Part shown: positions 1-64,000 of the stretch, piece after piece
Position numbering within the stretch: position 1 is the first letter of the stretch
How the letters are laid out: each line of letters begins with the position of its first letter
Source of the DNA: Parasphingorhabdus sp.
GTDB lineage: Bacteria; Pseudomonadota; Alphaproteobacteria; Sphingomonadales; Sphingomonadaceae
Assembly: GCA_030373505.1 (NCBI GenBank)
Contig: JAUCYS010000001.1
Span: forward strand, 1-64,000
DNA: 64,000 nucleotides
Direction of reading: 5' to 3'
The notes under the pieces: generated by a model
What the model saw: the letters and a program-made list of their open reading frames with translations, nothing else
Told to the model about the DNA's origin: nothing
The model's database searches: none
Position numbers and translations under genes: made by a program

Positions 1-3000
1 TGAAACCGCATCCACCAGCCGGACCTGATCGGGCCCGATCTGGTCGGCGAACAGCAAGTGAATTCCGCCGTTCCGTCCCAGCATCCACTGCGCATTCACG
101 TCCTGCAGCAGGTCGGTCAAATCGTCGCGGACGGGTTCTATATAGCCCGATGCTACCGACTGCAGGATGACCAGGTCGACCTCCAGTCCCTGCCTGCGCC
201 ACAGCTGATGGGCGCGGATCAGGTCCGGCAATAGCGAGTTGGGCAACTGCCGCGTCCGCAGGGTGAGAATGGGATAGTCCCCGGAAAGCGCCATACCCCA
301 GAGGCTCGGCTGGCCAAGACGATTGGACTCCTTCGCAGCCGGTTCTGCCTGCAAATTCCCGTGCGGATATAGCATCAGCGAACCCAGTGCCTGGAAGTCC
401 CTGTGCTGGCCCGGCTTCAATCCCAGCCTGTCGTTTTCGTGCGCAGCCGCCGAGGCCGCATCGTTGATAGCCCAGTCAATAGACGGCAGGCTTGTGTGGC
501 GCTCGGCAATTTCCAGCGCCGCTTCCCGGGACATCGCTGCAACGGTCACGAAGCAGAGTTCCTGATGCTCAAATGGCTTCAACTCCAATGTGGCCTGCAG
601 CGCCATGACCGGGTCCAGGGTCCAGCCCGTGGTTTGGGACAGGCTGTTCTGGACCCCAAAAGGTCGCTGCATTGTACCGTTGCGGCCCACGAATCGCCGA
701 CGGTCCGACTCATGCCCCGCCCGCACACATTGTCCATCGCCGCTGACCAGGAAGTGCAGCAAGACCGGCGGACTGTCACTGCGGTTGCGGGGCCGCCGGG
801 TAAACAGCTGGCCACCAATTGAGGGAATGAATTCGCTGCCGACGAACAGCTTGCTAAAGGCGGGGTGGCGCTCATCCTCGAGCGGCGGGGCCAGCACGAC
901 TTCCCCATAGCTGGTAATTCTCAGGCGCCGTCGGCGGTTCCCCAGATTGTCAATGGTGAGCCTGCGAATTTCAATGTCATCACCGGCGGCAACAACGGCT
1001 TCCATCCGTACGCTGATATCATGATCACGACGATGAAATTCCGCCATATGGCTATGAAATGTGACATCATATTGGTCCGGGACCTGGCCGGTTGGCTGGC
1101 GAGTGGCGGACCAGAGTTGTCCGTCTTCTTCATCATGCAGATATATCCACAAGCCGCTGTCATCGCGTACCGGATCGGGCACAAACCGGGTAAGGGCCTT
1201 GTGCCGCCACTGCAGCCCGCCACCCCCTCCCGTCGAGATTGAGGATGACAGGCTGCCATTTCCGAGCAGCTGGGCTTGCGGGTTGGCGGAATGGAGCGGC
1301 GGTTGCCATTTTTGCGAGACCGGTGTGGTGCTTGGCTGACGACTGGCGAGGTCGACGCTTTCCAAGCGTTTGACCTCGGACGGCAGTTCGTCCGGAACCC
1401 TCTCGTTTAACAGCAAGGAAACGGCATGAACCCGCGCATCTTGTGTAAAGCGGCTCACCAATATGTTGTTGCACAGGCTGTTGCCGATAGCGCACATGAT
1501 CATGCCCTGATGATGCGCCATATAGGCGTTGACCGGAATGACCCTGGTGCCGCCTTCCTGGCGCTCGGGTGTGTAGTCGACCGCTTCCAGCATGCCATAA
1601 AGGCCGGAATATCCCAGTTTGACAAGTGCTCTCAGATTGTCGGCGGATTCCGAGGGCAAGACCTGAAGGGCAAGCGCTGACGCATAAGGCGCAATCACCA
1701 CATCTTTTGCCAGCCCGCGACGCAGTCCGAGGCCGGGAACACCAAAGGCCTGATATTGATAGCGGTGTTCAGGATCTCTTGCCGCATAGGCGGATTCCGA
1801 TACACCCCAGGGAATGCCCTGTTGCCGCCCATAGATTTTTTGCATCTCCACTGCGATCTTCTCGCTCTCGCTCAGCAGCGTTTGCGGTCCGCTCAGCATC
1901 AGCAGGCGGGGCATCAGATATTCGAACATCGAGCCGTTCCAGGAAATCAGCGCCAGACCGCTGTCATAGCGCATGACCGGGCGGCCGAGATGGAACCAGT
2001 GCTCCATCGGTACATCCTGGTGGGCAATGGCGAGATAGCTGGCCAGCCTCGCTTCGCTGGCGAGCAGGTCATAATGGTGGGGATCCATCCGGTCTGCGCT
2101 GACATTATAGCCGATGTGAAGCAGCCGGCGCTCGCGGTCATAATAGGAAGAAAATTCCATTTGCCCGACATATTTCTGGGCCCTTTCTGCCATTTCCCGG
2201 AGGTTTCGTGCTAATTTTCTGCGATTTTGCCGACCCGCTTCCACGGCATTTTCCAGCGACTGGAACCAGCGGCGCTGGCTTGGCATTTCATCCATCGCCT
2301 CTTTGATCGTGACCAGAGCCTGATCGAAATTCCGGTCGTTTTCCGGCTGCTGAAGCTGCTCGGCAAGATCAGCGAGCAGGCCGTGACGTTCTGATGGAAT
2401 GTCATCCAGCGCCAGCCAGGGCGCAAGCGCTTCGATATCGTGCACGATGGTCTGCAGTTGATGCCGAAGACGATCAAACCAGCTGTGGAGTTCACGCAGA
2501 TCGGCGGTGGTAATCGCTTCCGGTTGCGTTGCCACCTTGGCGATCGCTTGCTGGAGAACGGGAAGCCGGCTCTGCAATAGGCCGGTCAGCGCGCCATGCC
2601 ATTGCAGAGGGTCACCAGCGAGGCCATCCAGTCTTGCCTGCAGCAGGCAGACTTCTGATTGGAGGTCGTCCGAATTGCCGGAAATCCGCTCTATTGTTTC
2701 GAACAAAAGCCGAAAGAGGTCCTCGAGCCCCGCCCATCGCTGTGGCTCGATCAGTGGCGCTTTTGCGACCTCTTCCAGCAAGGACGAATAGGCAATCAGG
2801 GATCCCGCCAGATTGCCGCTGTCTACAACGGACACATAACGAGGCTCTAGCGGTTGCAAGCTGAGCGTGTCATACCAGTTCAGAAAATGGCCGCGATGGG
2901 TTTCCAGCCGATCGAGAGTGGCAAAGATATTCGCCGTGCGCGCCGCCAGCTCTTCCCCTCCCAGATATCCGAGATCCCAGGCACTGGCAGTGGAAAGCAG

Positions 3001-5949
3001 CATCATCCCGATATTGGTGGGTGATGTACGGTGAGCGGTTTCGGGATAGGGATCGCCCTGATAATTGTCCGGTGGCAGCCAGTTGTCCTGCGGTCCGGCG
3101 AAACTTTCGAAATAGAGCCAGGTCCGGCGCGCCAGGCTGCGCAGGAAAAGCCGGTCCTGCTCGTTCAGAGCCTTGACCGGCTTGTGGCGCGGCCGGTTCA
3201 GCAACAGCGTGATTTCGGGCGCCACGAACCACAGCAGCAAAAGCGGGAAGGCGGCGGGGAAAGCTGCCGGTTTCAAAAGCTGAAGGGCGATGGCAAGCGC
3301 CAGCGCCGTCGCCGGGCCGGTCCACATTTCCAACCAGATCGTGAGGCGCGAATGGCGATTTCGCTGTTGCGCCGACAGCTGGGCTGCGGTGGTCCACTGC
3401 AGCATTTTCTGCTTCGAGATCAGCGTGCGCCAGAGCGTCGCGGCGATAGCATGAACGCTAATCGCTGCTTCAAACGGAAGATAGGCGATCGCCAGAAACC
3501 AGCGGCCGGCCTGATCAACCAGTTGGGCAAAAAGTCCCCGAACGGCGCCGCGCCTGCGCCCTTGCGCGAGTCCCGTGACGAGGTCGGTGAATATCTGTCC
3601 GCCATGGGCAAATATCGCGAGCAGCGTCCAGAACCAGGGATTGCCGGGCAGGAACATCCACCCCACGACCAGCATCAGCACCAAAGATGGCGCAACAAGG
3701 CTACGACGCAGATTGTCGACGATCATCCATTTGCTGAGTGCCGAGAGATTGTTGCGTCTTTTTGCTCCGTCTGCTTCGCGGATGCGCCGGCGCAGCCAGG
3801 GCAATAGCTGCCAGTCACCGCGGACCCACCGGTGCCAGCGTTTGACATATTCAAGATAGGTACCGGGGAAGCCCTCATAGAGGACGATATCGGAAGCGAG
3901 CGCAGCGCGGCCCAGAGCGCCTTCCAGCAAGTCGTGACTCAATATCGTGTTTTCGGCAACCCGGCCGTCGATGCAGCGATGGAACGCGGCGACATCATAA
4001 ATGCCCTTGCCGATAAAAATGCCGATCCCGAACAGGTCCTGATACACGTTGGAAACCGCGCGGCTATATATGTCTATCGCTGTATCGCCGGCAAAAAAAC
4101 GGGTGAAAAATGTCCGGCTAATACCCTGCGGCGCCATTTCGACCCTGGGTTGAAGAATCGAATAGCCGGAGACGATCTCGCCAGTGACAGGATCAAACCG
4201 GGCAACATTTTCCGGATGTGCCAGCGTGCCAGCCAGCTTTCGGACCGATCCGGTGGGCAAGATGGTGTCGGCGTCGGCGGTAATGACGAATCGTATCCCG
4301 GAAAGTGCCTGGCGGTTTCCTTCATGAACGGTGAAGGCCTGGTCATCATCTTCGACAAGAAGCCGGTTGAATTGCTCCAGCTTCCCTCTTTTTCTCTCCC
4401 AGGCCATCCAGCAGCCCTCGCCCCTGTTATAGTGGCGCGAGCGAAGCAACAGATGAAACGGACCGGCCTCTTTCTGGCCATGCCGACTGTTCAGCGCACG
4501 GAAATGCCGGACGAGCTGGGCGGTAATTTCCTCGTCGGCTGGCATATGTTGAGCGGGCGCATCGGCAAGGTCGGCAAGCAGGGCAACCTGAAGATGGGGG
4601 TCGACATTGGACAGCCAGTGGGCCTCGCACTGCTGAACCAGGTCGGGTATCTCTTCAGCCTTTCCAATCAGGGCAGGGATGACGACAATCGTCCTGCAAT
4701 CGGAAGGCAGGCCTTCGGAAAAATCTAGTTTTGGCAATGTCTTGGGAGGGACGATCATCGTCACCAGGCGCTGGACGAAGGAGATCGAAAGGGTTGATGC
4801 CGGGATCAGCATGATCAGGAATGAGCCGATCCAGTGAACGGGTGCCGCCCCGATAAGCCACAGATAGATGGCAGGGATGAGGAACGCGCTGATCCAGCAG
4901 AATAGCTGTCCAAACGAATAGAAGGTTCCGGCATGGTCGAATGCCAGGCGCCTGAGTCGCAGTCCGAGAGGAACTGTTAGTCCCTGTTCCTGTTCAAAAA
5001 TTCGCCTGCCGGCACCGATCAGCCAGTAACCGATATGGTCTTCACCCGGCTGGCCGGACGCCGCTGCCCGCTTCACCACCTTTGCCGCAAGATCCACTTC
5101 CGTCATGCCGGAATAGGAGGAGAGAATCTCAATCGCCCGGCGATATCGGTCCCGCGTCTCGAAATCCATCCGGGTATAATAGCGGGCAGGGTCTTTGCCG
5201 AGGATCTTTTCAACCTGACTGGTTTGGTCGAAGAAATCCTCCCAAGAAATGGCGGCGATCAGCGAGAGATTGGCTATGGATCGCGCCACCCGTTCGGTAT
5301 TGTCAAGCGAACGGGCGGCCCTGGCCTCAATCGTCGGGGTAAAGGGCTGATTGATCTGGTCATGCAAAATGGCGCCGAGTGATGACACCAGAATTTCGAG
5401 ACAGGCGATCCGCAACATGGTTGGAAATGCCCAAAGCTCTGCGATGGTAAGCGGACTCCCCCGCTGATAGGCGCGGATAAACTGGATCGCTGCCGGCAGC
5501 GTTATCTGCAAATGCGTGACTTTCAGCAGCGTATGGGCAAGCGCAAAGACCCGGGGAAATCTGCATTTCGGTTCCGCCTCCAGTGCGGGCAGTTTTTCAT
5601 AAAAACTGTGCGGCAGGTCTTCCTTGATCTGGCGAATAGCCCGGTAAACCTGGTAGTCATTGTCGAGCAACCATTCGGCGGCTTTCCCTGCATCTGCTGG
5701 AGCATTTGCGCAGGATTCTCGTGCCAGCGTCAGCCAATCGACGGCTTCATCTATATGACGCCAGGCTGGAACGGGCTCGGGAACGCCATCCGATAGCTGG
5801 TGGTGGTGATTGAGATCAGCTGCCGCCCTTTCCAGGAGACTGGCTTCATCCCGATCGGAATGTTGTGGATCGGTGCGATCAGGATCAATGATGTTCCGAT
5901 CCTTATCGTCAGCCGGAGATTGCGTGGTTTGCGCGGAAAGCTCGGACAC
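1..5949 (-). CDS. ndvB: Cyclic beta-1,2-glucan synthase (NdvB/ChvB/Cgs family), 3' end beyond the window
   Basis: The minus frame is open from a GTG at 5949 to the window edge (1,983 residues) with no stop; the C-terminus is outside. Family role: a large inner-membrane enzyme makes cyclic beta-1,2-glucan from UDP-glucose for the periplasm. Visible order: NdvB-type N-terminal region (AEWLLDN about residue 95), membrane segments about 320-400, a GT84-type transferase with TADADT about 556 and RWHRWVRGDW about 703-712, more membrane segments about 745-915, a glycoamylase-like domain about 930-1490 (GLYGMLEAVDYT, AHHQGM), then the start of a GH94-type beta-sandwich about 1580. The length-controlling GH94 phosphorylase part would lie off-window; known Brucella/Rhizobium enzymes have about 2,800 residues. 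GTG is the only start I found after the upstream in-frame TAG; it lies 3 bases past the stress-protein stop, so the two are probably cotranscribed. Confidence 0.9.
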   Translation of the reverse strand, partial: MSELSAQTTQSPADDKDRNIIDPDRTDPQHSDRDEASLLERAAADLNHHHQLSDGVPEPVPAWRHIDEAVDWLTLARESCANAPADAGKAAEWLLDNDYQVYRAIRQIKEDLPHSFYEKLPALEAEPKCRFPRVFALAHTLLKVTHLQITLPAAIQFIRAYQRGSPLTIAELWAFPTMLRIACLEILVSSLGAILHDQINQPFTPTIEARAARSLDNTERVARSIANLSLIAAISWEDFFDQTSQVEKILGKDPARYYTRMDFETRDRYRRAIEILSSYSGMTEVDLAAKVVKRAAASGQPGEDHIGYWLIGAGRRIFEQEQGLTVPLGLRLRRLAFDHAGTFYSFGQLFCWISAFLIPAIYLWLIGAAPVHWIGSFLIMLIPASTLSISFVQRLVTMIVPPKTLPKLDFSEGLPSDCRTIVVIPALIGKAEEIPDLVQQCEAHWLSNVDPHLQVALLADLADAPAQHMPADEEITAQLVRHFRALNSRHGQKEAGPFHLLLRSRHYNRGEGCWMAWERKRGKLEQFNRLLVEDDDQAFTVHEGNRQALSGIRFVITADADTILPTGSVRKLAGTLAHPENVARFDPVTGEIVSGYSILQPRVEMAPQGISRTFFTRFFAGDTAIDIYSRAVSNVYQDLFGIGIFIGKGIYDVAAFHRCIDGRVAENTILSHDLLEGALGRAALASDIVLYEGFPGTYLEYVKRWHRWVRGDWQLLPWLRRRIREADGAKRRNNLSALSKWMIVDNLRRSLVAPSLVLMLVVGWMFLPGNPWFWTLLAIFAHGGQIFTDLVTGLAQGRRRGAVRGLFAQLVDQAGRWFLAIAYLPFEAAISVHAIAATLWRTLISKQKMLQWTTAAQLSAQQRNRHSRLTIWLEMWTGPATALALAIALQLLKPAAFPAAFPLLLLWFVAPEITLLLNRPRHKPVKALNEQDRLFLRSLARRTWLYFESFAGPQDNWLPPDNYQGDPYPETAHRTSPTNIGMMLLSTASAWDLGYLGGEELAARTANIFATLDRLETHRGHFLNWYDTLSLQPLEPRYVSVVDSGNLAGSLIAYSSLLEEVAKAPLIEPQRWAGLEDLFRLLFETIERISGNSDDLQSEVCLLQARLDGLAGDPLQWHGALTGLLQSRLPVLQQAIAKVATQPEAITTADLRELHSWFDRLRHQLQTIVHDIEALAPWLALDDIPSERHGLLADLAEQLQQPENDRNFDQALVTIKEAMDEMPSQRRWFQSLENAVEAGRQNRRKLARNLREMAERAQKYVGQMEFSSYYDRERRLLHIGYNVSADRMDPHHYDLLASEARLASYLAIAHQDVPMEHWFHLGRPVMRYDSGLALISWNGSMFEYLMPRLLMLSGPQTLLSESEKIAVEMQKIYGRQQGIPWGVSESAYAARDPEHRYQYQAFGVPGLGLRRGLAKDVVIAPYASALALQVLPSESADNLRALVKLGYSGLYGMLEAVDYTPERQEGGTRVIPVNAYMAHHQGMIMCAIGNSLCNNILVSRFTQDARVHAVSLLLNERVPDELPSEVKRLESVDLASRQPSTTPVSQKWQPPLHSANPQAQLLGNGSLSSSISTGGGGGLQWRHKALTRFVPDPVRDDSGLWIYLHDEEDGQLWSATRQPTGQVPDQYDVTFHSHMAEFHRRDHDISVRMEAVVAAGDDIEIRRLTIDNLGNRRRRLRITSYGEVVLAPPLEDERHPAFSKLFVGSEFIPSIGGQLFTRRPRNRSDSPPVLLHFLVSGDGQCVRAGHESDRRRFVGRNGTMQRPFGVQNSLSQTTGWTLDPVMALQATLELKPFEHQELCFVTVAAMSREAALEIAERHTSLPSIDWAINDAASAAAHENDRLGLKPGQHRDFQALGSLMLYPHGNLQAEPAAKESNRLGQPSLWGMALSGDYPILTLRTRQLPNSLLPDLIRAHQLWRRQGLEVDLVILQSVASGYIEPVRDDLTDLLQDVNAQWMLGRNGGIHLLFADQIGPDQVRLVDAVS

Positions 5950-5952
5950 AGC

Positions 5953-7047
5953 CTAATGCGCCGACTCCCATGACAGCCGCGGACCATAGCGTTGCCTCGG
6001 GAGGGTCGAATGGTCGGCCGGCCGGGCCTTTTGCTGGCGAATAAGCAGCAACGGGCATTTTGTATGTCCCGCAATATGTCTGGCGACATTGCCGCAGGAC
6101 ATATTGTGAATCGTGCCCTTTCCCCTGGCTGACATGACGATCAAGTCCGCCGCATGACTGTCGGCAAGCCCGAGCAAGCGCTCCCGGACGTCACCTTCCT
6201 TCTCCAAAACCGATCGCACGACAATACCGCCGCTGGTCAATCGAGACTGCAGGCGATCAAGATAGGCTCTGGCGTATTTTTCGTTGAATTGATTGAGTTT
6301 CATCACGAAATCATTGGCCTCCGCATCATCCAGGCCAGCCGCCACGATTTCGGGCTTGGGGATTACATGCGCCAGAAGCAGTTCGGCGCCATGTTTGCGC
6401 GCAATGCGCATCGCAAAAGGCAGCACGCTCTCGGCTCGCCATGATCCGTCGAGGGGAACGATAAGCCGCCGATAAACAATGTCCTCCTCCCCCTTCTTCC
6501 CGTCCGGGGGGATCAGCAGGAGCGAGGCGTCGGTGCGATCGAGCACCATCTGGGCGGTTCTGCCCAGCGCGAGGTCATTTGCCGAATGCCCGTTCTCCAG
6601 TCCGCACCGAGTCGTCATAGCAATCAGATTGTCGGCGTTTTCGCCGGTCCAGCGGGAGATTTCCTCGCCAGCGACGCCGTTGAGCAGAAGCTGGTCCTGC
6701 AGAACAAACGACCTGTTTTCGGGTTTCACGAGGCGCGACAGATAGTCCTGCGCCTCGCGCATCTTGATCTGCCATCCGATCGGATCGCTGGGGCTGAATT
6801 CGGCGGCCCAGCCCTGCAAAACATGAGCCGGTTTCACCGGAATGTCCAGACCGCTGGCCACGGCAACGGCATGACGGAACACATGGGCCGCGTCGCGGGA
6901 GTTGTCCAGGCATGCAACGGTGCTCCGGAAGGGGGCCGCGTCGCTATTGCTCTCCCTATAACCGGCGCGGGAATAGGCGCTGTTTTTCCTGAGTTTGGGA
7001 CGGGGTCCTGTGAAAGGCGGCTGAACAGGCGGCGACTTCGTATGCAT
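5953..7047 (-). CDS. Tandem-domain universal stress protein
   Basis: A 364-residue protein with two UspA-like domains, about residues 40-180 and 195-350. The second is the better conserved: it opens with RRLIVPLDGS and closes with SARGKGTIHN followed by GNVARHIAGHTKCPLLLI, which approximates the G-2x-G-9x-G(S/T) nucleotide-binding motif of ATP-binding USPs. The first domain looks degenerate at that site. I chose ATG 7047 because AGGA/GGAAG lies just upstream; the frame stays open another 27 codons. The role is inferred from the family: stress survival under energy or oxygen limitation. A perfect FNR/FixK box at 7115-7128 lies 68 bases upstream of this start, suitably placed for activation. 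It is followed at once by the glucan synthase. Confidence 0.88.
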   Translation of the reverse strand: MHTKSPPVQPPFTGPRPKLRKNSAYSRAGYRESNSDAAPFRSTVACLDNSRDAAHVFRHAVAVASGLDIPVKPAHVLQGWAAEFSPSDPIGWQIKMREAQDYLSRLVKPENRSFVLQDQLLLNGVAGEEISRWTGENADNLIAMTTRCGLENGHSANDLALGRTAQMVLDRTDASLLLIPPDGKKGEEDIVYRRLIVPLDGSWRAESVLPFAMRIARKHGAELLLAHVIPKPEIVAAGLDDAEANDFVMKLNQFNEKYARAYLDRLQSRLTSGGIVVRSVLEKEGDVRERLLGLADSHAADLIVMSARGKGTIHNMSCGNVARHIAGHTKCPLLLIRQQKARPADHSTLPRQRYGPRLSWESAH

Positions 7048-7114
7048 TTTTGGGTCCTTCCGAATCAAGGTCGACCCCCCAAGCTTCCTATATCGATTCG
7101 GCCTCCTTTCCGAA

Positions 7115-7128
7115 TTGATCAGGATCAA
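7115..7128 (-). promoter_or_regulatory. Perfect FNR/FixK-type operator
   Basis: TTGATCAGGATCAA is an exact match to the FNR consensus TTGAT-N4-ATCAA. It lies in the 135-base gap between the end of the Crp/Fnr gene and the start of the stress-protein gene. Its centre (7121.5) is about 74 bases from the stress-protein ATG. For a classical class II promoter (centre at -41.5) transcription would start near 7080, giving a leader of about 33 bases. The site strongly suggests FNR/FixK control of the stress-protein/glucan-synthase pair, possibly by the neighbouring regulator. Confidence 0.8.
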
Positions 7129-7182
7129 CTGGGGGCACGTTTTTTCTCGAGAAATCCGATGTTTGTGAGAAGACCAAGGACT

Positions 7183-7923
7183 TCAGAGACTGGGGCTATT
7201 TGCAAAATCATTCAGTCGTTTCCGATCAAGAATTTCGATTAGCTGATGGTTGCCGAAACGGTCCCGGGCGGCAATGACTCCGTCTTTCCGCAATTTTTTC
7301 ATCGTCCGGCTGCAGGTCTCTGGCGCGATGTCCAGATAGGTGGCGATATCCCGCTGGGTCATCGGCAAATCGATGATCGCCTTGTCGGTTCCGGCGGATC
7401 GCTTTTGCCGGGAGACTTGTCGCAGCAGAAAGGCCGCCAGTTTTGACACAGGGCTATGCAAGGTGAGCATGGCAATATGTTCCTGGGTCATTTCTTCCTG
7501 GGTCTCGAACCAGTGCAGTAGCTTGTCCCGGGCAGCCCGGTCCTCCAACAATTGCCGATAAAATCCGGTCCAACGGATCAGGCGCAGTCGGGTCGGGGTC
7601 AGGGTTTCCGCAGCGTAGCGATATTCTCTGTCGCCGGTCAGGCCGACAAGTTCACCCGTTGAGGGAAATCCGAGAATGATCTGCCTTCCGTCCTCGGTGA
7701 CCTGAGATAGTTTCAGCGTTCCGCTGATAATTTCAAACAGATATTCCGGCTTTCCACCTTGCCGGAAAATCGTGCGATCAGCGGCGACATCGCGGACCGT
7801 CCAATCATGACCTTCATGTGGCCATGGGAAGAGAGGGGATGAACCTTCGCCCCATGGATCCCCGAGCATGTTCCGTTCAGAACCAGCGGTTCCTGATCTC
7901 GGTTTTCTGGCCATATCGTTCAT
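7183..7923 (-). CDS. Crp/Fnr-family regulator, FixK-like, no Fe-S cysteines
   Basis: A 246-residue protein: a cyclic-nucleotide-binding-type beta-barrel about residues 40-150, a long dimer helix, and a winged helix-turn-helix about 170-235. The recognition helix reads APETCSRTMKKL and keeps the E-x-x-S-R pattern that in FNR reads TTGAT half-sites. The N-terminal cysteine cluster of true FNR is absent: the only cysteine in the protein is Cys204, inside the recognition helix. Bradyrhizobium FixK2 has a redox-sensitive cysteine close to DNA, so Cys204 is a candidate redox sensor here (inference). The start at 7923 directly follows the PEP synthase stop, so the two are probably one operon; ATG 7914 is an alternative start. 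It probably controls the island through the box at 7115-7128. Confidence 0.9.
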   Translation of the reverse strand: MNDMARKPRSGTAGSERNMLGDPWGEGSSPLFPWPHEGHDWTVRDVAADRTIFRQGGKPEYLFEIISGTLKLSQVTEDGRQIILGFPSTGELVGLTGDREYRYAAETLTPTRLRLIRWTGFYRQLLEDRAARDKLLHWFETQEEMTQEHIAMLTLHSPVSKLAAFLLRQVSRQKRSAGTDKAIIDLPMTQRDIATYLDIAPETCSRTMKKLRKDGVIAARDRFGNHQLIEILDRKRLNDFANSPSL

Positions 7924-10377
7924 TCAGGCATCGATCTGGGCTGTGCATCGATTGGCACGGGAAGGCGGACCCGGCTTTTGCGGCAGTTGGTGATTGATGG
8001 CGAGTTGCTGCATCACTCCGAGCACACTGTCCGGACTGAGACTGATACTGTCGATCTGCCTCGCAATCAGCCAGTTTGCAAATCCGGGGCGGTCGGAAGG
8101 CGCCTGTCCGCAAATCCCGCATTTCAATCCATGACGGTGGGCACCCGCAATGGCTTGCTCGATCATCGCCAAAACCGCCGGGTCTTCCTCTTCAAAGTCG
8201 GCAGCGAGTATTTCAGAATCCCGGTCCACACCCAGAACCAGCTGCGTCAGGTCATTGGAGCCGATCGAAAATCCGTCAAAGAGTTGAGCGAATTCGTCGA
8301 TCAGCACGACGTTGCTGGGAATTTCGCACATGATGTAAATTTCAAGACCATTCCGGCCCCGATCCAGGTCATTTTGGGCCATGACTTCCAATACCCGCCG
8401 CGCCTCCTCGATTCTCCGGCAGAAGGGAATCATCACGATAAGGTTCGACAATCCCATGTCATCGCGGACCCGCCGCAAGGCCTGACATTCGAGGGCGAAC
8501 GCGTCCCGATAGGCGGGATGGATATAGCGGGAGGCCCCGCGGAATCCGATCATCGGGTTATTCTCGGTCTCCTCAAAATCACCGCCGCCGAGCAGGGAGG
8601 CATATTCGTTCGATTTGAAATCGGACGTCCGAACGATCACGGGACGGGGATAGAAGGCAGCCGCAATTGTGGCGATTCCTTCGGCCAGGCGCGTGACAAA
8701 ATAGTCTGCGCCGCTTTCATAGCCGGACGTCAGCATCTCGATCTTCTTGCGAATCCGGCGGTCGCCGATCTGGTCCGGCAACAGCAATGCCATGGGATGC
8801 GCCCCGATTTCATTGGCAATGATGAACTCGGTGCGTGCCAGCCCGACACCGGCGACCGGCAAGGCGGCGACGCGGAAAGCGGCATTGGGATTGGCGATAT
8901 TGACCATCAGGTCGGTCTCGGTTTTCTCCAGTTCGCCGATATCAACAGTGTGCACGGAATAGGGAATGATCCCGCTCATCACGCGACCGGTCATGCCTTG
9001 CGAACAGTCAACCGTGACTTGCTCGCCCGTCGCGAGGAGCTGCGTGGCACCTGCCGCTCCGACGATTACGGGAATGCCCATTTCACGTGCGACAATGGCG
9101 GCATGGCATGTCCGTCCGCCATGCTCGGTGATGATCGCGGCCGATCGTTTCATCGCCGGTTCCCAGTCGGGCGTGGTCGCTGTCGCCACAAGGATATCTC
9201 CCGGTCCGACCGTTTCCAGTTCGCTGCTGTCTTTCACCAGCCGGACCGGACCGCTGCCGATGCGATCGCCGACAGCCTGTCCCTCAAGGATCACCTTGCC
9301 AGTGCCATCCAGCTGATATTGCGTCAGAAGATCACCATCGGCGGATGCGTGAATGGTTTCCGGGCGGGCCTGCACGATATACAGCGCCCCGTCGGGACCG
9401 TCTTTTGCCCATTCAATATCCATGGGCGTCGGCCGGCCATGCCGCTCGCTGTAATGGGCTTCAATCGCCACCGCCTGTTTCGCGAGCGTGATAATTTCAT
9501 CATCGGAAAGGCATGGGCGCATCTGTTCAGACCGGCGCACCTTTCGCCAGACGGTTGGCTCGTCCGCGCTGGCGGCGGCATAAACCAGTTTGACCTTCTT
9601 GCCGCCAATATGGTGCCGCAAAACATGTTCATGGCCCAGTTTCAGGGTTGGCTTGTGTACCAGAAATTCGTCCGGATCAACAAGCCCCTGGACAATCGCC
9701 TCGCCCAGTCCCCAGACCCCAGTGACCATCACGATGTCGCGATTTCCGCTTTCCGTATCCAGGGTAAAAATGACTCCGGATGATGCCCGGTCCGCGCGGA
9801 TCATCCGCTGGACCCCGACTGACAAGGCGACGTCCTTGTGGTCAAAGCCCTTGTTGATCCGGTAGGAAATCGCGCGCTGCGTGAACAGCGAGGCAAAGCA
9901 GCGCCGTATCGCCTCAACCAAGGCGTCGGCACCGCGTATGTTGAGGAAGGTCTCGTGCTGGCCGGCAAAAGAGGCGTCGGGCAGGTCTTCTGCTGTTGCA
10001 CTGCTGCGTACCGCCACCGCGACCTTGCGACCATGATCCTGACCGAGTTTTTGATAGGCCTGCCGGATTTCCGCGTCGAGAGCGGAGGGCAATGGTGCGG
10101 TTGTGACCATGGCGCGGAGCCGCCCGGACATTCGGGCAGCAGATTCCATATCGGACCAGTCCGTATCCTCCAGAATTTTCGCTATCCCCGGCCACAGGCC
10201 GTTGCTCTCCAGCAGATCGCGATAGGCTTCTGCGGTCACCGCGAAGCCCTCCGGGACCTTGATGTCGGTGGAAAGCGAGCCTGCCAACTCGCCCAGCGAG
10301 GCATTCTTCCCGCCGACAAGGGAAATATCGTCGAGCGTTACCCTATCGAGCCAGCGTATATAATCTTTCTCGGTCAT
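7924..10377 (-). CDS. ppsA: Phosphoenolpyruvate synthase (pyruvate, water dikinase)
   Basis: An 817-residue enzyme (E. coli PpsA 792) that makes PEP, AMP and phosphate from pyruvate, ATP and water, the entry to gluconeogenesis from three-carbon acids. Order: an ATP-binding domain beginning LVGGKNASLGEL, the phosphohistidine swivel domain with GGRTCHAAIV (catalytic His425), and the PEP/pyruvate-binding barrel ending CGICGQAPSDRP (catalytic Cys756). I chose ATG 10377 because GGAAA lies about 7 bases upstream and MTEKDYIRWLD fits the usual N-terminus; ATG 10404 is an in-frame alternative. It is followed without a gap by the Crp/Fnr gene and is divergent from the alcohol dehydrogenase. In this setting it could recycle pyruvate when respiration is limited. 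Confidence 0.93.
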   Translation of the reverse strand: MTEKDYIRWLDRVTLDDISLVGGKNASLGELAGSLSTDIKVPEGFAVTAEAYRDLLESNGLWPGIAKILEDTDWSDMESAARMSGRLRAMVTTAPLPSALDAEIRQAYQKLGQDHGRKVAVAVRSSATAEDLPDASFAGQHETFLNIRGADALVEAIRRCFASLFTQRAISYRINKGFDHKDVALSVGVQRMIRADRASSGVIFTLDTESGNRDIVMVTGVWGLGEAIVQGLVDPDEFLVHKPTLKLGHEHVLRHHIGGKKVKLVYAAASADEPTVWRKVRRSEQMRPCLSDDEIITLAKQAVAIEAHYSERHGRPTPMDIEWAKDGPDGALYIVQARPETIHASADGDLLTQYQLDGTGKVILEGQAVGDRIGSGPVRLVKDSSELETVGPGDILVATATTPDWEPAMKRSAAIITEHGGRTCHAAIVAREMGIPVIVGAAGATQLLATGEQVTVDCSQGMTGRVMSGIIPYSVHTVDIGELEKTETDLMVNIANPNAAFRVAALPVAGVGLARTEFIIANEIGAHPMALLLPDQIGDRRIRKKIEMLTSGYESGADYFVTRLAEGIATIAAAFYPRPVIVRTSDFKSNEYASLLGGGDFEETENNPMIGFRGASRYIHPAYRDAFALECQALRRVRDDMGLSNLIVMIPFCRRIEEARRVLEVMAQNDLDRGRNGLEIYIMCEIPSNVVLIDEFAQLFDGFSIGSNDLTQLVLGVDRDSEILAADFEEEDPAVLAMIEQAIAGAHRHGLKCGICGQAPSDRPGFANWLIARQIDSISLSPDSVLGVMQQLAINHQLPQKPGPPSRANRCTAQIDA

Positions 10378-10588
10378 ATGGTTTCCAAAGCTAGCCCCGG
10401 ACATCCCCCGATTTCAAAAAATAAAGTCGGCATTGACAGCAACCAGCCCTTGCACATCTCGCATCAACGGCTTGCGACTGTCTTTACGTAATGTTTCGGA
10501 GCGCCGCGGGTTGCAAACAGCCAGTGAACGGCAATACGGACCATTACGGATTTTTAGATGGAAGAATTGGAAGCATCATGAAGGCAAG

Positions 10589-11623
10589 ATGCAGGCCAGG
10601 CGGGAAACATATCATGCGATGCAGCTGGACGGCCCGGGACAGCCGCTGCGTCTGGTTGAACGCGATATGCCGGTGCCGGGCCCCAACGAGATATTGCTCA
10701 AAATTCTTGCCTGCGGCGTGTGCCGCACCGATCTTCATATTGCTGACGGCGAGATAGCAGAAGCCCGCTATCCCGTCGTTCCGGGGCACGAGATCGTTGG
10801 CCGGATCGTGGAGATGGGAGCCGACGTCTCGGGCTTCGCAGTCGGCCAGCGGATCGGGGTTCCCTGGCTGGGTTCCAGCTGCGGCCATTGTAGCTATTGT
10901 CTGGCCAGCCGGGAAAATCTCTGTGACGATCCCGAATTTACCGGCTGTACCCGGGATGGCGGATATGCCAGCCATGTCGTCGCGAGCGCCCAATATTGCT
11001 TCGCCATCCCGGAGCGCTTTTCCCATGCGGAAGCCGCGCCATTGCTGTGCGCCGGCCTGATCGGCTGGCGCTCGCTGCGAATGACCGGCGTGGCCAGGAC
11101 GCTGGGATTTTATGGCTTCGGGGCTGCCGCTCATATTCTCGCACAAATAGCGAAATGGCAGGGACGGGACATCTATGCCTTCACAAAGGCTGGTGATCGT
11201 AGCGGCCAAGCCTTTGCGCGGGAACTCGGCTGTACATGGGCTGGCGGTTCGGATGCGCCTGCGCCCGTCCCGCTCGACGCAGCGATCATTTTTGCACCGG
11301 TCGGGAAACTCGTTCCGGCCGCGCTCCGTTCGGTTCGCAAAGGCGGACGGGTGATCTGTGCGGGCATCCACATGAGCGATATTCCGGCCTTCCCTTACGC
11401 CGAGCTTTGGGGCGAACGGGCGATCATGTCTGTTGCGAACCTGACCCGGGCGGATGGCACCGAGTTTCTGGCCGCAGCCGACGCTTCGGGAATCCGGCCG
11501 ACGGTCGAGCGATTTCCGCTGGAGGAGGCCAATGCGGTGCTGGAAAGACAGCGTAGCGGACAATTGAACGGCGCAGCCGTTCTGCTTCCCGATTACCGGG
11601 TCGTCAGGCCTATATCGAGCTGA
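10589..11623 (+). CDS. Zinc-dependent alcohol dehydrogenase
   Basis: A 344-residue MDR-family oxidoreductase. Catalytic zinc ligands are seen in CGVCRTDLH and PGHE near the N-terminus; the structural zinc lobe is the four-cysteine stretch CGHCSYCLASRENLC. The NAD(P)-binding motif is GFYGFGAAAH, a slight variant of GxGxxG. ATG 10589 is chosen because AAGG lies 5 bases upstream; the frame is open a further 52 codons. It resembles the AdhA-like 'zinc-binding alcohol dehydrogenase' group; the substrate is unknown. It is divergent from ppsA, with a 211-base shared gap in which I saw no FNR box. Its 3' end overlaps the antiporter gene on the other strand by 14 bases. In the island context it could dispose of reducing equivalents. 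Confidence 0.9.
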   Translation: MQARRETYHAMQLDGPGQPLRLVERDMPVPGPNEILLKILACGVCRTDLHIADGEIAEARYPVVPGHEIVGRIVEMGADVSGFAVGQRIGVPWLGSSCGHCSYCLASRENLCDDPEFTGCTRDGGYASHVVASAQYCFAIPERFSHAEAAPLLCAGLIGWRSLRMTGVARTLGFYGFGAAAHILAQIAKWQGRDIYAFTKAGDRSGQAFARELGCTWAGGSDAPAPVPLDAAIIFAPVGKLVPAALRSVRKGGRVICAGIHMSDIPAFPYAELWGERAIMSVANLTRADGTEFLAAADASGIRPTVERFPLEEANAVLERQRSGQLNGAAVLLPDYRVVRPISS

Positions 11624-12653
11624 TGTAGATGATATAGATGTTCACCAGATAGACGGTGAAGAGGGTGATGCTTATCCATCCGACTGCGCGAAACAGTCTC
11701 GTTTGCGGGCGATATAGCAGTCCGATGATGACCACGCCGCTCATCACCATTGCCGCCATCGCCGTCGCTCCGTGGATTGGCGCCGCCGAGTCGAGCAGTG
11801 GACCATCAAGATACAGCCCGTCTTCGACGGCGAGTATCAATATGTTGAAAAGGTTGCTGCCGAGGAGGTTGGCAATCGCCATATTGACCGATCCCTGACG
11901 CAGAGCCGCCAGGGACACCGCGAGTTCCGGGAGAGATGTCGCGGCCGCGACAAATATTGTGCCGACAAAACCTCTGCCCATGCCCATCTGGTCTGCGATA
12001 GTGGCGCCAATCACAGGCAGCATCGATCCCCCGGCCAAAATCGCGACTGCCGCCACCAGCACCCACATTTGTGCCGTTGAAAGAGAGACCGCGGACGGTT
12101 CTTTAGCCACTTTCTGCGCGGTGCTGTCCTGTATCTTCGCTTCATAATTATAGATGGCCCGGGTCGCGACCACATAGAACAATATGATCATCAGGGAGGC
12201 TGCGCTGAAATGGCCGATCGCCGGGATGATGCCGAGGCCGCCGACCATCATGGACAGACCCGCGAACCCGATCAGCATGATGCCGAAGCCGGCAGACAAT
12301 ATATGTCCCTGACGCGCGCGGCGGTAGACCGATTCGCCGCGTACCGCAAAATCCAGCACCACCAGCATGACCAGATTGAAAACGCAGCTGCCAAAGACCG
12401 CCCCGACGGCTATCTGGGGAGCACGCGCGATGCTGACCGACGATATGCCGGCGGCCAGTTCCGGTAGCGAGGTGATCGAAGCCAAGAGAATCAGGCCGAT
12501 CCAGTCATCCGACAGCCCTTTTTTTGCAGCGATTATTTCGGCGTTCCGGGTGAGCCTGGGTCCAGCGGCCAGAATGAGCAGGGCGCAGGCACCGAACAGC
12601 AACCATTGAACGATCAGGCCAGTCAGCCCCGCATCAACGGGAAGGAAGGTCAA
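11610..12653 (-). CDS. Ca2+/Na+ (CaCA) family antiporter
   Basis: A 347-residue integral membrane protein with about ten hydrophobic segments. The two CaCA alpha repeats are plain: SITSLPELAAGISS followed by GSCVFNL, and ATSLPELAVSLAAL followed by GSNLFNI, giving the paired G/S/T-x-P-E signatures of sodium/calcium and calcium/proton exchangers. The start is TTG 12653, overlapping the TGA stop of the upstream P-type ATPase (TTGA), so translation is probably coupled. The frame continues upstream inside the ATPase, but no membrane-protein-like sequence is there. With the ATPase it forms a two-gene cation-handling unit, most likely Ca2+ or a related divalent ion; the exact ion cannot be read from sequence. 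Confidence 0.88.
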   Translation of the reverse strand: MTFLPVDAGLTGLIVQWLLFGACALLILAAGPRLTRNAEIIAAKKGLSDDWIGLILLASITSLPELAAGISSVSIARAPQIAVGAVFGSCVFNLVMLVVLDFAVRGESVYRRARQGHILSAGFGIMLIGFAGLSMMVGGLGIIPAIGHFSAASLMIILFYVVATRAIYNYEAKIQDSTAQKVAKEPSAVSLSTAQMWVLVAAVAILAGGSMLPVIGATIADQMGMGRGFVGTIFVAAATSLPELAVSLAALRQGSVNMAIANLLGSNLFNILILAVEDGLYLDGPLLDSAAPIHGATAMAAMVMSGVVIIGLLYRPQTRLFRAVGWISITLFTVYLVNIYIIYISSI

Positions 12654-15181
12654 TTGCGTGCCGATGAGCCAGTCTCCTGCAACAGCCGATTGACCAGCGG
12701 CTTGAGCAATTGCAGAACGAGCAGCAAAATGAAACCGTAGCCCAAGACGGCACCAATCTGGATGACGGAGAGTTTGGCAAAGCCCAGGATGGACCGGGCC
12801 GGTTCGAACAGATAGATGACCAGCATCACGATCATCACGCCACCCAATATTATCATCAGTGCCTTGTTTCGATAATCCAATAGCGACCGAAGCGAAGCGC
12901 TGCTGCTGCGATTGGCGAGAATCAGAGCCAGGAGACTGATGACCAAGGCGGAAAAGGCCAGCGCCCGCAGCTCCGGCACCGGCAGGTTTTGCTGAACGGC
13001 GATGATAATTCCCAGAGTCAGCGCGCCCATCGCCAACCCTCCCTGGAATATGCTCCACAGCACCATCGGAAGAGAGAATAGCCGTGCCTCGGGATGGCGT
13101 GGCCGGCGATGCATGATTTCGTCATCTTCCTCCTCGGCTTCAAAAACCAGCGCGCAAGCGGGATCGATGACCATCTCGAGCAGGGCGATATGGATGGGGC
13201 CAAGGAGCATCGGCAATCCGAACAGCAACGGCAGGAGCGCCAGTCCGGCAATCGGGACGTGGGCCGCAAAAATAAACTCCATCGCCTTGCGGATATTGTC
13301 ATAGATCCGGCGTCCCAGCCTGATCGCGCGGACGATGGCGCTGAATTCATCATCGAGGAGCACCAGCGCGGCCGCTTCCCGCGCGACATCTGTTCCCCGC
13401 TTGCCCATGGCAATGCCAACATGGGCGGCCTTGAGTGAGGGAGCGTCATTCACCCCGTCTCCGGTCATCGCGACCACCTCGCCATCGGCCTTCAGGGCCC
13501 GTACCAGGCGCAGCTTCTGTTCCGGCATGATGCGGGCAAAAATATTGGTCACGCGAAGCCTGTTGCCCAATTCTGTATCGTCCAGTGCGGCGATATCCTG
13601 TCCGGTCATCAAGCTGGTACTTTCGATCCCTGCATCCGCTGCGATGGATCTGGCGGTTGCGGCATGATCGCCGGTGATCATCACCACCCGGATACCGGCA
13701 TTGCGGCACTGGCGGATGGCTTCAGGAACACTGGGGCGCAGGGGATCGGCAAGTCCGATCAGCCCGGCAAACGCAAAGTCATGGTCAAGCAGGTCGGTGT
13801 AATCGTCAATCGCGCCAGCCCGGACGGTTGCCACACCGAGAACGCGCATTCCTCTTGCCGCCATCTGCTCCACCGCTTGCAGCATCTCGCTCTGCTCTGA
13901 CACCGACAGGCGGCATAGCCGCGCGATGGCTTCCGGTGCGCCCTTGGCTGCGAGTAGCCTCTCCGCTCCGGGTTCGCCGTCGTGCCACATGTTCGTCGTT
14001 GCGAGCAAATCGGGACGGATGCCAAAATGCCGTTCCAGTCGCCAATGCTGTTCGCCGCGGTTGTCCGGGAGCAGATCGGTCGCAGCCGTGTGAATCGCAA
14101 TATCCATCGGATCGGCGGGATCGATCTCGCTGGCCTGCTGGCTGGCCCTGAGCAAGGGTTGAAACACAGTCGGCAAGCCCTGGTTTCGTTCGACCGTGAG
14201 ATTCTGCCCGCCTGGCAGCCACAATGCGGCCACCGCCATATGGTTTTCGGTCAGGGTCCCCGTCTTGTCCGTGCACAATATGGTCACCGACCCCAGTGTT
14301 TCTATGGCCGCAGCCCGCCGGGTCAGGACATTGGCCTTGGATATCCGCCACGCGCCCATGGCCATGAACGTGACCAGCACCACCGGGAATTCCTCGGGCA
14401 GCATGGCCATCCCGATGGCGATGCCGGCGAGAAAGGCATCCAGCCAGCCACCGCGCAGAAAACCATAAGCCAAGGTCACCGAAGCAGCGATCAGGATTCC
14501 GCCGATGCCCGCCAGCTTGACGATCAGCCCGGTTTCCTTTCGCAAGCGCGGTGCGTCCGGCCGGATATTTGCGAGATGGCCGCCGATCTGGCCGATCTCG
14601 GTCCGTCCGCCAATCGCGACAACGCTGCCAACACCGGACCCGCGAACGACGAGGGTCCCCGAGAAGGCCATCGCTTCGGCCTGCTTGCCCACGGCAAGGG
14701 ATTCTCCGGTCAGCAGCGATTCATCAATCTCGAGCTCCGTGGCCGAGCACAGCTGGACATCAGCAGCGACGCGGTCCCCCTGTTCCAGTATGAGCATGTC
14801 GCCCACCACCACCTCGCGCCCCGGAATGCGTCGTCTTTCACCATTGCGGACGACCAGCGCGCGGGGACTCGACAGGTCCCGCAAGGCTGCCAGCACCCGC
14901 TCGCTGCGCGTTTCCTGAATGACCGAAATCGCGACGGAAAATGTGGCAAAAAGCAGCAGGATAGCGGCTTCCAGCCGGTCTCCGAGCAGCAGATAGACAA
15001 AGCCCGCCGCCAGCAACAGGGCAAGCATGGGTTCCCGCAAGACCTCGCCGATTATTCTGGCAAGCGAGCGCTGGTCGCGATGGGGTATTTCATTGGGGCC
15101 ATAGCGCGCTTGGCGCTCCCGGACCTGCTCATCGCCGAGCCCTGTTCGCCTGTCATCGACCGGTGCAGGAGCTACATCCAT
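12650..15181 (-). CDS. Cation-transporting P-type ATPase (P2-type, CtpF/PacL-like)
   Basis: An 843-residue ATP-driven cation pump. Seen: an N-terminal cation-ATPase domain, the actuator loop with LLTGESLAV, the membrane-4 motif AMLPEEFPVVL (PEEFP where Ca2+-ATPases usually have PEGLP), the phosphorylation site CTDKTGTLTE (Asp305), the hinge MTGDGVNDAPSLKAAHVGIAM, and a C-terminal six-helix cation domain. ATG 15181 is preceded by GGGGAA; a TTG at 15205 is an alternative. The PEEFP change leaves the ion open: Ca2+, Mg2+ or another cation. It overlaps the antiporter start (TTGA). An FNR-like box lies 27 bases upstream at 15208-15221. The mycobacterial DosR regulon contains a related pump, CtpF, beside a universal stress protein. 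Confidence 0.92.
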   Translation of the reverse strand: MDVAPAPVDDRRTGLGDEQVRERQARYGPNEIPHRDQRSLARIIGEVLREPMLALLLAAGFVYLLLGDRLEAAILLLFATFSVAISVIQETRSERVLAALRDLSSPRALVVRNGERRRIPGREVVVGDMLILEQGDRVAADVQLCSATELEIDESLLTGESLAVGKQAEAMAFSGTLVVRGSGVGSVVAIGGRTEIGQIGGHLANIRPDAPRLRKETGLIVKLAGIGGILIAASVTLAYGFLRGGWLDAFLAGIAIGMAMLPEEFPVVLVTFMAMGAWRISKANVLTRRAAAIETLGSVTILCTDKTGTLTENHMAVAALWLPGGQNLTVERNQGLPTVFQPLLRASQQASEIDPADPMDIAIHTAATDLLPDNRGEQHWRLERHFGIRPDLLATTNMWHDGEPGAERLLAAKGAPEAIARLCRLSVSEQSEMLQAVEQMAARGMRVLGVATVRAGAIDDYTDLLDHDFAFAGLIGLADPLRPSVPEAIRQCRNAGIRVVMITGDHAATARSIAADAGIESTSLMTGQDIAALDDTELGNRLRVTNIFARIMPEQKLRLVRALKADGEVVAMTGDGVNDAPSLKAAHVGIAMGKRGTDVAREAAALVLLDDEFSAIVRAIRLGRRIYDNIRKAMEFIFAAHVPIAGLALLPLLFGLPMLLGPIHIALLEMVIDPACALVFEAEEEDDEIMHRRPRHPEARLFSLPMVLWSIFQGGLAMGALTLGIIIAVQQNLPVPELRALAFSALVISLLALILANRSSSASLRSLLDYRNKALMIILGGVMIVMLVIYLFEPARSILGFAKLSVIQIGAVLGYGFILLLVLQLLKPLVNRLLQETGSSARN

Positions 15182-15207
15182 CCATGGTTCCCCGGAAAGG
15201 CACAATC

Positions 15208-15221
15208 TTGTTTCATATCAA
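15208..15221. promoter_or_regulatory. Near-perfect FNR/FixK-like operator in a divergent promoter region
   Basis: TTGTTTCATATCAA matches TTGAT-N4-ATCAA in nine of ten positions (T for A in the left arm). It lies in the 276-base gap between the P-type ATPase (minus) and the DUF2267 gene (plus). Its centre is only 33 bases from the ATPase start, too close for class II activation in that direction unless the ATPase start lies elsewhere. It could repress the pump, or activate the rightward DUF2267/esterase operon from a start near 15256. Confidence 0.5.
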
Positions 15222-15457
15222 TCTGTTGGTTCTCGAATTACCCGCTTCAAGGTCGAACGGGCATACGTAAACACCCGGAGATTCGCCGCCATGGACGGGT
15301 TGGAACGACACTACGTATAATCCACGACTGCGGGCGCGAGCGATATGAGCTAACAGCAGATCACCACGCGAATTGGTTGGCGCTTGTCGGTACCACGCAT
15401 CATTTGACGGTCCGCAAGCGGCAATGCTGCTTTTGAATCGACGCAAGGATGCGAAAG

Positions 15458-15883
15458 ATGACCGGCTTGGGACTACCGATATTCGACAAGGCCATTCAGG
15501 ACGCCAATAGCTGGCTGAATGATATCATGTATGAACTGGACTGGGAGGACAAGCATCGCGCGTTCACGCTTTTGCGCTCCACGCTCCACACCCTCCGTGA
15601 TCGCCTGCATGCCAATGAAAATGCGCATTTTGCGGCGCAACTGCCGACGCTGATCCGCGGCGTATTTTACGAAGGCTATCAGCCTGCGAAATATTCCGCC
15701 GATATCCGGCACAAGGACCAGTTTGTCGATGCCGTGATGGCCGCTTTCGGGGATAGTCCGAAAGATGATCCGGTGGCGACGGTCAGCGGGGCGCTCAACG
15801 TCATCGCCGACCATATTTCGGAAGGCGAAATGGATGACATCAAGGCGACTCTCCCCGAAGACATCCGCAAGCTCTGGTATTGA
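15458..15883 (+). CDS. DUF2267 domain protein
   Basis: A 141-residue soluble, helical, acidic protein whose whole length matches the DUF2267 pattern: FDKAIQDANSWLNDIM near the start, then ALTLLRSTLHTLRDRL-like helices and a C-terminal half rich in D/E. The biochemical function of the family is unknown. ATG 15458 is preferred because AAGG lies about 9 bases upstream and MTGLGLPIFDK fits the usual family N-terminus; ATG 15449 is an in-frame alternative with the AAGG too close. It is the first gene of a rightward run and stops 6 bases before the erythromycin-esterase-like gene, so the two are probably cotranscribed. Confidence 0.85.
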   Translation: MTGLGLPIFDKAIQDANSWLNDIMYELDWEDKHRAFTLLRSTLHTLRDRLHANENAHFAAQLPTLIRGVFYEGYQPAKYSADIRHKDQFVDAVMAAFGDSPKDDPVATVSGALNVIADHISEGEMDDIKATLPEDIRKLWY

Positions 15884-15889
15884 AAGCCG

Positions 15890-17233
15890 ATGAACAAGCC
15901 GATCCACTGGGCCAGAGAGCCGCGTTCTCCATCTAAGGAGTTGGTTGCCGCATTGCGGGAGCACGCCGAATTGCTTCCCAAGCCGGAAAGCCAGGCGGAT
16001 TTCGGCAAGTTTTTTGACCGCTATGGCGATGCGCAATTGGTGCTCCTTGGTGAAGCAACGCATGGTACTTCCGAGTTCTACAGCGCACGGGCGGCTATCA
16101 CCCGGCAGCTCATCGAGGAACACGGATTTACCATCGTGGCCGTGGAGGCGGACTGGCCCGACGCGGCCCGCATTGATGGCTATGTTCGCCATCATGATCC
16201 GCGACCGCGGCGCGGCGACAGCTTTGTCCGTTTTCCCACCTGGATGTGGCGCAACCATGATGTGCTCGCCTTCGCCGACTGGCTCAGGGATTACAACGAG
16301 CATAAAGCCGAGGAGCGGCAGGTCAGCTTCCACGGGCTGGACGTTTACAGCCTGACCGAATCCATTGCTTCGGTACTGGAATATCTGGATTCGGTCGATC
16401 CTGAAGAGGCTGCAAAGGCGCGCTGGCGCTATGGCTGCCTGACACCCTGGCAGGATCATCCGGCCGAATATGGCAAGGCGGTGGTCCATGGGGGACTTGG
16501 CGGATGCGAGGAAGCGGTGCTGGATCAGCTTCGCCGCCTGTTTGAAAACCGGCTCGACTATTTGAACGAGGACGGTGAGAAATGGTTTGATGCGGCGCAA
16601 AATGCCAGGATCGTTGCTGCGGCAGAGCGCTACTACCGTTCGATTTACGAAGGCGGGGCCGCATCCTGGAATCTGCGCGACCGCCACATGTTCGACACTC
16701 TGCAAGCGCTGATCGCGCATCGCGGGGTGGGAACCAAGGCGATTGTCTGGGCCCATAATTCGCATGTCGGCGATGCATCAGCGACCGCCATGGGCTGGCG
16801 CGGCGAATTCAATATCGGCCAGTTGTGCCGCATCGCCTATGGCGACGATGCAGTCAGCATCGGTTTCGGCACCGACAAGGGCACGGTGGCTGCGGCGAGC
16901 GACTGGGGCGCGGACATGCAGATCAAGACGGTTCGTCCGGCCCGGCCCGACAGCTATGAATATGCGTTCCGCCTGACCGGTTTTGCCCGGTCGCTGACCG
17001 ACTGGCGAGGCCGCGATCGCCAGGATCTCGCCGCCATATTGCGCGAGCCCCTGCTGGAGCGCGCGATTGGCGTGGTGTATCGCCCGGAAACTGAGCTGCT
17101 CAGCCATTATTTCGAAGCGATACTGGCCGACCAGTTTGATGCCTATGTCTGGTTCGAAACCACCAAGGCGGTGACCGCGCTGGGACATGAAAAACCCCAT
17201 GGTGCGCCAGAAACCTATCCCTTTGGTCTGTGA
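15890..17233 (+). CDS. Erythromycin-esterase-like protein
   Basis: A 447-residue protein of the erythromycin esterase family. Conserved catalytic-region motifs are visible: GEATHGT (Glu55, His58), VEADWP (Glu86) and WAHNSHVGD (His289, His292). Resistance esterases EreA/EreB open macrolide lactones, but most chromosomal members have no known substrate, and the setting here is a stress island rather than a resistance locus, so I do not call it a resistance gene. It is followed 9 bases later by the dienelactone-hydrolase-like gene, and that gene is followed by a phosphoribosyltransferase. In mycobacteria the same domains occur fused (Rv2030c, phosphoribosyltransferase plus esterase), which supports a joint function. 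Confidence 0.9.
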   Translation: MNKPIHWAREPRSPSKELVAALREHAELLPKPESQADFGKFFDRYGDAQLVLLGEATHGTSEFYSARAAITRQLIEEHGFTIVAVEADWPDAARIDGYVRHHDPRPRRGDSFVRFPTWMWRNHDVLAFADWLRDYNEHKAEERQVSFHGLDVYSLTESIASVLEYLDSVDPEEAAKARWRYGCLTPWQDHPAEYGKAVVHGGLGGCEEAVLDQLRRLFENRLDYLNEDGEKWFDAAQNARIVAAAERYYRSIYEGGAASWNLRDRHMFDTLQALIAHRGVGTKAIVWAHNSHVGDASATAMGWRGEFNIGQLCRIAYGDDAVSIGFGTDKGTVAAASDWGADMQIKTVRPARPDSYEYAFRLTGFARSLTDWRGRDRQDLAAILREPLLERAIGVVYRPETELLSHYFEAILADQFDAYVWFETTKAVTALGHEKPHGAPETYPFGL

Positions 17234-17242
17234 GGAAAAACC

Positions 17243-17896
17243 ATGGCCGATAATATCGCCGAAGGCGTCAATCCAAGAGAAGTCGAGATACCGCCCGCCG
17301 GGTTAAAGGCGATCCTGACGGTACCGGCAAATCCGATCGCTATGGTTATTTTCGCTCATGGCAGCGGCAGTGGCCGGCTGAGCCCGCGCAACAATCACGT
17401 AGCGGCAGCGCTGCGCGAAGACGGGTTTGCGACGCTGCTTCTTGATCTGCTGACGCCAGAGGAAGAGCGGGACCGGGCAAATGTGTTCAATATCGAACTG
17501 CTCGCAGGACGTCTGTCCTTGGCTGCCCGTTGGGTCCGCGAGCAGCCGGCTTATTCCGAGATTCCGATCTGTTATTTCGGGGCAAGCACCGGCGCCGGTG
17601 CGGCGCTGGTCGCGGCTGCGCGGGATGAACCACCTATTGCGGCCATTGTCTCCCGTGGTGGCAGGCCCGATCTGGCAGGCCCGTGGCTGGGAAAGGTACG
17701 CGCTCCGACGTTGCTGATCGTCGGCAGCCTCGACGGTCCGGTGATTGACCTGAACAAGCAGGCCTATGACGCGCTGCAATCTCCAAAGCGACTGACCATC
17801 GTCAAGGGCGCCGGACATTTGTTCGAGGAGCCGGGGACGCTGGAAGAGGTGATTGTGCACGCCAGCGCCTGGTTCAGTGCGCACCCCGACCGGTGA
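17243..17896 (+). CDS. Dienelactone-hydrolase-like alpha/beta hydrolase
   Basis: A 217-residue alpha/beta hydrolase. The nucleophile elbow is GASTGAG (Ser115), with a probable acid at Asp164 (GSLDGP) and a histidine at His192 (GAGHLFEEPG), a complete triad in the right order. The early FAHGSGSGRLSPRN motif is typical of the group found next to, or fused with, phosphoribosyltransferases. It has no signal peptide, so it is cytoplasmic. The substrate is unknown. A GAGGAAAAACC ribosome site precedes the ATG, which lies 9 bases after the esterase gene. Mycobacterial Rv0571c, a DosR-regulon protein, fuses this kind of hydrolase to a phosphoribosyltransferase, matching the next gene. Confidence 0.88.
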   Translation: MADNIAEGVNPREVEIPPAGLKAILTVPANPIAMVIFAHGSGSGRLSPRNNHVAAALREDGFATLLLDLLTPEEERDRANVFNIELLAGRLSLAARWVREQPAYSEIPICYFGASTGAGAALVAAARDEPPIAAIVSRGGRPDLAGPWLGKVRAPTLLIVGSLDGPVIDLNKQAYDALQSPKRLTIVKGAGHLFEEPGTLEEVIVHASAWFSAHPDR

Positions 17897-17910
17897 CGAG
17901 GAGAGGGCAT

Positions 17911-18567
17911 GTGGATGGACGGGCAATTGCTTTTGAAAATCGACAGGATGCCGGCAGAAAGCTCGCCAGAAAGCTGAGCGAACGCGATTTTGACGATCCG
18001 CTGATTCTCGCGCTGCCTCGGGGTGGCGTTCCGGTTGCCTTTGAGGTGGCCAAAGCCCTTGGTGCGCAGATGGACCTTTTGTTTGTCAAGAAGATCGGCG
18101 CGCCCGGCTGGCCGGAATATGGCATCGGTGCGGTGGTTGATGGCGCCAGCCCGCAGATCGTGCTTACCGAGGAAATCGTCCGCCAGATCCGGCCCAGTCC
18201 CGACTATATCGAGGCCGAGACGCAGCGGCAGCTTAGGGAAATCGCCCGGCGACGCTCCGCCTATCTTGGCGATCGACAGCCGATTGATATCGCGGGCCGT
18301 ACGGTGATCATCGTCGATGACGGTATCGCAACCGGTGGAACGGTCAAGGCTGCCTTGAAAGGCGTGCGCAAGAACAAGCCGCGCAAGACCATCTTGGCGG
18401 TTCCGGTTGCCCCGCCGTCAGCGCTCGAAGAATTGCGGGGCGAATGCGACGAAATTGTCTGCCTGTACACGCCCAGCCCGTTCGGGGCGGTTGGCTCCTT
18501 CTACCGGGATTTCGACCAGACCAGCGACAGCGACGTGATCTCGCTGATGGCTCAATTGGATTTTTGA
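17911..18567 (+). CDS. Phosphoribosyltransferase domain protein
   Basis: A type I phosphoribosyltransferase-fold protein of 218 residues. The PRPP-binding loop is VIIVDDGIATGGT (about residues 132-144), and LALPRGGVPVAFEVA is the other conserved strand-loop. It belongs to the group annotated only as 'phosphoribosyltransferase'; base and reaction are unknown. I chose GTG 17911, which has the strong ribosome site GAGGAGAGGG 3 bases before it. An in-frame GTG at 17893 would overlap the hydrolase stop (GTGA), also plausible. It closes the esterase, hydrolase, transferase set, whose three activities are found fused in pairs in mycobacterial dormancy proteins. Confidence 0.88.
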   Translation: MDGRAIAFENRQDAGRKLARKLSERDFDDPLILALPRGGVPVAFEVAKALGAQMDLLFVKKIGAPGWPEYGIGAVVDGASPQIVLTEEIVRQIRPSPDYIEAETQRQLREIARRRSAYLGDRQPIDIAGRTVIIVDDGIATGGTVKAALKGVRKNKPRKTILAVPVAPPSALEELRGECDEIVCLYTPSPFGAVGSFYRDFDQTSDSDVISLMAQLDF

Positions 18568-18726
18568 CAAGCGCTCGTCTGCGCTTCGGTCGCTGTCGTT
18601 TCGCAATGATCAGCGGGCAATATTATTCCGTAACAATACCTATCGTTCCGGTTCCGCGGTCAACCTACAATGCCCGTTACAGTAGAACCATCAAGGTGAT
18701 CCGTTCTCGAAGATGAGGAGCGAGGC

Positions 18727-19170
18727 ATGCTGTTGCGCAAAGAAAGTCTTGTCGTAGCCGTTGACGGCACCAGAATGTCGATCTTCCGCAATATTGGCGA
18801 CGCTTTTGATCCGGAACTCAAACTTATCGAAGAATATCGCAGTCCGACCCGCAAGACTTCGGAACTGGGCACCGACAGACCCGGGCGGACCTTCCAGAGC
18901 AAGTCACTTCGCCGCGCCGCGCATGAACCGACGGATTTTCAGCAGCAGGAAGAGGACAATTTTGTCATCGCGGCTGTCAGGAAGATTGAAGAGATCGCAT
19001 CTGAAAGTCGCGAGGACCTTGTGCTCGTCGCAGCGCCCCGTGCGCTGGGACTGATCCGCAAAAATCTGAGTCCTGCAACCAGTGCCCAGCTGCTGGCGGA
19101 AATTCCAAAGGATTTTGGTGCCGATGATGCGGAGCCGCTCGCGAGAATGCTGGCAAAATACCAAGGCTGA
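18727..19170 (+). CDS. Host-attachment (AtsE-like) family protein
   Basis: A 147-residue protein matching the host attachment family: early [13 protein letters not shown], then [27 protein letters not shown], then [18 protein letters not shown] and a C-terminal [17 protein letters not shown]. The family name comes from an Agrobacterium plant-attachment locus, but the molecular function is unknown, and the fold recalls release-factor or nuclease-like stress proteins rather than an adhesin. GAGGAGCGAGG precedes the ATG. The stop overlaps the next ATG (TGATG), so it is coupled to the ABC exporter. A 159-base gap separates it from the phosphoribosyltransferase. Confidence 0.85.
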
Positions 19171-19907
19171 TGGCCGGGCCAGCACTCTCTCGTTCTCCCC
19201 AAGATGAAAGCCTGTACATTATTCGCGGGTTGACCAAGGTCTACGGCGAAGGGCCCACCGCAGTGCACGCGCTGCGGGGAATCGATCTCGAACTGCCCCG
19301 ATCGGCGATGGTCGTCTTGCTGGGGGCCAGCGGTTCGGGCAAATCCACCTTTCTCAACATCGTTGGCGGCCTGGATGAAGCGACGGATGGAGAGGTGTTT
19401 TTCGAAGGCCAGGAACTGACTGCGTTCGGCCCCGCCGAACTTACCGAATATCGCCGAAACTCAGTCAGTTTTGTGTTTCAATTCTACAATCTGGTGGCAT
19501 CGCTCACCGCCCGCGAAAATGTCTCGCTGATTACCGAGATTGCGGATGACCCGATGACACCCGAAGAGGCACTGGCGCTTGTCGGGCTGGAGAAGCGGAT
19601 CGATCATTTCCCGTCGCAGCTGTCCGGCGGCGAGCAGCAAAGGGTCGCCATTGCCCGCGCGATAGCCAAGCGGCCCAAGGTGATGTTCTGCGACGAGCCG
19701 ACCGGAGCGCTGGACAGCCAGACCGGCGTGATCGTTCTCGATGCGCTGGATCAGGTCAATCGCGAGCTTGGTACAACCACCCTGCTGATCACGCATAATG
19801 TTGTCATCGCCGATATGGCTGACCGGCTGCTACGCTTTGCTGACGGGGAGCTGGTCGAAGACCGCGACAATCCGCACCGCGTGGCGCCGTCGGAGCTGAG
19901 ATGGTAA
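19170..19907 (+). CDS. ABC transporter ATP-binding protein (MacB/LolD type)
   Basis: A 245-residue ABC ATPase. Walker A is GASGSGKST (52-60), the signature [15 protein letters not shown] about 150, Walker B with [13 protein letters not shown] about 170, and the H-loop LLITHN. The type is that paired with FtsX/MacB permeases, which work by mechanotransmission rather than by carrying substrate through a channel. ATG 19170 overlaps the preceding stop (TGATG), and the stop overlaps the permease start by 7 bases, so expression of the four genes from 18727 is probably coupled. Confidence 0.93.
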
Positions 19908-22288
19908 GGCTGCCTGCCTGGCTCGGTGCGCTCGACCGCAAGCTGCTCCGGGATATCTGGAGGCTGCGGTCGCAGGCTTTCGCCATCGCGCTGGTGATCG
20001 CGGCGGGTATCGGCATGGTGGTCATGTCGTTCGGGATGATCCGGTCGCTGGAGGCCACTCGCGATGCCTATTACGACCGGTATCGTTTTGCCGACATATT
20101 TGCCTCCGCCAGACGGTTTTCCGAAAGCCTGGTCAATGATGTCCAGTCGCTTGACGGCGTCAGCATTGCGGAGGGGCGGCTGACCAGCAATGGCACGCTG
20201 GATATTCCTGGCATAGCGGAGCCGATCACTACGCGCATTCACTCGCTCCCGCGGGTCGGCGGGATGCCACGTGTCAATGCACTGGTCCTGCGTAGCGGCA
20301 GGTTACCCAATCCCGTCCGTCCCGACGAGGTGCTAGCGAGCGAGAAATTTGCCGATGCCGCGCGTATCGGTCTCGGCGATACGATCGAGGTGTTGCTCTA
20401 TGGCAAGAAGCAGCGCCTGAGGGTGGTCGGCACGGCACTGTCTCCGGAATATGTTTATGCCATTGGTCCTGGCCAGATCTTTCCGGACAATCGACGGTTC
20501 GGGGTGCTGTGGATGGGGGAAGAACATCTCGCCGCTGCCCTGAATTCGAGTAATGCCTATAACGAGGTGCTTATTCGCCTCGAACACGGCGCCGTCGCTC
20601 CTGAGGTCGTACGCCGGGTCGATAACCTGCTGGAACGCTATGGTGGCCGTGGAGCAGCCCCCCGAAGCGACCAGATTTCCGACCGTTTTCTCGAAAACGA
20701 ACTGTCCCAGCTTGGTCAAATGACCGCGATCCTGCCACCGATATTTCTCGGCGTTGCTGCGTTCCTGATCAATATGGTCCTGTCTCGCCTGGTCGAATCA
20801 GAACGCGAGATTATCGGTTTGCTGACTGCCTTTGGCTACCGCAACAGGGCGATCATGTGGCATTATGCCAAGCTCGCGCTGGTGCTGTCCTTGCCGGGAC
20901 TGGTCTTGGGCCTGATCCTCGGCTCGTGGATGGGCCGGGGGCTGGCCGGCCTCTACCAGGAATTTTTTGTATTTCCGTTTCTGACCTATCGCGCAGGATC
21001 GGATGTCTTTCTGATATCCTGCCTGATTACGATTACCGTCGTTCTGATCGGGGCGGCACAGACGGTCAGGCGGATCGGCAGGCTGAAAGCCGCGGAAGCG
21101 ATGCGCCCGCCCGTACCGCCCAATTATTCCGGTGGGATCGCCCGCCTGATCGGAAAAATCCGGAAACTCGACGAGCCGACCCGGATCATCCTGCGCGGGC
21201 TGGTCCGTCGGCCGCTGCGGTCGATGCTGGGGTCGTTTGGCGTCGCTGCCGCCCTGGGGCTCTATGTGGCGTCGGCGGGATCGATGGACAATGTCGGGAT
21301 GATGACCGATCTGCTGTTCCATCAGGCCAATCGCGCCGACATAAGTGTTTCCTTTGCCGAGCCGCGCGATGAACGGGTGCTTTTTGAACTGGAGCGGTTG
21401 CCCGGAGTCATGCGCGTGGAGCCGGTGTGCTATATTGCTGCCACCTTGTCGGCGGGCCATCGATCGCGGTCGGAGAGCCTGACCGGCATGAAGCGTGATA
21501 GCGATCTCAACCGGCTGGTCGACATCGACGATGGTCTGGTGCAGCCGCCGGTAAAAGGCCTGATGCTCTCGACAATATTGGCAAAGCAGCTCGCTGTTGC
21601 ACCGGGCGACCGGGTCGAGGTCAATATAACGGAAGGGCGGCGACCCCATCTGACACTGCCCGTCAGAAGCATTTTGAAAAGCCCGGTCGGCAATCCTGCC
21701 TATGTCGATTTCGCAAGCCTTGGCCCACTCATGCGGGAAACACCGCTGGCGTCCGGCGCCTATCTCAGCGTGGATCCGGACCAAGCCGATGCGCTGTACC
21801 GCAAGCTGAAGGCGATGCCGATCATTGCCGGATTTTCCCAGCGTGCTGCGGCCCTCAACGGCATTGACGAGACGGTTGGCGAAACCATGGGCATTGTGAC
21901 CCTGTTCAATACGGCCTTTTCCGCGCTCATCGTCTTTGGCGTGGTATATAATAATGCCCGCATCAGTCTCGCCGAGCGGGCGCGCGATCTGGTTTCGCTT
22001 CGTGTGCTCGGTTATCAGCGCTCCGAAGTCTCCTATATCCTGCTGGGAGAGCTAGCCCTGATTGTCATCGCCAGTCTCCCATTGGGTGCGCTGTTCGGTT
22101 ACTATCTGTCTCAATATCTCGCATCCTCGATGAGTGGAGATTTGTTTGTCATGCCCTTTGCCCTGTCAACTGCGACGATTGCCTTTGCCATATTGCTGGT
22201 GCTGATGACCGCTGCGGTTTCTTCCCTGTTTGTCAGCAGCCGTTTGAACCGGCTGGATCTGGTCAGCGTGTTGAAGACCAGGGAATGA
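19901..22288 (+). CDS. ABC transporter permease with two FtsX-like domains
   Basis: A 795-residue membrane protein with eight or so predicted membrane segments: one near residue 30, a group about 285-400, one about 445, and a group about 660-780. This is the duplicated FtsX/MacB-core layout of large permeases such as YbbP, with long extracytoplasmic loops between. It starts inside the end of the ATPase gene and its TGA overlaps the adaptor start (ATGA). Substrate is not readable; relatives move lipids, lipoproteins, peptides or other envelope material. The presence of a dedicated adaptor points to export across the periplasm rather than lipoprotein release. Confidence 0.9.
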
Positions 22289-23511
22289 CGAACAGAAAGC
22301 GCCATCTGTCCCGGCCGGGGCCCAGAATCATCCTCGGCCTGATCGCTGCGGTCGTGATCGCCGCAGTCTATTTGGCGTTGCGCACGCCGCCGATGGATGT
22401 GGACGTCGCCAAGGCGGTGAAAGCCCCGCTGCTTGTCACGATTGATGACGAGGGCGAGACCCGGGTACGCGATATATATACGGTCGCGGCTCCGATCAGC
22501 GGGGAGTTGCAGAGGATCGATCTGGAGCCGGGGGATCCGGTGGTTGCCGGCCAGACCGTGATCGCGCGGATCCTGCCCGCCCAACCCGATTTTCTGGATC
22601 CGCGCAGCGAATCGGAAACCCGCGCCCAGATCCGGGCCCTGGAAGCGAGCGTTGAATCGGCGATAGCAAGGATCGTTCAGGCGCAGGCCGACAGTCAGCT
22701 GTCGGCCGCAGATTTTGAGCGTACGGCGGCGCTCTATAAACGCGGATTTGCAACCCGGGCCGCGTATGACGGTGCACGCGCAGCGCGGGATAGCAGTGTT
22801 GCCCGGCTGGAGGAAGCCAGGGGCGCACGGGAGAATGCCCGGTTTGAGTTGCGCGCAGCCAGAGCGCGGCTGATGCCGCCTTCGAGCGTGAAATCGGGGG
22901 GCAAGGCGCTTGCTATCCGCTCACCCGAAAGCGGGTCGGTGCTTCGTCTGGTACAGGAAAGCGAAACCATGATCGCCGCTGGATCGACGATCATGGAGCT
23001 CGGCAATCCGAAGGACATCGAGATTGTCACCGATCTGCTGTCCAGCGATGCGGTCAAAATCAGGGCCGGCAGCGAGGTGCTGATCGATCATTGGGGAGGG
23101 GACAAGCCTCTGAAGGGCAGGGTCCGGCGGATCGAACCTTATGGGTTCACCAAGGTCTCGGCGCTGGGCGTGGAAGAGCAGCGGGTGAATGTCATCATCG
23201 ATCTGGTCGATCCGCTGGCTGCCCGCAAGAATCTCGGTCACGGCTACCGGGTGATCGTCCGGGTGGTGGAATGGTCGGGAGAAAATATTCTGCAGGTTCC
23301 GATCAGCGCCCTGTTCCGCGACAAGGGCCAGTGGTCGGTCTTCGTCATGCAGGATGGCAGGGCGCAGCTGGTGCCCGTCAGGGTCGGACGGATGAATGAC
23401 AAACGGGCACAGATCGTGGAAGGCCTGAAGGCCGGAGCATCGGTTATCCTCCACCCGAGCGAAAAGATCGACGACGGTGTCGCGGTCAGGTTGCGGGCCG
23501 GGGTTTCGTGA
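22285..23511 (+). CDS. HlyD/MacA-type periplasmic adaptor subunit
   Basis: A 408-residue protein with one N-terminal membrane anchor (about 14-32) and a periplasmic body: biotinyl-lipoyl halves (ISGELQRIDLEPGDPVVAGQ and RSPESGSVLRLV), a coiled-coil hairpin about 105-195 rich in A, R and E, a beta-barrel, and a membrane-proximal domain. It completes the ABC exporter and presumably docks to a TolC-like channel, which is not encoded in the window. Its ATG overlaps the permease stop. The last 26 bases overlap the end of the GNAT gene on the other strand. Confidence 0.9.
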   Translation: MTNRKRHLSRPGPRIILGLIAAVVIAAVYLALRTPPMDVDVAKAVKAPLLVTIDDEGETRVRDIYTVAAPISGELQRIDLEPGDPVVAGQTVIARILPAQPDFLDPRSESETRAQIRALEASVESAIARIVQAQADSQLSAADFERTAALYKRGFATRAAYDGARAARDSSVARLEEARGARENARFELRAARARLMPPSSVKSGGKALAIRSPESGSVLRLVQESETMIAAGSTIMELGNPKDIEIVTDLLSSDAVKIRAGSEVLIDHWGGDKPLKGRVRRIEPYGFTKVSALGVEEQRVNVIIDLVDPLAARKNLGHGYRVIVRVVEWSGENILQVPISALFRDKGQWSVFVMQDGRAQLVPVRVGRMNDKRAQIVEGLKAGASVILHPSEKIDDGVAVRLRAGVS

Positions 23512-24082
23512 GATCAAATTCGAGCAGCATCAGCGAGGGGTCGCCTGGATAGCTTTTGGCCGAGAAACCCATTTCCTTTTCCAGCGTGATCGCTGCGTGA
23601 TGGGAGCGGCTTTCAATCGACTGGAGCTTCTGGATTCCGTTGCGCCGGGCTTCGTCAATCACATATTCCAGGAACGTCCAGCTCATCCCGCGATGCTTGT
23701 AGTCACTGCGTACCACGATCGCGACTTCGGCTTCCGATTTGTCTTCGCTGGCGCCGATCATGGCGCTGGCGATGATCGTCTTGTCATCGATATCCAGGGC
23801 AATATAGTCTTCCTTGTGATCATGATCGACGTCGATCAGATCTTCGAGCAGGGAATCCCGGACTTCCGGTATCGGTGACAGGAAGCGGAACCGCAGATCG
23901 TCCCGCGATACATGGCGAAAGAAATCCGCCAGCGCTTCCTTGTCGGCAGGCTCGACCGGCCGGACATGGAATTCAAAACCCGACCGCGTGGTCAGCGGAA
24001 TGCTGTGGCTGACGATCAGATCATGGCCTGAATCGGCGGCTGCTTGATCGGGGGCCGGATCCGTGTGTTTCGCATCGGACAT
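23486..24082 (-). CDS. GNAT-family N-acetyltransferase
   Basis: A 198-residue protein with a GNAT domain from about residue 35: VRPVEPADKEALADFFRHVS, then VAIVVRSDYKHRGMSWTFLEYVIDEAR, where R-x-x-x-x-G is a variant of the acetyl-CoA pyrophosphate loop, and a C-terminal AITLEKEMGFS strand. It resembles the acetyltransferase module of bacterial protein lysine acetyltransferases (Pat-like), but no cyclic-nucleotide or CoA-ligase domain is attached. ATG 24082 is chosen for the AGGA about 9 bases upstream; ATG/GTG 24121 is an alternative. It is divergent from the D-lactate dehydrogenase gene. The substrate is unknown. Confidence 0.85.
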   Translation of the reverse strand: MSDAKHTDPAPDQAAADSGHDLIVSHSIPLTTRSGFEFHVRPVEPADKEALADFFRHVSRDDLRFRFLSPIPEVRDSLLEDLIDVDHDHKEDYIALDIDDKTIIASAMIGASEDKSEAEVAIVVRSDYKHRGMSWTFLEYVIDEARRNGIQKLQSIESRSHHAAITLEKEMGFSAKSYPGDPSLMLLEFDLTKPRPAT

Positions 24083-24359
24083 GGGAGAAAATCCTTTAGT
24101 TGGAACTGTTTTTGGAACCACGCCATCCTAGAAACGGGCATGATCGTTGCTATCCGTAATGATCCCTAGGCAGCTCATGATGAGCCTGGAGATCGGCAGT
24201 TTTTTTGATATTGTCTGTCATCTTGGAGAACAGAGCGACGATATATCGCGTCGAATAAGGGAATTTCCCGATTGCGGGCATGGAGGGCCGGCCGATAGAA
24301 TTTTCACTCATAGCAGTACCCATGTCTTCGGCGACGATCGCGACGGCAAGGACAGGATG

Positions 24360-25382
24360 ATGGATGTTTCGGTTTTCAGCACCAGGCCATATGATCGCAG
24401 ATTTCTGACGGCCGCCAATGCCGCCGGCGCTCACAGGCTCAATTTTCTGGAAGCCCGGCTTACGGTCGACACCGCCAAGCTTGCAGCAGGCAGCCAGGCT
24501 GTCTGTGTATTTGTGAACGATCTGCTGGATGCCGATATATTAAGGATGCTTGCCGATATCGGCGTCCGCCTGGTGGCGCTGCGCTGCGCCGGTTTCAACC
24601 GCGTCGATCTGAGAGAAGCGGCGAGGCTCGGGATCCATGTCGTCCGCGTGCCGGCCTATTCGCCGCACGCGGTCGCCGAACATGCCATGGCCCTGATGCT
24701 GAGCCTGATCCGGAATATTCATCGGGCCTATAATCGGGTCCGGGAGGGGAATTTCACTCTCGACGGACTGCTCGGTTTCGATCTCTCCGGAAAAAGCGTT
24801 GGCATTGTCGGGACCGGGAAAATTGGCACGGTGATGGCTCGGATATTGACCGGTTTCGGCTGCCGGGTGCTGGCATTCAATCCTGTCAGAAATGCCAAAT
24901 GCCTCCAAATGGGTGTGGAATATGCCGATTTTGACGAGATGGTTTCCGCCGCTGATATCATCACGCTCCATTGTCCCCTGACTCCACAAACCCGGCATCT
25001 GATCGGCGCCGGGAGCATCAGCCGGATGAAACCCGGCGTTGTCCTGATCAATACCAGCCGAGGGGCGGTTATCGATACACGTGCGGTTATCGCCGGGCTG
25101 AAATCCGGTCATTTCGGGGGCATTGGGCTGGATGTATATGAGGAGGAGGGGGATCTGTTTTTTGAAGATCTGTCCGAACACCCCATTCAGGATGATGTGT
25201 TTGCCCGCTTGCTGACCTTTCCCAATGTACTGATTACAGGTCATCAGGGATTTTTCACTGTCGAGGCGCTGGGCGCGATCGCAGCGACCACGATCAGCAA
25301 TATCGCAACCTTCGAGAATACGGGAAAGCTGGTGAACGAAGTGACGCTGGATATGTTGTATCCGGCTGCCGATGCCAGCTAG
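24360..25382 (+). CDS. ldhA: D-lactate dehydrogenase-type 2-hydroxyacid dehydrogenase
   Basis: A 340-residue NAD-dependent D-2-hydroxyacid dehydrogenase. The N-terminus [14 protein letters not shown] and the [13 protein letters not shown] and [16 protein letters not shown] blocks are those of fermentative D-LDH (LdhA) rather than SerA-type enzymes. The NAD loop is GIVGTGKIG; catalytic residues lie in [10 protein letters not shown] (Arg), LDVYEEE (Glu) and GHQGFFT (His). Likely reaction: pyruvate plus NADH to D-lactate, which would regenerate NAD+ without oxygen. ATG 24360 or the adjacent ATG 24357 both sit behind AAGGA; the frame is open a further 70 codons. A 25-base hairpin at 25419 follows. 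Confidence 0.9.
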
Positions 25383-25418
25383 AAACTTGATATAATTGCC
25401 GTAATCCGACATTGCGCG

Positions 25419-25443
25419 GCCAAAGGGGTTGCGACCCTTTGGC
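25419..25443 (+). terminator. Hairpin after the D-lactate dehydrogenase gene
   Basis: A perfect 9-bp inverted repeat GCCAAAGGG / CCCTTTGGC with a 7-base loop, 36 bases past the stop. There is no T-run on either strand, so it may be a weak intrinsic terminator or an RNA 3'-end protector. Confidence 0.45.
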
Positions 25444-25736
25444 AACGGGTGGGGGGCAAAAATCCCGAGAGTCGCAAGATACCGGCACAAGGATAATTGG
25501 CCGGTTCAGATGAGAATGTTCGTGTTCGCCTCAGCGCTCAACCCAAAATCTCAATGTGCATGTGACAGCCACGAAATGGCCCTTCGAGACGATGGTCCAT
25601 ATTGGTGCCATTCCGCCACCGACAAAGGGTCTCCGGTCGCAGAGGCGACGGGCGAACCTCAAGTAAGCTACGGGAAAATTGGTATTATTATGCCCTATCG
25701 AGGCAGTACAGAGACAGCCGGAAATGGGAAACTGAA
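25444..25736. other. Non-coding stretch, nothing recognised
   Basis: Together with the hairpin at 25419 this is a 354-base gap between the lactate dehydrogenase gene and the tRNA. Open frames are present, but none has a recognisable protein pattern, and the minus-strand frame here runs through the tRNA. I saw no second RNA gene or repeat. Confidence 0.5.
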
Positions 25737-25812
25737 TGGTGCCGCTTAGAGGATTCGAACCTCTGACCCCCGCATTACGAATGCGATGCTCTACCAACTG
25801 AGCTAAAGCGGC
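25737..25812 (-). tRNA. tRNA-Thr (anticodon CGT)
   Basis: A 76-base cloverleaf read on the minus strand: acceptor GCCGCTT / AAGCGGC, D-arm with GCTCAGTTGGTAGAGC, anticodon arm CGCA-TTCGTAA-TGCG with anticodon CGT, T-arm AGAGG-TTCGAAT-CCTCT, discriminator A and an encoded CCA. The anticodon decodes ACG (Thr). Confidence 0.96.
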
Positions 25813-26040
25813 ATCGATGAAATGGATGAGCGCGGACGCCACGCATTTGCATTGATCGCGGGCCATTACCAGCAGAGCTTTGCCGTGACAAGTCCGTCTG
25901 ATCGTTATTTCATATGGTCCGGGTGCGCAAGCCGGTGCCTGATGGCAAATCGGCAGGTGGACCATGCCCCAAAATTTACCGGATATTTACCATGAGCGGT
26001 GCACAGCAGTGGAACGTAGCAGCAACCGCAATGGGACAGC

Positions 26041-27396
26041 ATGGAAAACCTACAGAATTACGGCGAAATTAGCGACCAGGATCTGAATTCGGTTCCCGAC
26101 TATACGGCTTATCCCGAAGACGATGGCGCAGTCGAAGCACCGCCGGCCATCGGTCAGGACGAGCGGCGTATGCATGTGCGCGCCTATAATTTCTGGGCAG
26201 GGCTGCTGGGAGATCGGCTGTTTCCCAGCGTCGAGGACCTCTCTCCCGAATCGGACGATGATTTCGGCCCGAACAGCGTGTTGCTGGACTTTACCGACGG
26301 CATGGAAAATCCCACCATTCAGTTTCTCGGCAGGTCTCTGCGAGACGAGTGCGGCATTGATGCGTCGATTACCGCAGTGGCGGATGTACCGGCGCGCTCT
26401 CTGCTTTCTCGGATCACCGATCATTATTTGCAGATCATTGCCAATCAGTCACCGATCGGTTTTGAAGCGGAATTCGTCAACCAGCGCGATGTCACGATCA
26501 TGTATCGGGGCATTCTTCTGCCTTTCTCCACCGATGATGAAACCATTGATTTTATCTATGGCGTGATCAACTGGAAAGAAATTGCGACCGATACCGTTCA
26601 GCAGAAAATCGAAAACGAGGTGTCGGATGCGATACTGTCCGCTCCGGCGCGAAAAATTGCGGGTCCGGTCTGGGAAGATGGGCCTCATTCTGCCAGCCTA
26701 GACAAGGTCGAGCCGACATCGCAGCTCGACCTGACACCGGAATTGCAAATCATTCCGGGCGAGATCGAGATGGCCGCTGCCGATCAACTGGCAGACGACG
26801 CCAGCCTGGCTGACTGGCTTTCCGCTGCCCGGAACAGCGCCGACAATGCCGCGGATTGCGAACAGCGCAGCCGGACAGCGCTATATACGGCGATCGGCAA
26901 TGCCTATGATTTCTATCTGATGACCGAGCAGCATCCGGATGATTATCATGCGCTGCTGGCGGATTCTGGCCTCAAGGTTCAGCGACGCGCGCCCATGACA
27001 CCGATCGTCAAGCTCGTGTTCGGTGTTTGCTATGACAAGACGCGCCTGACCGAATATGCAGCAGCGCTCAAATATGCGGCGCGCAACGCAGTGGAAAAAG
27101 GCACGTTTGCCGATATGCTCGGTCAATATGATGGCGGGCTGAAGGCGATCGTGGCGGCTGAGCGAAAAGCGGCGCGACCGGCAGGCCGGTCGGCCAGGGC
27201 GCCTATTATCGACGAAAAGCTGATTGCCAAATTGCGCTCGGCACCGCCGCAGCAGCTCGAGGACATCGACACGGGCGATTCGGAATTTGTCGTGCTACTC
27301 GCGCGCAAGGGCGGGGACGGGGAGCTGGCCATTGTCGGCCCTGTTCGCGGTAATGATAAGCTGACCAGTCAGGCGCTCAAGCACACGGAAATTTGA
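26041..27396 (+). CDS. Conserved PAS-like-domain protein of unknown function
   Basis: A 451-residue acidic cytoplasmic protein. Residues about 45-185 look like a PAS_5-type fold: MHVRAYNFWAGLLGDRLFPSVEDLSP, a strand-rich middle with IQFLGRSLRDECG, and a closing IYGVINW. There is no kinase, GGDEF or HTH domain. The middle (about 190-260) is low in structure; the C-terminal half (about 270-451) has helices with FYLMTEQHPDDYHALL and ends in a charged tail. I do not recognise a named family for the C-terminus. It could be a sensory or scaffold protein. A 7-bp inverted repeat follows at 27479. Confidence 0.8.
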   Translation: MENLQNYGEISDQDLNSVPDYTAYPEDDGAVEAPPAIGQDERRMHVRAYNFWAGLLGDRLFPSVEDLSPESDDDFGPNSVLLDFTDGMENPTIQFLGRSLRDECGIDASITAVADVPARSLLSRITDHYLQIIANQSPIGFEAEFVNQRDVTIMYRGILLPFSTDDETIDFIYGVINWKEIATDTVQQKIENEVSDAILSAPARKIAGPVWEDGPHSASLDKVEPTSQLDLTPELQIIPGEIEMAAADQLADDASLADWLSAARNSADNAADCEQRSRTALYTAIGNAYDFYLMTEQHPDDYHALLADSGLKVQRRAPMTPIVKLVFGVCYDKTRLTEYAAALKYAARNAVEKGTFADMLGQYDGGLKAIVAAERKAARPAGRSARAPIIDEKLIAKLRSAPPQQLEDIDTGDSEFVVLLARKGGDGELAIVGPVRGNDKLTSQALKHTEI

Positions 27397-27478
27397 CAGC
27401 TCCCGATGCCGGTTCCGTCCGGTGACGGGCAGGCACTGGTTGCATATGTAACGGAAATATCACTGTCGGCATTATTCA

Positions 27479-27503
27479 CCGGCGCGGATCTGAAAAGCGC
27501 CGG
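27479..27503 (+). terminator. Inverted repeat between the PAS-like gene and glutamate dehydrogenase
   Basis: CCGGCGC / GCGCCGG, a 7-bp GC-rich stem with an 11-base loop, 82 bases after the PAS-like gene and 86 before the next start. No T-run follows. Could be a weak terminator or a leader hairpin. Confidence 0.3.
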
Positions 27504-27589
27504 CTAGCCCTTGAGCGTGTGCTGGAATAAGCGCATAGCGTTGCGATGCTGGCGAGATTCTGACTCGTCTTGATCCACTTGGGGGCAAA

Positions 27590-30500
27590 ATGGCGGTCAA
27601 CCGCGAACAAAAATCCATGCGAACAACTCCAGATATCGAGAGTCTTGAAAAAGAGCTCGTCGCGGCTTTTCGCGAAAGCGCATTGCCTGGCGAGAATATC
27701 GGTTTTGACCAGACGGCTTGCGAAGAGGCTGCGCGCTTTACCTTGCGCTGCGCAGTGGAGCGGCACGTGGGCCAGGCGAGCCTGTCGCTGGAAAGCGTCA
27801 GCGGTGCGCAGAATACCAGACATTTGCGTCTTGCGATCGTGAATGATGACATGCCTTTTCTGGTCGATTCGGTTTGCGCGACCATTGCCGGTTTCGGCCT
27901 GACCGTAGAAAGACTGATCCATCCGGTCGTCGCGGTACGGCGCGACGCCGAAGGGCAGCTGGTCCAGATTAACGAGCATGCCAATGGCGACGGAATCCGC
28001 GAGTCCGTCATCTATATCGAGCTCGAAAGGACGGAGGCCCGGATTCGCCGGGAACTGGTCCAGGCGCTGCGGGCGAACCTCAAGGATGTCGCTGCGGCCG
28101 TTACCGACTGGCTGGAGTTGCAGAATGTTTTGGCGGAACAGGCGGTCGCCTTGCCGGAAGGAGAGGGGGCCTCCTTGTTGCGTTGGTTCCTTGATCGCAA
28201 CCTCACGCTCCTTGGCCACGAAATCGTCAAACCGGATGGAGAGCGGACCCGGCAACTGGGCATCGCCCGGATGCGGTCGCAACCAATTCTGTCCGAAGAA
28301 AGCCGACGACGCGCTTTCGAATGGTTCGAGAAGGGCGGGAAAGCACCGCTGATCATCAAGTCCAATCAGCTTTCCACGGTTCATCGCCATGTCCTGATGG
28401 ATTTGATCATCGTGCCGGTCGAGGCCAAGGGAAAAATCAGCGGCCTGTCGATCACGTCCGGCATGTGGACCAGCGCGGCGCTGGCCGCACCGCCGGAATC
28501 CATACCGGTATTGCGCACCCAGCATTCCCGGTTGCTGGACAAGTTTGAATTTTCCGTTGCCGGTCATGCCGGGAAAAGTCTCACCCATGCGCTGACCTCG
28601 CTGCCGCATGATCTGCTGATCACCTTCGCGCAGGATGATCTGGAAAAGCTCGCACTGATTTCGATGTCGCTGATCGACCGTCCGCGTCCGAAATTGCACA
28701 GCGTGATCTCACCGCTCGCCCGTCATCTTTTTGCCTTTGTCTGGCTGCCGCGCGAGCAGCTTTCGACCGAGCGCCGGCAGAATGTCGAAAAAATGCTGAC
28801 AGAGGCGACCGGCGCGAAAATATTGAGCTGGTCCAACACGCTGGAGGAAGGTGGCGTATCGTCCTTGCGCTATACCCTGGACATGGGAGCCGATGGCAGA
28901 ATTCCCGACCCTGACGTGCTCGACCAGGAGCTGGAGAATATGGTCCGGGGGTGGAAGCCGGAAGTTGAACGCAATTTGCGCGAAGCGGGCCAGGAAAACC
29001 GCGCGGCGGTGTTGGCGCAGCGCTATGCGGACTGTTTTCCCGGAACCTATCAGTCGACTTATGGAGCTTTGGAAGCGGCCAAGGACATCATGCGGCTGTT
29101 CCGCCTTGAGCGGGGCGGTCAGCGGTCGACCCGGCTTTACCGGCTGGCGAGCGACGCCGATCATCTGCTGCGCCTGAAAATCTATCATCTCGGCGGGGCG
29201 CTGCCCCTGTCGGATGCCGTCCCGACGCTGGAGAATTTCGGCTTCACCGTGCTGGAATCCGTTCCCACGCCGCTTGATGATGGCCGCCTTGGCTATATTC
29301 ATGATTTTCTGCTCGAACTGCGATCCGAGGAAAAATGTGAAAGCCTGATTGCCCGGTCGGAAGAGATCGAAGCGGCGATCACCAGCGTGCTGGACGGGGA
29401 GGCTGAGAACGACGCCTTTAACCAGCTTATCGTCTCGGCCGGCATCGACGCCCGTTCCACCGTCTGGATGCGGGCCTGGTTCCGCTATTTGCGCCAGACC
29501 GGACTCAGCTATGGTCTGGTCACCGTTGTCGAAGCCCTCGCGGAAGCGCCCGGGGTGACAGCAGCGATGATTGCACAGTTCCGAGCCCTGCATGACCCGG
29601 ATTTCGAAGGCGATCGTGCGCAGGCCGCGAGCGCGGCTATCCAGGACGGTGATACGGCGCTGGTCGACGTTCACGCGATTGACGACGACCGCATCCTGCG
29701 TTTGTTTCGGGCGGTCATCGAGTCGATATTGCGCACCAATGCCTTTGCCTATCGGGCAGGGGAGGCTCTGGCCTTCAAGATCGAGAGCGCCAGGATTCCG
29801 GAGCTGCCGGCGCCGCTGCCCTGGCGGGAAATATTCGTATATAGCCCGCGGGTCGAGGGCATACATTTGCGGGCAGGTCCGGTGGCGCGCGGTGGCTTGC
29901 GCTGGTCGGATCGCCGGGATGATTTCCGCACCGAAATATTGGGCCTGATGAAAGCCCAGCGAGTCAAAAATGCCGTGATTGTTCCGACCGGTGCAAAGGG
30001 CGGCTTTTTTGCCAAGCAACTGCCTTCCGGCGAAGACCGCGACGCGTTTCTGGCCGAAGGCGTGGAAGCCTACAAGATTTTCATTTCCGCGCTTCTCTCG
30101 GTGACCGACAATATCGTCGAGGGCAAGGTCGTTCCGCCGGAACGGGTCGAGCGTCTTGACGATGATGACCCCTATTTTGTCGTGGCAGCGGACAAGGGCA
30201 CAGCGAGCTTTTCCGATATCGCCAACAAGATCGCAATTGATCGCGGCTTCTGGCTGGGTGATGCCTTCGCCAGCGGCGGCAGCAACGGTTATGACCACAA
30301 GGCGATGGGGATTACGGCGCGCGGTGCCTGGATGTCTGTGCAACGTCATTTCGCGGAAGCGGGTATTGATGTCCAGACGGCACCGGTCCGGGTTGTCGGT
30401 GTCGGCGACATGTCGGGCGACGTGTTCGGCAACGGCATGCTGCTGTCGAAGAGCCTGAAGATCGTGGCCGCATTCGATCATCGCCATATTTTTATCGATC

Positions 30501-32266
30501 CCAATCCGGATCCAGCCAAGAGCTGGGACGAACGCAAGAGACTGTTCGACCTGTCGCGCTCGAGCTGGGACGATTATGACAAGAAACTGATCTCCAAGGG
30601 CGGCGGTGTCTTTTCACGCAGTTCCAAGACGATCAAGGTCTCCAAGCAGATTACCGAACTGCTCGACCTGCCGGATGATCCGGAGACGACGCCGGCAAAG
30701 TTGATGACCGCGATATTGGCGTGCAATGCCGATCTGCTGTGGTTCGGCGGTATTGGCACCTATGTGAAGGCCGCATCCGAAAATCACATTGAGGTGGGCG
30801 ATCCGGCCAATGACAAGATTCGCGTCAATGGCGAGCAGCTGCGGGTGAAGGTCGTAGGCGAGGGAGCGAATCTGGGCATCACCCAGGCCGCGCGCATTGC
30901 CTTTGCTGCAAAGGGTGGCAGGATCAATACCGATTTTATCGACAATAGCGCCGGGGTCGATTGCTCGGACAATGAAGTCAATATCAAGATCGCGCTGAAT
31001 GCCGAACTGGCCAGCGGCCGGCTGGAGCCGGAGCAGCGGAACATCCTCCTCGAATCGATGACCGACGAGGTCGGCGCGCTGGTTCTGGAAGACAACCGGC
31101 TGCAGGCACTGGGTCTCTCGATCGCCGAAAAGGGCGGGACGAAAACGCTGCCGTCCTATGTTCGTCTGATCGATCAGTTTGAAGACCAGGGGCAGCTGAA
31201 CCGGGCGGTCGAAGGACTTGCGAGCAACGAGGACCTGATCCGCCGCGGTCAGGAGAACAAGGGCCTATATCGCCCTGAACTTGCCGTGCTGATCTCCACC
31301 GCCAAGCTGGTGTTGCAGGATGCGATAGAGAACAGCGATCTGGGCGATGATCCCGGGCTGGACAGTGAGCTGCTCGCGGCCTTTCCGGCGGCGATGCGGG
31401 AAGCCCATGAATCGGCCATTCTCAATCACCAGTTGCGGCGCGAGATCATTGCCACAAAACTGGCCAACCGGATGATCAATCGGCTGGGCCTGATCGACCC
31501 GTTTGAACTGGCCGAGGAAGAAGGCTGCTCTCTCGGAGAGGTGGCGCGTGCATTTGTGATGGCTGAGCGATTGTTCAATGCCGACGGGATATGGCGTGAA
31601 CTGGAAGTCGCCGAGATTTCGGAAGATATCAGAATCACGCTGTTTGACCGTCTTGCGTATGTTCTGCGATCGCACATGGCCGACCTGATGCGGATCGGGG
31701 TTTCGGATGACCGGATCGGTGATACGGTCGATATGCTGGCACCGGGCGTGAATCTGCTCAACGAGCATGTGCAAAAGCTGATTACCGCCGAAGGCCGTCT
31801 GCAGGCGGCGAAGCAGGTGAAAGATCTGGTCAAGGCAGGGGCGACGCCCGAAATCGCTGACAAGATTGCCAATATCTATATGAATGACGGGGCAGCGGGT
31901 ATCGCGTTCCTTGCCCACAGCCGGGAGATCGATCCGCTGGATGTGGCGCTTGCCTTCACCAACCTCGGCAGCCAGCTTGGCCTTGACTGGGCGCAAATGA
32001 CCGCCACCCGGATCAATCCCTCCGATCCCTGGGATCGTTTGCTGGTGGCTGGCCTGGCGCGCGATTTTCAGCAGATGCGTCTGGATTTCCTGCGCCGGAC
32101 CCGTGGCAAGGATATGCAGCAATTTGTCGAAAATTGGGCCGAGCGCAATATCGACCGTGTGGCGCAGTTTCGCAAGATCATGGACCGGGCGCAGCAAACG
32201 CCCAAACCGTCGATTGCTATGCTGGCGCAAATTGCAGGCCAGGCCCGATTGTTGCTGTCGCGCTAG
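27590..32266 (+). CDS. Large NAD-dependent glutamate dehydrogenase
   Basis: A 1,558-residue enzyme of the large (about 180 kDa) GDH class, which deaminates glutamate to 2-oxoglutarate and ammonia with NAD+. The N-terminal half is the ACT-like regulatory part (early DMPFLVDSVCATIAGFGLTVERLIHPVV). The catalytic domain starts about residue 745, with ARGGLRWSDRRDDFRTEILGL, then VPTGAKGGFF (substrate lysine), GSNGYDHKAMGIT, and the dinucleotide-binding VVGVGDMSGDVFGNGML. The length is standard. ATG 27590 follows GGGGGCAAA. Large GDHs are usually catabolic and allosterically controlled, for example by aspartate or arginine in other species; nothing here fixes the effector. It overlaps the DUF445 gene end by 4 bases, tail to tail. 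Confidence 0.95.
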   Translation: MAVNREQKSMRTTPDIESLEKELVAAFRESALPGENIGFDQTACEEAARFTLRCAVERHVGQASLSLESVSGAQNTRHLRLAIVNDDMPFLVDSVCATIAGFGLTVERLIHPVVAVRRDAEGQLVQINEHANGDGIRESVIYIELERTEARIRRELVQALRANLKDVAAAVTDWLELQNVLAEQAVALPEGEGASLLRWFLDRNLTLLGHEIVKPDGERTRQLGIARMRSQPILSEESRRRAFEWFEKGGKAPLIIKSNQLSTVHRHVLMDLIIVPVEAKGKISGLSITSGMWTSAALAAPPESIPVLRTQHSRLLDKFEFSVAGHAGKSLTHALTSLPHDLLITFAQDDLEKLALISMSLIDRPRPKLHSVISPLARHLFAFVWLPREQLSTERRQNVEKMLTEATGAKILSWSNTLEEGGVSSLRYTLDMGADGRIPDPDVLDQELENMVRGWKPEVERNLREAGQENRAAVLAQRYADCFPGTYQSTYGALEAAKDIMRLFRLERGGQRSTRLYRLASDADHLLRLKIYHLGGALPLSDAVPTLENFGFTVLESVPTPLDDGRLGYIHDFLLELRSEEKCESLIARSEEIEAAITSVLDGEAENDAFNQLIVSAGIDARSTVWMRAWFRYLRQTGLSYGLVTVVEALAEAPGVTAAMIAQFRALHDPDFEGDRAQAASAAIQDGDTALVDVHAIDDDRILRLFRAVIESILRTNAFAYRAGEALAFKIESARIPELPAPLPWREIFVYSPRVEGIHLRAGPVARGGLRWSDRRDDFRTEILGLMKAQRVKNAVIVPTGAKGGFFAKQLPSGEDRDAFLAEGVEAYKIFISALLSVTDNIVEGKVVPPERVERLDDDDPYFVVAADKGTASFSDIANKIAIDRGFWLGDAFASGGSNGYDHKAMGITARGAWMSVQRHFAEAGIDVQTAPVRVVGVGDMSGDVFGNGMLLSKSLKIVAAFDHRHIFIDPNPDPAKSWDERKRLFDLSRSSWDDYDKKLISKGGGVFSRSSKTIKVSKQITELLDLPDDPETTPAKLMTAILACNADLLWFGGIGTYVKAASENHIEVGDPANDKIRVNGEQLRVKVVGEGANLGITQAARIAFAAKGGRINTDFIDNSAGVDCSDNEVNIKIALNAELASGRLEPEQRNILLESMTDEVGALVLEDNRLQALGLSIAEKGGTKTLPSYVRLIDQFEDQGQLNRAVEGLASNEDLIRRGQENKGLYRPELAVLISTAKLVLQDAIENSDLGDDPGLDSELLAAFPAAMREAHESAILNHQLRREIIATKLANRMINRLGLIDPFELAEEEGCSLGEVARAFVMAERLFNADGIWRELEVAEISEDIRITLFDRLAYVLRSHMADLMRIGVSDDRIGDTVDMLAPGVNLLNEHVQKLITAEGRLQAAKQVKDLVKAGATPEIADKIANIYMNDGAAGIAFLAHSREIDPLDVALAFTNLGSQLGLDWAQMTATRINPSDPWDRLLVAGLARDFQQMRLDFLRRTRGKDMQQFVENWAERNIDRVAQFRKIMDRAQQTPKPSIAMLAQIAGQARLLLSR

Positions 32267-33546
32267 ATCCAGTAGCCGAGCAAGTGGAGCAGGAGGCCAA
32301 CGAGCCCGCCGACGAGAGTGCCATTGACCCGGATGAACTGCAGGTCGCGTCCGACCGCATTTTCGACCCGGTCGGTAATGGTCTGGGTGTCCCAGCTGCG
32401 GATGGTCTCTGACACCAGCTTGACGATATTGTCGCCATAGCTGTCGACCACGCCGATGACCGCACGTCGGCCGAAGCGGTTGATTTGGCGATTGAGTTGC
32501 TCGTCCTGCTGCAGGCTGTTGCCTAGCTGGATCAACGCGTCACCAAACTGGCCGGCCAGAGCGGCATCCGGATCACGGGCAGCCCGCAATAGCGCCTCGC
32601 GGCCCTGTTCCCAGATGCCGTCCAGCCAGGATGCGATAGCCGGGTTCTCGATCAGCTCGAGCTTCCATTCATTGACCTTCTTGCGAAGGCCCGGATCATG
32701 GCGCAGTTCAGCTGCCAGATGCATCAGACTCTCTTCGGTTTTGGCCCGGACTGGATGATGGGGGTCGGCGGCCATGTCGGCGAGCAGCTTGTAGAGACCG
32801 TCAAGCACCTCGTTGGCGACCCGGTCATCCAGGCCGGTCCAGCGCATTACCGCATTGGCGCGGTCCGAGACGATATTCCGGATCACCATCTCATTGGTGT
32901 CCAGCGTCCGGTAGGCCCAGCGAATGGTGGAATCGATCAGCGGGCCATGGCGATTTTCCGCCATCACCACTTCCAGAATCTGTCCGAGGGGTGTTGCGAT
33001 GTCGAGATTGACGGCCTGTTTTTTTACGGCGCCCTTGAACATGGTTCCGAGGCGATCCTTGTCCAGCGACGCAATGGCGTCGCCCAGGAGTCGGGAAGCA
33101 CCGAATTTGATCCGGCCTTCGCCGCCGCTCGGAGATTGCAGGAAGCGTCCGATCCCGCTGGCCAGATCGACATGCCGCATACGCTGGGCAACCAGCCGGG
33201 AGATCAGGAAATTGTCCTTCAGGAAACTGGCCAGCGTATCGCCGATCCGGTCCTTGTTGCGCGGTATGATCGCGGTATGGGGGATCGGCAGACCCATGGG
33301 GTGACGAAATAATGCGGTGACCGCGAACCAGTCCGCCAGACCGCCAACCATCGCTGCCTCGGCAAAGGCGCGTACAAAACCGATCGCCGGATGCACGGTT
33401 TCATAGCTTTTCGAGGTGACATAGATGATCGCCATGACCACCAGCATGCCGGTGGCAATGATCTTCATGTCCTGGCCGGCATTGCTGGTTTTGGCGGCAG
33501 CACCCTTACCGCCGCCATTAGCGATTTTGGACGATAGGGGCTTCAC
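32263..33546 (-). CDS. DUF445 family membrane protein
   Basis: A 427-residue protein. One hydrophobic segment about 28-43 (IIATGMLVVMAIIYV) is followed by the DUF445 hallmark IGFVRAFAEAAMVGGLADWFAVTALFRHPMGLPIPHTAIIP, a long helical body rich in charged residues, and a C-terminal hydrophobic hairpin GTLVGGLVGLLLHLLGYWI. This is the YjiN-type arrangement: membrane-tethered at both ends, body probably periplasmic or cytoplasmic coiled helices. Function is unknown. Its ATG overlaps the RND pump stop (positions 33543-33546), so it is probably the last gene of the efflux operon. Confidence 0.88.
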   Translation of the reverse strand: MKPLSSKIANGGGKGAAAKTSNAGQDMKIIATGMLVVMAIIYVTSKSYETVHPAIGFVRAFAEAAMVGGLADWFAVTALFRHPMGLPIPHTAIIPRNKDRIGDTLASFLKDNFLISRLVAQRMRHVDLASGIGRFLQSPSGGEGRIKFGASRLLGDAIASLDKDRLGTMFKGAVKKQAVNLDIATPLGQILEVVMAENRHGPLIDSTIRWAYRTLDTNEMVIRNIVSDRANAVMRWTGLDDRVANEVLDGLYKLLADMAADPHHPVRAKTEESLMHLAAELRHDPGLRKKVNEWKLELIENPAIASWLDGIWEQGREALLRAARDPDAALAGQFGDALIQLGNSLQQDEQLNRQINRFGRRAVIGVVDSYGDNIVKLVSETIRSWDTQTITDRVENAVGRDLQFIRVNGTLVGGLVGLLLHLLGYWI

Positions 33547-36500
33547 TCGGCCGGCTGAACTTCTGCGTCGGGCCGATCGTGACGGTCATCACCAGGCCGG
33601 TAGGTCAGGATCCGGCTACGCAGCCACGGACCCGCCCGGCGTTCGAAACCGTCTGCCAGACTGAAGCCCGCGGGCACGATGACGAGGGTCAGCAGGGTCG
33701 AGACGGTAAGGCCGCCAATCACCACAATCCCCATCGGCTGGCGCCAGGCGCCATCGCCTGAAAGAGAGATTGCTGTCGGCACCATCCCGGCGGTCATGGC
33801 GACAGTGGTCATAACGATCGGCTGGGCACGTTTGTGGCCGGCATCCATGATGGCCTCGAACTTGGGCACGCCCTTTTGCATTTCCTCGATCGCAAAGTCG
33901 ATCAGCAGAATGGAGTTCTTACTGACGATGCCGAGTAGCATGAGCACGCCGATCAGGACCGGCATCGACAGCGACTGGCCCCAGAGCCAAACCAGGAATA
34001 TGCCGCCAAGCGGTGCCAGCGCCAGTGAGCCCATGTTGACCAGGGGCGACATCACGCGCTTGTAGAGTAGCACCAGGGTAGCAAAGACGAGCAAAATACC
34101 GGCGATCAGGGCGATCACGAAATTGACGGCCAGTTCCTGCTGCCACTCATCTTCGCCAAAGGCCTCGTTTGACACGCCCGTCGGCAGGTCCTTCATGATC
34201 GGCAACGCATAGATTTTTTCCATCGCCTCGCCCTTGATGACGTCGGGCGCCAGATCCGCACCGACAAATGTCCGGCGGTTCTGGTTGTAGCGCTGGATCG
34301 AGGTGGGGCCGGAACCGAAGCTCACCGAGGCCACCCGACTGAGCGGCACGGTGCCGCCGCTGGCGATCGGGATCGGCAGATTCTCAATCGTGGTGAGATC
34401 GGTCCGCGATTCGAGTGGCAACATCACCCGGATCGGAATTTGCCGGTCGGAGAGCGAGAATTTGGCGGCATTCTGATCGATCTCGCCAAGCGTGGCGATG
34501 CGGATCGTCTGGCTAAGCGAGGCCGTAGTGACGCCCAGTTGCGACGCGAGATTCATGTAAGGCGTGATAATGATTTCGGGGCGGCTGAGATCGGCGTCGA
34601 TCCGCGGTGCCCGTATCAGATCGATGCCTTTCATCTGTTCAACCAGCTGAGCGGCCGTTTTGTCGAGCAAATCGGGGTCCGAGCCGGTCAGCATGATCGA
34701 GATGTCGCGCCCGGTCCCGCCACCGCCGCTCTGCGACTGGAAGGAAATCCGGGCGTCCGGAATCTTCTGAAGCTCCGGCAAAAGGCTGCGTTCAAATTCG
34801 ATGGACGTTTTCTTGCGGTCTTCTTTCAAAGACACGAAAACCGTTGCGTTGGTTTCCCGGACGCGCGTCAACGCGCGCTCGACCTCGGGCTGTGCATACA
34901 TCAATGCCGATACGCGGTCCGCGATTTTCTCGGTCTGCTCCAGGGTCGTGCCCGGTACCACCTCAATCTGGATGCGACTGTTGTCCTCGTTGATGGTCGG
35001 CTGGAACTGGGCCGGCGTAATGGCGAACAATATCACGGTCAGGCCAAAGGCAATCAGGCCTACGCCCATCATCCATACCCGATGGTCATGACCCCGGGCC
35101 CGGAAGCGGCCCGAACGATAGGCATACCAGAGTGCGAAGCGCCCGCCGATCAAGCCGACAACCCATCTGATTGCCTTAACCAGCAGGAAGGCAGCAAGAG
35201 TACCGGCGGCCATGCCGAAAATCAGGCTCAATATGGCGCGCAGGAAGTCACTGGGGATCAAAGTCACCATCAGGCCGTTAAGCGCGTATCCCGAGCTTGC
35301 TGCAGCCCCTGCGAAGACGGCGAAAATCGAAGCGAACAGAAAGAAGCCAATCAGATATTGCCACCAGGAGGCTTTTGCCGGAACCAGTGTCTCCCGGACG
35401 CGGTCGGCCTGCGAACGGTCCAAAACCCATTGCAGCAACTTCATATAGCGGTCCATCCAGACCCCGCCACCATGTTCGGCATGGCCCTTGGCCTTCAGGA
35501 AATAGGCGGCGATCATCGGTGTTATCATCCGCGCCACCGCGAGGCTCATCAACACCGACACGACGACCGTGATACCGAAATTCTTGAAAAACTGACCGGA
35601 AATGCCCGGCATCAACCCGACCGGCAGGAATACGGCAACGATACAGAAGGAGGTCGCGACAACCGCGAGGCCGATCTCATCCGCAGCGTCGATGGATGCC
35701 TGGTAAGCGGTTTTCCCCATGCGCATATGGCGCACGATATTCTCGATCTCGACAATGGCGTCATCGACAAGGACACCGGCCACCAGACCGAGCGCGAGCA
35801 GCGAGAGGAAATTGAGGTTGAAGCCCAGAAGGTCCATGAACCAGAAGGTCGGGATAGCCGAAAGCGGGATGGCGATGGCGGAGATGACGGTCGCGCGCCA
35901 GTCGCGCAGGAAGATGAAAACCACGACGACCGCCAATATGGCACCCTCGATCATGGCCAGCATCGAACTCTTATATTGTGATCGCGTATATTCCACGCTG
36001 GTGCCGAGAGGAATGAACTCGATGCCCGGGTTTTCCGCTTCGATCTTGTCCATGATTTCGAGCGCTTCGTCATAGACCGTCACATCGGAAGCACCGCGCG
36101 CGCGCGTCATTGCGAAATTGACGACTTCAACGCCCTTGACCTTGGAAATCGAACTGCGTTCGCCAAAGGCGTCGTTCACGTCGGCGACATCGCTCAGCTT
36201 GACGGCTTGCCCGTTGCGCAGGGATATTTGCGTCTGGGACAGGGCGTAGGCGTCGTCAGCATTGCCCAAGACGCGAACCGACTGTCTTGTCCCGCCCACT
36301 TCGGCCCGGCCGCCAGCCGCATTGATGTTCTGCTGGCGGAGCGCATTGTTGATCTGATTGGCCGTGACACCCAGCGCCTGCATCCGGTCGGGTTTCAGAA
36401 TCACGCGAATCTCGCGGTCCACGCCACCGAAGCGGTCCACTTCGGCCATGCCGTTCACCGTGAGCAACCGCTTGGCCACGGTGTCATCGACAAACCAGCT

Positions 36501-36968
36501 GAGCTGCTCGACGGTCATATCGTCGGCCTTGACGGCAAAATAGCCGATTGGGCCGCCGACTGCGTCGACTTTCGCGACTTGCGGCTCCAATATGCCTTCC
36601 GGCAAGGATCCGCGAATCTGGTCAACCGCATTTTTGACTTCACTGACGCTGTCGTTGACATCCTCGCCAATTTCAAACTCGACGAACGTCCGGCTGCTGC
36701 CCTCGCTTGCCGTGGAGCTGATGTTTTTTACGCCGCTGATCGAGCGGACCGCTGCTTCGACGCGCTGGGTGATCTGGTTCTCGATTTCCGTCGGCGCAGC
36801 GCCTGGCTGAGAGATATCGACGGAAACGGCCGGAAACTCGACATCCGGGTTATTCACCACATCCATGCGATTGAAGCTGAGCAATCCGGCAAAAAGCAGT
36901 CCGGCGAACAGTACCAGCGGTACAACCGGATTGCGCGTGCTCCAGGCGGAAATATTACGAAGGTTCAT
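33543..36968 (-). CDS. RND-family efflux transporter, inner-membrane pump
   Basis: A 1,141-residue proton-driven RND pump. It begins with the RND N-terminal helix and PDVEFPAVSVDISQPGAAPTEIE, has two large periplasmic domains, and two sets of membrane helices; the fourth-helix proton-relay region reads LGLVAGVLVDDAIVEIENI, carrying the paired Asp residues of RND pumps. There is an enlarged loop about 500-635 with extra hydrophobic segments compared with AcrB (about 1,050). It lies 27 bases downstream of its adaptor gene. No outer-membrane channel gene is in the window. Drugs, bile salts or solvents are typical cargo, but cargo cannot be read from the sequence. Confidence 0.93.
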   Translation of the reverse strand: MNLRNISAWSTRNPVVPLVLFAGLLFAGLLSFNRMDVVNNPDVEFPAVSVDISQPGAAPTEIENQITQRVEAAVRSISGVKNISSTASEGSSRTFVEFEIGEDVNDSVSEVKNAVDQIRGSLPEGILEPQVAKVDAVGGPIGYFAVKADDMTVEQLSWFVDDTVAKRLLTVNGMAEVDRFGGVDREIRVILKPDRMQALGVTANQINNALRQQNINAAGGRAEVGGTRQSVRVLGNADDAYALSQTQISLRNGQAVKLSDVADVNDAFGERSSISKVKGVEVVNFAMTRARGASDVTVYDEALEIMDKIEAENPGIEFIPLGTSVEYTRSQYKSSMLAMIEGAILAVVVVFIFLRDWRATVISAIAIPLSAIPTFWFMDLLGFNLNFLSLLALGLVAGVLVDDAIVEIENIVRHMRMGKTAYQASIDAADEIGLAVVATSFCIVAVFLPVGLMPGISGQFFKNFGITVVVSVLMSLAVARMITPMIAAYFLKAKGHAEHGGGVWMDRYMKLLQWVLDRSQADRVRETLVPAKASWWQYLIGFFLFASIFAVFAGAAASSGYALNGLMVTLIPSDFLRAILSLIFGMAAGTLAAFLLVKAIRWVVGLIGGRFALWYAYRSGRFRARGHDHRVWMMGVGLIAFGLTVILFAITPAQFQPTINEDNSRIQIEVVPGTTLEQTEKIADRVSALMYAQPEVERALTRVRETNATVFVSLKEDRKKTSIEFERSLLPELQKIPDARISFQSQSGGGGTGRDISIMLTGSDPDLLDKTAAQLVEQMKGIDLIRAPRIDADLSRPEIIITPYMNLASQLGVTTASLSQTIRIATLGEIDQNAAKFSLSDRQIPIRVMLPLESRTDLTTIENLPIPIASGGTVPLSRVASVSFGSGPTSIQRYNQNRRTFVGADLAPDVIKGEAMEKIYALPIMKDLPTGVSNEAFGEDEWQQELAVNFVIALIAGILLVFATLVLLYKRVMSPLVNMGSLALAPLGGIFLVWLWGQSLSMPVLIGVLMLLGIVSKNSILLIDFAIEEMQKGVPKFEAIMDAGHKRAQPIVMTTVAMTAGMVPTAISLSGDGAWRQPMGIVVIGGLTVSTLLTLVIVPAGFSLADGFERRAGPWLRSRILTYRPGDDRHDRPDAEVQPAE

Positions 36969-36995
36969 TGATCAGGCCTCAAATTTCCGAATGAA

Positions 36996-38177
36996 TCAGG
37001 CGCCACTGGCTTTTTTCTGAACTTCCGGTCTAACGGTCTCACCCGGGTTCAGGAAGCCGCCTGCACGCAGCACGACCTTTTCATTTCCGGTCAGACCCGA
37101 TGCGATGGATAAACCGGCGCTGGATACAGAACCCACGACGACATCGCGGCGGACCGCCTTGTTGTCAGGCCCAACGATATAGACAAAGCTTCCTTTGCTG
37201 TCGTTCAGTACGGCGGATTCGGGCAAGACAGCTGCCTCTGAAGTGCCACTTTCGATACGTGCATTGGCAAAGCCGCCAGGACGCAAGGAGCTGTCATAGC
37301 CCAAGGCAATTCGGGCGATACCCTGGCGGGTTTGCGGATCAATCACAGGAGAAATCTGCCAGATCTGGCCCGTCAATGTTTTGTTGGCGCCGACTGGCGT
37401 GACCTGAGTGGTGGTGCCGACCGAGACATTGGCCAGATCGCCTTCACCGAGCTGTGCCCGCAATTCCATTTCGCCATTCTGGGCCAGCAGGAACAATGTT
37501 CCGCTGCCCTGGGTGACGGTTTGGCCCGGCTCGACATTGCGTTCCAGAACAAAACCGGCCTTGGGAGCAACAATGTTCAGGCGACTGTTTCGCGCGCGCG
37601 ACTCCTGCAACTGCGCCTGGGCCACGCGGAGGCGGGCGGCCGCGGAATCGCGTGTTGCCGTCAGCCGATCAATATCCGCCTTGGAAATAAATCCCCGGTC
37701 GACCAGCTGGGTTGCACGATCCAGATTGGCCTGCGCCAGATTGAGATCGGCGCGAGAAACCCCGACCGATGCCTCGAGGCCCGCCGCCTGCTGGGATTGC
37801 ACTGACTGATCGATACTCGCCATGATCTGGCCTTGCTTGACCCAGTCGCCGGCATCGACGTAGACATTTGTCACGCGTCCGCCTTCACCGACCACACTGA
37901 CCGCAATTTCCCGTCGAGCTGCCAAGGTCCCGGTAGCGTTGATGGTGCGGGTGACCTGTTGCTTGCCTGGAGCCATGACCGTGACGGTCGGTGCCTGACT
38001 GGCGGAATCATCCTCCGCAGCACCCGCGCCCGCGAAATAATTATAGCCGATATAGGCGAGCAGAAGTGCGACCGCCACCGCCGCAGCGATAATCAACCGC
38101 CGCCGGATTTTGGCGCGCGCCTCGGGATCGTCCAGAACTTCTGCATCTTCGCTGGGAATGGTGGATTCATAGTTCAT
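36996..38177 (-). CDS. RND efflux periplasmic adaptor subunit
   Basis: A 393-residue membrane fusion protein. The cytoplasmic N-terminus is followed by an anchor at about 28-50 (IIAAAVAVALLLAYIGY), a lipoyl half (GRVTNVYVDAGDWVKQGQ), an alpha-hairpin about 125-195, the second lipoyl half (APKAGFVLERNVEPGQTV), a beta-barrel and a membrane-proximal domain. It has no lipobox, so it is held by the membrane helix. It is the first gene of the adaptor, pump, DUF445 operon. No TetR/MarR regulator is adjacent. Confidence 0.92.
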   Translation of the reverse strand: MNYESTIPSEDAEVLDDPEARAKIRRRLIIAAAVAVALLLAYIGYNYFAGAGAAEDDSASQAPTVTVMAPGKQQVTRTINATGTLAARREIAVSVVGEGGRVTNVYVDAGDWVKQGQIMASIDQSVQSQQAAGLEASVGVSRADLNLAQANLDRATQLVDRGFISKADIDRLTATRDSAAARLRVAQAQLQESRARNSRLNIVAPKAGFVLERNVEPGQTVTQGSGTLFLLAQNGEMELRAQLGEGDLANVSVGTTTQVTPVGANKTLTGQIWQISPVIDPQTRQGIARIALGYDSSLRPGGFANARIESGTSEAAVLPESAVLNDSKGSFVYIVGPDNKAVRRDVVVGSVSSAGLSIASGLTGNEKVVLRAGGFLNPGETVRPEVQKKASGA

Positions 38178-38364
38178 TATTTTTACTCTTCGGTCGGTCT
38201 CTTATCGTATTTTCAAGCGGCAATACACAAAAGAATCGCTGATTTCCCGTTCAGTTCGGCATTTCACCAGCTGTATTACATAAATATGGCACCAGCGGCA
38301 AGCGGGAACAGTATCGGGCCGTCGTCGCAAGCCTCGCTTCGATCAACGACCAACGTCATCATAC

Positions 38365-38397
38365 GAAAGGGCCGATTGCCACCGAACCGGCCCTTTC
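38365..38397 (-). terminator. Intrinsic-type terminator after the GlsB/YeaQ gene
   Basis: A 10-bp stem GAAAGGGCCG / CGGCCCTTTC with a 13-base loop, 31 bases downstream of the minus-strand stop at 38428. The T residues are within the stem; nothing follows that is T-rich. Confidence 0.55.
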
Positions 38398-38427
38398 TGT
38401 CAATAGCTTGTCTGCTGAAAGCGGGGG

Positions 38428-38691
38428 TTAGCGCACTCGGCCGCGCTGGATCAGGTTCAGGATCAGCAACAGAACCACAGCACCGACAAAGGCGGTGAAC
38501 AAGCCGATAATGGAAAATTCCTGGATACTACCGCCGAAGCCGAAATACCCGCCGACGAAATTGCCGATAAACGAACCGATGATGCCGACAATGATATTCA
38601 AGAAAACGCCCATGGACGCATCACGTCCCATCACCATGCTGGCAAGCCAGCCCGCGATTCCGCCAACGATCAAAGCAATAATCCAACCCAT
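38428..38691 (-). CDS. GlsB/YeaQ/YmgE (transglycosylase-associated) small membrane protein
   Basis: An 87-residue, highly hydrophobic, glycine-rich protein with three membrane segments: GWIIALIVGGIAGWLASMVMG, then NIIVGIIGSFIGNFVGGYFG, then IGLFTAFVGAVVLLLILNLI. It matches the family across its full length. Family members are often induced by stress; the 'transglycosylase-associated' name has little direct support. AGGAGGAATAT lies just before the ATG, a strong ribosome site. A terminator follows, so it is probably transcribed alone. Confidence 0.9.
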   Translation of the reverse strand: MGWIIALIVGGIAGWLASMVMGRDASMGVFLNIIVGIIGSFIGNFVGGYFGFGGSIQEFSIIGLFTAFVGAVVLLLILNLIQRGRVR

Positions 38692-38769
38692 ATATTCCTC
38701 CTGCTTTCATGCGAAAGTGAAAATCCTTCGCTTGTGAATACAGCTACATACAGGATTATTGACGTTACT

Positions 38770-38811
38770 AGAAGAAATAAAAAGGGCCGCTGGAACTCTT
38801 CTAGCGGCCCT
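38770..38811 (-). terminator. Rho-independent terminator of sciP
   Basis: A 9-bp stem AGGGCCGCT / AGCGGCCCT with an 11-base loop (38783-38811), followed on the minus strand by TTTTTATTTCTT. It starts 32 bases past the sciP stop and is the clearest intrinsic terminator in the window. Confidence 0.85.
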
Positions 38812-38842
38812 CTTGATATGGGGGAGGCTGGGCGGTTGTCCG

Positions 38843-39142
38843 TCAGTATTTTTGCTGTCTTTCGTACAAGTCGCGATAATGCTGGATCCGCGTGACCCGC
38901 AATCCTGGCATTCCCGACCGGTCGACAGCCCGTTGCCAGGATGCAAATTCCTCGAGCGAAAGATCATAGCGGTCACAGACTTCATCGACCGACAACAGAC
39001 CACCATTGACCGCCGCAACGACTTCCGCCTTGCGACGCACCACCCAGCGCGTGGTTCCCGGTTTCGGCAAATCGTCAATGGTGAGTGGTTCACCAAGGGG
39101 CCCGACAACTTGCGCTGGTTTTATTTTTTGATTTTCAATCAT
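38843..39142 (-). CDS. sciP: SciP, CtrA-inhibitory cell-cycle regulator (DUF1153)
   Basis: A 99-residue protein whose core (about 12-95) matches SciP: VVGPLGEPLTIDDLPKPGTTRWVVRRKAEVVAAV, then GGLLSVDEVCDRYDLSLEEFASWQRAVDRSGMPGLRVTRIQHYR. In Caulobacter SciP binds the master regulator CtrA and blocks its activation of target promoters without stopping DNA binding; the protein also has a helix-turn-helix-like core. It is restricted to alphaproteobacteria, which supports the host assignment. A good terminator follows, and I saw no CtrA box (TTAA-N7-TTAA) in the gap upstream. Confidence 0.92.
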   Translation of the reverse strand: MIENQKIKPAQVVGPLGEPLTIDDLPKPGTTRWVVRRKAEVVAAVNGGLLSVDEVCDRYDLSLEEFASWQRAVDRSGMPGLRVTRIQHYRDLYERQQKY

Positions 39143-39238
39143 ACTACCCTCAATTTAGCCTTTCGGCATTTTTGCCCCGTTCCCCGTTACGTCTGGCCTT
39201 CGTAGCGGCAGAGCTTTTCCATTACCTGAACTGCCAAG

Positions 39239-39255
39239 GTAAACGTGGCGTTTAC
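39239..39255. repeat. Short perfect inverted repeat
   Basis: GTAAACG-TGG-CGTTTAC, a 7-bp stem with a 3-base loop, 7 bases beyond the stop of the small hypothetical gene at 39263. It could be its terminator, though no T-run follows. Confidence 0.35.
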
Positions 39256-39262
39256 AAATCGA

Positions 39263-39595
39263 TTATTTCTCCATTTTATCCAATTCTTGCTGTGCCAGAT
39301 CCGGTCGGAAGCAACCGGTTCTGAACAATGTTGGCTCGCGGTGACCCGCCAGATTTTGCCCCAAACGGCCAGCAAAAAAAGCCATCCGTTCATCCATGAA
39401 GGAAGCGCGCACGGCTTCCTTCGAAGCTTCCCCGGTTGGACGGGCGGCGCCGAAATCTCTTGCTGACTGGCTGGAAGCCTGACGGGCAATCGCACGGGCG
39501 AGCAGGGACTGATGATCCGTAGACTTGCCGCTGCCGCCAATGCTTTGATTGCCCACAGTCGGATCGCGGTGCTGGTGGGGAAAATTCATATCCAT
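39263..39595 (-). CDS. Small hypothetical protein
   Basis: A possible 110-residue soluble protein, starting MDMNFPHQHRD and ending FRPDLAQQELDKMEK. The middle (DERMAFFAGRLGQNLAG) has the composition of a real helical protein, and no other gene covers the stretch. I recognise no family, and the ribosome site is weak; an upstream in-frame start at 39646 would add 17 residues. A competing frame in the same place (39187-39540) looks like a shadow. It is divergent from mnmA and upstream of sciP on the same strand. Confidence 0.45.
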   Translation of the reverse strand: MDMNFPHQHRDPTVGNQSIGGSGKSTDHQSLLARAIARQASSQSARDFGAARPTGEASKEAVRASFMDERMAFFAGRLGQNLAGHREPTLFRTGCFRPDLAQQELDKMEK

Positions 39596-39784
39596 AGACA
39601 CTGCTCTAGCAGCGAAGATATAAGCTAGTGTAAAAGGGACGTTCACATAGCCTTAGGACAAGTTAAGCAAACCTTCCTTTTATCGGGGCCGTTCGTGCCA
39701 AAGTGAAGCATATTGGAACCAAAAGAGGCAGATATTCGCTGCGCTGGCGTTAGCGGCGGGATGTCGTTAAGGACGGCTATTGAG

Positions 39785-40921
39785 ATGATGGACAGAATCA
39801 ACGGAAATTTTCAGCTGGGCGATGACCTGGCAGGCAAGCGCATCGTGGTGGCGATGTCGGGCGGTGTGGATTCGAGCGTCGTCGCCGCGCTGGCGGCGCG
39901 CACCGGCGCGGAAACCATCGGTATTACCCTGCAACTTTACGACCATGGCGAAGCTGTGGGACGCGTGGGAAGCTGCTGCGCCGGACAGGATATCCGCGAC
40001 GCCCGTGCCGTGGCCGATCGGCTTGGCATCGCCCATTATGTTTTCGATCATGCCAGCCGTTTCAAGGACTCGGTCATGGATGTCTTCGCCGACGAATATA
40101 TGGCTGGCCGGACTCCGATCCCCTGCGTTCAGTGCAATATGGGAGTGAAATTTACCGATCTGCTGCAACTGTCCCGCGAACTGGGAGCGGATTGCCTGGC
40201 AACGGGTCATTATGTCCGGCGTGTCGCGACTCCGGATGGCGCGCAATTGCACCGGGCGCTCGATCCGGCTCGCGACCAGAGCTATTTCCTGTTCGCAACC
40301 ACCCAGGAGCAGCTGGATTATCTTCGTTTTCCGCTGGGCGATCTGCCCAAGACACAGGTTCGTGAAATTGCCGAAGACATGGGGCTGGCGGTGGCATTCA
40401 AACCCGACAGCCAGGATATCTGCTTCGTTCCCAATGGGGACTATGCCAGCGTCGTCCGCAAATTGCGACCGGACGCGGATGATGACGGCGAGATTGTCCA
40501 TATCGACGGCCGGTCCATGGGACGGCACAAGGGCCTCATCCATTATACCGTGGGTCAGCGCAAGGGGCTGGAAATCGGCGGTCAGGCGGAGCCGCTGTAT
40601 GTGATTCGGCTGGAACCGGACACGAAGCGCGTGATCGTCGGTCCCAAAGCGGCTCTGGCGGTTGCCTCGGCCTCGCTGCGCGACATCAACTGGATTGGCG
40701 GCGACTATGCGGGACCGGTCGAAGTGAAGGTCCGCTCAATGGCCAGACCCACTTTGGCCCGTCTGGAAGGACAGGAGTTGCAGTTCCACAATCCCGAATT
40801 CGGCGTTTCTCCGGGTCAGGCGGCGGTTTTCTATCACAAGGACCGGGTGTTGGGTGGCGGCTGGATCGACGGCACGGCTGCCCTGGAACAGCAATGGCTG
40901 GCCGGAGTCGAAGTGCAGTGA
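39785..40921 (+). CDS. mnmA: tRNA-specific 2-thiouridylase MnmA
   Basis: A 378-residue enzyme that adds sulfur to U34 of tRNA-Lys, -Glu and -Gln. The ATP pyrophosphatase loop is SGGVDSS (residues 25-31); the first catalytic cysteine is in CVQCN (Cys117) and the second in SQDICFV, giving the persulfide pair. The [12 protein letters not shown] block and the C-terminal beta-barrel are present. The start is uncertain: ATG 39785/39788 lie after TTGAG and a distant AAGGA, while ATG 39761 and TTG/ATG 39713 are in frame upstream. It is transcribed alone. Confidence 0.93.
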
Positions 40922-41286
40922 GCTTGCGGAGCAGGCTCCTGGCGGGCTGAATATATCGGAAGACGAGTCCGATGCCGGGACCGGCAATCGCTGGCTGCGC
41001 CCCGGTCTTTGCCCGGAACGATCTGTTAAGTGGCTTTTGTATGGCGCCGGTGCATTGACCGGATCAACGATTGCGGGGAACCGCAGGCGGGGTGCGAACG
41101 TATAATGCATTGTGGAAGCCACATATCATCATGCCGGCTGCCGGACCGGCCTGAATGATTTGCCCTCGCACCCCCCCCATCGCAAGATTGGCAAATGATT
41201 GGATCGGACGATAGCGAAGGCCGACCCGACAGGATGAATCTTCTCGGTCCAAGCATTGCCGGCTAGCAACACTCTGGGATCATATT
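40922..41286. other. Intergenic stretch, nothing recognised
   Basis: A 365-base gap between mnmA and the antiporter gene. It contains an eight-C run near 41170 and a GCCGGC-rich inverted sequence near 41130, but no convincing gene, RNA or terminator. The last part presumably holds the antiporter promoter. Confidence 0.4.
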
Positions 41287-42609
41287 ATGACGGCGGCATC
41301 ACTACTCATATTGGCAGCAACAGGGGGGACCGCCACCTCGGATCCGGTTATGCAGAATGAAGTGGGAAGGGACATGATCTCGCTCCATATTCCGTTGCTG
41401 CTGGGGCTGGGCTTTCTCATCTTGATGGTGGCCTGGCTGCCCCTGATCTTGCGTCGGCTGCCGCTGAGCCTGCCCATTATCTGCCTGGGACTGGGCATGG
41501 TCATATTTTCCTGGCCGCCCTTTTCGGACTATTCCCCGCACCCTACGGAAACGCCGGTAATCATCGAAAAAGCCACGGAACTCATCGTGATTATTTCCTT
41601 GATGGGGGCTGGGCTAAAGATATCGCGACCCTTTGCGCGCGATGGATGGGCGCTGCCCGTCCGGCTGCTCGCGCTGACCATGCCGTTGACGATCCTCTGC
41701 CTGGCATTTCTCGGCGGCTGGCTGTTGGGGCTTCCGGTAGCCACGGCCTTGCTTCTCGGAGCGTGCCTCGCTCCGACAGATCCGGTGCTGGCGTCGGATG
41801 TGCAGATCGAACGCCCTGCCAATACCGACGAGGACGAGGTGCGATTTGCCCTGACGGCGGAGGCGGGCCTGAACGACGCGCTAGCATTTCCGTTCGTTCA
41901 TTTGGCGATCGCCGCCAGTATCGCGGGTTTCGGGATGGATGTCTGGAAAGAATGGGTGATCACCGATGTCGTTGTGCGCGGACTGGTGGGTGTCGTGGTC
42001 GGCATGATATTGGGTACCTTGCTGGGCAAGGCCATCTACAAGCTGCCAACCGGCACCCGTCTGTCGCGCACCGGAGACGGGTTTGTCGCGCTGGGGGCTA
42101 CACTGATCGTCTATGCGCTGACCGAATATCTGCATGGGTACGGGTTTCTCGCGGTATTCCTGGCGGGAATGAGCTTGCGCCGCGAGGCAGGAGATCATGA
42201 ATATAATGTCCGCCTGCATGATTTTGCCGACGAAACCGAACGTTTGCTGATGATGATCCTGTTGGTCTGTTTTGGCGGAATGATCATTGGTGGCGGACTG
42301 CTTCAGGAAATTGGCTGGCGGCATCTGCTGTTCGCGCTGCTTGCACTTCTGGTCATTCGCCCGATGGCCGGCTGGCTGAGCATGACAGGCATAAAGCGTT
42401 CCGCAGGCGAACGGGCCATTGTCTCCTTTTTCGGGATCCGCGGTCTGGGCTCGGTCTTTTATCTGGCTTTTGCGCTGAATCATGGCGATTTTGGTGCCGG
42501 AAATGACCTGTGGCCGGTTGTTTCTCTGGTAATATTCTTGTCGATCCTGCTCCATGGCGTTGCCGTGACGCCAACAATGAGGCGACTGGACAGGATCAAA
42601 TCAGACTAG
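41287..42609 (+). CDS. CPA1-type Na+/H+ antiporter
   Basis: A 440-residue cation/proton antiporter with about 12 membrane segments. The CPA1 ion-binding signature is ACLAPTDPVLASDVQ (TDP motif of helix 4) followed by EAGLNDALAFP (ND pair of helix 5). There is also the conserved GIRGLGSVFYLAFAL near the C-terminus. It has no long cytoplasmic regulatory tail. The start ATG 41287 gives a short extra N-terminus before the first helix; ATG 41350 or 41374 are possible. It probably exports Na+ (or K+/Li+) in exchange for protons for pH and salt homeostasis. Confidence 0.92.
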   Translation: MTAASLLILAATGGTATSDPVMQNEVGRDMISLHIPLLLGLGFLILMVAWLPLILRRLPLSLPIICLGLGMVIFSWPPFSDYSPHPTETPVIIEKATELIVIISLMGAGLKISRPFARDGWALPVRLLALTMPLTILCLAFLGGWLLGLPVATALLLGACLAPTDPVLASDVQIERPANTDEDEVRFALTAEAGLNDALAFPFVHLAIAASIAGFGMDVWKEWVITDVVVRGLVGVVVGMILGTLLGKAIYKLPTGTRLSRTGDGFVALGATLIVYALTEYLHGYGFLAVFLAGMSLRREAGDHEYNVRLHDFADETERLLMMILLVCFGGMIIGGGLLQEIGWRHLLFALLALLVIRPMAGWLSMTGIKRSAGERAIVSFFGIRGLGSVFYLAFALNHGDFGAGNDLWPVVSLVIFLSILLHGVAVTPTMRRLDRIKSD

Positions 42610-42710
42610 GATCAACGGGCCGATATTTGCGGTACAGCCGTTAGTTCCCTTTTTGCCACATACGTGGCCGGCAGACCCGCAGTCATCCGAAAGGAAGGGG
42701 GCTCTTCCTT

Positions 42711-43079
42711 TCATTCTTGGTCGAGCTGGGCTTCCGTGAGCATGACACAACCCCAGCCCTCCCGAAACTCGGCCGTTGCCGAGGCGATCATGAGGGCAGA
42801 GGCGGTTACACGTCTGCGCTCCTCGTCCAGGCTCAACCCGATCACTTCCATGCCGGGCTCGAAATCCTTTTTGCAATCCTCGAGGTCCCGTCCACCGATA
42901 TAGTGACAGGAGCAGGCCACCCGCGCGCCATAGGCGGTGCCGACATTCAGCTGCCCTTTTATGAAGGCAAAATTATATGCCAGGACAGCGAACAGAATCA
43001 GCAGGAAAAACGCCCCGATATACAAGGCTATCCGCCTTTTGCTCGGTCGGGAGCTTGAAGTTCTTTTTACGGTTGCCAT
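42711..43079 (-). CDS. Small membrane-anchored protein with four cysteines
   Basis: A 122-residue protein with a basic N-terminus, one membrane helix (about 17-40) and an exported domain with four cysteines: CSC at 56/58, Cys69 in DLEDCKKDFEPGME, and Cys111 in GWGCVML. The spacing suggests two disulfides in the periplasm. I recognise the pattern as a conserved sphingomonad hypothetical but know no function. It is divergent from the serine hydrolase with only 29 bases between the two starts, so they must share regulatory DNA. Confidence 0.75.
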   Translation of the reverse strand: MATVKRTSSSRPSKRRIALYIGAFFLLILFAVLAYNFAFIKGQLNVGTAYGARVACSCHYIGGRDLEDCKKDFEPGMEVIGLSLDEERRRVTASALMIASATAEFREGWGCVMLTEAQLDQE

Positions 43080-43108
43080 GGCGGCGTCTATTGGTGCAAC
43101 GACGCGCC

Positions 43109-44251
43109 ATGCACAAGATTAAACTCGCATTGTTGTCGGCGTTCACGATAGCCCTTTCCGGTTGCGGAGCCGCCGGGGATTCGGCGCCTGCGCCGGAGAA
43201 AAGCGCGGCCGAGCTGGCCTATATTTCGGACGCGAGCCCGATTGCCAAATCGCGGCTGGACGCGGCCATTGCACCGTTATTCGACGACCCGGCGATGGCG
43301 GAAACACGGGCCTTGCTGGTGATGCATCAGGGCAAGATCATCGCCGAGCTTTACGGAGATGGCTATGACGCCGACACGCGGTTCATTAGCTGGTCCATGG
43401 CGAAAAGCTTTACCGGCGTGCTGATCGGCTTCCTGGTGGCAGACGGGCGCCTGGTGCTTGACGATCCCGCTCCCGTCCCGGCGTGGCAGAGAAGCGGAGA
43501 CCCGCGCGGCGAAATCACGCTGCGGCAACTGCTCCAGATGTCGTCCGGTCTCGACCATACTGAAACCGCCGAAGAAGGCGGCAAGACCGTTTTCGAGGCC
43601 GACACCAACCGCATGCTGTTTCTCGACGGTGCCCAGGACGTTGCCGCCTATGCCGAAGCGCGCCCGATGGAGGCCCGGCCGGGTGAAAAGTTCGAATATA
43701 GCACCGCGACCAGCATGATTCTCTCCGACATCATCACCCGGACGCTGACCAGAAGCACCGATCCACAGGTCCGGCGCGATATCACTTTGCGCTTCATTCG
43801 GGGGCGATTGCTGGAACCGCTGGGAATGGACAGCACCTATCCCGAATTTGATCCGAGCGGGACATTTCTGGGTGGCAGCATCATCCAGGCCACCGCCCGC
43901 GATTACGCAAAATTTGGCGAGTTTCTGCGCCACAAGGGTGCCCGCAAGGGTGCGCAGCATCTGCCGGTCAGCTGGGTGCGATTCATGACGACATCCTCGG
44001 AGAATGATCCGGCCTATGGTGGGCACATCTGGCTCAATAAGCACCGTCCGGAAAGCCGGAATCCGGTTTTGTTTCCCGATAATGGCCCGGACACTATTTT
44101 CGCCGCGCTTGGCCATCTGGGGCAGCAGATCGTGGTATCGCCCGACCAGCAGCTCACCGTGGTTCGGCTGGGCAAGACCCAGGATGATGTGCTGGCACCG
44201 ATGAGCGCACAGATCGGCCGGATCATGGCGCTGTTCCCGATCAGGGGCTAG
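43109..44251 (+). CDS. Lipoprotein serine hydrolase (beta-lactamase/class C-like fold)
   Basis: A 380-residue lipoprotein: signal peptide with lipobox LSGC (Cys19), then a penicillin-recognising fold. The catalytic motif S-x-x-K is SMAK (Ser96, Lys99), and the Tyr motif is YST (Tyr197), where many have Y-x-N. The C-terminal HLGQQIVVSP replaces the KTG motif with HLG, as is common in the esterase-type members. So it is probably an esterase or peptidase rather than a true beta-lactamase. ATG 43109 is chosen because the upstream extension is not signal-like. Confidence 0.9.
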   Translation: MHKIKLALLSAFTIALSGCGAAGDSAPAPEKSAAELAYISDASPIAKSRLDAAIAPLFDDPAMAETRALLVMHQGKIIAELYGDGYDADTRFISWSMAKSFTGVLIGFLVADGRLVLDDPAPVPAWQRSGDPRGEITLRQLLQMSSGLDHTETAEEGGKTVFEADTNRMLFLDGAQDVAAYAEARPMEARPGEKFEYSTATSMILSDIITRTLTRSTDPQVRRDITLRFIRGRLLEPLGMDSTYPEFDPSGTFLGGSIIQATARDYAKFGEFLRHKGARKGAQHLPVSWVRFMTTSSENDPAYGGHIWLNKHRPESRNPVLFPDNGPDTIFAALGHLGQQIVVSPDQQLTVVRLGKTQDDVLAPMSAQIGRIMALFPIRG

Positions 44252-44272
44252 TCTGACACAGGCAATCCTGAA

Positions 44273-45067
44273 TTAAAGGCGAAATGAACCTTCCACCACG
44301 GTCACACATGTTCCTCCCAGCCAGGCGCGGTCACCGTCGAGGCGGCACTTGACCTGACCGCCGCGCCGGCTCGCCTGATAAGCAGTAAAGCGGTCGCGGC
44401 CCAGTTGATCGGCCCAATAAGGGGTCAGCACGGCATGCGCCGAACCGGTCACGCTGTCCTCGTCCACCCCGCCGCCGGGGACAAAAACCCGGCTGAGGAC
44501 GTCCGTATCCTTGCCGGGTGCGGTACAGATAAACTGGTCGTTGCCAATCGCCGCCAGTGCCTTGAGATCGGGTTTCAGCGCGAGAACCTCTTCGGCATCG
44601 GCATAGCGCAGGACATGATAGCCTCCCTGATAGGTGAGGGTCTCGACGGGACTGCCGCCGACCAGCTCGACGATAGCCGGAAGGGCTGCGGCTTTAGGAG
44701 CATAGGCGGGGAGCCCCAGCGCATAGCCCTCGCCGTCGCGCGTCATCGTCAATATGCCCGCCTTCCGCGTCCGGAATGTGACCTGGTTGCGATCGGGTTC
44801 CTGAGACAAAATGATATGGCCGCTGGCTAGGGTGGCGTGGCCACAGAGGGCAACCTCCTCGGTCGGCGTGAACCAGCGCAATTCGTAATCGGCCTCTTCG
44901 CTGCTGTCGGGAAGGTAAAAGGCGGTTTCGGCGAAATTATTTTCCTCGGCAATGGCCTGCAAGACCTCATCTTCCAGCCAGGATTCAAGCGGTATGACCG
45001 CTGCCTGATTGCCGGCAAAGGGCCGGTCGGCGAAAGCGTCGACATGAAAATAGGGCAGATTTTTCAT
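44273..45067 (-). CDS. PhzF-family isomerase
   Basis: A 264-residue protein of the PhzF / diaminopimelate-epimerase-like fold. It has FHVDAFADRPFAGNQAAV at the start, the conserved glutamate in ENNFAETAF (Glu47, the PhzF general acid/base), CGHATLASG, and the second-domain DEDSVTGSAHAVLTPYW. Length is typical. Outside phenazine clusters the substrate of such proteins is unknown, and no phenazine genes are nearby. Its ATG overlaps the pdxH stop by four bases, so it is expressed with pdxH. Confidence 0.9.
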   Translation of the reverse strand: MKNLPYFHVDAFADRPFAGNQAAVIPLESWLEDEVLQAIAEENNFAETAFYLPDSSEEADYELRWFTPTEEVALCGHATLASGHIILSQEPDRNQVTFRTRKAGILTMTRDGEGYALGLPAYAPKAAALPAIVELVGGSPVETLTYQGGYHVLRYADAEEVLALKPDLKALAAIGNDQFICTAPGKDTDVLSRVFVPGGGVDEDSVTGSAHAVLTPYWADQLGRDRFTAYQASRRGGQVKCRLDGDRAWLGGTCVTVVEGSFRL

Positions 45068-45639
45068 GGATAAAGCAGGCCTTCGGTCCAGCCCTCTCCC
45101 TTGCGGACAAAGGTCCGCCGTTCGTGCAGCCGATGTTCCCGGTCCTGCCAGAATTCAAACCGGGCGGGGACCAGGCAATAGCCCGACCAGTGCGGCGGGC
45201 GCGGAACATCGCGACCTGCAAATTTGTCGCTCATTTCCCCGTACCGGGTTTCAAAGGTTTCCCGGCTGTCCAGCGGGCGGGACTGGTCGGAAGCCCAGGC
45301 GCCCAATTGCGAATCACGGCTGCGCGTGGCGAAATATGCATCGGCCGTGCTGTCGGGAACCCGAGAGAGGCTGCCTTCGATCCGAATCTGGCGGCGCAGG
45401 CTTTTCCAGTGAAACAAGATCGCCGCTTGCGGATTTTCGGATATGTCGCCCGCTTTCCGGCTCTGCTGATTGGTATAGAAGACGAAACCGTCGGGCCCGT
45501 GACCCTTGAGCAGAACCATCCGGGCAGATGGTTGCCCGCTGGCATTGGCGGTGGCTATGGTCATGGCATTGCTGTCGTTGATCTCGCTTGCGCGGGCTTC
45601 AGCATACCATTGGTCGAACAGGATAAAAGGATCGGTCAT
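45064..45639 (-). CDS. pdxH: Pyridoxamine 5'-phosphate oxidase
   Basis: A 191-residue FMN enzyme that oxidises pyridoxine or pyridoxamine phosphate to pyridoxal phosphate. Family blocks are plain: AMTIATANASGQPSARMVLLKG, FYTNQQSRKAGDISENPQAAILFHW, QIRIEG, SRDSQLGAWASDQS, and the C-terminal PARFEFWQDREHRLHERR that covers substrate and FMN. It heads a two-gene operon with the PhzF gene. Divergent from the ABA4-like locus; a perfect 14-bp palindrome lies between them. Confidence 0.95.
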   Translation of the reverse strand: MTDPFILFDQWYAEARASEINDSNAMTIATANASGQPSARMVLLKGHGPDGFVFYTNQQSRKAGDISENPQAAILFHWKSLRRQIRIEGSLSRVPDSTADAYFATRSRDSQLGAWASDQSRPLDSRETFETRYGEMSDKFAGRDVPRPPHWSGYCLVPARFEFWQDREHRLHERRTFVRKGEGWTEGLLYP

Positions 45640-45676
45640 ATACCGTCCTTAACATTGCGAACCGGACCGGGAAACA

Positions 45677-45690
45677 AACAAAATTTTGTT
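45677..45690. promoter_or_regulatory. Perfect 14-bp AT-rich palindrome, possible operator
   Basis: AACAAAATTTTGTT is an exact dyad in the 104-base gap between pdxH and the ABA4-like locus, 38 bases upstream of the pdxH start. AT-rich dyads in divergent gaps are often regulator sites, but I cannot name the regulator. Confidence 0.35.
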
Positions 45691-45743
45691 CCACGACAAC
45701 GGGCAACTTTCTGTTAAAAGCGGCGGAGCAGGAAAGGGGCGTC

Positions 45744-46200
45744 ATGGACTGGGACCTGATTTATACGATCACCAATAATTACGCCCTGCTGATGTGGCTG
45801 ATTCTTGCCTTCGCTCCCCGACGGCCAGCGATAGTGACAGGCCTGTTTTACGGCGGGGTCGGCCTGCTCGCCGGCACTTATGCGGTGATCATCATTCCTC
45901 TGATGACCGGGCTGATCGACGGCGGCGGTACTGCCGCTCCCGATTTTACAACCCTGAGGCGTCCGGCAGTTGCTCTCCAGCCCGGGCGGGGCGACCGTGG
46001 GCTGGATCCACTATCTCGCCTTTGACCTGTTCGTCGGCCTGTGGGTGGCGCGCAATGCGGACAAATACGGGTTTGCACGCTGGCTGCAGATACCTATTCT
46101 GTTTTTTATCCTGATGCTCGGTCCATTCGGACTGATTCTCTATCTGCTCTTGCGTTTTACGCGATATAACAAGGTTGCAGATGCCGTTATGCCTGAATAA
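45744..46200 (+). pseudogene. ABA4-like membrane protein (DUF4281), split by a frameshift
   Basis: Two frames together make one ABA4-like protein of about 150 residues. The first (from ATG 45744) runs through MDWDLIYTITNNYALLMWLILAFAP and two membrane segments to PDFTTL; the second frame resumes at GVRQLLSSPGGATVGWIHYLAFDLFVGLWVARNADKYG and carries the last two membrane segments to the TAA at 46200. The break lies in CTGAGGC at 45954-45960, where relatives would be expected to read TTLEGV: CTGAGGCGTC looks like CTGGAGGGCGTC with two G removed (inference). It is either a real null allele or an assembly error in a G-rich run. The plant homologue acts in neoxanthin formation; the bacterial role is unknown. 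Confidence 0.75.
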
Positions 46201-46269
46201 GACAGTGGTGTTGAAAATCAGCGGAAAGTTCCAATCTCTGCATGATAAGGATTTGAAAAAGGCTAAATA

Positions 46270-47184
46270 ATGATCGATCCCTATCAAGCATTGGGTGTTG
46301 CCAAGGGCGCAAGTGACAAGGAAATCAAGAGCGCCTATCGCAAGCTCGCAAAAGAGCTGCACCCTGACAAGAACAAGGATAACCCGAAGGCGACGGAACG
46401 TTTTTCCGACGTCACCAGAGCCTATGACCTGCTTTTGGACAAGGAAAAGCGTGCCCAGTTTGACCGGGGAGAGATAGACGGGGAAGGCAATCCAACCGCG
46501 CCCTTCGGCTTTGGCGGCGGCGGATATCAGCGCCGCCCGGCGGGCCAGCAACATGATTTCGGCAATGCGGGTGCGGATTTCGGGGATATTTTTGAAGGCC
46601 TGTTTGGCGGCGGTGGCGTAGCTGGTTCGCCATTCGGTAGCCGCCAGCGCAGCGCACCGCCTCCCAAGGGTGCCAATGTCGCCTATCGCCTGAAGGTGGA
46701 ATTTACCGCTGCGGCGTCATTGCAAAAACAGCGCATCACGCTGGAAGATGGCAAGACCATCGACCTCAGCCTGCCAAAGGGTGTCGAAGAAGGCACCCAA
46801 ATGCGCCTAAGCGGCAAGGGGCGTCCGGGTCCTGGCGGAAGCGGCGATGCGATTGTCACCATCCATATCAACCCGCACCCCTTTTACGAGCGGGACGGCG
46901 ATAATATCCGGCTGGACCTGCCGATCAGTCTGAAAGAGGCGGTCGAAGGAGCCAAGATCAAGGTGCCGACGGTGGACGGACCGGTGATGCTGTCCATTCC
47001 CGCAGGATCGAGTTCCGGCAAGACGCTGCGACTGAAAGACAAAGGCTTTCACGGCAAGTCCGGAGTGCGTGGCAATCAGCTGGTGACCCTGATGATTGTC
47101 TTGCCGGAAAAGGATGAAAAGCTCGCGGAATTTGTCAAAAACTGGAACCCGAAAGACAATCCTCGCGCCAGCATGGGTGTATAG
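46270..47184 (+). CDS. DnaJ-class co-chaperone without zinc finger (CbpA-like)
   Basis: A 304-residue Hsp40. The J domain (about 1-67) has the HPD motif at 31-33, required to stimulate DnaK. A G/F-rich linker follows (about 75-130), then the two beta-rich C-terminal substrate-binding domains (GDAIVTIHINPHPFYERDGDNIRLDLPISLKEAVEGA). The cysteine-rich zinc finger of DnaJ itself is absent, so it is a type II Hsp40 like CbpA. AAGG precedes the ATG. It is 2 bases from the YihY gene start and probably cotranscribed. Confidence 0.92.
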   Translation: MIDPYQALGVAKGASDKEIKSAYRKLAKELHPDKNKDNPKATERFSDVTRAYDLLLDKEKRAQFDRGEIDGEGNPTAPFGFGGGGYQRRPAGQQHDFGNAGADFGDIFEGLFGGGGVAGSPFGSRQRSAPPPKGANVAYRLKVEFTAAASLQKQRITLEDGKTIDLSLPKGVEEGTQMRLSGKGRPGPGGSGDAIVTIHINPHPFYERDGDNIRLDLPISLKEAVEGAKIKVPTVDGPVMLSIPAGSSSGKTLRLKDKGFHGKSGVRGNQLVTLMIVLPEKDEKLAEFVKNWNPKDNPRASMGV

Positions 47185-47186
47185 GC

Positions 47187-48137
47187 TTGGCCCGGAGCAA
47201 CCTGTCTGAACTTTCGCCCGAAGCGCGGCATCATGACAAGGGCGAGGCGGGACCCCCGGGGAATAGGGCCAGCGAGGATCTCGCTGGCGAAAGTCTGGTT
47301 CGCCGTGCCGTTATCGTTATCGAGCGGACGGCCGTTGGCGTCTATCATGACGGTTTTACCTTCGCAGGCAATTTCGCTTACATGTCGCTGCTGGCAGTGT
47401 TTTCCTTCTTCATTATTGCAGCCGCGATCATCGGAGGCTTTGGTCAGACCGAGGTTGGCACCGAATTTGTGGAGGCATTTTTGGTGACCGTCCCGCCATC
47501 GGTCGCCAGCGCGCTGCACGATCCGATACGCGAGGCGATGACCGCGAGAACAGGGCCGCTGCTCTGGCTCAGCGCGGTCGTCGGGCTGTGGACGACGACC
47601 AGCTTGATCGAAACCATCCGCGAGATTCTCCATCGGGCCTATGGCGTTCAGGCGCAGCGTCCGTTCTGGGAATATCGCCTCAGTTCGATCCTGCTCATTC
47701 TCGTCTCGGTTTTCGTCGCGATGTTCGCGCTGAGCGCGCAATTTGTGCTGGCAGGGATCAGCGGCTTTCTGGGCGCATATTTTCAGGCGATACAGACGAG
47801 TCCGCTTTGGCTTTCATTGTCCAATGTCGTGCCGTTCCTTGTTCTGTTCGCAACCTTATATTTTCTGTTCCGGCTGCTCACTCCCCGGCAATATCGGCCA
47901 AGCCAGTATCCGAAGTGGCCCGGCGCCGTGTTCATCAGCGGCTGGTGGCTGCTGATCACCGGCCTGCTCCCGGTATTTCTTAAATATGCAGCCAATTATC
48001 AGCTGACCTATGGCAGTCTGGCGGGCGTCATTATCACCCTCGTCTTTTTCTACATGGTTGGGCTTGGCATGGTTATCGGAGCAGAGATCAATGCGGCGCT
48101 GGCCGACCGGCCCTGGAGAAACGGAAATAGCGAATGA
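47187..48137 (+). CDS. YihY/BrkB-family inner-membrane protein
   Basis: A 316-residue protein with six membrane segments, beginning after a cytoplasmic head of about 50 residues. The pattern DGFTFAGNFAYMSLLAVFSFFIIAAAI, then LLWLSAVVGLWTTTSLIETIREILHRAYG, then YPKWPGAVFISGWWLLITGLLPVFLKYAANYQLTYGSLAGVIITLVFFYMVGLGMVIGAEINA is that of YihY. Older names such as ribonuclease BN are mistaken for this family; the function is unknown. The start is TTG 47187, 2 bases after the DnaJ-like stop. Confidence 0.9.
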   Translation: MARSNLSELSPEARHHDKGEAGPPGNRASEDLAGESLVRRAVIVIERTAVGVYHDGFTFAGNFAYMSLLAVFSFFIIAAAIIGGFGQTEVGTEFVEAFLVTVPPSVASALHDPIREAMTARTGPLLWLSAVVGLWTTTSLIETIREILHRAYGVQAQRPFWEYRLSSILLILVSVFVAMFALSAQFVLAGISGFLGAYFQAIQTSPLWLSLSNVVPFLVLFATLYFLFRLLTPRQYRPSQYPKWPGAVFISGWWLLITGLLPVFLKYAANYQLTYGSLAGVIITLVFFYMVGLGMVIGAEINAALADRPWRNGNSE

Positions 48138-48203
48138 TCCGCTGGAAAATCATCCAGATAGCGTTTATCAGCAGCAATTATCTGATTTCAGGAGACCGGG
48201 GCA

Positions 48204-49007
48204 ATGACTGAACTAATGAAGGGCAAGCGAGGCTTGATCATGGGGCTTGCCAATAACAAGTCGCTGGCCTGGGGAATTGCCCAGAAGCTTGCCGGAGCAG
48301 GAGCCGAACTGGCCTTTTCCTATCAGGGCGAGGCGCTGGCGAAGCGAGTCAGGCCGCTTGCTGCGGAACTGGGCAGCGATTTCCTGATCGACTGTGATGT
48401 TTCTGATATGGCGGCCCTGGATACCGCCTTTGATCAGCTGAAAGAGCGCTGGGACACGCTGGATTTTGTCGTCCATGCGATCGGTTTCTCGGACAAGAAC
48501 GAACTGCGCGGCAAATATGTCGATACCAGCCTCGACAATTTCCTGATGACCATGAATATTTCTGCCTATTCTCTGGTCGCTGTTGCGCAGCGGGCTGCGG
48601 CGATGATGCCCGACGGCGGCAGCATCGTTACCTTGAGCTATTATGGTGCCGAGAAGGTTATCCCGCACTATAATGTGATGGGCGTGGCGAAGGCGGCGCT
48701 GGAGACCAGCGTGAAATATCTCGCCAATGATCTGGGTCCCGACAATATCCGGGTGAATGCTATTTCCGCCGGGCCGATCAAGACGCTGGCGGCCAGCGGT
48801 ATCGGCGACTTCCGTTATATCCTGAAATGGAATGAATATAATTCGCCCTTGCGCCGCAATGTCACGATCGATGATGTCGGTGGTGCGGGTCTCTATTTCT
48901 GCAGCGACCTGTCATCGGGCGTGACCGGGGAAACCCACCATGTCGACGGCGGCTATCATGTCGTCGGCATGAAGCAGGAAGATGCACCCGATGTCGCGCT
49001 GGATTGA
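48204..49007 (+). CDS. fabI: Enoyl-ACP reductase FabI
   Basis: A 267-residue NADH-dependent enoyl-acyl carrier protein reductase, the last step of each fatty-acid elongation round. It has the atypical short-chain dehydrogenase NAD site GLANNKSLAWGIAQKLAGAGAELAFSY, then VVHAIGFSDKNELRG, the active-site YYGAEKVIPHYNVMGVAKAALE (Tyr and Lys), and a C-terminal VTGETHHVDGGYHVVGM. Length is standard (E. coli 262). AGGAGACC precedes the ATG. It is upstream of aroC, a usual sphingomonad order. Confidence 0.97.
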   Translation: MTELMKGKRGLIMGLANNKSLAWGIAQKLAGAGAELAFSYQGEALAKRVRPLAAELGSDFLIDCDVSDMAALDTAFDQLKERWDTLDFVVHAIGFSDKNELRGKYVDTSLDNFLMTMNISAYSLVAVAQRAAAMMPDGGSIVTLSYYGAEKVIPHYNVMGVAKAALETSVKYLANDLGPDNIRVNAISAGPIKTLAASGIGDFRYILKWNEYNSPLRRNVTIDDVGGAGLYFCSDLSSGVTGETHHVDGGYHVVGMKQEDAPDVALD

Positions 49008-49074
49008 TCATCCGCGCATTTTCGTGAATGATCCTCTTGAAATAAATTGAATTTATAAACGCGGAGAGCGAGTT

Positions 49075-50142
49075 TTGAGCTTCAACACATTCGGGCATGC
49101 TTTTCGCTTTTCCACCTGGGGAGAAAGTCACGGGCCAGCGCTTGGCGCGGTTGTCGATGGCTGCCCACCGGGCCTGAAGCTCAGCGAGGCGGATATCCAG
49201 CCGTTTCTCGATGCGCGGCGACCGGGACAGTCGAAATATACGACCCAGCGGCAGGAACCCGACCAGGTCAAAATCCTCTCCGGGGTTTTTGAAGGGAAAA
49301 CCACCGGGACGCCGATTTCGCTGATGATCGAAAATGTCGATCAGCGGTCAAAGGATTATGGCGAGGTCGCAAAGGCCTATCGCCCCGGCCATGCGGATTA
49401 TGCCTATGACCAGAAATATGGTTTTCGCGATTATCGCGGCGGCGGGCGGTCGAGCGCGCGCGAGACCGCGGCGCGAGTAGCCGCAGGGGCCGTGGCCCGG
49501 CTGGTGATTCCGGAAGTGACCATTCGCGCCTGGGTTGCCGAAATCGGCGGCGACGCGGTTGACCCGGCACATTTTGATGTCGCGGAGATCGGCAACAACC
49601 CCTTTTTCTGCCCCGATGCGCAAGCCGCGAAGCGCTGGGAAGCGCTGGTCGATGGGGCGCGCAAGGACGGCAGCAGTCTGGGCGCGATAATCGCCTGTGA
49701 AGCGACCGGTGTGCCTGCAGGCTGGGGCGCGCCTGTCTATGCCAAGCTGGACAGCGAGATTGCCGCGGCAATGATGACTATAAACGCGACCAAGGGTATA
49801 GAGATTGGCGACGGTTTTGCCGCTGCCCGCCTGCGCGGAGAGCAGAATGCCGATGCGATGCGACCGGGCGAAAATGGTCCCGAATTTCTGGCCAATCATA
49901 GCGGTGGGACTGCGGGCGGCATTTCCACCGGCCAGCCGGTTTTCTGTCGGGTTGCGTTCAAGCCGACCAGTTCGATCCTGACGCCGGTCGAAACCGTCAC
50001 CCGCGAAGGCACGGCAACCGAGATTATCACCAAGGGGCGCCATGATCCCTGTGTCGGAATCCGCGGAGTCCCGGTGGTCGAGGCTATGATGGCCTTGGTA
50101 CTGGCAGACCAGAAGTTGCTCCATCGGGCGCAATGTGGATGA
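49075..50142 (+). CDS. aroC: Chorismate synthase
   Basis: A 355-residue enzyme that makes chorismate from 5-enolpyruvylshikimate-3-phosphate with reduced FMN, the last step of the shikimate pathway. Signatures: [23 protein letters not shown] near the start, [31 protein letters not shown], and [17 protein letters not shown] near the end. The start is TTG 49075 behind GGAGAGCGAG; this start gives the standard N-terminus [11 protein letters not shown]. All active-site blocks appear intact. Confidence 0.96.
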
Positions 50143-50276
50143 GCGGGATATTTGCTCTATGCATCGCCCCGCAGCCGATAGTTCTGACCGGTGGCGGCGC
50201 GGCCGAAAGGGAAATCCGCAAAAACAGGCAAGCGGGTCCCGTTTCGATCCGTCCTGACAAAGAATGTTCCTGATTG

Positions 50277-52076
50277 ATGATTGACCTCATTCTTCATGTC
50301 ATCAATGAATATATCCAGGCGCACAAGGCGATCATCGGTCTGATCATATTGGTCTTTCTGTTTGCCGGTTTCATCATGGAGCGTTTCCCGGCTGCGGTGG
50401 TCGCGGTGCTGGGTGCCTGCATGTTCCTGTTTCTCGGCATTATTGACTCCGATGGCCTGTTCTCGGTTTTTTCAAACACCGCTCCGATCACCATTGCCGC
50501 CATGTTCATCCTTTCGGGTGCGCTGCTGAGGACCGGCACGATCGATGCGATTGCCGGCTTCATCATCAAGCGTGCCAAGCGCCATCCAAAACTGGCGGTT
50601 GCCGAGATGTTTCTGGGTGCCTTTGTCGCCTCCGCCTTCATGAACAATACGCCGGTCGTGATCGTTTTGATTCCGATCATCCTCCGCCTCTCGCGGGCCA
50701 CCGGCTACTCCTCCAAGAAATTGCTGATCCCGCTGAGCTTCATCTGCATTCTGGGCGGCACGACCACGCTGATCGGCACCTCGACCAACCTGATCGTCGA
50801 CGCGGTTGCTCGCGATCAGGGGCTGGCCGGCTTCGGCATTTTCGAGATCACACCCTACGGACTTCTTGCGGCAGTCGCCGGTACCGTGATGATGGTGCTT
50901 TTCAGTAGCTGGCTGCTCCCTGGCGGCGATGTCAAAGGCCATTTTGACAGCAGCGACGAAAGTGATTTTCTGACCGAGCTTACGGTGCGTCGCAATGCAT
51001 CGGTAATCGACAAGAAACTGGCCGCGGTGCCCGAATTGCGCCGCGCTGGCATCAAGGTCACTGCCGTCAAGCGGCTGAGCAGTTATATCCGCCATGATCT
51101 GGATTTTCATGAATTGCGGGCCGGGGACCGGATCGTCGTGCAGCTTGATCTGGCCGAGCTTATTTCGCTGAGGAAATCGGAAGATTTCAAGGTCGGGATC
51201 GTTCACAAGGGCGATGTTGGCCCGCTGGGCGAGGAACTGGTCGAGGCCACGGTGGCGCCGAGCCATCCGAGCATCGGTAACCGGCTCTATGACATTCCCT
51301 TCCTCTCCCAGCTCAATGTGCGTATCTTGGGCATGACCCGCTTCCGCAACCTGCCGCGCTCGGATCTGACCAATGCCCGCATTCATGCCGCTGACCGGCT
51401 GCTGGTCACGGGTTCCAGCGAAGACATCAGCCGCATGTACCAGAATCCCAATCTGTTTGGCGTCGGGCACACCAAGATTCGGGCCTTCCGTCGCGATCGT
51501 GCGCCGATTGCCATCGGCGCGCTGGTTGCGGTGGTCGTTCTCGCCGCGCTCAATATCATCCCGCTGGCGGTGGCAGCGATTCTTGCGGTCGGTGCGATCC
51601 TGCTGGCCCGCTGCATCGATGCGGAAGAAGCCTGGGGATCAATCGACGGCAATGTGCTGGTGCTGATTTTCGGCATGCTCGCGGTCGGCCTGGGTCTGCA
51701 GCAAGCCGGGAGCGTCGACCTTATTGTCAGCGAACTGACGCCTTTCCTGCGAGAAGTGCCGCCCTGGGGTTTGGTCTTTGCAATCTATATTCTGTCGGTG
51801 ATCATGACCGAGATTGTTACCAATAATGCCGTCGCGATCATCATCACGCCGATTGCCATCGCGCTGGGCAATGATCTGGGAGTGGATCCCCGGCCGCTGG
51901 TGATCGCGGTGATGTTCGCGGCTTCTGCCAGCTTCGCCACCCCGATCGGTTATCAGACGAACACCCTGGTCTATGCTGCGGGTAATTACCGCTTCACCGA
52001 TTTCTTCAAGGCCGGCATTCCGCTGACCTTCGGGGTCGGCCTGTCGACCTGTCTGGCAATCAGCTTCTGGATGTAG
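50277..52076 (+). CDS. SLC13/DASS-type anion transporter with two RCK_C (TrkA_C) domains
   Basis: A 599-residue membrane transporter. The N-terminal half has about five membrane segments, including FMNNTPVVIVLIPIIL and LGGTTTLIGTSTNLIV (a SNT-type anion-binding motif), then two soluble RCK_C-like domains (about 225-295 and 310-395, with AGDRIVVQLDLAELISLR and AADRLLVTGSSEDISRM), then the second half with TEIVTNNAVAIIITPIAIAL and TPIGYQTNTLVYAAG, the mirror SNT-type motif. Substrate: a divalent anion such as sulfate or a dicarboxylate. ATG 50277 is one codon inside the TTG at 50274. Confidence 0.88.
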   Translation: MIDLILHVINEYIQAHKAIIGLIILVFLFAGFIMERFPAAVVAVLGACMFLFLGIIDSDGLFSVFSNTAPITIAAMFILSGALLRTGTIDAIAGFIIKRAKRHPKLAVAEMFLGAFVASAFMNNTPVVIVLIPIILRLSRATGYSSKKLLIPLSFICILGGTTTLIGTSTNLIVDAVARDQGLAGFGIFEITPYGLLAAVAGTVMMVLFSSWLLPGGDVKGHFDSSDESDFLTELTVRRNASVIDKKLAAVPELRRAGIKVTAVKRLSSYIRHDLDFHELRAGDRIVVQLDLAELISLRKSEDFKVGIVHKGDVGPLGEELVEATVAPSHPSIGNRLYDIPFLSQLNVRILGMTRFRNLPRSDLTNARIHAADRLLVTGSSEDISRMYQNPNLFGVGHTKIRAFRRDRAPIAIGALVAVVVLAALNIIPLAVAAILAVGAILLARCIDAEEAWGSIDGNVLVLIFGMLAVGLGLQQAGSVDLIVSELTPFLREVPPWGLVFAIYILSVIMTEIVTNNAVAIIITPIAIALGNDLGVDPRPLVIAVMFAASASFATPIGYQTNTLVYAAGNYRFTDFFKAGIPLTFGVGLSTCLAISFWM

Positions 52077-52151
52077 TGTCGTCCTAAAGGCTTGCCGCGC
52101 GCTAATGCGAAGGATAGGCATGGACAAAGAATAATTATCGGGGACAATCGC

Positions 52152-53390
52152 ATGCTCGCATTCTGGTTCAAGATTCCGCTTTGGCAGCGGGTAATTGGAG
52201 CGCTCGTTCTCGGTGTGATCACCGGCCTGATCTGGGGTCCTGAATCCGAAGCTATCAAATGGATCGGCGATTTCTTCATCAAGTCGATCAAGATGCTGGT
52301 CGTACCGCTGATCTTCTTCTCGCTGGTCTCCGGTGTCGCCGCGATCGGTGATTTGCGCAAGCTGGGTGCGGTCGGAGGCCGGGCGATGCTGATGTTCGTC
52401 GTCACCGGCCAGATTGCGGTCTGGCTGGGTCTCCTGCTCGGAACGATGATCAAGCCGGGAATCGGCGTCGATACCAGCGGCATCGAGATGGGCGTCACCC
52501 CGACACCGGCCGCGACCAGCTGGACCGACATGATTCTTTCGATTGTCCCAGAAAGCCCGGTGCAGGTGATGGCCGATGTCCAGGTGCTCCCGCTGATCGT
52601 ATTCGCGCTGCTGATCGGCATCGGCATATTGATGGCCAAGGAAGAAGGTGCGCCGGTCGCGAAGATCTTCGATTCTGGCGCGATCGTGATGCAGAAAGTG
52701 ACGATGATCGTCATGGAACTGACCCCGTTCGGCGTGTTTGCGCTGATGGCGTGGGTCGCCGGCAGCTTCGGCATGGACGCACTGCTCAGCCTCGCCAAGC
52801 TGGTCGGACTCAACTATCTCGGCTGCCTGCTGATCATCATATTCATTTATTCGTCGATGATCCGCTTTCTGGCCAAGCTGCCACCCGTTGATTTTTTCCG
52901 TGGCATTGTGGATGCGATGGCGGTCAGCTATTCGACCGCATCGTCCAACGCGACGCTGCCCGTGACGCTGCGTTGTGCGGAGCGCAACCTGGGCGTCTCG
53001 CCGAGCGTTTCGAGTTTTGTGATATCCCTCGGTGCCACCATCAATATGAACGGTACCGCCATGTATCTCGGGCTGGCCACGCTGTTCGGGGCGCAGATCT
53101 TCGGTGTCGACCTGTCATGGGGCGACTATTTCATGATCTCGATAACCGCCACGCTGGGCGCCATCGGTGCGGCGGGTATTCCCGGCGCCGGCCTGATCAT
53201 GATGGCGCTGGTTTTCGGCAGCGTCGGCGTTCCACTGGAAACCATTGCCTTCGTCGCCGGCGTCGACCGGATCATGGACATGATGCGGACAACCACCAAT
53301 GTTTCGGGCGACGCGGCCGTGGCGGTAACCGTGGCAGCGATGACGGGTGAGCTTGACCGGGAGGAACTGATCTCGGCGGACGACGTCTGA
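52152..53390 (+). CDS. Dicarboxylate/amino-acid:cation symporter (DAACS family)
   Basis: A 412-residue membrane protein with eight membrane helices and two re-entrant loops. The loops are shown by SYSTASSNATLPVTLRCAERNLGVSPSVSSFVISLGATINMNGTAMY, the serine-rich HP1 and NMNGT motif of GltPh/DctA, and IPGAGLIMMALVF near HP2, with the substrate-binding Asp/Arg-containing ...GVDRIMDMMRTTTNVSGDA. Probable substrate: C4-dicarboxylate or acidic amino acid. ATG 52152 follows GGGGAC; an in-frame upstream start at 52092 is unlikely. Follows the SLC13-type transporter by 75 bases, same strand. Confidence 0.92.
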   Translation: MLAFWFKIPLWQRVIGALVLGVITGLIWGPESEAIKWIGDFFIKSIKMLVVPLIFFSLVSGVAAIGDLRKLGAVGGRAMLMFVVTGQIAVWLGLLLGTMIKPGIGVDTSGIEMGVTPTPAATSWTDMILSIVPESPVQVMADVQVLPLIVFALLIGIGILMAKEEGAPVAKIFDSGAIVMQKVTMIVMELTPFGVFALMAWVAGSFGMDALLSLAKLVGLNYLGCLLIIIFIYSSMIRFLAKLPPVDFFRGIVDAMAVSYSTASSNATLPVTLRCAERNLGVSPSVSSFVISLGATINMNGTAMYLGLATLFGAQIFGVDLSWGDYFMISITATLGAIGAAGIPGAGLIMMALVFGSVGVPLETIAFVAGVDRIMDMMRTTTNVSGDAAVAVTVAAMTGELDREELISADDV

Positions 53391-53499
53391 GCGATAAGGT
53401 TCATCCAAAGGCTTGCTCACGGATGCTTGCCGTCGGCGCACAGGCAAATTTTCAGCGGATTGATTGATCGATCAGCTGCATTCACCGCTAGCGCCGGTG

Positions 53500-54534
53500 C
53501 TAGGCGGGGATGAGGGCGTTTCGATACAGCGGATCTTCCAGCGCTCGGCCTGCTCCGTTGGCAACGCAGGTCAGCGGGTCCTCGGCGATGGTGACAGCGA
53601 GTCCGGTTTTTTCGGCTATAAATTCGTCGATTCTTCCCAACAGGGCGCCACCGCCGGTCAAAACGATGCCCTGCTCCATGATGTCTGCTGCGAGTTCCGG
53701 CTTGGTTTGCTCGAGAGCATTGAGCACGGTCTCGCCTATCTGGCCTACTGGCTCGGCGATCGCATGGGCGATTTCGGCTTCGGTGATCGCGATCTTTTTC
53801 GGCATCCCGTTCACCAGATCGCGACCCTTGATGTGCATCGTTCGTCCGTCGCCAACCGGGCTTACCGCGCTGGCAATTTCATGTTTGACCAGTTCAGTGG
53901 TGCTTTCACCGATGGCCAGATTATGCTTGCGGCGGATATGGGATGCGATCGCATCGTCGATCTTGTCTCCGCCCATGCGTCCGGATGCGCTGTAAGCCAG
54001 TCCCTGCAAGGACAGGACCGCTACCTCGGTTGTCCCTCCGCCGATATCTACCACCATCGCGCCGACCGGCTCGGTTACCGGAATGCCAGCGCCTATCGCA
54101 GCCGCCATTGGTTCCTTGATGAAAAAGATGCCGGACCCGCCGGCGCTCGAGGCGGCGTCGCGAAGAGCGCGGAGCTGGACGTTGGTGGAGCCGGAGGGAA
54201 TACAGACGACAATATCGAAGCGCCGAAAAATGCCCGGCTTTTTCGGGTGAACCTTGTGAATGAAATGTTTGATCATCTGCTCTGCGACGTCAAGGTCCGC
54301 GATGACCCCATCCTTGAGAGGACGAATGACCGAAATGTTTCTCGGCGTTTTGCCCATCATCAGCTTGGCATCGCTGCCAACCGCGCGCACCTTTGTTACG
54401 CCCTCGTTGGTCTCGAGCGCAACGACCGAGGGCTCATTGAGCAGAATTCCGCGATTCCGCACATAGATAAGGGTATTTGCGGTACCAAGATCGATCGCCA
54501 GGTCGAGTGACTGGAGTTTGAAAAAGCTTTTCAT
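53500..54534 (-). CDS. MreB-type actin homologue (solitary)
   Basis: A 344-residue actin-like protein. ATPase phosphate loops: AIDLGTANTLIYV (phosphate-1) and VVDIGGGTTEVAVLS (phosphate-2), with the adenosine loop GIVLTGGGALLGRIDEF near the end. Overall it is MreB-like and the size fits (about 345). It differs from the standard alphaproteobacterial MreB in the block after VCIPSGSTNVQLRALRDAASSAGGSGIFFI and in RMGGDKIDDAIASHIRRKHNLAIGES. No mreC, mreD, pbp2 or rodA genes are adjacent, whereas the shape operon is normally contiguous, so this may be a second MreB paralogue. ATG 54534 gives the usual start; in-frame starts upstream are less likely. Confidence 0.85.
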   Translation of the reverse strand: MKSFFKLQSLDLAIDLGTANTLIYVRNRGILLNEPSVVALETNEGVTKVRAVGSDAKLMMGKTPRNISVIRPLKDGVIADLDVAEQMIKHFIHKVHPKKPGIFRRFDIVVCIPSGSTNVQLRALRDAASSAGGSGIFFIKEPMAAAIGAGIPVTEPVGAMVVDIGGGTTEVAVLSLQGLAYSASGRMGGDKIDDAIASHIRRKHNLAIGESTTELVKHEIASAVSPVGDGRTMHIKGRDLVNGMPKKIAITEAEIAHAIAEPVGQIGETVLNALEQTKPELAADIMEQGIVLTGGGALLGRIDEFIAEKTGLAVTIAEDPLTCVANGAGRALEDPLYRNALIPA

Positions 54535-54793
54535 AAAAATGGGGATATTTCGATTAGAACGATTGCATTGCCAATGGGGAAAGTGGGCATAGCTGGGTGG
54601 CACCCGTCCAATGAACCGGCAATGTATAGCTCACTGTTGCCTGCGATTTGAGCCGTTCCTCTGGACATGGAAGACGGCAAGGACCGTTTTTCGGGGTTCT
54701 GTCCGGATGGTCAGAAAGCTTCTCTGCCCGCCCGCCTCAGGTCAACTATCGTGGCAGCGCGGCTTGTTGCCTGCCGGGACGGGACCGAACCTC

Positions 54794-57213
<2,420 letters not shown>

Positions 57214-57279
57214 GGCCCTGCTCCATAGCCCAAGCGCAGGCTCAGGCCATCTTTTTTTCTTGGGTCTGGTGCTATTGAA

Positions 57280-58863
57280 TCAAAACTTCAAGGCCTTGAC
57301 CGTCTTGACGCCTTCCAGTTGGCAAACGGCCCATAGTACCGCTTCTTCTACCGGTGAATCGATCGAAAGCAGCAGAACCGCTTCGCCGCCCGGCGCATCG
57401 CTGCGACGGCCAAGATGGAAGGTTCCGATATTGACGCCCGCCGCGCCGAGAGTCGACCCGACGCTGCCGATGAAGCCCGGCTGATCCTGGTTGACGATAT
57501 AGAGCATATCGCCCTCCAGGTCCGCCTCGACCTTGATCCCGAACATTTCAACCAGGCGCGGACCGGAGGAACCGAACAGGGTGCCGGCAACCGATTTTTC
57601 ACCTTCGTCGGTGGTCACCGAGACCCGGACCAGGGTGTGATAATCGCCTTCGCGCTCGTGGCGGATTTCGCGGACATCAAGACCGCGTTCCTTCGCCAGA
57701 TAGGGCGCGTTGACCATGTTCACCGTATCGCTATAGGCCCGCATCAGTCCGGCCAGGACCGCAGCGGTAATCGGTTTCTGGTCCAGTTCAGCGGCCGCGC
57801 CTTCCACTTCGACCGCGACGCCCTTGATCTGGTCGGCCGCAAGCTGTCCGACGAGCGACCCCAATTGGCTTGCCAGTGCCATATAGGGTTTCAGCTTGGG
57901 TGCCTGTTCAGCCGAAAGGCTCGGCATGTTAAGCGCATTTTCGACGCCGCCATTGACCAGATAGTCGGCCATCTGTTCGGCGACCTGGATCGCGACATTG
58001 ACCTGCGCCTCGCTGGTCGATGCACCGAGATGCGGGGTGCAAATCAGGTTCTTCGTGCCGAACAACGGGTTTTCCTTGGCCGGTTCCTGCGCATAAACGT
58101 CCAGGGCCGCACCAGCGACATGCCCTGATTCCAGGGCTTCTTTCAGTGCTGCCTCGTCAATCAGGCCGCCGCGCGCGCAGTTGATGATCCGGACGCCGGG
58201 TTTCGTTTTCGCGAGTGCTTCCGCGGACAGAATATTGCGCGTCTGGTCGGTGAGCGGCGTGTGCATGGTGATGAAGTCGGCGCGAGCGAGCAGATCGTCC
58301 AGCGATACTTTCTCGACACCCATTTCAACAGCGCGCTCCTCGGTCAGGAACGGGTCATAGGCGACGACTTTCATCCTGAGACCGATCGCGCGTTCCGCGA
58401 CGATCGAACCGATATTGCCGGCACCGATCAGACCGAGAGTCTTGCTGGTCAGTTCGACACCCATGAATTTGGATTTTTCCCACTTGCCGGCCTGCGTCGA
58501 CGCATCGGCCGATGGCAACTGGCGCGCCAGAGCGAACATCAGCGCGATGGCATGTTCCGCAGTGGTGATGCTGTTGCCGAACGGCGTGTTCATGACCACG
58601 ACACCTTTTGCAGAAGCCGCAGGGATATCGACATTGTCGACGCCGATACCGGCGCGGCCGACCACTTTCAGATTGGTCGCTGCCGCCAGAATTTCGGGCG
58701 TGACAGTTGTAGAAGAGCGGATGGCGAGCCCGTCATATTCGCCGATGATCTTCATCAGCTCTTCCGGCGTCTGGCCGGTGATTTCATCCACTTCGCATCC
58801 GCGTTCGCGGAAAATCTGAGCGGCTTTCGGGTCCATTTTGTCGGATATAAGTACTTTTGGCAT
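57280..58863 (-). CDS. serA: D-3-phosphoglycerate dehydrogenase (long form)
   Basis: A 527-residue enzyme that starts serine synthesis. N-terminal substrate domain, NAD domain with GLIGAGNIGSIVAERA, catalytic Arg in CARGGLID, Glu in DVYAQEP, and His in CTPHLGASTSEAQ. The C-terminal part has an intervening allosteric-substrate-binding-type domain (about 320-450) and an ACT domain about 450-527 (LYIVNQDQPGFIGSVGSTLG). This is the long type found in many alphaproteobacteria and mycobacteria. It lies downstream of serC, 113 bases apart, with a GC-rich palindrome between. Confidence 0.97.
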   Translation of the reverse strand: MPKVLISDKMDPKAAQIFRERGCEVDEITGQTPEELMKIIGEYDGLAIRSSTTVTPEILAAATNLKVVGRAGIGVDNVDIPAASAKGVVVMNTPFGNSITTAEHAIALMFALARQLPSADASTQAGKWEKSKFMGVELTSKTLGLIGAGNIGSIVAERAIGLRMKVVAYDPFLTEERAVEMGVEKVSLDDLLARADFITMHTPLTDQTRNILSAEALAKTKPGVRIINCARGGLIDEAALKEALESGHVAGAALDVYAQEPAKENPLFGTKNLICTPHLGASTSEAQVNVAIQVAEQMADYLVNGGVENALNMPSLSAEQAPKLKPYMALASQLGSLVGQLAADQIKGVAVEVEGAAAELDQKPITAAVLAGLMRAYSDTVNMVNAPYLAKERGLDVREIRHEREGDYHTLVRVSVTTDEGEKSVAGTLFGSSGPRLVEMFGIKVEADLEGDMLYIVNQDQPGFIGSVGSTLGAAGVNIGTFHLGRRSDAPGGEAVLLLSIDSPVEEAVLWAVCQLEGVKTVKALKF

Positions 58864-58947
58864 ATTCTGGATTCCTTATCGGGACAGTCAGACCGGCGCG
58901 GGCCGGCTTCCAGAGCAATATCTGCATAGGTCGGACATTGGTCTGGT

Positions 58948-58966
58948 GCCCCGGCATGGCCGGGGC
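58948..58966. repeat. GC-rich palindrome between serC and serA
   Basis: GCCCCGGC-ATG-GCCGGGGC, an 8-bp perfect stem with a 3-base loop, just beyond the serC stop. A second, weaker inverted sequence (CCGGC/GCCGG) lies near 58893-58906. This type of element is common as a dispersed REP-like palindrome in sphingomonads; here it may also stabilise the upstream serC message or attenuate serA. No T-run follows. Confidence 0.55.
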
Positions 58967-58976
58967 GACACAAATA

Positions 58977-60149
58977 CTAGGAAAGTTCGGATTTGACCTG
59001 GGCAAAGGCCCATTCGATCCACTGCAGCAGACGGCGAATATCCTCTTCCTCGACGGTCGATCCGCACCAGATGCGCAGCGAAGGCGGGGCATCGCGATAG
59101 CCGTTGAAGTCGTAGGCTACATCCAACTTCTCGAGCATGCCGGCGATCTTCTTCGGCACCGAAGCCTTGGCGTCATCATCCAGACCTTCGTACCAGTCGC
59201 CCTGGAACACCATGCAGACACCGGTGTTGGTCCATTTCGCCGGGTCGCTGACCATATTGCGCATCCATGGGGTGGCTTCCAACCAGTCGTGGACGATCTT
59301 GGCATTGCGGTCGGCGCGAGCATGCAGTTCCGGCAGGCCGCCGATCGATTTGGCCCATTCCAGCGAAGCGATATAGTCTTCGGTCGCCAGCAACGATGGC
59401 GTGTTGATCGTCGCGCCTTCGAAAATCGCGGTGTTGAGCTTGTCGCCCTTCTTTACCCGGAAGATTTTCGGCAGCGGCCAGGACGGCGTATAGCTTTCGA
59501 TCCGCTCGACCGCGCGCGGGCTCAGGATCAGCATGCCATGGCCGGCTTCCGATCCCATGACCTTCTGCCAGCTGTAGGTGGTGACATCGAGCTTGGACCA
59601 GTCCATCGGCTGAGCAAAGATGGCGCTGGTGGCATCGTTGATGGTCACGCCTTCGCGGTCGTCGGCGATCCAGTCGGTGTCGGGAATTTTCGCGCCCGAG
59701 GTGGTGCCGTTCCAGGTGAAGACTACGTCATCACCCTTGTCGATCGTGGTCAGGTCCGGAATCTCGCCATAATCGGCGTCGAGAACTGTCAGGTTGGGCA
59801 GCTTCAGCTGCTTGACCGCATCCTGGATCCAGACATTGCCGAAGCTTTCCCATGCGGCAACGGTCACTGGGCGTGCGCCGAGCATGTTCCACATCGCCAT
59901 TTCGACGGCCCCGGTATCGGAGGCCGGCACAATGCCGATCAGATAGTCGTCGGGGATGCCGAGCAGTTCACGGCTCAGGTCAATGGCATATTTCAGCCGG
60001 GCCTTGCCGGTGGCGCTGCGATGCGAGCGTCCCATGGCGATGGTGTTGATTTTGTCGAGGGACCAGCCGGGGAATTTGGCTGTCGGACCCGAAGAGAAAT
60101 TCGGGCAGTCAGGACGCAACTCAGGCGTCGGTACGGTCGTATCAGTCAT
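58977..60149 (-). CDS. serC: Phosphoserine aminotransferase
   Basis: A 390-residue PLP enzyme that makes phosphoserine from 3-phosphohydroxypyruvate and glutamate; it also serves in pyridoxal phosphate synthesis in some bacteria. N-terminal RPDCPNFSSGPTAKFPGW, GIVPASDTGAVEMAMW, and the PLP-lysine in TTYSWQKVMGSEAGHG. This is the alphaproteobacterial (long) type. Starts ATG 60149 behind AAGGAG. A structured leader precedes it, and serA follows on the same strand. Confidence 0.96.
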   Translation of the reverse strand: MTDTTVPTPELRPDCPNFSSGPTAKFPGWSLDKINTIAMGRSHRSATGKARLKYAIDLSRELLGIPDDYLIGIVPASDTGAVEMAMWNMLGARPVTVAAWESFGNVWIQDAVKQLKLPNLTVLDADYGEIPDLTTIDKGDDVVFTWNGTTSGAKIPDTDWIADDREGVTINDATSAIFAQPMDWSKLDVTTYSWQKVMGSEAGHGMLILSPRAVERIESYTPSWPLPKIFRVKKGDKLNTAIFEGATINTPSLLATEDYIASLEWAKSIGGLPELHARADRNAKIVHDWLEATPWMRNMVSDPAKWTNTGVCMVFQGDWYEGLDDDAKASVPKKIAGMLEKLDVAYDFNGYRDAPPSLRIWCGSTVEEEDIRRLLQWIEWAFAQVKSELS

Positions 60150-60236
60150 TTAAACGCTTCTCCTTACAGAGAGCTCGCGCGGCGTTGGGACCGCGTGGCC
60201 CGGCGCCGCTTTGTCTGGTGCGGTGCAGCATGTCAA
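60150..60236 (-). promoter_or_regulatory. serC promoter and structured leader (serC-motif-like)
   Basis: On the minus strand a TTGACA (60236-60231) is a good -35 with no clear -10. The transcribed leader has two hairpins: GCGGCG / CGCCGC (60204-60209 with 60179-60184), and GCTCTC-TGTAAG-GAGA(A)GC (60174-60156), in which the ribosome site AAGGAG is partly base-paired. This arrangement resembles the serC RNA motif described upstream of serC in alphaproteobacteria. It could sense serine-pathway status or be a protein-binding leader. Confidence 0.5.
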
Positions 60237-60406
60237 GCATGTTTCTGGTTGCAAACGAAACCGGGCGCTGAAGTTTTCGCACCTGCCACGCCGGTCAGTT
60301 TTGGCTATATCGCGCCTATGGCCTAGGCTTTGGAACGGTGGCGGCGAGCCTGTGGCTGATCTTGCTCCTTAAGGCATTTTTAACCATCATCTGACACAGT
60401 TTGAAT

Positions 60407-61090
60407 ATGAGATTAGCGAATGAAACAGCACCGGCGTTGCGCGGTATATGTATCTTGGCTCTGGCATCCGTTCTGTTGAGTGCCTGCGGCGCGATCCCGG
60501 ACGGACGTAGTCAGCATTCGCAGCGTCCGCCCTCTTCTGCTGGCCTTGGCGTTTTTGATCCCAGTCCCTCTGCCCGGCAGTGTTTCAGCGAACTGAGCAA
60601 GGCCCATGTCCGTTTTTCTCCCTTGCCAAACCGGCAGTTCGGTGGCGGTTGCAGCCAGATCGACAGTATCAAGCTGCTGGATGTCGGCGCGGACGTGACC
60701 AATCTGGGGCCGGTCAAGTGCGAACTGGCCGGCAAATTTGCCGCTTGGACCGAATATGCGGTGAAACGGGCGGCGCGCCAGTATCTTGGCAGCGACCTCA
60801 AGCGGATCGAGACCATGGGCAGCTACAGTTGCCGCAATATTGCGGGGTCGGGCAAATTGTCGGAACATGCTCATGCCAATGCGATCGACGTATCGGCCTT
60901 CGTGCTGGCCGACGGGCGCCGGATCACGGTCGAGAACAACTGGAAGAGCGGTCGCCGCGAGATGCAGTTTCTGGCCGCTATCCACGACAGCGCATGCAAG
61001 CGTTTCGGGACCGTTCTCAGCCCCAATTACAACGCTGCCCATCGCGATCATTTTCACCTTGATATGAGCGGAAATGGATATTGCCGCTAG
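60407..61090 (+). CDS. Extensin-like lipoprotein
   Basis: A 227-residue lipoprotein: signal peptide with lipobox LLSAC (Cys27), then an extensin-like C-terminal domain with CFSELSKAHVRFSPL, SYSCRNIAGSGKLSEHAHANAIDVSAF, and NAAHRDHFHLDMSGNGYCR. Conserved His and Asp residues (SEHAHANAID, HRDHFHLD) resemble a zinc-dependent peptidoglycan hydrolase site of the D-alanyl-D-alanine peptidase-like fold. So it is possibly a cell-wall enzyme; no activity is proven for this family. ATG 60407 is preferred to the TTG at 60401. Confidence 0.85.
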   Translation: MRLANETAPALRGICILALASVLLSACGAIPDGRSQHSQRPPSSAGLGVFDPSPSARQCFSELSKAHVRFSPLPNRQFGGGCSQIDSIKLLDVGADVTNLGPVKCELAGKFAAWTEYAVKRAARQYLGSDLKRIETMGSYSCRNIAGSGKLSEHAHANAIDVSAFVLADGRRITVENNWKSGRREMQFLAAIHDSACKRFGTVLSPNYNAAHRDHFHLDMSGNGYCR

Positions 61091-61139
61091 GCGAACAAGG
61101 CCTCTGGTCAGCCCCAAATCTTTGCTCTAGGGCAAAGCC

Positions 61140-62009
61140 ATGACCAACAAAGATCTCCACGACCGCCGCTTTTACCACGCCAAAGAGGAAGCCGAATTTG
61201 CCGAGAAGGCAGACGTCGGCACGCCGCAGACCCGTGACCCGGCCTACCGCCTGGCCTTTCAGGACACCGAGTTCCTGCTTCGGGAGGAACTGCGACCGGT
61301 TCGGTTCCAGCTGGAACTGCTCAAGCCGGAGATGCTGCTCGACGAGGCCGGTATCGGCTCCACGCTGGTCATGTACGGCTCAGCCCGGATACCGGAGCCG
61401 GACAAGGCCGATGCCCTGGTCGCGGCGGCGGTTGACGACGACTCGCGCAAGATCGCCGAGCGGCTGAAAGAGAAAGCCAAATATTATGACGAGGCCCGCG
61501 AACTGGCGCGGCTGGCCAGTGCCTGCGGCATTTCCGCCAATGGCAAGCGCGATTTCGTCGTCTGCTCCGGGGGCGGGCCGTCGATCATGGAGGCGGCCAA
61601 TCGCGGCGCCGCCGATGCCGGCCAGGAGTCGATCGGACTCAATATCGTGTTGCCGCACGAGCAGGCACCCAATGAATATGTGACGCCGTCACTGAGTTTC
61701 CAGTTCCACTATTTCGCACTGCGCAAGATGCACTTCCTGTTGCGGGCGCGGGCGGTGGCGGTCTTCCCCGGCGGCTTCGGCACGCTGGACGAATTTCTAG
61801 AGCTGGTCACTCTGGTGCAGACCGGCAAAATGGAAAAACTTCCGATCCTGCTGTTTGGCGAAGCCTTCTGGAAGCGGGTGATCAATTTCGAGGCACTGGC
61901 CGAGGAGGGCACGATCAGCCGGGCCGATCTCGACCTGTTCCAGTTCGTCGAGACTGCCGACGAGGCATGGGCCATCATCCAGCGCTTTTACGACCTCAGC
62001 TGCGACTAG
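61140..62009 (+). CDS. LOG-family Rossmann-fold protein
   Basis: A 289-residue protein of the lysine-decarboxylase-like (LOG) family. The nucleotide-binding part has FVVCSGGGPSIMEAANRGAADAG and the signature FPGGFGTLDEFLE, which in cytokinin-activating LOG enzymes forms the nucleotide 5'-monophosphate phosphoribohydrolase site. It has an N-terminal extension of about 75 residues and another inserted segment about 95-125 compared with short LOG enzymes, as in the YgdH/PpnN-like long type. Likely role: purine/pyrimidine nucleotide hydrolysis linked to stringent response; the exact substrate is unknown. Confidence 0.88.
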   Translation: MTNKDLHDRRFYHAKEEAEFAEKADVGTPQTRDPAYRLAFQDTEFLLREELRPVRFQLELLKPEMLLDEAGIGSTLVMYGSARIPEPDKADALVAAAVDDDSRKIAERLKEKAKYYDEARELARLASACGISANGKRDFVVCSGGGPSIMEAANRGAADAGQESIGLNIVLPHEQAPNEYVTPSLSFQFHYFALRKMHFLLRARAVAVFPGGFGTLDEFLELVTLVQTGKMEKLPILLFGEAFWKRVINFEALAEEGTISRADLDLFQFVETADEAWAIIQRFYDLSCD

Positions 62010-62023
62010 CAGCCGCCCGGTTT

Positions 62024-62662
62024 TTACTCGGCTGGCGCTGCCTCTGCGCCTTCGGCAGCTTCTGCACCTTCGGCCGGCTCTTCCGTGCCAGCGGCTTCAG
62101 CCTCATCGCCTTCTGCCGGAGCCTCTTCCGCGACCGGCGCTGCCGGCAGCGGCAGGTTCGAACCCTGCGCGTTCAGATAGACCATCAGATTGGCCCGGTC
62201 TTCTGCCTTGCCGAGGCCGGCAAAGGTCATTTTCGTGCCCGGCGCATAAGCGCGCGGCGAGGTCAGCCAGGCGTTCATGCCTTCCCAGTCCCAGTTGCCG
62301 GGAACGCTTTTCAGCGCATCGCTATAGGCAAAGCCTGCAACATGACCGTGCGGCTTGCCCATGGCGCCCCACAGATTTGGTCCGATACCATTGGCGCCGC
62401 CCTGGTTGATCGTGTGGCAGGCCGCGCATTTGCCAAAAACCTTTTCGCCCGCTGCGATATCAGCGGTCTGCAGCAGCGTTTCGATCGAGGGGCCGGCATC
62501 CGCAGCGCCGTCAGAGGATTCGACGCCCTCGATGACATAGCCCATCACTTCGGGGCGTTCATGTTTGCCGGCGTGGAAATATTTGCTGCTGACAATGGAA
62601 AAACCCAGAGCCGCGATGCCGCCAGCCAGTACCCAACCTGCAATGGTGTTATTGTTGCTCAT
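62024..62662 (-). CDS. Membrane-anchored cytochrome c (c552/CycM type) with acidic tail
   Basis: A 212-residue class I cytochrome c. It has an N-terminal uncleaved signal-anchor (about 6-25), the haem site CAACH (Cys79, Cys82, His83) and the axial methionine in GTKMTF (Met145), a soluble haem domain about 68-165, and a C-terminal tail of about 35 residues of Ala/Glu/Gly/Pro, including repeated AEGAEAAEGA. Membrane-bound c552 types pass electrons from the bc1 complex to cytochrome oxidases. ATG 62662 is chosen because upstream codons are not protein-like. Convergent with the LOG gene, divergent from prephenate dehydratase. Confidence 0.92.
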   Translation of the reverse strand: MSNNNTIAGWVLAGGIAALGFSIVSSKYFHAGKHERPEVMGYVIEGVESSDGAADAGPSIETLLQTADIAAGEKVFGKCAACHTINQGGANGIGPNLWGAMGKPHGHVAGFAYSDALKSVPGNWDWEGMNAWLTSPRAYAPGTKMTFAGLGKAEDRANLMVYLNAQGSNLPLPAAPVAEEAPAEGDEAEAAGTEEPAEGAEAAEGAEAAPAE

Positions 62663-62873
62663 AAATTGTCTCAAACCCCTGAGTGAGCGGCGGCCAAGGA
62701 CCTGCCAAATTTGTGCTGTCTGTAAAGAGGGCGAGGGAGCAACGCAAGGCCTCAATTGCCGTAATTTGCGCTTCGCCCGATGGCAAATTCGCCATAGGCT
62801 GACCGGAAGGCCACTTCCCTCTTGCCCCGCTGCGTCCCGTTCGACTATCGGAGCAGCGCAGAAGAGGGACGAG

Positions 62874-63773
62874 ATGGACAGCTTTCCGAAAAACGCATTG
62901 GGCATGGTCAGAAAATTGGCCGAAAAAGCTGCTGAACAGCCGGAAAAAGCGATTGCCTTTCAGGGAGCACCTGGCGCCAATTCGCATCTGGCAGCGCTGG
63001 ATTACGCGCCCGACGGGCTGCCGCTGCCCTGTTTCTCGTTCGAGGATGCCATCGATGCGGTGAAGCATGGCAAGGCAGGCTGCGCGATCATCCCGATTGA
63101 AAATTCGCTGAACGGCCGGGTCGCGGACATCCACTTCCTGTTGCCCGAATCGGGCCTGTTCATCGTCGATGAATATTTTATGCCGATCCGGCACTGCCTG
63201 ATGGCGCAATCTGCCGATGTGGCGATCCACACGGCGATGAGCCACCCGCAGGCGCTCGGCCAGTGCCGTCATTATCTGCGCAAGCGCGGTATCATCCCGG
63301 TGGCCTATGCCGATACGGCTGCGGCGGCAGCCTTTGTCGCGCAGCATGACGACCCGCATGCCGCCGCGATCGCACCCCGGCTGGCGGCCCAGATCTACGG
63401 CCTGCAGCCGATCGAGGAAGCAATCGAGGATGCGCCCGACAATATGACCCGCTTCGTCGTGCTGGCGCCGGAGGCAGCGATGCCGGAAGCCAACGGGCCG
63501 CTGATGACGACCTTCGTGTTCGAGGTCAAAAATATCCCGGCCGCCCTGTACAAGGCCCTGGGCTGTTTTGCGACCAATGGCGTCAACATGACCAAGCTGG
63601 AAAGCTACCAGCAGGGCAGCAGCTTTGCCGCGACCGAATTTTACGCCGACATCGAGGGCGCTCCCGGCGACCCGGCGATTGACCGGGCGCTTACCGAACT
63701 CGGCTTTCACTGCAACAGCGTGCGGCTGCTCGGGACCTATCGGCAAGCCCGACCGCGGACGGTCATCGACTAG
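62874..63773 (+). CDS. pheA: Prephenate dehydratase
   Basis: A 299-residue monofunctional enzyme: prephenate to phenylpyruvate for phenylalanine synthesis. Catalytic domain with AFQGAPGANSHLAALDY, PIENSLNGRVADIHFLLPESGL, and the DNMTRFVVLAPE motif (Thr-Arg-Phe of the active site). An ACT domain follows about 205-285 with ESYQQGSSFAATEFYADIEG, the phenylalanine-sensing ESRP-like region. There is no chorismate mutase part. The ATG follows GAGGGACGAG. The frame is open far upstream, but that region is not protein-like. Confidence 0.95.
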   Translation: MDSFPKNALGMVRKLAEKAAEQPEKAIAFQGAPGANSHLAALDYAPDGLPLPCFSFEDAIDAVKHGKAGCAIIPIENSLNGRVADIHFLLPESGLFIVDEYFMPIRHCLMAQSADVAIHTAMSHPQALGQCRHYLRKRGIIPVAYADTAAAAAFVAQHDDPHAAAIAPRLAAQIYGLQPIEEAIEDAPDNMTRFVVLAPEAAMPEANGPLMTTFVFEVKNIPAALYKALGCFATNGVNMTKLESYQQGSSFAATEFYADIEGAPGDPAIDRALTELGFHCNSVRLLGTYRQARPRTVID

Positions 63774-63780
63774 GCCTTGT

Positions 63781-64000
63781 TCAGCCGTTTGACGATTCGA
63801 CGTCATTGCCGAACAGCACGATCATCAGGCCGAGTATCGCCAGCAGGATGAAGCCGAAGCCCCTGAGCCGGTTGCCGGGAATCAGAAACGCCCGGCGCGC
63901 GGCGATCACCGACTGCAGCGTGTAATAAAGCGCAAAGGCGCGGCTGGCATAAGCGATGATCTGGAAAATATTGACGCTCCAGGTCATCAGCAGGCCGATG
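63781..64000 (-). CDS. Membrane protein, 5' end beyond the window
   Basis: The last 73 or so residues of a minus-strand membrane protein; the frame is open to the window edge, so the ATG at 63987 is probably internal. Visible: IFQIIAYASRAFALYYTLQSVIAARRA and LRGFGFILLAILGLMIVLFG, two membrane helices with a short polar C-terminus. Too little is present to name a family. It is tail to tail with prephenate dehydratase, 7 bases apart. Confidence 0.7.
   Translation of the reverse strand, partial: IGLLMTWSVNIFQIIAYASRAFALYYTLQSVIAARRAFLIPGNRLRGFGFILLAILGLMIVLFGNDVESSNG

What the first reader, a model, noticed from the sequence alone, without database searches (positions are those of the whole stretch)
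5953..25382. A DosR-like survival island under a FixK-type regulator
Seen: Crp/Fnr regulator, tandem stress protein, PEP synthase, Zn-alcohol dehydrogenase, Ca-type antiporter, P-type ATPase, DUF2267, erythromycin-esterase-like, dienelactone-hydrolase-like, phosphoribosyltransferase, host-attachment protein, ABC exporter, GNAT and D-lactate dehydrogenase within 20 kb. Known: the mycobacterial DosR dormancy regulon has stress proteins (Rv1996), CtpF (Rv1997), and phosphoribosyltransferase fusions with dienelactone hydrolase (Rv0571c) and erythromycin esterase (Rv2030c). Inference: a proteobacterial counterpart built from the same parts but with FNR/FixK control in place of DosRS.
Basis: partly seen in the sequence, partly recalled or inferred. 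Interest (0 to 1): 0.78.

Follow-up and report, generated by a model that had tools for sequence, protein, structure and literature searches.

The report
Low-oxygen survival island in a sphingomonad
A 19-kb block of stress genes in an uncultured sphingomonad resembles genes that mycobacteria use to survive without oxygen, and three of its neighbouring genes occur in other bacteria as one joined protein, which suggests that together they make a single enzyme of unknown function.

Summary
The gene list is right: Pfam supports the genes named at 5953-25382 in a Sphingomonadaceae MAG. The reading "DosR-like island under FixK-type control" is partly supported.

For it: FNR-type boxes lie upstream of 16 of 41 relatives' Ere/hydrolase/PRT modules and 0 of 13 solo Ere genes. 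Usp and Crp/Fnr genes each lie near Ere in 6 of 14 whole genomes (expected 0.67 and 0.77). The regulator is FixK-like without Fe-S cysteines. In this window only the usp box is well supported.

Best new point: Ere, hydrolase and PRT occur fused, in pairs in Rhodococcus and all three in Rhizobium and Palleronia, so they probably form one enzyme unit. Rv2030c of the DosR regulon is a PRT-Ere protein in print (PMC4410610).

Unexpected: 13 of 16 island regulators carry a cysteine in the DNA-recognition helix, against 0 of 41 distant ones.

Not new: low-oxygen loci compared with DosR are known in Burkholderia (lxa) and Streptomyces (Osd). Expression could not be tested. New variant of a known kind.

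The parts
5953..7047 (-). tandem universal stress protein; ORF listed to TTG 7128, probable ATG 7047
   Evidence: Pfam PF00582, two stretches, E 2e-31
7115..7128 (.). FNR/FixK-type box TTGATCAGGATCAA upstream of usp
   Evidence: exact match; 0.1 expected in the window; half-sites kept in L009 as TTGACTCTGGTCAA at the same place
7183..7923 (-). Crp/Fnr-family regulator, FixK-like, no Fe-S cysteines, cysteine in recognition helix (ETCSR)
   Evidence: Pfam; translation; FixK2 4i2o E 4e-17
7924..10404 (-). PEP synthase (ppsA)
   Evidence: Pfam; NCBIfam over cut-off
10589..11623 (+). Zn alcohol dehydrogenase (ORF from 10433; probable start 10589)
   Evidence: Pfam; TIGR02822 over cut-off
11610..12610 (-). 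Na/Ca-exchanger family antiporter, start approximate
   Evidence: Pfam PF01699; coverage in relatives
12650..15205 (-). type II cation P-type ATPase
   Evidence: Pfam; below the NCBIfam subtype cut-offs
15208..15221 (.). weak FNR-type site TTGTTTCATATCAA in the ATPase/DUF2267 divergent gap
   Evidence: one mismatch; not conserved in L009
15449..15883 (+). DUF2267 protein, likely first gene of the operon
   Evidence: Pfam; 6-bp gap to eres
15890..17233 (+). eres: erythromycin-esterase-family protein (Ere)
   Evidence: Pfam PF05139 E 5e-134; nearest solved 2qgm
17243..17896 (+). alpha/beta hydrolase
   Evidence: Pfam PF12146 over cut-off
17893..18567 (+). phosphoribosyltransferase (PRT)
   Evidence: Pfam PF00156; solved relative TT1426 1wd5 E 1e-43
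18727..19170 (+). Host_attach / baeRF12 protein
   Evidence: Pfam
19170..23511 (+). ABC ATPase, FtsX permease, HlyD adaptor (overlapping genes)
   Evidence: Pfam
23486..24121 (-). GNAT acetyltransferase
   Evidence: Pfam
24147..25382 (+). D-2-hydroxyacid dehydrogenase
   Evidence: Pfam

Best explanation
This is an accessory island for surviving low oxygen or energy starvation. A local FixK-like regulator probably activates at least usp through an FNR-type box; in relatives such boxes sit upstream of the Ere/hydrolase/PRT operon. The three operon proteins most likely act as one unit, a phosphoribosyltransferase joined to two hydrolase activities, perhaps salvaging or repairing damaged or nucleotide-derived metabolites in cells that do not grow. 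PEP synthase, alcohol dehydrogenase, cation pumps and Usp would adjust carbon, redox and ion balance. Shown: gene content, co-occurrence, boxes, fusions. Inferred: induction by low oxygen, complex formation. The chemistry is a guess.
For: Co-occurrence. Boxes upstream of 16 of 41 linked modules, 0 of 13 solo Ere; 45 loci together hold 6 exact sites (0.2 expected) and 37 with one mismatch (13.8 expected). Footprinted usp box. FixK-like regulator. Fusions PRT-Ere, PRT-hydrolase and PRT-hydrolase-Ere. Published low-oxygen induction of the same gene families in Bradyrhizobium (PMC6515984) and Sphingopyxis uspA as Fnr target (PMC7713065).
Against: No expression data. The window's own Ere has no box in the 600 bp upstream; the 15208 site is not conserved; L009 has an exact box between pps and adh that the window lacks. 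25 of 41 linked modules have no box. Stress genes near linked modules were found in 30 of 42, so 12 of 42 have none of those queried (short loci included). The regulator's signal is unknown.
Confidence: 0.6

Rival explanations
1. A general stress or stationary-phase accessory island gathered by horizontal transfer, whose genes answer several signals; FNR-type control is limited to usp.
For: Sporadic spread: 25 of 147 Sphingomonadales genomes match, 19 strongly, the window's own included; gene order is shuffled between relatives; relatives lie on plasmids; one supported box in the window.
Against: Boxes upstream of the module head in 16 of 41 relatives and the local regulator argue for an oxygen- or redox-linked signal.
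Confidence: 0.3
2. An antibiotic-resistance and export cassette: the esterase destroys and the ABC-FtsX-HlyD pump exports a macrolide-like compound.
For: Ere family name; the same exporter lies downstream of the trio in L011, L037 and L099.
Against: Matches to the EreA, EreB and EreD models are far below cut-off (19 to 55 bits against 750 to 800); nearer to 'succinoglycan biosynthesis' structures than to EreC; fused to PRT, hydrolase or PCMT elsewhere.
Confidence: 0.03

Closest known systems
DosR/DevR dormancy regulon of Mycobacterium tuberculosis
   Same: Usp, P-type ATPase and PRT-linked Ere and hydrolase functions. Rv2030c is PRT plus erythromycin esterase, in an operon with Usp, PfkB and HspX (PMC4410610 passages). 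Regulon blocks as listed in PMC5309233 (passages).
   Different: In the window the three functions are separate genes; no HspX, nitroreductase or two-component gene among the ORFs scanned; FixK-like regulator instead of DosR. M. tuberculosis sequences were not compared.
OsdR regulon of Streptomyces coelicolor
   Same: Usp, a zinc-type alcohol dehydrogenase (SCO0199), pyruvate phosphate dikinase (SCO0208) and a Crp-like protein (SCO0168) together (PMC5069765 passages).
   Different: OsdKR control; dikinase rather than PEP synthase by name; compared by annotation only.
Burkholderia cenocepacia low-oxygen-activated (lxa) locus
   Same: 50-gene block with six Usp, induced by low oxygen, compared with DosR in print and tentatively tied to a FixK homologue (PMC6127331 passages).
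   Different: Sequences not fetched or compared; the words erythromycin and phosphoribosyl do not occur in the main text of that paper.
Bradyrhizobium diazoefficiens FixK2 / microoxic regulon
   Same: Usp, host attachment, CBS, PCMT, PEP synthase, PfkB-type kinase and alcohol dehydrogenase are among products higher in microoxia (PMC6515984 passages); ppsA is named a direct FixK2 target (PMC9104804 passages).
   Different: FixLJ-FixK2 cascade; whether the PCMT bll4651 is a PCMT-Ere fusion was not checked.

Membership tests
DosR regulon | control by DosR with DosS/DosT | tested here: not met
   no two-component gene among the 20 window ORFs scanned; a FixK-like regulator is present. DosR boxes were not searched.
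DosR regulon | PRT-Ere (Rv2030c) and PRT-hydrolase (Rv0571c) as fused proteins | tested here: not met
   three separate adjacent genes; fused forms exist in Rhodococcus, Rhizobium and Palleronia
DosR regulon | Usp and alpha-crystallin (HspX) members | tested here: inconclusive
   tandem Usp present; no Hsp20 among the ORFs scanned, but Hsp20 near 9 of 42 linked modules in relatives
DosR regulon | induction by hypoxia | not testable with these tools
   needs expression data
FNR/FixK regulon | FNR-class regulator | tested here: met
   Crp_2 HTH with ET-SR helix, FixK2 nearest solved relative, no Fe-S cysteines; NCBIfam FixK and FnrL models match far below cut-off
FNR/FixK regulon | TTGAY-N4-RTCAA box at the promoters | tested here: inconclusive
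   met for usp with a footprint; not for the window's Ere operon; 16 of 41 relatives' modules
FNR/FixK regulon | low-oxygen, regulator-dependent expression | not testable with these tools
   needs expression data
Burkholderia lxa locus | orthologous low-oxygen-induced block with several Usp | not tested
   lxa sequences were not fetched; one tandem Usp gene in the window

The most novel reading that the evidence does not exclude
Ere, hydrolase and PRT form one three-part enzyme that is a shared core of low-oxygen survival programmes in Actinomycetota and Alphaproteobacteria (seen as an operon, as two partial fusions and as a full fusion). The islands also carry their own mostly Fe-S-free regulators, which sense redox by a cysteine placed directly in the DNA-recognition helix (ETVCR or ETCSR), gained in more than one lineage.
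Probability: 0.2. Interest if true: 0.75.

Novelty: new variant of a known kind. Interest (0 to 1): 0.5.

Why it matters
Rv2030c and Rv0571c of the tuberculosis dormancy regulon are listed as not yet characterised (PMC5309233 passages). An operon with the same parts in harmless cultured sphingomonads, and a fused form in Rhizobium and Palleronia, would let their chemistry be studied without a pathogen. The recognition-helix cysteine is a simple, testable idea of how FNR relatives without an Fe-S cluster might sense redox.

Tried and rejected
FNR regulon of the host genome: 12 sites against 3 for the reversed pattern. ORFs beside sites in ten fetched regions, read by eye, showed no coherent anaerobic regulon, so this was dropped.

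PRT fused to Ere as the reason for the long Ere frames in G056, G135, G120 and G057: rejected; Pfam shows PCMT (protein-L-isoaspartate methyltransferase) fused to Ere.

The window regulator as the only FNR-class helix in its genome: not claimed. Of seven further own hits with loci, five could be aligned, and one very divergent one (L059) reads ETGSR.

Recognition-helix cysteine as a general mark of FixK-like regulators: rejected; 11 Fe-S-less class-wide relatives read ETVSR. Nor is it confined to Ere islands: two such regulators are in genome G150, one in a Usp-rich cluster (L274), one with none of the queried genes near it (L275).

Stress genes near regulators: 6 of 10 Fe-S-less ETVSR regulators, 2 of 20 verified Fe-S ones. 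L287, pooled with the Fe-S set, was not checked for type and has a Usp nearby.

tRNA-Thr as an insertion site: the right-flank gene was searched in 79 family genomes, but empty sites were not analysed.

Tropicibacter 'PRT in ppsA': PRT overlaps the end of ppsA slightly and is not fused. Sinorhizobium fredii 'PRT in hydrolase': adjacent, PRT match incomplete.

Biases and dropped rows. One search used 14 of the 19 strong genomes (dropped: the own genome and four PCMT-fused), merged Usp hits within one gene by hand, took only over-cut-off Crp hits, and assumed uniform placement. In one search several of the queries came from the Ere loci themselves, which favours those loci, and L053 was dropped. 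In one search two linked and two solo loci with under 300 bp upstream were dropped; the one N-extended locus with a box (L050) in fact has a PRT-hydrolase frame on the other strand. Distant regulators came from 40 of 70 over-cut-off hits plus own-genome hits; four of 47 could not be recovered, and the helix of one (L152) did not align.
Full report
WHERE IT IS. The window lies in a 3.13-Mb MAG, 88% complete. The closest records found are uncultured Sphingomonadaceae and Sphingorhabdus. The block runs from usp (5953) to a D-2-hydroxyacid dehydrogenase (25382). To its left is a GH94-type protein (3-5949), to its right a tRNA-Thr (25737-25812).

OBSERVATION. By spacing there are two likely plus-strand operons: DUF2267-Ere-hydrolase-PRT (gaps of 6 and 9 bp, then a 4-bp overlap) and host_attach-ABC-FtsX-HlyD. 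Motifs recalled as active-site marks are intact in the translations: DDGIATG in PRT, GEATHG and AHNSH in Ere, GASTG in the hydrolase. Motif matches anywhere in a locus: Ere pair in 41 of 42 linked loci and 16 of 20 other Ere loci; PRT loop in 37 of 42 and hydrolase motif in 30 of 42 linked loci (several loci are cut short).

CO-OCCURRENCE. The one genome-contig scan gave 45 loci. Among these, 18 whole-genome stretches and the window, 43 of 64 have PRT and/or the hydrolase beside Ere. The order is mostly Ere-hydrolase-PRT; hydrolase-PRT-Ere, PRT-Ere and PRT-hydrolase-Ere also occur. In Sphingomonadales 25 of 147 genomes have any Ere match and 19 a strong one, the own genome included, so the trait is accessory. 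In 14 of these genomes Usp lies within 20 kb of Ere in 6 (expected 0.67, P 2e-5) and Crp/Fnr in 6 (expected 0.77, P 5e-5), assuming uniform placement. At least one of 14 stress families lies near 30 of 42 linked modules, 8 of 20 other Ere genes and 3 of 21 FnrN-type control genes; at least two near 26, 3 and 0 (biases are told in Tried and rejected). A striking relative is Sphingobium sp. TKS plasmid pTK1, typed conjugative: BON, Usp, PAS kinase, response regulators, Ere-hydrolase-PRT, PfkB, CBS, PRPP synthase, a thymidine-phosphorylase family protein, ppsA, P-type ATPase and Crp/Fnr within 31 kb.

REGULATION. The window's Crp/Fnr protein has one cysteine, in the recognition helix. Its best solved relative is FixK2 (4i2o, E 4e-17). 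One exact FNR-type box (7115-7128) is centred about 74 bp upstream of the probable usp ATG; 0.1 exact sites are expected in the window, and 5 sites with at most one mismatch were seen against 2.1 expected. L009 has TTGACTCTGGTCAA at the same place, with half-sites kept and spacer changed. This fits the Sphingopyxis granuli Fnr consensus TTGAc/t-N4-g/aTCAA, where a uspA is listed as an Fnr target (PMC7713065 passages). The 45 loci hold 6 exact sites and 37 with one mismatch, against 0.2 and 13.8 in shuffles; five permuted patterns gave 1 to 8 sites each. Boxes within 600 bp upstream of the module head occur in 16 of 41 linked modules with at least 300 bp of upstream sequence, 0 of 13 solo Ere and 1 of 6 N-extended Ere. 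The window's own Ere is among those without a box. The weak site at 15208 is not conserved in L009, and L009 has an exact box between pps and adh that the window lacks. Control of the whole window island by this regulator is therefore an inference.

RECOGNITION-HELIX CYSTEINE. Of 16 regulators (the window's and 15 recovered near Ere in the fetched loci, within about 15 kb), 13 read ETVCR, ETICR, ESICR, ETTCR or ETCSR; L024, L049 and L121 do not. Two regulators 11-13 kb from Ere have none, and 0 of 41 distant ones have it, 18 of these with an FNR-class pentad (L025 and L029 are near copies). Thirty class-wide FNR homologues, the best matches given as loci, all read ETVSR or ETTSR with an Fe-S motif. 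A second class-wide set, overlapping the first, gave 48 distinct sequences with the window's: 44 ETVSR (11 without Fe-S motif) and four with the cysteine, namely the window, L244 (the same gene as island L106) and two in G150. One of those two lies among several Usp genes, MBL, PRPP synthase and an ADH 60% identical to the window's; the other has none of the queried genes nearby. Twelve of the 13 island Cys-helix regulators lack the Fe-S motif; L052 has both. Island regulators fall into several tree lineages (label 'island', not 'Cys'); L052 sits among Fe-S FnrN proteins whose nearest rows read ETTSR, so the cysteine looks gained more than once. In FixK2 a different cysteine, C183 near the DNA, lowers binding when oxidised (PMC9104804 passages). 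A thiol switch here is a hypothesis; altered DNA specificity is the rival.

FUSIONS. The Ere protein of Rhodococcus oxybenzonivorans pRB98 and of Rhodococcus sp. DK180 pDK2 is a 682-aa PRT-Ere fusion. Rhodococcus sp. DK17 pDK1 has a 450-aa PRT-hydrolase fusion beside Hsp20, CBS and Usp genes. Rhizobium sp. NLR16a p1 has an 881-aa PRT-hydrolase-Ere protein (48, 58 and 56% identity to the window's three), in a region with ppsA, BON, a Crp/Fnr gene (ETVSR), Zn-ADH (59%) and Usp. Palleronia pontilimi has an 895-aa frame with the same three parts, and a Lysobacter frame holds PRT and hydrolase (BLAST only). In rhizobia and some sphingomonads Ere is fused to PCMT instead (rhizobial cases by annotation). 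Fusion in different combinations plus kept adjacency is classical evidence for joint function. Rv2030c is described as PRT plus erythromycin esterase in a hypoxia-induced operon (PMC4410610 passages). No M. tuberculosis sequence was compared.

WHAT IS KNOWN. DosR-like low-oxygen loci are known outside mycobacteria: Osd in Streptomyces, lxa in Burkholderia, already compared with DosR and tentatively tied to a FixK homologue, and the microoxic set of Bradyrhizobium with Usp, host attachment, CBS, PCMT and PEP synthase. Predicted alphaproteobacterial FNR and FixK regulons include Usp and a zinc alcohol dehydrogenase (PMC2908626 passages). Five searches listed no paper that, by title or abstract start, treats this trio outside mycobacteria; one search listed 30 of 897. 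Papers were seen as listings and passages only.

VERDICT. The kind is known. The three-part enzyme and the recognition-helix cysteine are what a specialist would want to follow.

Noticed in passing
L108, L109, L110, L111; L123:11332-13308: Ere fused to protein-L-isoaspartate methyltransferase in other sphingomonads (Pfam) and, by annotation, in rhizobia; a possible hint at a repair role.
   Followed up: partly
window 7183-7923 and regulators of L009, L010, L015, L019, L020, L025, L029, L052, L106, L112, L114, L116: Cysteine in the recognition helix of island-linked Crp/Fnr regulators.
   Followed up: yes
L274 (G150:C8:525900-545800): Cluster of several Usp genes, MBL, PRPP synthase, thymidine-phosphorylase-like and ADH genes around a Cys-helix regulator, without Ere.
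   Followed up: partly
L275 (G150:C13:318900-338800): Second Cys-helix regulator of G150 with four FNR-type sites nearby but none of the queried stress genes.
   Followed up: no
window 25737-25812: tRNA-Thr at the right edge of the block, a possible integration site.
   Followed up: partly
L304:9649-12633: Tropicibacter oceani plasmid: a PRT relative, not annotated there because it meets the record end, directly follows ppsA with a CBS gene nearby.
   Followed up: no
window 26041-32266: 451-aa ORF without a Pfam match, matched in 70 of 79 family genomes, followed by a 1558-aa ORF that was not scanned.
   Followed up: partly
L121 (Sphingobium sp. TKS plasmid pTK1, 335601-366893): A larger counterpart of the island on a plasmid typed as conjugative.
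   Followed up: partly
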